A DNA stretch of 28,975 bases from a virus. The stretch covers positions 1 through 28,975 of IMG/VR virus record IMGVR_UViG_3300018481_000058; one strand, given 5' to 3'. The translations under genes and the position numbers were made by a program. The notes under the pieces are model-generated. The model saw only the letters and a program-made list of their open reading frames with translations, did not search any database and was not told where the DNA came from. Below are positions 1 through 28,975 of the stretch, piece after piece; the first letter of the stretch is position 1; each line of letters starts with the position of its first letter.

Positions 1-1239
1 CCCGATCAGGATCGCGACGAGTACAGGCGGAATCGTCACGAGCACGTAATCTTGCCATCGCCAATTCGTCGGCGTCGGAAACACCGACGCGGGCCGAGCG
101 CGTGCGTGCCACTGCCCGACCATCGTGCCGCCGAACGTCGTAAGGTTCGCCGGCTCGATCGAGGCCGTGCTCGTGTCGTACACGTGGCAAAAGCTATTGT
201 TCGAGCACTTGGCATTACTCAAGTCGTTGTCATCCCACGACCAGGAAAGCCACCCGATCCCGTTTTGCTCGGCCACGTGGATCACGCGCTCGGGTGTGAT
301 CATCGTCGGCGACGGCCCTATGTTGCGGCCGGGGCCGAACTCACCGACGACGACGGCGAGCCCGGTGCCGTGTAGTGCGGCGAGCGTCGGCGCGAGATCG
401 TGTTGACCGTTCCACGATGGCGGCACCCCACCGGCCGAATCGGACCAGTTGCCGTAAATGTGCACGTCGAAGATCACGTTCTGTTCGGCGTCGGCGGCGA
501 ACACTGCGCGGCCGTAGTTGACGATCGCCGTCGCATTTTGCCCGCACCCGGGAGCGTCAACCATGATCGCCCCGTGCCACCCGGCCGCGCGGATCCTCGG
601 TATCGCCGACACATACGCGTCGCGCCACTTGATCGGATCGTCACCCCATTCGTTCGCGATGTTGAGGATCATGAGCCGCTCGATCTGAGCGTACTTTTTC
701 GCGTCTCTTACCCACCGATTGACCATCGTCTCAAACGAGCCGGTGTCACTCTTACACGTGCCGTCCCAATACCCCGGCACGGCGACGGCCCTACCGAACG
801 TGGTCGATCCTCCGATGTTTGGCGATTGCATGTCTGCAATAGTCCGATCGGGATCGTTTGAAAAATGCACGAGCCAACGAGTCGTGTTTGACGCGGTGTG
901 GCCGAGCCCTTGAGCCCAGTTATCTTGGTGAGTTTTATTCGTTCCACGTGGTCGAAACTCGACGCCGTTGCCGTCGAACAACTCGGTACCGACGACATAG
1001 AAACCGTGCCCCTTACTCGCGGGAGGCCGGTTTGACGTCGGTGGCGGCCCGGCGTCGACCACGGGTGGCGGCCCGGCGTCCGGCACCGGCACACCGGCGT
1101 CGGCCTCGGGTGGTGCGCCACCGTCGACGACGACGATCGGCGGCCCGTCGGGGCACGTGAGCGACACGGTTGCCGTTTGCGCGACGGCGACGAACGCCGG
1201 CACGAGCACCGCGAGCAGGACTAGCGCTAGAGCTTTCAT
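1..1239 (-). CDS. Exported glycoside hydrolase family 5 enzyme (cellulase/mannanase type), 3'-truncated by the window edge
   Basis: The frame is open for 413 codons from the ATG at 1239 to the window edge, with no stop. Residues 1-20 form a signal peptide (Lys2, a Leu/Val/Ala core, AVA before Gln21). Residues about 40-73 are a Pro/Asp linker with repeated DAG-PPP. The catalytic domain opens with FYVVGTELFDGNGVEFRPRG, like the GH5 start 'G..L.D..G..F..RG.N'. It has the acid/base motif NIANEW (Glu197), the H-x-Y motif (His260, Tyr262) and the nucleophile motif GEFGP (Glu300); the 103-residue spacing suits GH5. WLSWSWDDND (Trp330, 333, 335) matches the end of the barrel. The last residues in view are hydrophobic (YVLVTIPPVLVAILIG) and may be a membrane anchor. 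The gene starts 30 nt after the tail fibre gene, behind AAAAGG. GH5 enzymes cleave beta-linked glucans or mannans; the substrate cannot be told. A signal peptide is odd for a virion enzyme and suggests export by the host. Confidence 0.88.
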   Translation of the reverse strand, partial: MKALALVLLAVLVPAFVAVAQTATVSLTCPDGPPIVVVDGGAPPEADAGVPVPDAGPPPVVDAGPPPTSNRPPASKGHGFYVVGTELFDGNGVEFRPRGTNKTHQDNWAQGLGHTASNTTRWLVHFSNDPDRTIADMQSPNIGGSTTFGRAVAVPGYWDGTCKSDTGSFETMVNRWVRDAKKYAQIERLMILNIANEWGDDPIKWRDAYVSAIPRIRAAGWHGAIMVDAPGCGQNATAIVNYGRAVFAADAEQNVIFDVHIYGNWSDSAGGVPPSWNGQHDLAPTLAALHGTGLAVVVGEFGPGRNIGPSPTMITPERVIHVAEQNGIGWLSWSWDDNDLSNAKCSNNSFCHVYDTSTASIEPANLTTFGGTMVGQWHARARPASVFPTPTNWRWQDYVLVTIPPVLVAILIG

Positions 1240-1269
1240 GTTCGAACCAACCTTTTGTCCGTTCCGAAG

Positions 1270-2484
1270 TCACCGCTTGCGCCATTGCAGACGAACACGG
1301 CGCAAGCGCGACACGAGTAACCCGGCCGCGTTTGCGTTCATTGACGCGAACACGATCGTGAGTGAGGCCGCGTTCGTGATCCTCCGACCCCCGCCGAGTT
1401 CGATAATGGCCGTGGTAGTCGGCACAACCGCGTCAAGTTCCCACGTCGACAGATCGTCGGTGAAAAGCGAGTCAGCCGGGTCGGTGGCGAGCACGGTGCC
1501 GACGTTCTTCGAGTAGATGTAAACCACTCCCGAGCGATCGCGAATGAGGCATACGGCCGTGTTCGTCAACGTGGTGCGCATAGTGACGGCACCCTCACTC
1601 GCACCCGAGTAATAGTGGTGCGCGGGGTTCGTCGGGGCATTGTTGAACGCTAGCGAATACAGCCAATAGCTACGAAAGCTCGTTGTCGGCGGCACGGTTT
1701 CAAGGCCGAACCGGGTGTACTCATAGTTGCGCGCGGCATTCGTCGCGATCAGGCCGTACAAGCGCAACTCGTGCGTACCAGCGGTGAACCCCGGGATCGA
1801 GTCGGTGAGCGGGTGCGTCACGAGCGGCGCGGTTCGCGCTGCCGCGCTGTAATCCGTGTTCGCCGTCGAGTTCGCGATCGCGAGCCCGGCCGCCGCGGCA
1901 CCGACGGCAACGCTCGCGGCCGAGGCAAAGTTTACGCCTTGCCACACGTGGCCGTCGACGGTGTTCGCGCCGTTCACGAGCGACGCGGCCGGCACCGTTT
2001 CGAAGTTGGTTTCTACCGCGGTTGTCCACGAGGCACTCGCGTCAACGTACGCCTTCGTTGCGGCATCCTGCGCGCTCGTCGGGTTCGCAACGCCGGTGAG
2101 CTTGTGCGCGTTGATCGCCACGTCGGCCGTTGCCGCCGCGAGTGCCGAGGCGACGCGCGCGAACGACGTTACTTGCGCACCGGCCTCGATCCCGTCGAGT
2201 TTCGCGCCGTCGGTGGCAACGCTACGGCCGCCGTCGGCGAGCTCGGTGCCGTCGACGCCGGCCCACACGGCAACGTTGCCGGCCGTCGAGGTATCGGGGC
2301 CGCCTACGGTGCCCTCGCCGCCTCCGCCACCACCCGCGGCGATCGTGATATCGGTGCGTAGCGAACCGGGGTTGTCGACGATCGTCACCCCGTCGCCGAT
2401 GAAGTTGAGGATCTTACGCGTGGGATCAACCGGTTGTCCGGCCTTGAAAATGCGATTGACGCCGAGCAGATCGAGCAGACTCAT
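1270..2484 (-). CDS. Tail fibre / receptor-binding protein
   Basis: 404 aa from ATG 2484, with GGTGAGG as ribosome binding site. After a short N-terminal segment comes a Gly-rich run (about residues 51-56). The stretch 'KLTGVANPTSAQDAATKAYVDA' (about residues 128-148) contains the LTGVANPT..QDAATKAYV signature found in many trimeric phage tail fibres. 'AKLDGIEAGAQVT' just before it is another common fibre repeat. The C-terminal half is beta-rich by composition, unrecognised, and probably the host-recognition domain; it ends in a basic tail (RLRRVRLQWRKR). It follows the tail protein I-like gene and precedes the GH5 enzyme, the usual end of a myovirus tail cassette. A palindromic element (2501-2517) lies just upstream of the start. 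The fibre role is fairly secure; the receptor is unknown. Confidence 0.8.
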   Translation of the reverse strand: MSLLDLLGVNRIFKAGQPVDPTRKILNFIGDGVTIVDNPGSLRTDITIAAGGGGGGEGTVGGPDTSTAGNVAVWAGVDGTELADGGRSVATDGAKLDGIEAGAQVTSFARVASALAAATADVAINAHKLTGVANPTSAQDAATKAYVDASASWTTAVETNFETVPAASLVNGANTVDGHVWQGVNFASAASVAVGAAAAGLAIANSTANTDYSAAARTAPLVTHPLTDSIPGFTAGTHELRLYGLIATNAARNYEYTRFGLETVPPTTSFRSYWLYSLAFNNAPTNPAHHYYSGASEGAVTMRTTLTNTAVCLIRDRSGVVYIYSKNVGTVLATDPADSLFTDDLSTWELDAVVPTTTAIIELGGGRRITNAASLTIVFASMNANAAGLLVSRLRRVRLQWRKR

Positions 2485-2500
2485 AAAACCTCACCGTCGA

Positions 2501-2517
2501 CCAGGCTAGGTAGTACC
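2501..2517. promoter_or_regulatory. Dispersed element CCAGG-N3-GGTAGTACC upstream of the tail fibre gene
   Basis: CCAGG (2501-2505), spacer CTA, then the 9-nt palindrome GGTAGTACC (2509-2517). It sits in the 37-nt gap between the tail protein I-like gene and the tail fibre, 17-33 nt before the fibre ATG and upstream of its Shine-Dalgarno. The same bipartite layout occurs at 28104, 21862, 10906, 18959 and, on the other strand, 5986 and 18947. Binding by a regulator is inferred. Confidence 0.55.
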
Positions 2518-2521
2518 CGGC

Positions 2522-3277
2522 TCATGTCTCAACCGAGATCGCGATCTGAATGCCGCCGACGTCTCCCGAGTCGAGATCGATGTACCCGATCGCGTGCGCG
2601 TTATTCCACTCACGCGGCACCACGCGAATGTCGCGAATTAGTTCGGCACTCATGTTCGTGTCCCACACGCCGCCGTCATCCCACGTACCGGGATCGGACC
2701 ATATCCCGTCACCCTCGATCGCCACCGGCCACTTATAAAACAGTGTCCACTGTGCCCATTGCGGCGAGATCGAGCCGAGGTCGATCCACGTACGCTCAAC
2801 CGAACCGGTGGCCGGATCGAGCACGTACATTCGGCCATTCTCATAGATCAACGTGATCGGAAAGTTGTCGGGTGCAAAAAACGCGTGCACTTGAGCGAGC
2901 AGTGCATACGGGCCGCCGCGGATCCGGTGGTGATCGAGCCACGGGATCAACCGCGTCGCGTACGTCTCCTCGCTCTCGACACGGCCTCGACGGATCCGAC
3001 GTTCGCGGCCGATCAACGGGAGCGATTCGTTCGAGTAATACCCCGGGAACCGAGTCTTGACGCCGCCTCGCAACGCGTCGGCGAGCGCGTCGGTAACCGA
3101 GCCGATCGCGAACAGTACCGAGCCACCGATCGGCCCACGTAGCCACCACGGCGAGATCTGACGGATCGCATCACGGAACGTACGCAACACCGTTTGCGGG
3201 TACGCCGTCGGGCCGGTGGTAACAGGCGGGCCGATCGGCGCCGGTGGCGGCAAAAAGTACGAGGCCGACGAACTCAT
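2522..3277 (-). CDS. Baseplate/tail protein, tail protein I-like
   Basis: 251 aa, ATG at 3277 in an ATGA overlap with the gene upstream. The first 25 residues are Pro-rich. The core (about residues 35-120) contains 'AIGSVTDALADALRGGVKTRF', '..LPLIGRERRIRRG..ESEETYATRL' and 'LLAQVHAFF', the layout of phage tail proteins that join baseplate and fibre (P2 gpI / Mu gp48-type position). The second half is Trp-rich (WSDPGTWDDGGVWD). The position between baseplate J-like and tail fibre genes supports the role. Family assignment is by resemblance and synteny only. Confidence 0.6.
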   Translation of the reverse strand: MSSSASYFLPPPAPIGPPVTTGPTAYPQTVLRTFRDAIRQISPWWLRGPIGGSVLFAIGSVTDALADALRGGVKTRFPGYYSNESLPLIGRERRIRRGRVESEETYATRLIPWLDHHRIRGGPYALLAQVHAFFAPDNFPITLIYENGRMYVLDPATGSVERTWIDLGSISPQWAQWTLFYKWPVAIEGDGIWSDPGTWDDGGVWDTNMSAELIRDIRVVPREWNNAHAIGYIDLDSGDVGGIQIAISVET

Positions 3278-4323
3278 GCCGCGACCCTCGGTTGCATGAT
3301 CTTGAGGTGCGTGAGCGCAATGTCCATTGTCGCATTCTCTTGCGCGGTCTTGTCACACGCGAACACAAACCAGGTGTCCGCGGGGTTCAACGTTGGCGCA
3401 CTCAGCACGCGGTATTGCTCTACACCGCTCGCCACCGAGAAGCTTTGCATCTGGTCGGGGCCGGCCGGCAATGCCCCTGTCCACTGTCCGATCAACGGCA
3501 GGTGCCGATCCGCTGCGTATCGGTAGATACCCGGAACCCCGTCTCCGATCACATCACTTGCGTTGAGCGGTGCAACGATCGACGGCGCTAGCCGGCCCGC
3601 ATATTGCGGGTTTGACCAGTACGCGGACGTCATACCGGCCCGTTGGATCTGCAAGCCACCACCGGCAACGATCGTGATCACGTCGGCATTCGGCGCCACC
3701 GTGAGTAGCGCGCCGTACCCGAGTTGGTTCTGCCCCATTTGCGTGATCGTGCGCGGCGACGCGAGTCGCCACATGACAACGAGCGGTGCGAGCGGGTTGT
3801 AGTCCGCGAGTTGCGACAAGCGAAAGCACATTGCGCGATTGAGGTACGGCCCGGGAAACATGAATCCCGAGGTCGTCGAAATGGGATCTGGCCGAGTCAT
3901 CCGCAAGCCGGTGCCATTCAAGATCTCGCACGTCTGCGGCGTGTTCGTGATGAGCGGACCCTTGGCCCACCACTCCTTCCCGTCGATTGTGTATTGGCCG
4001 GCCGCTGTCATGAGTTGTGACGGTTGTTGCCGCAGATCTACATCGTAGATCGCGCCGAAAGTTTGCCCGCTCGTCGGCACCTCACCCGCCGCATCGTCGA
4101 CGTAGATCGTAGGATCGGCCGGCCACCCGCCGTCGCGCACGATGCTAAACGTGTTTCCAGCGCGGGTGCTTTGCGTGTAGTTGACCAGAAACGCGCCGTC
4201 ACGGTACACGCGCTCCTCGACCACGTCGAACCCCACACTGACGGCAACGACGTCGCCACTCGACGTAAACCCGAGCGGTTCATCCTTGCCGATCAAGCCG
4301 GGAGGTTTGTGAAACACCGTCAC
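3274..4323 (-). CDS. Unrecognised tail/baseplate-associated structural protein
   Basis: 349 aa from GTG 4323, in a GTGA overlap with the baseplate J-like gene; its own TGA overlaps the next ATG. I do not recognise a family. The protein is rich in Gly, Thr and aromatics, has no signal peptide or membrane segment, and looks beta-structured, as expected of an appendage protein. Lying between baseplate J-like and tail protein I-like genes, it is probably a baseplate or fibre-attachment component. A carbohydrate-binding fold is possible but not shown by any motif. Confidence 0.5.
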   Translation of the reverse strand: MTVFHKPPGLIGKDEPLGFTSSGDVVAVSVGFDVVEERVYRDGAFLVNYTQSTRAGNTFSIVRDGGWPADPTIYVDDAAGEVPTSGQTFGAIYDVDLRQQPSQLMTAAGQYTIDGKEWWAKGPLITNTPQTCEILNGTGLRMTRPDPISTTSGFMFPGPYLNRAMCFRLSQLADYNPLAPLVVMWRLASPRTITQMGQNQLGYGALLTVAPNADVITIVAGGGLQIQRAGMTSAYWSNPQYAGRLAPSIVAPLNASDVIGDGVPGIYRYAADRHLPLIGQWTGALPAGPDQMQSFSVASGVEQYRVLSAPTLNPADTWFVFACDKTAQENATMDIALTHLKIMQPRVAA

Positions 4324-5507
4324 AGCGCGGCCCCTTCACTCGGCGGAACCTGAGTGATCGACAGTGGCGTGACGGTACCGAGCACCGGAACCTGGTTGAT
4401 CGCGAGCACCACGTCGGCGGCCGGCACCTCAACGACGACGTGAAAGATCTGCGGAAATGTCGAGCCGATCGCCGTGCGAATCGCGTCGACGAACACCTTA
4501 CCCGGATCGGCACTCACGACGTTGCCGCCGATAGGCTGCCCCGACATGAATTCGACGAGTCGCCGCGCGATCGTGTCGGCGATCTCGGCCTCGGTTAGCC
4601 CGCTCGTGTTGTACATCCAAACGCGGTACGACACCGCGATCGCGAGCGGCGTTGCGCTCTCAACCCACGCGGCGATCGCGAGCGGCGCGGCCTTCGTCTG
4701 GATCGCCTCGTCGACGCACCCGAGGTCGGTGTCGAGATCGTCGACGGTGCCGGACACCTCGCCGGTGGCCGTCGCTACGTACGTCGTCACGTTGCCGAAC
4801 CCATCCTTGACGGTGCGCACCCGCGTCACCCCGATCACGGCCCCGTCGAGGCGCGTAGCGTTGCGTGCGGCGTAGCTATACGCGTCCCACGGACCCATGG
4901 GCGAGAGCGAGCCGAGCTTTTCAGAGCACCGCGCGCGCAGTGCCGGATCCTCCTCGTCGTCGCTACCGACGATCGACACCGCGTTGTCGACGGTGACACC
5001 GAGCAAGGGGGTGATAAATGTGACGACGGTGTGAGGTGCCGACGTCGACGAGGAGCCGGCCTCGAGCGCCACCACGGCAACGGTAAGGGTGGCGAGTGCG
5101 CCGAGTGAGAGCGCCTCGACGTTGCGGTATTGCTTGCCGGTGTCGGGGTTCGCGACGACGAGATCGCCGGGATCGAGCAGATAGATCCCACCACCCGTGT
5201 TGACTAGCGTTACCTCGCCGGCCGCGAACGTCGCGTATTGCTTCTCTACGCCGTACACGTACCACGCGACGAGAGCGAGCCACGAACCCGACGCGAGTTC
5301 GAGGTACCCACCCCGCGCGATCAACGCGGTGAGTTCGCTAAACGCCGACAGTATGATCGAGCAGGCCGTGATCATCGTTCGCACGACGGCGCCGGGTTTC
5401 CAACTCGTCGTGTTGGTGCCGACGGCCGCGATCACATCGTAGATCTTGCCCTCTACCTCGTCGCGAGTGAGCGGCGTTGTGAGTTGAGCGAGTGAGAAAA
5501 TGGCCAT
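4320..5507 (-). CDS. Baseplate J-like wedge protein
   Basis: 395 aa. The N-terminus (TRDEVEGKIYDVIAAVGTNT, then a long helical region) is followed by 'GSDDEEDPALRARCSEKL' and 'GPWDAYSYAARNA' (about residues 180-215), the hallmark segment of Baseplate_J / Mu gp47 proteins ('G.D.E.D..LR.R......P.G....Y...A'), then 'GVTRVRTVKDGFGNVTTYV'. These proteins form the wedges around the contractile-tail hub. Order (gp25-like, then J-like, then I-like) is the standard P2/Mu order. Length is within the usual range. The start ATG 5507 lies 1 nt after the gp25-like gene's stop. Confidence 0.88.
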   Translation of the reverse strand: MAIFSLAQLTTPLTRDEVEGKIYDVIAAVGTNTTSWKPGAVVRTMITACSIILSAFSELTALIARGGYLELASGSWLALVAWYVYGVEKQYATFAAGEVTLVNTGGGIYLLDPGDLVVANPDTGKQYRNVEALSLGALATLTVAVVALEAGSSSTSAPHTVVTFITPLLGVTVDNAVSIVGSDDEEDPALRARCSEKLGSLSPMGPWDAYSYAARNATRLDGAVIGVTRVRTVKDGFGNVTTYVATATGEVSGTVDDLDTDLGCVDEAIQTKAAPLAIAAWVESATPLAIAVSYRVWMYNTSGLTEAEIADTIARRLVEFMSGQPIGGNVVSADPGKVFVDAIRTAIGSTFPQIFHVVVEVPAADVVLAINQVPVLGTVTPLSITQVPPSEGAAL

Positions 5508-5508
5508 A

Positions 5509-5985
5509 TCAACCGATCGCTTCCAACACGGCCGCGCTCGAGGTAACCGCGAACGTGAGCGTAAAAGGGTTGAGTGTGGGGTGTGCCGCGGTGATCACCA
5601 CCGAGATCGCGAGCGTGAACGCGAGCGGATCTTGAGCCACCGTCACGACGGCCGAGTCGATCCGATCGTCTTTTGCGAGCTCGAGCGAACACCGGCCGCC
5701 GATCTCGCGTAGCTCGTCGAGGGTGGTGCCGCGGTTGCAGTACGCGCGCACGTCGATCCCGTAGTCGCGATCGTCGAGGAGCGCGCCGCGTGCCGTCGTG
5801 AGTCGACGGATCGCCGCCTCGCCGATCGCTTGCATAGAGAACGGATCAACCTCGTCGAGATCAACCGTCAGATCCGAAACGCACGCGAGGTCGGTGCCGT
5901 ACGCGAGTTCGCCGACGGGGTGCGGAACGAGCCGCACGAGCTCGGCGATCTGAGTGTCGATCGAGGTGCCGACCGTTTCGTTCAC
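5509..5985 (-). CDS. gp25-like / gpW-like baseplate wedge protein
   Basis: 158 aa from GTG 5985. The longer open frame upstream is not used: GGCGAGG lies 7 nt before this GTG, and the GTG overlaps the stop of a small upstream frame (GTGA). The core 'DPFSMQAIGEAAIRRLTTAR' followed by 'LLDDRDYGIDVRAYCNRG' matches the T4 gp25/P2 gpW pattern, in which the segment before 'PG..Y.....G.D' docks the wedge to the sheath. The Shine-Dalgarno and spacer are themselves part of the palindromic element at 5986-6002, so binding there could directly affect translation or transcription of the baseplate genes. Confidence 0.8.
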   Translation of the reverse strand: MNETVGTSIDTQIAELVRLVPHPVGELAYGTDLACVSDLTVDLDEVDPFSMQAIGEAAIRRLTTARGALLDDRDYGIDVRAYCNRGTTLDELREIGGRCSLELAKDDRIDSAVVTVAQDPLAFTLAISVVITAAHPTLNPFTLTFAVTSSAAVLEAIG

Positions 5986-6107
5986 GGTAGTACCTCGCCA
6001 GGTGAAACACCCCCAAAAATGCCGCGAATTCGCAACATTCCGGCGAGCTCGGGTATTACCCGAGACCCTACTCGAGGAGGTACTACCGTTGAAAAATCTC
6101 CGGACAT
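5982..6107 (-). CDS. Possible 41-aa small protein spanning repeat cluster A
   Basis: A short frame opens with ATG 6107, 11 nt after the stop of the preceding gene and behind GAGGG. It ends in a TGA that overlaps the GTG of the gp25-like gene. It reads straight through three GGTANTACC elements. Its C-terminus (GGVSPGEVLP) resembles the end of the HTH protein at 18940-19218 (RGITSPGQVVPI), because both are encoded by the same element. It may be a real coupling peptide, or only an open frame left by the repeat. No function can be proposed. Confidence 0.35.
   Translation of the reverse strand: MSGDFSTVVPPRVGSRVIPELAGMLRIRGIFGGVSPGEVLP
5986..6087. promoter_or_regulatory. Palindrome cluster A: three GGTANTACC elements before the gp25-like gene
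   Basis: Sites: GGTAGTACC 5986-5994 (joined by 3 nt to CCAGG 5998-6002), GGTATTACC 6052-6060, GGTACTACC 6079-6087. The last is part of a 20-nt block (6068-6087) that recurs exactly at 18995-19014. The first abuts the GTG start of the gp25-like gene. GGTATTACC is embedded in a longer palindrome, CTCGGGTATTACCCGAG (6049-6065). The region is AT-richer than its surroundings. It is a plausible operator/promoter region, but no clear -35/-10 pair is visible. Confidence 0.55.
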
Positions 6108-6118
6108 TTTCGCGGCCC

Positions 6119-6649
6119 TCACGGTGCGGTTTTGAGGATCGTCGAGAGCGCGGCCCACGTGGCCGGCACCGTCGTGAGAAATGCGATCGCGTTGCTCGCG
6201 TCGGCCGGCGACAAACCCGGCACCGAGCCGAGTCGCGCTTGCACCTCGGCACCGAACGAGCTCACCGGCCCGGTGTACGCGACGAGGTGCACCCCGGCCG
6301 CGGTTAGCGCGGCCTGAAACGAGACAATGATCGCGAGTTGCGCCTCGAGACTCGCAACCGTCGCTTGCAACGACGCGATCAAGTCGTTGATCGCCACGAT
6401 TTGCCCGAGGATCGTCGGTGGCGGCACGTTGAGCGTTATTTGCGCGTGAATCGCGGCGATCATTGCCTCGAGCGTCGAGATCTGCGTCGTGAGACTGATC
6501 GGCGTCGGCGCCCAAGATAGTAAACTCTCGATCTGTGCGAGCAGATCGGGCAACACGAGGTTGATCCCGGCCGCACCCGCAACGCCGACGGCCGCCGCAC
6601 CCGGCATCGTGCCGCCGATCGTGAGCGAGCCGAGGTACGTCGCCGTCAC
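6119..6649 (-). CDS. Hypothetical helical protein of the baseplate module
   Basis: 176 aa from GTG 6649, chosen because it forms a GTGA overlap with the hub gene's stop. It opens with a hydrophobic Gly/Ala stretch (LTIGGTMPGAAAVGVAGAAG). Then come long amphipathic helices with Ile/Leu/Gln/Glu heptad character (IESLL.., ISTLEAMIAAIHAQI, LIASLQATVASLEAQL), suggesting a coiled coil around residues 50-125. Its position between hub/spike and gp25-like genes suggests a small baseplate part or a chaperone. No family recognised. Confidence 0.6.
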   Translation of the reverse strand: MTATYLGSLTIGGTMPGAAAVGVAGAAGINLVLPDLLAQIESLLSWAPTPISLTTQISTLEAMIAAIHAQITLNVPPPTILGQIVAINDLIASLQATVASLEAQLAIIVSFQAALTAAGVHLVAYTGPVSSFGAEVQARLGSVPGLSPADASNAIAFLTTVPATWAALSTILKTAP

Positions 6650-7821
6650 GAGGCTACCTTGACCTTGCTCGAGCCGCTCGTGATCACACCGAGGGCCGTC
6701 GAGGGGGTGAACGTGATCAATCCCGAGGCCGGCGAGCCCCCCACCGTGCCCGAGAATTGCCCCGGTGGTAGCTGACACTCGACAATATCGCCTTGCCGCG
6801 CGGCCGGTGCGCCGGTGGGGCCGCCGAGCACGAGTTGCACGGGCACGAACCCCGGCCCGTCGAGCCCCGAGAACGCGAGCACGACGGGTTGCCCGCGATC
6901 ACCCTCGACGAACGCGACTAACACTTCAGTACCCGGGGTGAGGATCGCGTGTGCCCCGGCAATTCCCGGCATCACCGAGATCGGGAGCAAGTCGGGCAAC
7001 CCGGCAACCTTGCGCACGGCCTGTAGCTCGAGCCGCTCGCCGGACATGCGAACGAGGCGATAGCGGTAGTGGCCGTGCAACGCGCCGTCGGTGGTGCGCT
7101 CGACAATGGCGCGGATCAGGCCGGCAAGGTACCCGGTTCCCGTCGCGGTGCCCCCGCACCACGCGTACACACGCGCCTCGCCGGCCGTAACCCGCACCTC
7201 GAACGTGCGCACGATCTGCGGCCCGTCAATGTCGAGGAGCGCGCCGATCGACATAAGCTCGGGTGCGTCCATGGCAAGAGTCGCGATCCGCTCCCGAGGA
7301 TCGTACGCGAGCGTCGTGTACACCTTGCGCTCGAGGGGCACGGGAGGCCGCGGGCCGGCGTGCGTCACCCCGGCATAGTCGACCCACCACGGCACGCCGC
7401 CGAGCACCTCGTCGAGCACGCGGGAGGCCGGCCCGACGTCGCGCACGTAGTCTTTACCGACGCGCTCGGCGGCCGGCACGAACGAGCCGAGCGTCTCGCC
7501 GACTGCTCGAGCGGCGTCGTCGGCAACGAGTGAGGCGCGCACCCCGGCGTCGTTGTGATACTGCTTTGCCGTCACGGGGTGGCCCCACGCACCCGCGCCG
7601 GCCACGATACGCGCGCGCCGTTGCAACCCGTACGTGCCGCTCGCAACCTTACTAACCGTGCCGGTGCACTTGAGCTCGCCGATCGTGAGCACGACGCGGC
7701 CCTCGACTTTCGGATCGCTTTCGAAGTCCACGTCGGCGATCCACGGGCCGCCGTTCGACACGGTGAGCTTTGCCGCGGTACACCGTTCGCCGTCGACACC
7801 GAGGTATAGATCGTCGGCCAT
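6646..7821 (-). CDS. Baseplate hub with C-terminal spike-type OB domain
   Basis: 391 aa, ATG 7821, four nt after the previous stop. The N-terminal two thirds resemble hub proteins of the gpD / gp27 type, built of beta-barrel-like segments (LYLGVDGERCTAAKLTVSN...) with a helical insert near 'VLDEVLGGVPWWVDYAG'. Residues about 255-340 (HYRYRLVRMSG.., LLPISVMPGIAGA, TPGTEVLVAFVEGDRGQPVVL) match the OB-fold of Mu gp45/gpV/VgrG spikes, whose signature is 'P.VGDEVLV.F..GD...P.VLG'. Hub and spike therefore seem fused in one chain, as in VgrG. A separate spike gene is not seen nearby, which supports the fusion reading. Confidence 0.7.
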   Translation of the reverse strand: MADDLYLGVDGERCTAAKLTVSNGGPWIADVDFESDPKVEGRVVLTIGELKCTGTVSKVASGTYGLQRRARIVAGAGAWGHPVTAKQYHNDAGVRASLVADDAARAVGETLGSFVPAAERVGKDYVRDVGPASRVLDEVLGGVPWWVDYAGVTHAGPRPPVPLERKVYTTLAYDPRERIATLAMDAPELMSIGALLDIDGPQIVRTFEVRVTAGEARVYAWCGGTATGTGYLAGLIRAIVERTTDGALHGHYRYRLVRMSGERLELQAVRKVAGLPDLLPISVMPGIAGAHAILTPGTEVLVAFVEGDRGQPVVLAFSGLDGPGFVPVQLVLGGPTGAPAARQGDIVECQLPPGQFSGTVGGSPASGLITFTPSTALGVITSGSSKVKVAS

Positions 7822-7825
7822 GGGT

Positions 7826-8371
7826 TCACTCGCTCGCCATACGTTCGACTTGCAACATGGACGTTAGCGGTTTGATCCAGTTCTCCTCAATCGGATCGAT
7901 CGCCTCGGCCGTTGTTTCGTCGGCACCCTCGGGTTTCGCGAGCGTGACTTTCGGTGCGCGGAACTCGACGAATTTGATCTCGATCGACCACTCGCCGTCG
8001 CCGGTTTGATCGGGTTGCATCACCTCGGCAACGCCGACGGCCTTTATGTCGAGCGTTTGAAGCAACGGGTGCCAGATCGCTAGCTTGCCCGAGTCTTTAC
8101 CCTCGCCGCCTCGACGCGTCGGCAACCGATCCACGATCGGTTTCCAGTCGTGCCAGTCTTGCCAGTCTTGCGCACTGTACAGACGGATCACCACCGAGAA
8201 ATGTGCGAGGCCGCGGCCGGTGAACACCGAGAACGAACCCGTGATCCCGTGCCCCTCGCGTTCGTCCCACTTGCGCGGCGACGAGGCACCGCGCACCTCG
8301 GCAATACCCGGCGATTTCCTGCTCGCGAGCAGGATGTAATCACACGGCGAGGTGAGCGGATCCCAAGTCAC
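7826..8371 (-). CDS. Tail/baseplate protein between tape measure and hub
   Basis: 181 aa from GTG 8371, in a GTGA overlap with the tape measure stop; the longer upstream frame is a shadow of the tape measure gene. Visible features: 'VTWDPLTSPCDYILLASRKSPGIAEV' at the N-terminus, a Trp-rich 'DWQDWHDWKP' centre and a 'WSIEIKFVEFRAPK' beta strand. The position corresponds to the protein that caps the tube at the baseplate (P2 gpU/gpX or Mu DNA-circulation-type position). I infer a tube-initiator or baseplate role; the family is not identified. Confidence 0.6.
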   Translation of the reverse strand: MTWDPLTSPCDYILLASRKSPGIAEVRGASSPRKWDEREGHGITGSFSVFTGRGLAHFSVVIRLYSAQDWQDWHDWKPIVDRLPTRRGGEGKDSGKLAIWHPLLQTLDIKAVGVAEVMQPDQTGDGEWSIEIKFVEFRAPKVTLAKPEGADETTAEAIDPIEENWIKPLTSMLQVERMASE

Positions 8372-10251
8372 GCCGGCACCCGAGGCAACGCCGCGCCGAG
8401 TTGGATCGCGATCCGCTCGAACACCGGCACGAGTTCGCGCTCGACGTCGGCCGCTATGTCGCCGCCCTTGTCGCTCGAGGCCGTCACAACGATGCCACCG
8501 ACGTTGATCGTCACTCCACCACCCGCACGGCCACCGGAACCGGCCGGTGTGTCGACGAGGCCGGCCACGGCGTTGTTTGCCTCGTCGGCACCGCTCTCGA
8601 CACCGACGGCCACACCTTGCGGGATCGCGAGGCCGAGGCGCGCGAACTCTTTCGACGGTGACGCGATCCCGAGCGACTCTTTCAACGAGCCGAGCGCGCT
8701 CGCACCGAGATCCGACACGGTATCGGTCAACCATTTCGCGCTCGCCTTGATCCCGTTGACGATGCCTTCAACGATCGCGCTACCCATGCTGGTCCAGTCG
8801 ATCTCATCCCACAACCGATAGAGTTGATACACGAACGCGATCAACACACCGACGGCGACGGCGGCGAGCAGGAACGGCGCGGCGAGTATGAGCCCTTGCA
8901 CCGCGAGCGCGCCGACGGCGGCGACGGCGGCCCATATGAACGGCGCGGCGACGACGAGCGCGGCGACGACGAGCGCAAACGCCGCCACCATTGCCACACC
9001 GAACAACCCGACGGCCGCGATCCCGGCGTATAGCGCGGCCTTCGTCATGTCGAGCGAGCTTTTCATTTCGCCGGTACCGAACGTTTCCTTCCACCACCGA
9101 CGTACTTTCGCGATCGCGATCGCGACGAGCAGGCCGCCAATGATGATCCCTTGAAAGAACCGCTTTACGTACGGTGTGGCGGCCGTGATCTGGTCGACCA
9201 TAGGTTGAAAGATCGTCGTCATGACGGCCTTGAGCGCTCGGCCGCTCGCCGTGTTTTGCGAGAACAACGCGGTGATCGAGTTGAGCCCCTTGAGTAGCGC
9301 TTCAATCCCGAGATCGGCGAACAGTCCGGCAAAACTCTCGCTCAACTTTGCGATCTGCACGTCGAGATCGAGTAGTTGCGCCGCGGCAACGCCGCCGAGT
9401 CGTGCCTTGACGTCGTCACTCAGTGCCTTTACCGACTTGCCGGCGCGCGCGGCACCGGCCGCCATGGTGGCGAACGATTTTGCCCCCTCGTCGCCGGCCA
9501 CGGCGCCACTTATCGCCATACCCTCGAGCGCGGTGTCGAGCGTTTTGCCGCGTAGCCCGAGCTTGTATAGCTCGGCCGTGTATTCGCCGAGCTTGTCGCG
9601 GCCGAGGGCCGTCGTGCCGCTCACCCGATCGATCGACGCTTGCAACTCGGCCGCGTTGCCCGCGGCGGCACCGTGTGCGGCGGCGACTTTCGTCAACGCT
9701 TCGAGGTGCAACCCCTCGTTGCGGCGCGCGTTCGCACTCGCGATCCCAAACTTGAGCATGGCGGCCGTAGCGGCGACGGCGGCAACCGCAACGGCGACGA
9801 GCACGGCGGCGACGGCAACCAGGCCGCCAACGAGTGCACCACGCGAGACGATGCCGCTTAGCGATTGCAACTGTCCGGCGACGCCGCCAACCGGCCCCGG
9901 TAGATCCCGCGCCGTTTTACCGAGTTCGGCGAGCTTGTCGGCGAACGAGCGTGCGTTCTTTTTCGCCGTGTTGAACCCGCCACCGAGTTGGATGTACGAC
10001 GACTGTGCACCGGCGATCGCTTGTTTCTGCGCCTCGATCCGTTTCGAGAGCTCGGCGATCTGCGGTAGGTTCGGCGTCGTCGCACCCTTCAAGTTGCGCA
10101 ACGCCTTTTGCATTTGCCCGAGTGCCGTCGTGTCGGCGTCGATCTTCTTTTTCAGGTTGGCGAGCGCTTGCGCCGCGGCCTCGGCCGGGCCGCTCGTGCC
10201 ATCCTCGAGATTGACGGCGAATGTTGCGGTCTCGTCGGCCCCTTTTGCCAT
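8368..10251 (-). CDS. Tail tape measure protein
   Basis: 627 aa from ATG 10251. The N-terminus is a coiled coil (ANLKKKIDADTTALGQMQKALRNL; IAELSKRIEAQKQAI). Hydrophobic segments follow at about residue 140 (GGLVAVAAVLVAVAVAAVAA), in the middle (FFQGIIIGGLLVAIAIAK), and in a long run of Ala/Val/Leu around residues 400-480. Near the C-terminus is 'ESLGIASPSKEFARLG', the 'LGI.SPSK.F...G' motif very typical of tape measure C-termini. By the rule of about 0.15 nm per residue, the tail would be roughly 90-95 nm. It lies directly downstream of the chaperone frameshift genes, as expected. Confidence 0.9.
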   Translation of the reverse strand: MAKGADETATFAVNLEDGTSGPAEAAAQALANLKKKIDADTTALGQMQKALRNLKGATTPNLPQIAELSKRIEAQKQAIAGAQSSYIQLGGGFNTAKKNARSFADKLAELGKTARDLPGPVGGVAGQLQSLSGIVSRGALVGGLVAVAAVLVAVAVAAVAATAAMLKFGIASANARRNEGLHLEALTKVAAAHGAAAGNAAELQASIDRVSGTTALGRDKLGEYTAELYKLGLRGKTLDTALEGMAISGAVAGDEGAKSFATMAAGAARAGKSVKALSDDVKARLGGVAAAQLLDLDVQIAKLSESFAGLFADLGIEALLKGLNSITALFSQNTASGRALKAVMTTIFQPMVDQITAATPYVKRFFQGIIIGGLLVAIAIAKVRRWWKETFGTGEMKSSLDMTKAALYAGIAAVGLFGVAMVAAFALVVAALVVAAPFIWAAVAAVGALAVQGLILAAPFLLAAVAVGVLIAFVYQLYRLWDEIDWTSMGSAIVEGIVNGIKASAKWLTDTVSDLGASALGSLKESLGIASPSKEFARLGLAIPQGVAVGVESGADEANNAVAGLVDTPAGSGGRAGGGVTINVGGIVVTASSDKGGDIAADVERELVPVFERIAIQLGAALPRVPA

Positions 10252-10257
10252 GTCGGA

Positions 10258-10934
10258 TCACTCGTTCGTTGTGAGTAGTTTGGCAATGTGATCGAGTCGT
10301 CGAAGGCCGCGAACGAGGAGCAGTGCACCGGCGTAGCGTCGTGCGGTTTCCTGATCGGTGATCTCCTCGTGAACGTCGAGGCCGAGCACTGCGAGCAAAC
10401 ACTCGGCGGCGATCCCGTCGTCGCGCAACGCCTCGGCTCGCAGTGCAACTATTTTCCCTGTACCTCCTCGACAACCAGGCCGGCGAGTTTCGCCGCGGCA
10501 CTCGCCACGTGTTCGAGCAACGCCGGCTCGGCCTTGAGCACGCGTTCAAACCCGAGCTTGTCGGGGTGCACGAGACATTGATAGGTGAAGCGCTCGTTGA
10601 TCGTCGAGAGCGGCAACTTACCGGCCGACACCGCGTCGATCATCGCGCGGTAACCCGCGTGCGTGGGACGCTTGACGATGATCACCCCGTGCCCCCTCGA
10701 CTGCACCACGGCAATGTCGCGATCGATCGGGCCGAGCTCGCACTCGGCCTTCGCGATCGCCTCCTCGTCGGCGATCGCCGAACGCATACGCTCGAGCTCG
10801 TCGGTTGCCGCGCGCGCGGCCGTGCGTTGCTCGCGACTCTCGACGAGGCGAGCACGCTCGGCGCGTAGTTGCTCGAGCTCGCTCACGGCCGAATTTGGGC
10901 CGCGACCTGGATCGGTAGTACCGGTGTCGCTCAC
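10258..10934 (-). CDS. Tail assembly chaperone, long form made by -1 ribosomal frameshift
   Basis: The short chaperone frame ends at the TAG at 10449-10451, directly after the heptamer GGGAAAA (minus strand, 10458-10452). In zero frame this is G-GGA-AAA, the canonical X-XXY-YYZ slippery site. Slipping back by 1 continues as IVALRAEALRDDG... for 64 more codons to a TGA at 10258-10260, eight nt before the tape measure ATG. The product would be 225 aa. The extension is well packed with codons of the local type (for example LLAVLGLDVHEEITDQETARRYAGALL). Lambda gpG/gpGT and equivalents in many tailed phages, including P2-like ones, use the same trick to make the two chaperones that load the tape measure. 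Confidence 0.85.
10386..10458 (-). promoter_or_regulatory. -1 programmed frameshift signal: slippery heptamer, spacer, 11-bp stem
   Basis: On the minus strand: slippery GGGAAAA (10458-10452), 5-nt spacer containing the TAG, then GCACTGCGAGC (10446-10436). Its exact inverted copy GCTCGCAGTGC is at 10396-10386. The 39-nt loop can pair internally (GGCG with CGCC). Heptamer, spacing and a perfect 11-bp stem all fit a stimulatory structure for -1 frameshifting. Confidence 0.88.
10449..10934 (-). CDS. Tail assembly chaperone, short form
   Basis: 161 aa from GTG 10934 (GTGA overlap with the tube gene). The N-terminus SDTGTTDPGR is encoded by a palindromic repeat element and recurs in the HTH protein at 21510-22196. 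Residues about 20-75 are a charged coiled coil (LEQLRAERARLVESREQRTAARAATDELERM). The rest (RGHGVIIVKRPTHAGYRAMIDAV...) is a compact domain resembling phage tail chaperones with 'P....Y......'. The position between tube and tape measure, and the frameshift signal at its end, identify the role better than the sequence does. Termination at TAG gives the abundant gpG-like form. Confidence 0.8.
   Translation of the reverse strand: MSDTGTTDPGRGPNSAVSELEQLRAERARLVESREQRTAARAATDELERMRSAIADEEAIAKAECELGPIDRDIAVVQSRGHGVIIVKRPTHAGYRAMIDAVSAGKLPLSTINERFTYQCLVHPDKLGFERVLKAEPALLEHVASAAAKLAGLVVEEVQGK
10902..10932. repeat. 31-nt exact repeat, copy 1, containing CCTGG-N3-GGTAGTACC
   Basis: Identical over 31 nt to 21858-21888. 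The core CCTGG (10906-10910), spacer ATC and palindrome GGTAGTACC (10914-10922) belong to the dispersed element family. It overlaps codons 2-11 of the tail chaperone, starting just after the GTG start. Confidence 0.8.
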
Positions 10935-11410
10935 GGTGCCCCCATGCTCGAGTCAAACAGGGTAAGGCCGTTGCGACGAATGAGCATGCAATCAAGCTCG
11001 ATCTCCTCTTTCAAGGGATCGGGGCTTTCCTCGTCGCTCGAGCTCGTGCCGGTGTACACGCAACGCTCGAGCTCAACCGTCAAGGGATCCTCGCCGTCGG
11101 TGACGTACTGGACCACGATCTCGATCTCGGTGTTGCCGTAACTTTTTTTGTCCGGCGAGAGCGACGCGAGTTGCGCGCGCAGTGCGTTGATCGTGCCCTT
11201 GGGGCCGCGCAACTTGACCGGATCGGTACTGTATTTGCCGAGCGAACGGCCGCGCGGTGCGTGGTGGCGGCCCATGCCATACCCTTTGACGCGCTCGCGT
11301 TTGTCGGCGAAAGCGATCTGGTCGAACCCGTAATAGCGCTCGCCTTGGATCTTGAGCACGATGTGCCCCCATGAGGCGATCGCACCGTTTACCCTGATCT
11401 GATCAGACAT
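10931..11410 (-). CDS. Tail tube protein
   Basis: 159 aa from ATG 11410, preceded by AGGCGG. A TTG at 11416 overlapping the sheath stop is a weaker alternative start. The order sheath, tube, chaperone, tape measure is the contractile-tail order, and the length suits tube proteins. Segments 'NGAIASWGHIVLKIQGERYYGFDQIAFADKRERVKGYGMGR' and 'TEIEIVVQYVTDG' are beta-rich and resemble the tube fold. An acidic stretch (SSSDEESPDPLKEEIELD) lies near the C-terminus. The assignment rests mainly on gene order. Confidence 0.75.
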   Translation of the reverse strand: MSDQIRVNGAIASWGHIVLKIQGERYYGFDQIAFADKRERVKGYGMGRHHAPRGRSLGKYSTDPVKLRGPKGTINALRAQLASLSPDKKSYGNTEIEIVVQYVTDGEDPLTVELERCVYTGTSSSDEESPDPLKEEIELDCMLIRRNGLTLFDSSMGAP

Positions 11411-11412
11411 GG

Positions 11413-12861
11413 TCAAACCGCCTGTACTTGAAGGGCCGGGTTGTAAAATCCGACGGTGAGCGTCACGAATTCCGGGTATGCGAGCGGCACGATCCGCGCG
11501 TCACCGGTGACAGTCTTCGTCGACAACAGATTGTCGTAACGCGATAGTAAGAATTGCACCGCGCTCGCCTTCGGTTTCGCGAGGAGCACGGCCGACATTG
11601 CGTTGCGTGCACCCGACTCGATCTCGAGTGACTCTTCTTCGAGAATGTATCCCGTCGTCGAATTCACGAGGATCGGACGGTTGAGCCGGCGAATGAAATA
11701 CGCGCGCAACGCGGCCTCACCGAGGTTCATTACGCGACGGTGCGGCATGAGTGAAAAGTCAGATCCGGCCGGCGAGAAAATGCGCGGACGATTGACGTAC
11801 ACGCCGCCGAACCCTTCCCACGTGCGCAACACCGTAAAGCGCGCGTCGTCGAGGCCGGGGTTTAGAGACTCGTCGTGCTCGTCGGGGTTGCCGTTGTCGT
11901 CACGGATCGAGACGCCGACGAGCGGCCCGAGGTTGACGTCGGCAATGTCGATCTCTTCGCTCGACGTTGCCTCACGTGCGGCGATTACGAAACTCACCGG
12001 CCGGCGATACTTGCGGCCCGATACGCTCGACACGAGTTTGCACGCGCCGGCCGACAGTTGCCCGTGTAGCGACGCTTTCGCGCCGAAGTTTTCGGTAAGC
12101 GCGGTGAGGTACGCCGACTCGCTCTCGCCGACGTTCGGGGTACGCGCATTGCCCGACCACGCGCGATATTTGCCGGCCGCCGACAGTGCCGCGATCTTGA
12201 GTTCGAGGGTGTCGAACGTGGTCGGCACAATGGGGCCGACGGGTTCGACGATCTCCCAGTTGATCGCCGACGCCGCGAGCGCGTCGAGGCCGAGCCCGAG
12301 GTCGGCCGGCGAGGATGCCGGCGCCGTCGTGCGCGTCGACACGGTGTCACCGTCGAGCGCGGTGCCGGCCGCAAAGTTGATCACCATGGTGCCACCGGCC
12401 GGGAGCGGAAACGTCGTACCGGTGGCCGTCGTCGCCGGTGGCGACCAGTTACGGCCGCCGTCGAGGCTCCATTGTACCGACATGCCGGGAGTGCCGACGG
12501 TGCCGCCCTTGAGCACCTTAAACACGACTTCGTAATCGTCGTCGGGCTCGCCGGTGACGGTGACAACGCTCGTGCCGTGCCACCCGGTTGTATCGATCGT
12601 GCCGGGTGTGCCGGCCACCGTCGCCGGGGTGCGCACGACGACGACGGGCCGGCCGTAGCGTTCGATCGCGTGTGCCGCGGCCTCGACGAGCGGGCCGCCG
12701 CCGTAGTTGGTTACGAGATCCTTCACGCGGCCGAACGCCGCGGGCAAGTTGATCGGGCCGATTGTCGACGGGCCGACGAGTGCGAGCAGGCGGCCGGCCG
12801 ACTCGGGAGTAACACCGAGCGCGCCGTCGAGTTCGGTGATCGATACGTTGGGTTGAGACAT
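11413..12861 (-). CDS. Contractile tail sheath protein (DUF2586-like)
   Basis: 482 aa from ATG 12861, with AAGGAG 9 nt upstream. It begins 'SQPNVSITELDGALGVTPES.GRLLALVGPST', typical of sheath N-termini. The middle carries a variable beta domain (about residues 90-190). The C-terminal part 'LRTWEGFGGVYVNRPRIFSPAGSDFSLMPHRRVMNLGEAALR' is the conserved sheath region, in which the subunit reports '..W....G.Y......' followed by 'P.RRV.....'. Its presence makes this a myovirus-type tail. The next gene downstream is the tube. Confidence 0.85.
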   Translation of the reverse strand: MSQPNVSITELDGALGVTPESAGRLLALVGPSTIGPINLPAAFGRVKDLVTNYGGGPLVEAAAHAIERYGRPVVVVRTPATVAGTPGTIDTTGWHGTSVVTVTGEPDDDYEVVFKVLKGGTVGTPGMSVQWSLDGGRNWSPPATTATGTTFPLPAGGTMVINFAAGTALDGDTVSTRTTAPASSPADLGLGLDALAASAINWEIVEPVGPIVPTTFDTLELKIAALSAAGKYRAWSGNARTPNVGESESAYLTALTENFGAKASLHGQLSAGACKLVSSVSGRKYRRPVSFVIAAREATSSEEIDIADVNLGPLVGVSIRDDNGNPDEHDESLNPGLDDARFTVLRTWEGFGGVYVNRPRIFSPAGSDFSLMPHRRVMNLGEAALRAYFIRRLNRPILVNSTTGYILEEESLEIESGARNAMSAVLLAKPKASAVQFLLSRYDNLLSTKTVTGDARIVPLAYPEFVTLTVGFYNPALQVQAV

Positions 12862-12874
12862 GCGAACGGCTCCT

Positions 12875-13432
12875 TCAAACGACGGGTGGCGGAATAACGA
12901 TCACGTCGGTAGCCTCGAGCTCGTGCACCTCGATCTCGGCCCCGGTGTCGGCCGGTGCGGTTGCCGTGGCCGTCGGCTCGTCGACGATCGGCGCTTGCAC
13001 AGAGAACACGACGAGGAGCGACGCACCCGAGCGGCGCGTGCGATCGCCGCCGACCCACTCAGATCCGACAATCAGGTACGTGCCGGCCGCGGCGAGATCG
13101 ACGGCGCGCAACCACGCGTCGAACAACTCGCGAACGATCTGATACTGCGAACGTTCGACGGTGCGTTGCGCCGGATCGAACGCGTAGATCTCGACGGTAC
13201 AGAGCTCGAACAGAGTCGCGATCTGTCGCGCCGGCATACCGTTGTATTTCGGCGGCCCGAACGCGCCGAGCACCCCGTTTTTATCGCCGGGTGTCCACGT
13301 GATCCGCGCGTTCGTGCGCACTTGCTCGGCCGGTGCGAGCCACCCGAACGTTTGCTCGGCGAGCGTGCCGTCGGCCGCGAACTGTGCCACGACGGCATCG
13401 AACAACCGGGGCAGTGCGAACACGACGGCCAC
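12875..13432 (-). CDS. Tail completion / terminator-like protein
   Basis: 185 aa from GTG 13432, immediately after the stop of the morphogenesis gene. The N-terminus 'FALPRLFDAVVAQFAADGT', the central 'YNGMPARQIATLFELCTVEIYAFDP' and '..VRELFDAWLRAVDLAA' resemble small head-tail joining proteins that cap the tail, which read as 'tail terminator' from position (just before the sheath). The C-terminal 40 residues are low-complexity (ATATAPADTG.EIEVHELEATDV). Family not certain. Confidence 0.6.
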   Translation of the reverse strand: MAVVFALPRLFDAVVAQFAADGTLAEQTFGWLAPAEQVRTNARITWTPGDKNGVLGAFGPPKYNGMPARQIATLFELCTVEIYAFDPAQRTVERSQYQIVRELFDAWLRAVDLAAAGTYLIVGSEWVGGDRTRRSGASLLVVFSVQAPIVDEPTATATAPADTGAEIEVHELEATDVIVIPPPVV

Positions 13433-13828
13433 TTACTCACCCTCTTTCACGGTGGCTTCAAAGTGGTCGACGAGTACCGCGCGGATCCGACTAGTAAGAG
13501 TCGGCGTTAGGTGCGTCGGTATGATCCCGCGGATCGTGCCGCCTCGAGCGGTGCCGAGGTGATGCTTAGCCTCGGCCCCGTGAACGCGAGCAAGGATCCG
13601 GTGTCCGATCGGCGCAACCTTGACGGCGCGCGCGGCATTCTTGAGCGGCCGGCCGCCATCCTCGCGACGCGGTGCCCATGTCTTACCGTCGCAGTCTGTA
13701 CCGGCCGCGATCGTCTCGCGGATCGTGCGCAACACCTCGGCCGCGGCGTCGGGTGCACACTCCTCGGCAAGTTTCGGGATCGCACGAATACGCGCGATCA
13801 TCTCGTCCATTTGCTCGGCGCCGGCCAT
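13433..13828 (-). CDS. Phage virion morphogenesis protein (P2 gpS / Mu gpG type)
   Basis: 131 aa, ATG 13828 in a TAATG junction. 'GTDCDGKTWAPRREDGGRPLKNAARAV' and 'GTARGGTIRGIIPTH' resemble the virion morphogenesis family, with its 'DG..W.......G..L..sg.l' and 'R......iP.R.....' motifs. These proteins act in tail completion and head-tail joining. Position between the DUF1320-type gene and the tail completion gene agrees with Mu-like order. Confidence 0.7.
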   Translation of the reverse strand: MAGAEQMDEMIARIRAIPKLAEECAPDAAAEVLRTIRETIAAGTDCDGKTWAPRREDGGRPLKNAARAVKVAPIGHRILARVHGAEAKHHLGTARGGTIRGIIPTHLTPTLTSRIRAVLVDHFEATVKEGE

Positions 13829-14304
13829 TAGGAGCCGTGCCCGTTGCTATCCTCGCGACGGCCGCGAGTGCGTTGCATGTCGAGCCCGACGTACGGCGAC
13901 GCTTCGGAATACACGCGCGTGCCGCCGTACATCACCGGCGAGATCGTCTGATCGCTCGGCGCGAGATCGATCAGGCCGAGGTTGCCGTCGGCCGTTTGCT
14001 TGATTTCATCCTCGGCCCGGCGAGCGTCGGCGTCGATCGCCTCACGTTGTTGATCGGACGCCGGGAACCCGTGAGACGCGTACGCCGCGGCCGTCACAAT
14101 GCGAGCGAGCCACGCGGTTACCATCCTCGGGTACGGCGCGCGAAACGGCACCGTGTAGCGCTTGGCGAGGTACATATCGATCCAACTCGAAACGCTCTCG
14201 AGTTGCGACTCGAGCCACCCCGGCGACAACGCCTCGAGTTGATCGACCTGCTCGTTTGGCATGATCGTTCGAACCCGAAACGCGGCAACGTCGAGGTAGC
14301 TCAC
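13828..14304 (-). CDS. Mu gp36-like head-tail connector (DUF1320)
   Basis: 158 aa from GTG 14304, two nt after the capsid gene's stop, with AAGGGAG upstream. The longer frame into the capsid gene is rejected. 'SYLDVAAFRVRTIMP', 'WLESQLESVSSWIDMYLAKRYTVPFRAPYPRMVTAWLARIVTAAAY' and 'DADARRAEDEIKQTADG' match DUF1320, helical connector proteins with an 'I..yL..RY.lP......l....a.Ia.y.Ly' pattern. The role is to join portal and tail. Confidence 0.8.
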   Translation of the reverse strand: MSYLDVAAFRVRTIMPNEQVDQLEALSPGWLESQLESVSSWIDMYLAKRYTVPFRAPYPRMVTAWLARIVTAAAYASHGFPASDQQREAIDADARRAEDEIKQTADGNLGLIDLAPSDQTISPVMYGGTRVYSEASPYVGLDMQRTRGRREDSNGHGS

Positions 14305-14306
14305 CG

Positions 14307-15344
14307 TCAGACTCCCTTCGCCTTGAAGATCAAGTAAGGGTGTCCGGCCGCCATCGCGTTGCGGCCCTTGCAATGCCACTCGAGATCGTCGGCGCGGTTG
14401 AGGATCGCGTCCGTTTGCGGGCCGTAGTAGTTGATCCTGAACGGCTCACGATCGACGTAGATCAACCCACCGAGCTCGGTGTCGGTGATCTGCTCGCACA
14501 CGGCGAAATAGGTTTTGTCACCCTCGAACCCGGCGAGCTCGTCGGCCTGGATCGGGAGCGCGAACCCGAGCGACGCGATCAACGCCTCGACGTCGCCGAC
14601 GGCCGCGCCGCCACCGGTTGCCGCTTGCGCGATGAATTTCGCCTGAGTGAGTTGCACCGCGCGGAACAACAGAGCAGGCGGCACGATCAAGTATTTGAGG
14701 CGCAAACGGCGCGGTTGCGTGCCGTTCGGCATTTTCATCGATGCCACGTACGCGACGAGCTTTTGCAGGTTCTGTAGTGCCACGTCGACAGTTACAGACT
14801 CGTCGATCGGTAGCTTGCCGGGGCTCGTTGCCGTCGCCACGCCGGTAAATAGGTTCGTGAACGTTTGGATCGGACGGTAAGGGTTGACGGGGTGATCGAC
14901 GGCGAAAAACGCCTTTTTGTCGTACGCGCGAACCTTGGCAATATCCTCGCCGTTCATGAGGAGCGCGGTTGCCAACTCTTGCGGCCAATAAGCCATTTGC
15001 GCGCCGATCTGCCCCGACCAGGCCGCGGCGAGATCGAGCCCTTGCCCGTCGGTATCCTCGAATTGAGCGCGCGTGAGTTTCAAACCGTCACCGGCGAAAC
15101 GCGGCTCAACCTCGGTGGTTTCCGAAACGAGATCTTCGAAGATCAGGTTTCCGCCCTTTCCGAGATCGTGGATTTTCGCCGTCGAGAGCAACCAGGCGAG
15201 GATCTCTTTACCCGCTCCCGTCTGCCTTACTTTCGTGACGGTGGGCCACCAAACGCCCTGACTTAGGCGCTGATATTCGTTCTCGGTGACGAGACTCATG
15301 CGAGCCTCGAGCGTGACAAGATTCGTTGGTGTGAGAGCGGGCAT
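14307..15344 (-). CDS. Major capsid protein (Mu gpT-like)
   Basis: 345 aa from ATG 15344 behind AGGAAGGA, a strong ribosome binding site fitting an abundant product. The N-terminus 'LTPTNLVTLEARMSLVTENEY' and the segments 'LAAAWSGQIGAQMAYWPQELATALLMNGE', 'AYDKKAFFAVDHPVNPYRPIQTFTNLF', 'LIVPPALLFRAVQ' and 'LEWHCKGRNAMAAGHPYLIFKAKG' follow the Mu gpT head subunit layout (G...Y....LF...HPV). HK97 fold is expected by family. It lies between the decoration-type and connector genes. Confidence 0.85.
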   Translation of the reverse strand: MPALTPTNLVTLEARMSLVTENEYQRLSQGVWWPTVTKVRQTGAGKEILAWLLSTAKIHDLGKGGNLIFEDLVSETTEVEPRFAGDGLKLTRAQFEDTDGQGLDLAAAWSGQIGAQMAYWPQELATALLMNGEDIAKVRAYDKKAFFAVDHPVNPYRPIQTFTNLFTGVATATSPGKLPIDESVTVDVALQNLQKLVAYVASMKMPNGTQPRRLRLKYLIVPPALLFRAVQLTQAKFIAQAATGGGAAVGDVEALIASLGFALPIQADELAGFEGDKTYFAVCEQITDTELGGLIYVDREPFRINYYGPQTDAILNRADDLEWHCKGRNAMAAGHPYLIFKAKGV

Positions 15345-15377
15345 TGTCCTATTTCCTTCCTGAGTGTTCGAGCCCGC

Positions 15378-15815
15378 TCACGGGAGCGCGGGAGCTACGG
15401 CCGGGAATTGGAGTTTTTCGACGGCGACACCGAGCACGGGATCGACGTGCCACACGCGGCCGGCGATCGGGCCGGCGCCCATCGTCACGGTTTGATCGTC
15501 GAGAAAGTTGCAGATCGATCCGACGTCGGCGGCGTCGACCAGGCCGGCCGTATCGTTCGCATAGCGGCGAACCTCGAGCTCCATCCCGAGATCGACTTGC
15601 ACTTGAAGTTCGGATCCGGTGGCGTCGACGTTCTCGTCGAACGTGCCGATATGCACGAGATCGACGAGGCCGGCCGCCATCGGTTGAACCTTACCCGTGA
15701 GGCCGTCGAGGCCGGCCGCGGCACCTTTCCACGCACGCGTACCGACGAGGAGCGGGAACAAGTGGTGGGTCCAGCGCTCGATCACTTGCTGGCGTTGATT
15801 GACGGCGGCACTCAT
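15378..15815 (-). CDS. Head decoration / capsid-stabilising-type protein
   Basis: 145 aa, ATG 15815 in an ATGA overlap with the protease/scaffold gene. The C-terminal half, 'DDQTVTMGAGPIAGRVWHVDPVLGVAVEKL', has the 'aG.v..Vd...GV.V' pattern common in small phage decoration proteins. Position directly before the capsid gene agrees. Most of the protein is beta-rich by composition. Family assignment is tentative. Confidence 0.6.
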   Translation of the reverse strand: MSAAVNQRQQVIERWTHHLFPLLVGTRAWKGAAAGLDGLTGKVQPMAAGLVDLVHIGTFDENVDATGSELQVQVDLGMELEVRRYANDTAGLVDAADVGSICNFLDDQTVTMGAGPIAGRVWHVDPVLGVAVEKLQFPAVAPALP

Positions 15816-16531
15816 TCTGCGGCTCCCTTCTCGCCGACGGTGCGCGGCGCGATCTGAGTGTTGCGGGTGGTGGACTGTTGACGCGCACGGGCCGCGCCGG
15901 CCGCGTCGAAGATCAACGACGTGCCCTCACGCTTGATCCCGGTGGGGTTGTCGCCGAGCGCGCCGCCGAACGCGCGATCGAACGCCTTGTCGTCGGCCGA
16001 CTTTGCCGCCGACGGTGGGGCCGTCGTGCGATCGGACTGAGTGTCGCCGCGGGTGGCGGCAACGACGGTGCCGGCCGCCTTGTCGGCCTTGTTCGGCGCG
16101 GCCGGTTTCGGCATTTTGTCGACGATCGCCTTCGCGTCGGCAAAAGGCATCGTCGCGAGGTGCGCGGCGAGTGGCTTGCCGAGATCGGGCCGAGCGGCGA
16201 GCAGTGCCTTCAACGCGAGCGAGTCTTTTTCACGCTCGAGCTTGGCGAGGCGTGTGCCTTGCGCTTTCACGACGGCGGCGAGGTCGGCGGCCGAGGCCGC
16301 GCTAACGCTCGAGCCGGTACCGCGCGCGGCGGCCGTTTCGGCGTCCGGCTCCTCGTCGGTTTCCTCCTCGTCGTCGTCGCCGGGGCCGGCGTCGGCGAGT
16401 GCCGCGAGTGCGAGTTGAGCTTTCTCGTTACCCTCGGCCGCGGCGCGCTCGAGCGCGGCGCGCGCCTCGTCGATATCTTTCGACGAGCTCGAGGGTTGCT
16501 CCTCGGTTTCCTTATCGTCTTCGGGTGGCAT
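15812..16531 (-). CDS. Nested scaffold protein from an internal start in the protease gene
   Basis: In-frame ATG at 16531 (Met250 of the protease), preceded by AAAAAAGGA about 6 nt upstream, a good Shine-Dalgarno within coding sequence. It would yield 239 aa covering only the acidic/coiled-coil scaffold part, exactly where the protease domain ends. Lambda C/Nu3 uses this arrangement. The internal ribosome binding site is seen; use in vivo is inferred. Confidence 0.6.
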   Translation of the reverse strand: MPPEDDKETEEQPSSSSKDIDEARAALERAAAEGNEKAQLALAALADAGPGDDDEEETDEEPDAETAAARGTGSSVSAASAADLAAVVKAQGTRLAKLEREKDSLALKALLAARPDLGKPLAAHLATMPFADAKAIVDKMPKPAAPNKADKAAGTVVAATRGDTQSDRTTAPPSAAKSADDKAFDRAFGGALGDNPTGIKREGTSLIFDAAGAARARQQSTTRNTQIAPRTVGEKGAAE

Positions 16532-17278
16532 AGCAGGTCCTTTTTTGAGTTGTTCGAGGAGCGCGTCGAAACTCGACACACGGTTGGCGAGCCCAACTTC
16601 GACGGCCCGCGGGCCGTGAAACACATCGGCCTCGAGCGCGCGTACCGCGTCGGTGCCCACGTTGCGCAACGAGGCGACGAGCTCGAAAAAGAGCTCGGCG
16701 AGCGCGTTGCACTGCGCTTGCATTGCCTCGAGCTCGGGAGCCGTGAGCGACGAGTGCGGGTGCCCGTCGGCCTTGCGCTTGCCACTCGCGACGAGCGCGA
16801 ACCCGATACCCTCGTGTGCGTCGCGAACCGTCAGATCGACGCGGGTGATCAGGATGCCGATCGAGCCGGCGTACGCCGTTTCTGAAATAACGATCTCGTC
16901 GGCCGAGCAGGCGAGCGCATACGCCGCCGAGCACGCGCACCCCTCGACGTACGCGACGAGCCGCTTACCGGCCGCCTTGCACCGCGAGCGTATGGCCCTC
17001 GCCGCGTCGAAACATCCGAACAACTCGCCACCGGGTGAGTCGATCTTCAAAATGATCGCCGACGCGGTGCCGGCACACGCCTCGGTGACGCGATCGAGGA
17101 TGGCTTCGTAAGAGTCTGTCCACCACCCGTCGTGATGCTCGAGCGGGCCGCGGATCTCGATCACGGCGTTGCCGTCGACGGTTTTTACCTCTGACGGTTC
17201 GGCCTCGACGAACAAGTCGAAAAACGCTTGCGGGTACAGTGCGAGGATCCCTTGACGATCGTACCGACGACGCATCAC
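15812..17278 (-). CDS. Head maturation protease, S49 family, with C-terminal scaffold region
   Basis: 488 aa. GTG 17278 overlaps the portal stop; ATG 17275 is equally possible. Residues 35-230 are an SppA/lambda gpC-type serine protease: 'AIILKIDSPGG' (about 74-84), 'YVEGCACSAAYALACSADEIV' with nucleophile Ser117, 'GSIGILITRVDL', and 'SGKRKADGHP' with candidate base Lys169. The 52-residue Ser-Lys spacing fits the family. The region after 250 is an acidic, Ala-rich, partly coiled-coil scaffold (KETEEQPSSSS, DDDEEETDEEPDAE, LAKLEREKDSLALKALL). The enzyme should process scaffold and head proteins during capsid maturation. Confidence 0.85.
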   Translation of the reverse strand: MMRRRYDRQGILALYPQAFFDLFVEAEPSEVKTVDGNAVIEIRGPLEHHDGWWTDSYEAILDRVTEACAGTASAIILKIDSPGGELFGCFDAARAIRSRCKAAGKRLVAYVEGCACSAAYALACSADEIVISETAYAGSIGILITRVDLTVRDAHEGIGFALVASGKRKADGHPHSSLTAPELEAMQAQCNALAELFFELVASLRNVGTDAVRALEADVFHGPRAVEVGLANRVSSFDALLEQLKKGPAMPPEDDKETEEQPSSSSKDIDEARAALERAAAEGNEKAQLALAALADAGPGDDDEEETDEEPDAETAAARGTGSSVSAASAADLAAVVKAQGTRLAKLEREKDSLALKALLAARPDLGKPLAAHLATMPFADAKAIVDKMPKPAAPNKADKAAGTVVAATRGDTQSDRTTAPPSAAKSADDKAFDRAFGGALGDNPTGIKREGTSLIFDAAGAARARQQSTTRNTQIAPRTVGEKGAAE

Positions 17279-18669
17279 GCGGCCTCACGAACGAGGCGAG
17301 GCCCCGGTGTTGGTGTTGGTGCCTCGTCGCCGGCCTCGGCCTCGACGTCGGCCGCTACGTCGCTTGGATCGACTTGCACCCCGCTTACCGGGCCGCGCAA
17401 CGGGAGCGCGAACCGTTGCGCGAGTGCGTCAATGTCGAGTTCGCGGCCGTGCGCGGCGAGTGCCGTCGTCAACTGTTCGATCCCTTGAGCGATCGTGACG
17501 ATGCCTTGCGCCTCGACGTTGCGATCACTCGGCGGCGTCGTGTCCCACTCGACGACGGGGCTACGCTCGAGCGCGTCGGCACCGTACCGCGACTCGACGA
17601 ACGCCGGGATACCCTGAGTGTTGAGCGTGTGCGCGAGATCGCCGGCCGTCGACTGGATCAAGTCAGATCGGATCGTCGCGTGAATGTCCGAATTCTGAAA
17701 CCCCGCACCACCCGTCGTCGTGACAGTTTGGCCGGCGACACAGATCGTCATTTCGGCGTTTTGATCGGCGATCGTCTTTAGGAACGACTCATAACCGCGG
17801 CCGTTCGACTCGAGTAACTTGATCTCGTAACCCGGCGTCAACCCGAACACCGTGTTGACACCCCATGCCATAACCTGACGAAAGAAAGTTTCCTTCTGCG
17901 CCTCGACGCTCCCGCTCGGCGCGTACGCAACGCGCGCGGGGTTCGCGAGTTTCGCCTCCCACTCGTCTTTATAGAGCGACGCGTGATCCTTGCGAATGTA
18001 CGCGCGGCCGACGGCACGCCACAGAGCGTTTTGCCACGGTGCAGTCCGGCCACCCGGCGTGTGCAAGATCCACCGACCGTCGCCGGGAGTGATCGGGAGC
18101 GGGCCGGCGTTCGAGCGGAAATACCACCTCGACTCGTTCCAACGGTACATGAGGAATTGCGGATCGAGCCGGCAAAACACGGGGTAGTCGCGGCCCACCA
18201 CCGGCACGAGCTCGCCGATCGCGACACCGAGTAACAACCCGTCGGCGGCGAACGTTGCGAGCTCGCTCGCCGGGAACATTTCGTCAAACACCGAGCGCGC
18301 CACGTCGTGCCCGAGCTCGAGCGCGGCAATGATCTCGGGATCGCCGCGGAACCGTTTGGGCAGACGAACGAGCCCACCGGTGCGCGTCGAGAGCACGCCG
18401 GATAAGACACCGTCAGATCGCGCCGTCGACATGAGCTCGGCGGCCCATGAAAGATCACCCTGGTTTGCGAGGTACACGGCCGTCTCGAGGTCGGCGAGGT
18501 ACCAACGGGGCCGCGCAACCGGGATCGGTTGCAAGTTGCCACCGAGCACGCGGCGAATACGCTCGATCTGTTCGACGCTCGGCCCCATTGCCTCGTCGCC
18601 GGGTGGCTCGTACGTCGAGATCCCGAGGAGGGCCGCGCTTGCGCGCATGAGTCTTTCACGAGCGCCCAT
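17275..18669 (-). CDS. Portal protein (Mu gp29-like, DUF935)
   Basis: 464 aa, ATG 18669. Recognisable segments: 'PRWYLADLETAVYLANQGDLSWAAELMSTARSDGVLSGVLSTRTGGLVRLP' (about 53-104), typical of DUF935 ('d......L...m..D..v...l..R...v...p'), 'ELATFAADGLLLGVAIGELVP', 'CRLDPQFLMYRWNESRWYFRS', and 'LESNGRGYESFLKTIADQNAEMTICVAGQTVTTTGGAG', close to the Mu gp29 pattern. It forms the dodecameric DNA channel at one head vertex. It follows terminase and precedes the protease as in Mu-like heads. The C-terminus is acidic and Pro-rich. Confidence 0.88.
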   Translation of the reverse strand: MGARERLMRASAALLGISTYEPPGDEAMGPSVEQIERIRRVLGGNLQPIPVARPRWYLADLETAVYLANQGDLSWAAELMSTARSDGVLSGVLSTRTGGLVRLPKRFRGDPEIIAALELGHDVARSVFDEMFPASELATFAADGLLLGVAIGELVPVVGRDYPVFCRLDPQFLMYRWNESRWYFRSNAGPLPITPGDGRWILHTPGGRTAPWQNALWRAVGRAYIRKDHASLYKDEWEAKLANPARVAYAPSGSVEAQKETFFRQVMAWGVNTVFGLTPGYEIKLLESNGRGYESFLKTIADQNAEMTICVAGQTVTTTGGAGFQNSDIHATIRSDLIQSTAGDLAHTLNTQGIPAFVESRYGADALERSPVVEWDTTPPSDRNVEAQGIVTIAQGIEQLTTALAAHGRELDIDALAQRFALPLRGPVSGVQVDPSDVAADVEAEAGDEAPTPTPGPRLVREAA

Positions 18670-18700
18670 TGCGATCGGTGTGTCGCACGCGCGCGCGGTA

Positions 18701-18943
18701 TCAGTCTCGCAAGTAAGGTGTGCGCGCGCGCGTCAACGCGTAGACCGTTTTGACGCCACCCCATTGGGCTCGAGATAGGATCCTTGCGCATTGGGCACAC
18801 GTCACGAGCGAGCGATCGCGCGTCGTGTCGACGCCAAGCAGGCCGCACACCGTGTCGGGCCGTAGTTCGGGAAACGGCGACATGGGCCGCAACCCGAACG
18901 CCGCGCGTTGATCGCACGCGAGGTGCACGCGTCTGTTTTTCAT
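18701..18943 (-). CDS. Small Cys-rich, probably zinc-binding protein
   Basis: 80 aa, ATG 18943 overlapping the previous stop as ATGA. It has 'VHLACD' (His7, Cys10), 'VCGLLG' (Cys33) and 'VTCAQCARIL' (Cys49, Cys52). The layout H..C, CG, then T...VTC..C is common in short phage/actinobacterial hypothetical proteins thought to bind zinc. The element CCTGG-N3-GGTAGTACC (minus strand) ends 3 nt before the start codon. Function unknown; position between HTH protein and portal gives no specific hint. Confidence 0.65.
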   Translation of the reverse strand: MKNRRVHLACDQRAAFGLRPMSPFPELRPDTVCGLLGVDTTRDRSLVTCAQCARILSRAQWGGVKTVYALTRARTPYLRD

Positions 18944-19218
18944 ATCGGTACTACCTGGCCAGGCGAGGTAATACCCCTTGTTTTATAGGCTTTTCTACTC
19001 GAGGAGGTACTACCCGATCGATTTTTCGAGGGCCACGACTCACGCGGGATCTGACAGTGCACCTCGAGCGCCACGCGCGCGCGGAAACTCGGGAGCCACG
19101 CACCCGCGGCCCACCGACTCACGTTCGACTCGTGCACGCGCACGCGTGCCGCTACCTCACGCGCGCCGATCACTTGGATCACGGCGAGCAGGCGACGACG
19201 GCCGCTTATCGCCGCCAC
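18940..19218 (-). CDS. Small HTH DNA-binding protein carrying repeat cluster B in its 3' end
   Basis: 92 aa from GTG 19218, overlapping the terminase end by 13 nt; the stop overlaps the next ATG. Residues about 17-63 form an HTH of the Xre/Cro kind: 'GAREVAARVRVHESNVSRWAAGAWLPSFRARVALEVHCQIPRESW', close in layout to the HTH of the protein at 21510-22196 (IADSIGASKQAVSTWRTGVRVP...IPLDAWD). The last 25 codons are encoded by the palindrome cluster, so the gene carries its own candidate operator. It could be a regulator acting on the GGTANTACC sites, or a packaging accessory. Confidence 0.65.
   Translation of the reverse strand: MAAISGRRRLLAVIQVIGAREVAARVRVHESNVSRWAAGAWLPSFRARVALEVHCQIPRESWPSKNRSGSTSSSRKAYKTRGITSPGQVVPI
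18947..19014. promoter_or_regulatory. Palindrome cluster B: three GGTANTACC elements, two sharing one CCAGG
   Basis: Sites: GGTACTACC 18947-18955, GGTAATACC 18967-18975, GGTACTACC 19006-19014. CCAGG (18959-18963) sits between the first two with exactly 3 nt on each side, giving a symmetric GGTACTACC-TGG-CCAGG-CGA-GGTAATACC. A 20-nt block (18995-19014) is identical to 6068-6087. Between the second and third sites, minus strand TATAAA (18986-18981) could be a -10 box, but no good -35 lies 17 nt upstream. Confidence 0.6.
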
Positions 19219-20870
19219 TTTGCCGCCGCGGCGTAGGGATCGAGGCGCGTTGTTTGTTCGGGCAACACGGCGATCGAACCGGTGCCGGTGTACTCACGCA
19301 ACGAGAGCGGTTCCCACGCGGCGAGTGCGAGCGCGTCGTACCGATCCGGCGAGCGGCCGAGCAACTTGCGCAAGGTTTCCTTGTCCGTGACTTTTGCTTG
19401 ACCGTTCGGGAGTAACCGCCACTCGAGCGAGTGCAGATCGCGAGCGAGCTTGGCATCCTCGACAATCGCACCACCCGAGTCAAACCAGGCCGCGAGCGAG
19501 CCGGCGAGCGCGTCACGCATCCTCGCGTATAGCTCGGGTTGTCGCATGCTCCGATCCGACGCGCGCACCGACACCACCTCGAGCTCGCCGGGGTGATCGT
19601 CGGCATACTCGCGGATCGCGCGGTTGACGCGACTACCGATCTCACCCTCGCGATCGACGACGACGACGACGGTTTCGCGCGGTTGCCGCAACCGTTGCAC
19701 GATCCGCAATAGCTCGGCGAGGTGCCCTTGTTCGTCGAGGCCGCGGCGCGACACGAGCTCGAGCAACTTGAGCCCTCGACGTGCGGCGAACACGATCTCG
19801 TCGCCTCGGCCGCGCTCACCCGCGGGATCGAGCCCGATGTACAAGCGGCCCTCGGCCGGCGTTTCCGACCACCGTTGCTCGGCCTGCTCGATCGTGTGCA
19901 ACGAGAAGATCTTACCCTCCTCATGTTCGGCGAACTCGCCTTTGACGCGCACGAGATAAAGCGCGCTCTTTTCCCCCCACTCCTCTTTCTTTTCATCGAT
20001 CCATTCGCGGGTAGCGAGCCCCGGTATGGTGCGCTCGCCGCTTACGACGTTCGGCGTTTCCTCCGAACTGACGGTGACGCAAAAGTAAAAGCGATCCTTT
20101 TTCGAGTGAAACGCGTCGTAAAACTCGCCTTCGTTTTGCGTCGGGTTCCCGAACAGTGCGAGCCTCGCCGAGCCGGCGCGGTTGCCCTCGATCGCTTCGT
20201 AGATCTCTTTCGGTACGCCGCTCGCCTCGTCGACGATGTACAGAACATTTTCGCCGGATATGCCGGCGACGGCCTCGCCTTGACGCGCGGTGAACCCGAC
20301 GATCTCCCGAAAGTCGTCACTCTTGAGCCCGGTACGTGCGAGATCGCCGAGCTCGCCGTCGATCAGACTCGAGTGCGGACACGGCCGCGGGATACGTGCC
20401 GCGGGGTTGTCGAGTAGCTCGAGCTTGCACGACACACACCGGCCCGAGCGCGCCAACATCATACGAAGCTCGCGCCATAGGATCTCGTCGACTTGCCTCG
20501 ACGTGGTGCTCGTCATGACGACGCGAGCGGCCTCGAACGCGCAGTAAAACCAGAGTGCGAGTTGTGCCGCCGAGTGTGACTTGCCGACTTTGTGCCCCGA
20601 CTTGATCGCAACGCGCGGGTGATCGCGCACGGCCTCGAGTATCTCGACTTGTTTCGCCCACGGATCGACACCGAGGATCTCGCGTGAGAACCGCACCGGC
20701 TCGGCCCGATAGATCGGGCTCGGGAACTGGATCCCGAACGACGCGTGCAACGCCGGAAAGAACTCGGCGGCAAAGTCACCGAGAAACGTGGGCAACGGCT
20801 CGTCGCGTTTCGGCGGCCGGCCGGGGCCGCGCCGTTTCTGCACCTCGAACGCGAGCGAGCTCGTTGCCAC
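19206..20870 (-). CDS. Terminase large subunit
   Basis: 554 aa from GTG 20870, three nt after the upstream stop. ATPase domain: Walker A 'SGHKVGKS' (91-98) and Walker B 'VLYIVDEAS' (Asp214, Glu215). The coupling-type motif follows in 'ALFGNPTQNEGEF'. Nuclease domain: 'YIGLDPAGERGRGDE' (Asp348), 'VVVVVDREGEIG' (Asp406) and 'SPDRYDALALA' (Asp509, Asp512), an RNase H-like metal-binding set. It packages DNA into the prohead through the portal. Unusual: a Cys-rich insertion 'RCVSCKLELLDNPAARIPRPCPH' (144-166) between Walker A and B that could bind a metal. Confidence 0.93.
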   Translation of the reverse strand: MATSSLAFEVQKRRGPGRPPKRDEPLPTFLGDFAAEFFPALHASFGIQFPSPIYRAEPVRFSREILGVDPWAKQVEILEAVRDHPRVAIKSGHKVGKSHSAAQLALWFYCAFEAARVVMTSTTSRQVDEILWRELRMMLARSGRCVSCKLELLDNPAARIPRPCPHSSLIDGELGDLARTGLKSDDFREIVGFTARQGEAVAGISGENVLYIVDEASGVPKEIYEAIEGNRAGSARLALFGNPTQNEGEFYDAFHSKKDRFYFCVTVSSEETPNVVSGERTIPGLATREWIDEKKEEWGEKSALYLVRVKGEFAEHEEGKIFSLHTIEQAEQRWSETPAEGRLYIGLDPAGERGRGDEIVFAARRGLKLLELVSRRGLDEQGHLAELLRIVQRLRQPRETVVVVVDREGEIGSRVNRAIREYADDHPGELEVVSVRASDRSMRQPELYARMRDALAGSLAAWFDSGGAIVEDAKLARDLHSLEWRLLPNGQAKVTDKETLRKLLGRSPDRYDALALAAWEPLSLREYTGTGSIAVLPEQTTRLDPYAAAAKWRR

Positions 20871-20873
20871 GGA

Positions 20874-21251
20874 TCAACCCCGCTTGAAAGGGTAAGAGTC
20901 GGGGTGCGGCTCGAGGCCGGGTGGTGCCGGCGCCGGCGAAGGTAGTACCGCGCGCGCGTTGTCGACGAGTGCACCCGGCGCGGTGTCGAGCGGCAAGGTA
21001 CCGGTGATCAAGTCGTGCGCAATGAGCAGGCCGCGCGCCACACCGACGGTGTACGCGTCGCCGTCGCGTACGTGTTTCGCCGCGTGCCAGTGCGCGCGCA
21101 GTGTGGCGAGCGTTTGCTCGAGGGCCACCGACAGATCGGCCGCGCACGTCGACGCGTCGGGTTTGCCTTGCCGGTGCCGGCGTTCGTCCCAATAGTCCGG
21201 CAACGCGGCGAGCGTGTGCGGCGCGTTCGGATCCTCGTGTACCGGCCTCAC
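20874..21251 (-). CDS. Hypothetical protein before terminase
   Basis: 125 aa from GTG 21251, in a GTGA overlap with the small HTH gene. The middle is helical (ADLSVALEQTLATLRAHWHAAKHV.., VGVARGLLIAHDLITGTLP). The C-terminus is Pro-rich (VLPSPAPAPPGLEPHPDSYP) and includes codons from a GGTAGTACC element (20941-20949). No family recognised. The position just before the large terminase would allow a packaging role, but nothing in the sequence proves it. Confidence 0.6.
   Translation of the reverse strand: MRPVHEDPNAPHTLAALPDYWDERRHRQGKPDASTCAADLSVALEQTLATLRAHWHAAKHVRDGDAYTVGVARGLLIAHDLITGTLPLDTAPGALVDNARAVLPSPAPAPPGLEPHPDSYPFKRG
20941..20949. promoter_or_regulatory. Isolated GGTAGTACC palindrome within a coding region
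   Basis: Exact palindrome with a poor CCWGG half (CCGGC-GAA-) on the left. It lies 310 nt inside the gene at 20874-21251 and about 70 nt upstream of the terminase start. It is the weakest member of the family. Confidence 0.35.
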
Positions 21252-21463
21252 GCGCTCACCTGGTTGCGCACCGACACGCGGCGCGGCCCACCCTTGCGAG
21301 CCGGTACGCGCCGGATCCTGAGTGCGTTACGGATCGGGGTGGTGCTCACTTGGTACTCGAGCGCTAGTTGTTCGATCGTGGCACCGCGCAGATACTTGAT
21401 CGCGATCTCGTCGACGTGCGCCGCGGTGAGCACTCGGCATTTTCCGGTTGTAAATGGACGCAT
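21248..21463 (-). CDS. Small HTH protein
   Basis: 71 aa from ATG 21463, with GGAGA nine nt upstream; the longer upstream frame is rejected. 'LTAAHVDEIAIKYLRGATIEQLALEYQVSTTPIRNALRIRRVP' is an HTH of the resolvase/Hin C-terminal type (I...Y..G.....LA..Y.VS...I...L). The C-terminus is basic (ARKGGPRRVSVRN). Likely a small DNA-binding regulator or packaging factor. The gap before it contains two tandem CACCGGTGCAC sequences, a candidate operator. Confidence 0.7.
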   Translation of the reverse strand: MRPFTTGKCRVLTAAHVDEIAIKYLRGATIEQLALEYQVSTTPIRNALRIRRVPARKGGPRRVSVRNQVSA

Positions 21464-21483
21464 GATCGTGTGTCTCCTCGGTT

Positions 21484-21510
21484 CACCGGTGCACGAGTAC
21501 ACCGGTGCAC
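21484..21510. repeat. Tandem CACCGGTGCAC palindromes in the gap before the small HTH gene
   Basis: CACCGGTGCAC occurs at 21484-21494 and 21500-21510, 16 nt apart. Each contains the palindrome CACCGGTG, so the pair can also fold as a hairpin with an 8-nt loop. It fills most of the 46-nt gap between two HTH genes. An operator or an attenuating hairpin is possible; there is no following T-run for an intrinsic terminator. Confidence 0.5.
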
Positions 21511-22196
21511 TATTCGTTCGTGTCGGCCTCGTCGCCGAGCACGCGCAAGATCGCCGCCTCGACGGCCTTACTCGCGGCCGGGTGCGGGAGCAGTGCCGCA
21601 ATGATCAACCGCTTCAACCGTTGCCACTCGACGTGTTCGCGGATCGTGCGCGGTTCGATCATTTCGCGCGCGCGCTCGAGCCGCTCTTTTTGCGTCAACG
21701 CTCGTGCAAACGCGTCGCCGAGTTGCACACGCTCGCGGCCGAGCAGATCGGGCCGGTTGAGTTGTGAGCGCAAGAGTGCGAGGAGCCGCGTGCAATCCTC
21801 GAGCGCGCTCGGCTCGGCACCGGGGCCGCTAATCGGAAACCACGGCGCCGGATCGGTGCGACCTGGATCGGTAGTACCGGTGTCGCTCGTGTTGCCGCTC
21901 GTCGAGTGCGGCGGCCGATCCCACGCGTCGAGCGGTATCGCGTGCACCGCGTGCAACTGTCGGCGCCATTGTTCGTCGGGCACGCGTACGCCGGTGCGCC
22001 ACGTCGACACCGCTTGTTTGCTCGCGCCGATCGAGTCGGCGATCAGTTGCACCGCGCCGCGCACTGCACAGAGCAAGCGCGCACCCTCGTTTGCCGGCGT
22101 CGGATCGTCGACGTGGCCGGCCACTACCGCACGCGCCGAACGTTTCGCGGGTGCGGCGCGGGTAGCGGCAACGGGTTTCGCGTGTTTACCGGCCAT
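21510..22196 (-). CDS. HTH protein, possible terminase small subunit or regulator
   Basis: 228 aa, ATG 22196, first gene after the long leader. The N-terminus is basic (KHAKPVAATRAAPAKRSAR). Residues about 45-93 hold an HTH 'AVQLIADSIGASKQAVSTWRTGVRVPDEQWRRQLHAVHAIPLDAWD'. A linker containing SDTGTTDPGR (31-nt repeat copy 2) follows. The C-terminal part is helical and charged (LRSQLNRPDLLGRERVQLGDAFARALTQKERLERAREMIEPRTIREHVEWQRLKRLI). Being first in the packaging block, with a DNA-binding N-terminus and helical C-terminus, fits a small terminase. A transcription regulator is the alternative. Confidence 0.65.
   Translation of the reverse strand: MAGKHAKPVAATRAAPAKRSARAVVAGHVDDPTPANEGARLLCAVRGAVQLIADSIGASKQAVSTWRTGVRVPDEQWRRQLHAVHAIPLDAWDRPPHSTSGNTSDTGTTDPGRTDPAPWFPISGPGAEPSALEDCTRLLALLRSQLNRPDLLGRERVQLGDAFARALTQKERLERAREMIEPRTIREHVEWQRLKRLIIAALLPHPAASKAVEAAILRVLGDEADTNE
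21858..21888. repeat. 31-nt exact repeat, copy 2, containing CCTGG-N3-GGTAGTACC
   Basis: Identical to 10902-10932 and read in the same frame, giving SDTGTTDPGR in both proteins. The core CCTGG is at 21862-21866 and GGTAGTACC at 21870-21878. It lies in the linker region of the HTH gene. Confidence 0.8.
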
Positions 22197-22404
22197 TTAC
22201 AATGTCCACGTTAGGATTTACACGATTTTTACCCGGTTCGTTCTCTCAGGCACCCCCGGGCTTTCGCCCTCAAATACTGTTCGAGGGGGGTAAGTGCACG
22301 AAACCATTGACGAATCGGTTCGAGCCGCACGATCACGAAGATCACAACGATTACGCGTAGTTGCACGCGTCAAGGATCGTTAGACGATCGTGCGGCCCGG
22401 GGTG
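22197..22404 (-). promoter_or_regulatory. 208-nt gene-free leader before the packaging/structural genes
   Basis: The longest non-coding gap in the window, with lower GC than the genes. It holds an 11-nt inverted repeat (GCCGCACGATC 22324-22334 with its complement 22386-22396), a short hairpin GATCGT-TAG-ACGATC (22375-22389), and a compact foldable segment at 22252-22291. A TTGACG (minus strand, 22373-22368) is a possible -35, but no convincing -10 follows at 16-18 nt. It probably contains the promoter or antitermination site for the late genes; this is inferred from position. Confidence 0.45.
22252..22291 (-). ncRNA. Candidate structured RNA: three-way junction in the leader
   Basis: As minus-strand RNA: ACCCCC (22291-22286) pairs with GGGGGT (22257-22252). 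Inside, CTCGAA (22285-22280) pairs with TTTGAG (22274-22269) around loop CAGTA, and GGC (22268-22266) pairs with GCC (22261-22259) around a GAAA tetraloop. All pairs stack without gaps except one C (22258). It lies 56-95 nt before the ATG of the HTH/small terminase gene. No known riboswitch or ribozyme matched from memory. Confidence 0.35.
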
Positions 22405-23094
22405 CTAGCGCTCGCGTACGTCGTCGGCCTCGAGCGCGTCGTCGTCGTCGTCGCACTGCTCGGCCGTGCGCGTCGTTAGTGGTGGCTCGTCGAGCGGCAA
22501 CTCGTTGTCGATCGTGGGACGCGTGGGCAGAGTGGTACCGAACGACGGCGGCCCCGACGGCAACTCATTGTCGAGCACCGGTTCGCGATCCGGTAGTGCG
22601 TTGTCGATCTCGGGCACCGTGGGCAGGTTGGCGCCGTGAGGCGGCCGGCCGGGTAGCTCGTTGTCGAGCCCCGGTTGTTCGCCGGGTAGCTCGTTGTCGA
22701 TCGTCGGCCTGGTTGGCAACGTGCCGCCGATACCACCGACGGGAGGCCGCTCGGGAGGTAGCTCGTTGTCCGGCCCGGGCTCGACGGGTGGCAGACCTTG
22801 ATCGGGTTCGCCACCGGTGCCGCCGCTCGGTGGTGGCTCGCCGCCGTCGGGCTCACTATTGACGAGGCGCTCGATCCTCAACGTGAGCTCGTGCCACACC
22901 GACAACACCCCGTCGTCGTCGAGCCCCGGTGCGAAATGCGCGGCCCACTCACGCGGCGGCCTTTCACGAGTGCGCACGTATGCACGAATGCCGATTGCAT
23001 CCTCGGCATACGCGATCGCGAACTGTCCCACCCCGAGGATCCGATCGAGCTCGTCGAGGATCTCGCGGGTGGGTTCTTGATCGATGCCGATCAC
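22405..23094 (-). CDS. Repeat protein with seven 'DNELP'-type units
   Basis: 229 aa from GTG 23094 (GTGA overlap). Residues 1-80 form a small globular domain, 'REILDELDRILGVGQFAIAYAEDAIGIRAYVRTR' and '..VWHELTLRIERLV', unrecognised. Residues about 80-205 are Pro/Gly-rich with seven units of the form D-N/Q-x-L-P-x-x-x-P: PDQGLP, PDNELP, IDNELP, LDNELP, IDNALP, LDNELP, IDNELP, some joined by LPTRPT. The end is acidic (CDDDDDALEADD). It has no signal peptide or membrane segment. The repeats look like short linear binding motifs or a flexible spacer. The reading frame is well supported by overlap with its neighbour. Confidence 0.7.
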   Translation of the reverse strand: MIGIDQEPTREILDELDRILGVGQFAIAYAEDAIGIRAYVRTRERPPREWAAHFAPGLDDDGVLSVWHELTLRIERLVNSEPDGGEPPPSGGTGGEPDQGLPPVEPGPDNELPPERPPVGGIGGTLPTRPTIDNELPGEQPGLDNELPGRPPHGANLPTVPEIDNALPDREPVLDNELPSGPPSFGTTLPTRPTIDNELPLDEPPLTTRTAEQCDDDDDALEADDVRER

Positions 23095-23516
23095 GGCGAC
23101 ACCTCACCCTGATCGACGGCCGGCGCCACCGGCCACGCGCTCACAACGGTGTCGACGAGTGCCTCGTCGGTGGGAGCCGGCGCGGCCTCGGGAGCCGGCG
23201 CGGTTTCCTCGAGCCCCGGCAACTCGGGGTGATCGGCGAGCACGCGCTCGATCTTGCGCAACGGTTCGTCGGCCTTGTCCAGTTGCCCACGCAACCCGGC
23301 GAGCTTGCTCTCGAGCTTGCCCACGGTGGTGCGTAGCTTCGCGCTCTTTTTACGATGCTTGTCCGCGAGCGCGCGCAACTCGAGGTTGAAATCGCCTCCC
23401 GTGCTCGGCGCGCGTGGCTTGCGCTCGCGTTTCGGCGCGGGTGCCGCCGTTGTCGTCGTCGTTGCGTCTGACACGGGTACAACGGCGCGGGTGCGTTCTC
23501 TTGCTGGCTTGTTCAT
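23091..23516 (-). CDS. Small basic coiled-coil protein
   Basis: 141 aa, ATG 23516. The N-terminus is basic and Ala/Pro/Thr-rich (KPARERTRAVV, APKRERKPRAPS). Residues about 45-95 are a predicted coiled coil (LELRALADKHRKKSAKLRTTVGKLESKLAGLRGQLDKADEPLRKIERVL). The rest is Pro/Ala/Glu-rich (ETAPAPEAAPAPTDEA). No known family. It may be a DNA-associated or multimerising accessory protein of the replication block. A 70-nt gap separates it from the gene upstream. Confidence 0.6.
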   Translation of the reverse strand: MNKPARERTRAVVPVSDATTTTTAAPAPKRERKPRAPSTGGDFNLELRALADKHRKKSAKLRTTVGKLESKLAGLRGQLDKADEPLRKIERVLADHPELPGLEETAPAPEAAPAPTDEALVDTVVSAWPVAPAVDQGEVSP

Positions 23517-23586
23517 TGTGTCTCACTTGGTTTTGTTGTTGCGGTTTGCCTTCAAACACGCGGCCGGTGCCGGACGCGCGGCGAAA

Positions 23587-23856
23587 CTAAGAGGGTGGGG
23601 GCAGATCGCGCGTGAACCGCACGACGCGATCGGCGCCGACTTGGATCAAGTCGACGTGATCGCCGCACACGTTGATCATCGCGACAGCCGCGCCGAGCAC
23701 GCGATCGAGCCGCTCGAGCGCTAGCGCTTGCGACTCATACGGCCCGAGGCTCGTCGTCGGTTCGAGCAACGAGGGCCGGAACCCCACGCACGACAACGAC
23801 GCGCGCCACCCGTCGTCGGCCTCGAACACACGTGCCGTTATGGTTCTCGCCGTCAC
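23587..23856 (-). CDS. Hypothetical 89-aa protein
   Basis: GTG 23856 overlaps the resolvase stop (GTGA), which supports the start. 'ITARVFEADDGWRASLSCVGFRPSLLEPTTSLGPYESQALALERLDRVLGAAVAMI' looks like a small beta-alpha fold. No family recognised; likely an accessory of the replication/recombination block. Confidence 0.6.
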   Translation of the reverse strand: MTARTITARVFEADDGWRASLSCVGFRPSLLEPTTSLGPYESQALALERLDRVLGAAVAMINVCGDHVDLIQVGADRVVRFTRDLPPPS

Positions 23857-24467
23857 TTGCCACCCCCTACGAACAGATCGGTTTGTTTTGCGAGTTGCAC
23901 CGCGCCACGTCGTGCGTTGCGCGCCTCGGCCTTGCGAAGCTCGAAACGCATCACACCGTCAAGCGCGGCGAACAGAGTGAGGCCGATCCCGTCGGCCTGA
24001 TCGTGATCGGTGATCTCCTCGCCAACCGCGGCCGTCGCGAACCGGCACGCCTCGAGTTTCAACCGATCGGTGCCGCGGCCCGTGATCCCGAGTTTCGCGC
24101 GCCACACGTGCGGTTTGACGCGATCGCGTGCCGCTTGCGGGTGGCCGAGCTCGTCGAGCCGCTCGAGCCAACGGCCTTTATTGGAACCTTGCCCGAGGAT
24201 CGAGGCCGTCGAGCGCTCGGGTGCACCACTACGGCCGCGCCGTTGCGTCGTGTGATCGTCTCGCGTCAAACGGCCGAGTGGGATGCCGCTATGATCCTCG
24301 AACATAACGAGCACGCCGCGCAACGTGCCGCCGTTGAGCGCGCGCGCCTGCTCGAGCACGGCGAGCCGGTGGCGCCACGTCGTTGCCACCCCGTGAGCAA
24401 CGACGGATCGGCCGTGAGCAATGCCCCACCCGCTCCTCGCACCCTGATCGATGCCGACGACGATCAT
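23853..24467 (-). CDS. RuvC-like Holliday junction resolvase / RNase H-fold nuclease
   Basis: 204 aa from ATG 24467, in an ATGA overlap with the gene upstream; the longer frame is rejected because 'MIVVGIDQGARSGWGI' is a complete RuvC start. Catalytic acidic residues: Asp7 in GIDQG, Glu57 in 'VLVMFEDHS', and Asp156/Asp159 in 'TDHDQADGIGLTLFA', the RuvC pattern D-E-(D)xxD. Basic residues between about 95 and 145 fit junction binding. It should resolve branched replication or recombination intermediates before packaging. It sits next to the helicase operon. Confidence 0.85.
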   Translation of the reverse strand: MIVVGIDQGARSGWGIAHGRSVVAHGVATTWRHRLAVLEQARALNGGTLRGVLVMFEDHSGIPLGRLTRDDHTTQRRGRSGAPERSTASILGQGSNKGRWLERLDELGHPQAARDRVKPHVWRAKLGITGRGTDRLKLEACRFATAAVGEEITDHDQADGIGLTLFAALDGVMRFELRKAEARNARRGAVQLAKQTDLFVGGGK

Positions 24468-25168
24468 GGTACGCACCCCGCAACCAGGTCGGCGTGCGCG
24501 CGTGCGAGCTCGGCCTCGACGCGCACCGGATCGAGCGCGCTCGCGTCGCAAGCGGGTTGCCGGCGCGCTGATACCCACGCACCACCGACAAGAAACCGCG
24601 TGCGGTACGTCGGCACGAGCAACACGACGCGCACGAGCCCGCAATACGTGCACGCGGCCGGTTCCCACAACTCGCCGGCACCTTGCCGCCACCAATGAGG
24701 CCGCGAGCGCTCCCGGGGCTGGCTCGAGGGCCGATCACCCTCGATCACCTCGTCGTCGTCGTGAGTTGCGAACGGTTCGCGAGCGGTTCCCCAAAACGGT
24801 TCCCGATCGCCGAAAATGGCCCTCGGCCGACCCCCCAAAAACCGCTTGTTTTGCAAATACCCCGGGAACCGGCCCCTGCGCCTCATAGCGGCCCTTACCC
24901 CCCTCGGGGCCGGTCGGTGTCGTTTCGAGCGGTTCCCGCGCCGTACGCCCCCCATTGCGTGCGACGGGCAATAGTTCGAGATCTGGCTCGACACCCTCAA
25001 CCCTACCGTTCCCACCTCCCCAACACAGTTCCCCGGTTCCCCACCTCTTAAAGGTGGTGGGAACCGTGGGAACCGGTTGTGGTGATCCGGGTGCGGGAAC
25101 CACCGGGAACCGACAGGGAACCGCGGAACCGCGATCGTATCCACCCCGATTAGGGACACACGACTCAC
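24464..25168 (-). CDS. Protein with GGTTCCC-repeat-encoded N-terminus and C-terminal Cys cluster
   Basis: 234 aa. GTG 25168 overlaps the helicase stop and its TGA overlaps the resolvase ATG, so translation of the whole frame is likely. Residues 1-135 are odd: Arg/Pro/Phe-rich with repeated RFP/WFP (VPRFPVGSRWFPHPDHHNRF), encoded by many GGTTCC words. Residues 168-210, 'LWEPAACTYCGLVRVVLLVPTYRTRFLVGGAWVSARRQPACD', carry Cys173, Cys176 and Cys207 and resemble small phage zinc-binding proteins. I infer a zinc-binding tail fused to repeat-born sequence. Function unknown. Confidence 0.6.
   Translation of the reverse strand: MSRVSLIGVDTIAVPRFPVGSRWFPHPDHHNRFPRFPPPLRGGEPGNCVGEVGTVGLRVSSQISNYCPSHAMGGVRRGNRSKRHRPAPRGVRAAMRRRGRFPGYLQNKRFLGGRPRAIFGDREPFWGTAREPFATHDDDEVIEGDRPSSQPRERSRPHWWRQGAGELWEPAACTYCGLVRVVLLVPTYRTRFLVGGAWVSARRQPACDASALDPVRVEAELARAHADLVAGCVP
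24785..25130. repeat. Array of GGTTCC/GGAACC words with a central hairpin
   Basis: Eleven exact hexamers in 346 nt. GGTTCC is at 24785, 24798, 24931 and 25035; GGAACC is at 24865, 25060, 25069, 25096, 25106, 25117 and 25125. There are two near copies (25007, 25028). Orientation is mostly one way on the left and the other on the right. Between them, CCACCT-CTTAA-AGGTGG (25041-25057) is a perfect hairpin, flanked by GGTTCC and GGGAACC to give an imperfect palindrome over 25035-25065. Lying just after the helicase gene, it could be an iteron-like origin; this is inference. Confidence 0.5.
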
Positions 25169-26700
25169 GACGGCACCCCGGCGACAGTCGGCCGCGGCCG
25201 GTACACCCCGTCAGTGCGCACTAGCAACCCCTCCTCGAGCAACTCGCGGATCACCGGCCCCGAGTCGCGCTTGCGTATGCCGGCGAGTCGGGTGATCGCG
25301 CCGAACGAGCGGCAATCCTCTTTCACGCACGCGGTGAGCACGCGCGTACGCAAGGCCGACGACTTGACGCGCTCGCGATCGGCGTCGTCGTCGGCCGGTT
25401 TCGGCACCTCGCGAAATGCGAGCGACGCAAAGTCGAGGCTCAACCGTATTTCTGGCTTGTCCGGCCCGAGTCGGTTTTTCGCTACCTCGAGATCGATGAT
25501 CCCGCGCTCACTACGCACGGGTTTCAAACCGATCTGTAGATGTGACGCGTATTCGATCGCGCGAGTTTCTGCCCCGGCCGCGAGTGCACTGATATCGGTG
25601 TCGCGCTTGCCGGTTCGGTACCCGGCCCGGCTCATTTCCGAGATCGCGATCACGAGGGTGCCGCGTCGAGCAACGCCGTCGAGTAACTCGACGATGTACT
25701 CGAGCTGTTCTTTACGCGTCTCGAACGCGGCGGCACCCGACGCCGGCACTTTTTGCAACGAGTCGACGATCAACACGCGTGGCTTGCCCGCGGCGAGGTG
25801 CACGAGCTCGGCCTCGCACTGCTCGAGCGTGATGCGATCGGCGAACGGATCGATCACCTTGAGCGCGCGGCCTCGAGCGTTGCGGGCAAATGCGTTGCGG
25901 CGGCCGGGATCGACACCCTCGAGCAGATCGCGATCGTGGCCGTCGAGTTGCCCGATCCGGGTAACGATCGCTTCGCGAGACTCGTCGGCGGCGACGTACA
26001 ACACGCCGCACCCGGCGCGCTCCCAGTTGTCACACAACCACGTCGACAGATTCGTTTTGCTCGCACCCGGCGCACCGAGGATCGAGATAAACCGGCCCAC
26101 GGGCAGGCCGCCGCGCGTCGCCTCGTCGAGCGTGGGCAACCCGATCGGGAGCCTCGGCCCTGTTTGCGCGATGCCGGGTATGCAATCGACGAGCGACGGT
26201 GCGCGCGGCCCCGAGTTGGCAACCGAGTCGAGATCCAGTTGCGCGGCGGCGAGGCGCGCAACCAGGCCGGCGATCTCGTCGGGTGATGCGACACCGAGCG
26301 CGCGCGCCACCGTTTGCAACCGACGTTGACGTGCGAGCCGGCGCAAGCGCGTAAAGTCGGCATCCTTGTTCGGGATCGTGTCGGTGAGAGCGTTGACGTA
26401 GTCGGGGCCGCCGACGTACCGCAAGCGCTCGGTGTCGGCGAGGCGGCCGATCACCGCGGCCGAGTCGATCTTTGTGCCCTCCTCGTCGAGAAACGTGAGG
26501 GCCGACCACACGGCCTCGTTCGCCGCCGAGTAAAAGTCGCTCGCGATCACGTTGCTCGAGCGGATAACGGCCGGGTGAATCACGCACGTGCCGAGCAAGA
26601 GCCGCTCGAGATCGAGATCGTGCACGGGCACGACGTCGCGCAAGTGCTTTGCCCGATCGTCGCTCCCGTTCGGCCCGTGTGTGTTTTTCACCGCGCGCAC
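25165..26700 (-). CDS. DnaB-type replicative helicase
   Basis: 511 aa from GTG 26700, behind GAGGGG. The N-terminal domain (about 25-165), 'LDLERLLLGTCVIHPAVI...DFYSAANEAVWSALTFLDEEG..IDSAAVIGRL', is a DnaB N-domain. The RecA core begins at 'GLPTLDEATRGGLPVGRFISILGAPGASKTNLSTWL', with Walker A 209-216 (Lys215, Thr216). 'VLYVAADESREAIVTRIGQL' and Walker B 'VLIVDSLQ' (309-316) follow. Residues 440-505 add a winged-helix-like tail (VLTACVKEDCRSFGAITRLAGIRKRDSGPVIRELLEEGLLVR). It unwinds DNA at the phage fork. The C-terminal wing is not part of standard DnaB and may direct origin binding. Confidence 0.88.
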   Translation of the reverse strand: MRAVKNTHGPNGSDDRAKHLRDVVPVHDLDLERLLLGTCVIHPAVIRSSNVIASDFYSAANEAVWSALTFLDEEGTKIDSAAVIGRLADTERLRYVGGPDYVNALTDTIPNKDADFTRLRRLARQRRLQTVARALGVASPDEIAGLVARLAAAQLDLDSVANSGPRAPSLVDCIPGIAQTGPRLPIGLPTLDEATRGGLPVGRFISILGAPGASKTNLSTWLCDNWERAGCGVLYVAADESREAIVTRIGQLDGHDRDLLEGVDPGRRNAFARNARGRALKVIDPFADRITLEQCEAELVHLAAGKPRVLIVDSLQKVPASGAAAFETRKEQLEYIVELLDGVARRGTLVIAISEMSRAGYRTGKRDTDISALAAGAETRAIEYASHLQIGLKPVRSERGIIDLEVAKNRLGPDKPEIRLSLDFASLAFREVPKPADDDADRERVKSSALRTRVLTACVKEDCRSFGAITRLAGIRKRDSGPVIRELLEEGLLVRTDGVYRPRPTVAGVPS

Positions 26701-26752
26701 CGGTACCCCTCGACGTGTTCAACCCGCACGCAAACCCCCTCGCGTGCGTGTG

Positions 26753-27316
26753 TCAGTGCGAGGAGATCGCGGCCTCGGCCTCGTCGTCGTCGACAACCTC
26801 GTCGGTGTCGTCGTCGCTATCGTCGTCGTTCTCGTCGTCGGGGCCGAGGGGCTCGAGCTCCTCACGTTCGAGGGCCGCGTACTGCTCGGTGAGCGTGCTC
26901 GGTGCCGCGTCGAGTGCCTCGAGCGGTAGTTGCCCACCGTTGCCGTTCGAGGCCGCTTTCGGGAACATGGCGGTTTGACGTTCGTCGCCACGCATCACGC
27001 GTTGTCCGCACACCTCGTTGGTGTCGAGCCGGATCACCTCGATCACGTTGCGCTCGAACGACGGCCGCTCTTTCACGGGCACTTGACGGTATTCGACGCC
27101 GGTACGCACGGCCTCCGCCAGATCGCCGATCTTGCGATCGCATGCCTTGATCTCTTTTGCGTACCGTTGCGCGGCGAGCGCTTTCTCGAGGGTGAGCGCG
27201 TCGCGTTCGTTCACCGAGTGGGCGAGCGAGTCGGCGGCCTGATCTTTCTCGTGTGCCGTGAGCTTGCACGGGAGGCGTTCGACGAACGGCGACTTTTGCG
27301 TGGGTTGAGTTGTCAT
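26753..27316 (-). CDS. Conserved-looking hypothetical protein with acidic tail
   Basis: 187 aa from ATG 27316, chosen because AAAGGGA lies upstream; a GTG at 27382 overlapping the methyltransferase stop is an alternative. The N-terminal half is helical (KDQAADSLAHSVNERDALTLEKALAAQRYAKEIKACDRKI). The middle, 'RPSFERNVIEVIRLDTNEVCGQRVMRGDERQTAMFP', has a 'v.v.RlDT.Ev...R.M...E.Q' pattern that I have seen in phage hypothetical proteins. The tail has long Asp/Glu runs (DDENDDDSDDDTDEVVDDDE), encoded by GTC/GTCG microsatellite-like DNA. Function unknown. Confidence 0.65.
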   Translation of the reverse strand: MTTQPTQKSPFVERLPCKLTAHEKDQAADSLAHSVNERDALTLEKALAAQRYAKEIKACDRKIGDLAEAVRTGVEYRQVPVKERPSFERNVIEVIRLDTNEVCGQRVMRGDERQTAMFPKAASNGNGGQLPLEALDAAPSTLTEQYAALEREELEPLGPDDENDDDSDDDTDEVVDDDEAEAAISSH

Positions 27317-27378
27317 GAGGCGGCGATCCCTTTCCGGCCGCGGCGACGTGCCGAGGCCGTGCGACAGTTGCGAGCAAG

Positions 27379-28128
27379 TCACTCAGTGAAAAGCGACGGG
27401 GTGAACCCGCGAGCGAACCGAGCTCGAGCGGCGTCGTACTGATCGATCTGCACCTCGGCCCCGACGCAACGGCGGCCCTCGATCGCCGCGGCGATCAACG
27501 TGGTGCCGCCACCCGCGCACGGATCGCACACGAGATCGTCGGCCCTCGAGTAGTCGCGAACGAGCGCACGCATACTGTCGGTGCGTTTGCCACCCATAAC
27601 GACGCGATCGCCGCGGCCCTTGAAAATGTACGCACCCGGGAGCGTGCCCCAACATGAAAGCGCGCGCGGCCGAGCGACGACGAGCCAACAAGACCAGCTC
27701 GAGGGGCCGTCGCCGGTGAGCCGCACGCGCGAACCTATCTCGACGAGCGGGAGCGGCGCGAACACGTACCGGCCGGCGTCGGCGAGCTCGTCGGCCCAAC
27801 ACGGCGCAAGGGTGTGATCGGTGATCGACACAAACCACCCGCGCGTTCTGCTCGAGAAAAAGTCGACGCACTCGCGAACATGATCGGCCGTCCAAGCGGG
27901 GTAGTTGATCGGCCTGGTTACCTTGCGGTGCCCGTATGCCGGATCGTGGTGGCCGTCGTTGCGCGTCGTGTTGTCGTGCCCCGAGTGCGTGCGCAACGAG
28001 TAAGGTGCGTCTAGGATCACCGCGTCGGGCTCGACGTCGGCGAGTACATCCTGATAGCGGCCGAGCCGCAGATCGATCCCGTGTGACGGCACACTATCGG
28101 CAACCAGGTTAGGTAGTACCGTCGTCAC
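27379..28128 (-). CDS. Site-specific DNA methyltransferase (amino-methyltransferase, DPPY/SPPY class)
   Basis: 249 aa from GTG 28128 (GTGA overlap). Motif IV is 'VILDAPYSLRTHSG' (Asp40-Ala-Pro-Tyr), a DPPY variant. Motif I is near the C-terminus, 'DLVCDPCAGGGTTLIAAAIEGRRCVGAEV' (Asp202 onward), so the order IV then I is that of beta-class N6-adenine or N4-cytosine enzymes. No restriction partner is visible, so it is an orphan methylase, probably protecting phage DNA from host restriction or marking it. Codons 4-9 carry one of the CCAGG-N3-GGTAGTACC elements. Base and target sequence cannot be read from the protein. Confidence 0.85.
   Translation of the reverse strand: MTTVLPNLVADSVPSHGIDLRLGRYQDVLADVEPDAVILDAPYSLRTHSGHDNTTRNDGHHDPAYGHRKVTRPINYPAWTADHVRECVDFFSSRTRGWFVSITDHTLAPCWADELADAGRYVFAPLPLVEIGSRVRLTGDGPSSWSCWLVVARPRALSCWGTLPGAYIFKGRGDRVVMGGKRTDSMRALVRDYSRADDLVCDPCAGGGTTLIAAAIEGRRCVGAEVQIDQYDAARARFARGFTPSLFTE
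28104..28120. promoter_or_regulatory. Dispersed element CCAGG-N3-GGTAGTACC at the start of the methyltransferase gene
   Basis: CCAGG (28104-28108), spacer TTA, GGTAGTACC (28112-28120). It lies 8-24 nt inside the coding region, at the same place relative to the start as the 10906 copy in the tail chaperone gene (12-28 nt). Confidence 0.55.
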
Positions 28129-28817
28129 ACGATCTCCTCAACCGCGGTAGCGGGAGCGTGCTCGGCGGCGTGTGGCTCGCTCGACTTAGACGCGATCGCT
28201 CGGGAACACCATACGGCCTGTCTGCGGTTCGTTTCCATATCCCTGATGCGCGCGTTTTGCGCGGCGTATTGCGCGCTCCAATACTCGTCGATGTGAAACC
28301 CGAGCTCGTGGTTAAAGCTCGTTGCTAGGTCGAGCATGATCCCCGTTTCCACGTACAACGGGTGCGCGAGTAGCTTTTCAAACAACACGCCATACCGCGC
28401 GTGAGCGAGGCGCTTGCCGCGCAACTGCGCGATCGCGATCGTGACGGCCGAGGGGCTCCTGTCGATGATGCGCGCTATGTCGCGTTTCGTTACCGCGCGC
28501 GGGAACTGGTTAGCGCCAGTCTCGGGATCGACAACAGCGCGCCAGTGCAGCAAGCGCGGCCATTGCGAGCGCCGGCTCCCATAGCCGAGCACGCCGCGGC
28601 CGAAGAAATGGAACATGCCGACCATCGTGCCCGTGAGCGCAAGGTGATCGACGAGTCGCACGGTGTTGTCGATGCCAAGTACCGGCCGCCAGATCGGGCC
28701 GAGTTGATCCTCGACAAACCGCACGGCGGCGTTCGTGTTCTGATAGCGGCCACCGGCCACAAGCCGCGTTACGTCATCCGCGTACATTGCCGCGTGAAAC
28801 GCCGCCTCGTCGTTCAC
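28125..28817 (-). CDS. Winged-helix-like DNA-binding protein of the early block
   Basis: 230 aa from GTG 28817, chosen because it forms a GTGA overlap with the gene upstream; the frame further upstream has no coding character. 'LVDHLALTGTMVGMFHFFGRGVLGYGSRRSQWPRLLHWRAVVDPETG' precedes an HTH, 'FPRAVTKRDIARIIDRSPSAVTIAIAQLRGKRLAHARYG' (about residues 107-145). A helical region and a low-complexity C-terminus (SEPHAAEHAPATAVEE) follow. It may be a replication initiator or regulator; no family name is justified. Confidence 0.6.
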   Translation of the reverse strand: MNDEAAFHAAMYADDVTRLVAGGRYQNTNAAVRFVEDQLGPIWRPVLGIDNTVRLVDHLALTGTMVGMFHFFGRGVLGYGSRRSQWPRLLHWRAVVDPETGANQFPRAVTKRDIARIIDRSPSAVTIAIAQLRGKRLAHARYGVLFEKLLAHPLYVETGIMLDLATSFNHELGFHIDEYWSAQYAAQNARIRDMETNRRQAVWCSRAIASKSSEPHAAEHAPATAVEEIV

Positions 28818-28975
28818 GGTTTGCCTCCCGGCACCACGGTGAGCGTCATTTGTTTGCCGAGCGTCGTGCCGCCTTCGACAGTCTCGATCTCGCGCCACGC
28901 GCGCAACGAGATGTCACGGATCATCTGACGGTATTGGTGATGCTCAGTCGGCCCGGTGACGCTCTTGAGCGGCCG
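28814..28975 (-). CDS. C-terminal end of an unidentified protein, cut by the window edge
   Basis: 53 codons are open from the window edge to a TGA that overlaps the next gene's GTG. The sequence 'HHQYRQMIRDISLRAWREIETVEGGTTLGKQMTLTVVPGGKP' has a helix followed by a strand and local codon usage, so it is real coding. It begins outside the window; no function can be assigned. Confidence 0.7.
   Translation of the reverse strand, partial: RPLKSVTGPTEHHQYRQMIRDISLRAWREIETVEGGTTLGKQMTLTVVPGGKP

Follow-up and report, generated by a model that had tools for sequence, protein, structure and literature searches.

A dispersed palindrome with fixed-spacing partners in a small group of uncultured phages

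Our analysis showed that the palindrome GGTANTACC, with CCWGG precisely 3 nt away, recurs as a strict two-part mark in a small group of uncultured phages, where it most likely provides the docking sites of a DNA-binding protein that controls gene expression. The window, i.e. the whole stretch analysed, is the complete IMG/VR record IMGVR_UViG_3300018481_000058 (28,975 bases, linear); it is probably a 29-kb metagenomic fragment, and the immunity region is not on it. Nearly all of its genes are carried by the minus strand. One run of them, of the myophage (head-tail) type, encodes terminase, portal, protease, major capsid protein, sheath and baseplate; these are followed by genes for a DnaB-like helicase and an N6/N4 DNA methyltransferase. 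A DNA-level search of a wide phage database with the window gave zero matches, and its terminase is less than 60% identical to every phage-database match. Relatives were sought in IMG/VR through capsid, terminase, baseplate, sheath and methyltransferase matches, and the resulting comparison set has three close genomes together with a few fragments, all incomplete. G001 and G002 are close relatives, with about 83-90% DNA identity to the window across aligned parts, and capsid protein identity to the window is 81% in G004, 70% in G005, 61% in G007 and about 45-50% in G008.

All 11 GGTANTACC coordinates given in a preliminary description of this DNA were exact, as were its seven bipartite sites, five in one sense (2501, 10906, 18959, 21862 and 28104 on the + strand) and two in the other (5986 and 18947 on the - strand). 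The comparison with shuffled controls that it had called for yielded an expectation of 0.05 palindromes in the window (dinucleotide shuffles, maximum 1 in 200); other models gave 0.18 (order-2) and 0.35 (order-3 simulations, maximum 2 in 300), and the seven copies that have CCWGG at a distance of exactly 3 nt compare with control averages of 0 to 0.003. The pattern is real and far beyond chance, and GGTA-N-TACC tops the list of gapped palindromes that were tested in the window and G002. The centre base, first described as S, is so in nine of the 11 copies and A or T in the other two; a one-mismatch version of the site occurs zero times in the window. That the fixed spacing is the signal was borne out by the CCWGG offsets pooled from the window, G001, G002, G008, L221, L133 and L135, where N3 accounts for 19 CCWGG and no other offset, up to 39 nt, has more than one. 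The consensus of 18 distinct sites is CNACCWGG-NTA-GGTAGTACC-S, in which the half-sites never change whereas the spacers do; exact spacing in all 18, despite the variable spacers and flanks, points to a constraint on contacts and not to recent copying.

The dyad centres of GGTANTACC and CCWGG are 10 bp apart, or one helical turn. A second fixed partner, which had gone unremarked in the preliminary description, is CTCGAG, found at exactly 2 nt from the palindrome in seven cases in the pooled clade (expectation 0.06 or fewer per genome), with a centre-to-centre distance of 9.5 bp. CTCGAG marks the opposite end of the two composite arrays of the window, A and B (Table 1), both of which begin with GGTAGTACC-TC-CTCGAG and finish with CCTGG-N3-GGTASTACC. 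Both the window and G002 also contain a symmetric 29-bp unit, GGTANTACC-N3-CCWGG-N3-GGTANTACC, in which one CCWGG is common to two palindromes. This regular phasing suggests that protein dimers may sit on one face of the DNA.

The sites are biased in location. Their closeness to start codons, already pointed out in the preliminary description, holds when the gene starts called in the present analysis are used and independent loci are counted: five of the seven are no more than 35 nt away from a start codon, a zone that takes up 8% of the sequence (binomial p=6e-5). The idea that they are module boundaries found no support, as identity to G001, G002 and G004 shows no systematic shift across the sites compared with random positions (the exceptions are composite B for G001 and 21862 for G002), and only one site adjoins an extra gene (18701-18943). 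This gene, directly after composite B, encodes 80 aa, is present only in the window among the seven genomes compared and has no family match. The palindrome at 20941 has no CCWGG or CTCGAG at a fixed offset and is degenerate in relatives, and is therefore probably outside the system.

Table 1. Positions of palindromic sites, associated words and parA-type arrays, in the window unless a genome is named. Strand is that of the row as listed; motif sense is separate, five sites pointing one way and two the other.
Feature	Position	Strand	Location
Solo bipartite site, GGTACTACC-TAG-CCTGG	2501..2517	-	flanked by stop codon of gene 2522-3277 and ATG of gene 1270-2484
Composite array A, GGTAGTACC-TC-CTCGAG ... 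GGTAATACC ... CCTGG-CGA-GGTACTACC	5986..6087	-	abuts GTG of gene 5509-5983
Solo bipartite site, GGTACTACC-GAT-CCAGG	10906..10922	-	near start of gene 10449-10934, in tail-chaperone position
Composite array B, GGTAGTACC-TC-CTCGAG ... GGTATTACC-TCG-CCTGG-CCA-GGTAGTACC	18947..19014	-	3 nt before ATG of gene 18701-18943
GGTAGTACC without partner	20941..20949	.	in coding sequence
Solo bipartite site	21862..21878	-	inside gene 21510-22196, in a linker variable between relatives
Solo bipartite site, GGTACTACC-TAA-CCTGG	28104..28120	-	just after start of N6/N4 DNA methyltransferase gene 27379-28128
CAACCAGG	9816, 10472, 15189, 24481, 26259, 28101	+	
CAACCAGG	22708, 21259, 4391	-	
parA-type arrays, G005	15110, 29098, 34242		
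parA-type arrays, G007	9632, 15588, 39503		

At homologous junctions in relatives that are 83-96% identical, sites are retained, decayed, expanded or lost. The site at 2501 is shared by the window, G001 and G002 and missing in G004. At junction A, G002 has the same palindromes within another array sequence, and G001 and G004 have nothing. The 10906 site is solo in the window and G002, a full composite in L221, decayed to GGCACTACC-GTT-CCGGC in G001 and absent from G004. Composite B of the window is replaced by a pair flipped relative to it in G002 and L135, by a single site in L133, by a decayed one in G001 and by none in L134. Across close relatives a given junction can thus be empty, hold a solo or a decayed site or carry the full array, which makes gain and loss traceable step by step. 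The site at 21862 is absent from G002 and L133, which have CAACCAGG there instead, and within this gene G002 carries a site of its own, displaced by about 250 bp relative to the one in the window; junction 28104 lies outside the sequence of every close relative. The palindromes were kept, though the intervening sequence diverged, at junction A (window and G002) and at junction 10906 (window, G002 and L221). There is not one GGTANTACC in the 131 kb of G004, G005 and G007, and five are found, including a three-site array, in the more distant G008; the distribution of the system thus departs from that of the core genes. A scan of viral contigs for GGTACTACC-N3-CCTGG returned mostly single chance matches, repeated bipartite sites being confined to the clade of the window. 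Nor does the bipartite mark look like a motif of the host: a related terminase was found in one genome only, that of an uncultured deltaproteobacterium (8.8 Mb), which has zero bipartite sites and whose 17 GGTANTACC are below the 67 copies of a reversed control pattern.

Symmetric, strict sites next to gene starts are best fitted by dispersed operator control of the late operon, and we rate at about even the chance that the pairs of GGTANTACC with CCWGG or CTCGAG are operators serving such control for a dimeric or tetrameric protein encoded by the clade. One dimer would read GGTANTACC, and a second contact, one helical turn on and on the same face, would read CCWGG or CTCGAG. The sites would lie beside gene starts along a single long late operon, with denser composites before a few genes. 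Their action would most likely be dispersed transcriptional control, late transcription being silenced or roadblocked in a plasmid prophage and this silencing being lifted in lytic growth, which may be likened to the stoperators of L5 but with symmetric sites; the mixed orientation makes a polar roadblock of the L5 kind unexpected. The near-complete relatives fit this picture in looking temperate and plasmid-like: they encode ParA with a ribbon-helix-helix protein and have a repressor-like gene between two palindromes of its own, CGTTATAACG. A more particular version, a phage-plasmid silencer in which one protein would read two palindromes a turn apart at dozens of fast-turnover, clade-specific sites and govern the whole late operon regardless of orientation, is conceivable but doubtful. 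Counting against operators are the intragenic location of some sites (21862) and the fact that G004, G005 and G007 manage without any. A further point against them is that no sigma-70-like promoter was found in the composites, although the host is no model organism for sigma-70.

The best reading is that the putative binder is encoded outside the window; the clade's immunity region falls outside the sequences of the window, G001 and G002. Genes 18940-19218 and 21510-22196, both named as candidate binders in the preliminary description, also occur in the site-less G004, G005 and G007, so their presence does not track the motif. An ORF screen for a binder common to G008 and missing in G004, G005 and G007 gave nothing useful; the fragments have no early-region overlap. 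Gene 28125-28898 (257 aa, with a weak HTH-like stretch) adjoins the methyltransferase gene, a site lying between the two, and has no homologue in G004, G005 or G007, G004 having a small gene in that place. In these three genomes a repressor-like gene is flanked by a pair of CGTTATAACG about 1 kb apart (30205/31194 in G004, 21312/22400 in G005 and 1927/3001 in G007), and these pairs are likely to be their immunity operators; G001 has one CGTTATAACG at 8756, near GGTACTACC at 8711. To our knowledge, dispersed regulatory sites have been well worked out in actinobacteriophages only, and the phage family described here is unrelated to them. If the binder were the immunity protein, the clade would show how a phage adopts or abandons a genome-wide silencing network with its genes unchanged.

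By analogy, the sites can be classed as dispersed operator-like repeats, the nearest known kind being a palindromic repeat of 17 bp from Cluster O. Mycobacteriophages of this Corndog group carry about 34 copies of the dyad TGTTCGG-N3-CCGAACA, about one third of them intragenic and without fixed orientation, with deletions between copies, and a dimeric binder has been proposed (PMC4351075). The sites described here share with these repeats invariant dyad halves, a variable centre, dispersal, a mixture of intergenic, 5'-end and intragenic locations and no fixed orientation, but differ in sequence, in their 9-bp core, in its coupling at one turn to CCWGG or CTCGAG and in their composite arrays; moreover, Cluster O has neither lysogens nor a parAB partition system, whereas relatives of the window carry ParA. 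The likeness to L5-type stoperators drawn in the preliminary description was partly right. Cluster A stoperators (L5, Bxb1) are asymmetric sites of 13-14 bp to which a monomer binds and which point in the direction of transcription (PMC6550527, PMC9283540), and some Cluster A phages use ParABS prophage plasmids (PMC6550527). Like them, the present sites are dispersed in short intergenic spaces near starts and have a clade-specific sequence; symmetry and orientation do not agree (a palindromic core, a five-to-two split in sense and the reversal at junction B), and seven bipartite sites in 29 kb are below the 20-30 of Cluster A. As GGTANTACC and CCWGG are each palindromic and their orientation is mixed, we do not assign the sites to this class. 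The SAS repeats of Cluster K stand at gene starts, the extended form (ESAS) being paired inverted repeats with a variable spacer (PMC3203893); SAS lack symmetry, are found 3-7 bp upstream of start codons and nearly always face the same way, and the present sites, symmetric, in both orientations and on both sides of starts, do not belong with them.

The alternative that holds up best, though we consider it unlikely, is that each composite is a small cassette, mobile or recombining, bounded by GGTANTACC, and that the solos are remnants of such cassettes, recombination between palindromes causing deletion, inversion and expansion. It would fit the arrays at junction A in the window and G002 and their lack in G001, the double, single and missing sites at junction B (G002/L135, L133 and L134) with opposite orientation in the window and G002, the full composite of L221 where the window and G002 have a solo, and the presence of GTGAGCGA on both flanks of site 10906; recombination between repeats has been described in Cluster O phages (PMC4351075). 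Mobility accounts for presence, absence and reversal, but not for composite interiors that are unlike each other, contrary to what recently moved copies would show. In addition, a possible target duplication of 8-10 bp is seen at 10906 only and not consistently at other loci, a transposase was not found, and mobility does not require a strict 10-bp geometry.

Partition, replication or packaging signals, needed at intervals along the genome, would be in keeping with a spacing of roughly one locus per few kb in the window and with the location of some sites in tolerant protein linkers, but we regard this as improbable. Also in its favour, a ParA gene is followed by a ribbon-helix-helix (RHH) gene in G005 (29109-29837) and G001 (5299-6096, window orientation); from this pair, the relatives are probably phage-plasmids, i.e. 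plasmid prophages with type Ib-like partition. However, the start of parA in G001 bears another array, CACCGGTGNAC at 5323, the nearest GGTANTACC copies lying at 2872 and 8711, and G005 and G007 have arrays of their own upstream of parA, so GGTANTACC is not the partition site; an array next to parA, as in a type Ib (ParA/RHH) centromere, was not found for it. The parA-type arrays are palindromic and phage-specific (CACCGGTGNAC in the window, G001 and G002, TAGACACC/GGTGTCTA in G005, ACATGT-type in G007). The CACCGGTGNAC array occurs in five further places in G001 (six within 2670-9859) and at 21481-21510 of the window. The arrays occupy positions upstream both of parA and of gene 21248-21463, the latter at a junction common to the window, G002 (21432-21451), G005 (15110) and G007 (39503), and are candidates for dispersed centromere sites whose sequence differs from phage to phage.

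Least probable of all, and a weaker fit than operator control of the late operon, is action on RNA at translation starts in the manner of Cluster K SAS/ESAS, with the AGGT that the palindrome contains as a ribosome-binding site sequestered by paired palindromes: the palindrome does end 0-1 nt before the GTG at 5986 (window and G002) and in L221, with a suitably spaced GAGG, and composite A has a strong fold (z -5.7 for the window, -5.2 for G002) with a centre pair that is G-C in the window and C-G in G002, but folds are expected because palindrome copies pair with each other anyway, composite B of the window and the L221 composite fold no better than shuffles (z -1.4 and -0.95), sites 10906, 28104 and 21862 are intragenic, and 2501 has its own GAGG.

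A hint of the host comes from one terminase (55% identity) on one deltaproteobacterial MAG contig, on which the genes nearby match the portal and capsid proteins as well; a search for the major capsid protein across bacterial genomes did not find relatives. The family may perhaps consist of myophages of deltaproteobacteria. CCWGG is enriched in the context of CAACCAGG in the clade of the window; this word, about 0.5 copies of which are expected, occurs nine times in the window, 13 times in G002 and not at all in G004, G005 and G007, and its codon phases differ. CCWGG itself is few in number (23) because CAG and AGG words are rare, and its counts fit a maximal-order Markov model, which speaks against restriction avoidance of this word. 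Other words are strongly avoided across the family (window, G001, G002, G004, G005 and G007): GGGCCC was seen twice where 66 were expected, TTAA 7 times (52 expected), CTGCAG 8 (42) and AGGCCT 9 (47), a pattern that suggests restriction pressure from the host.
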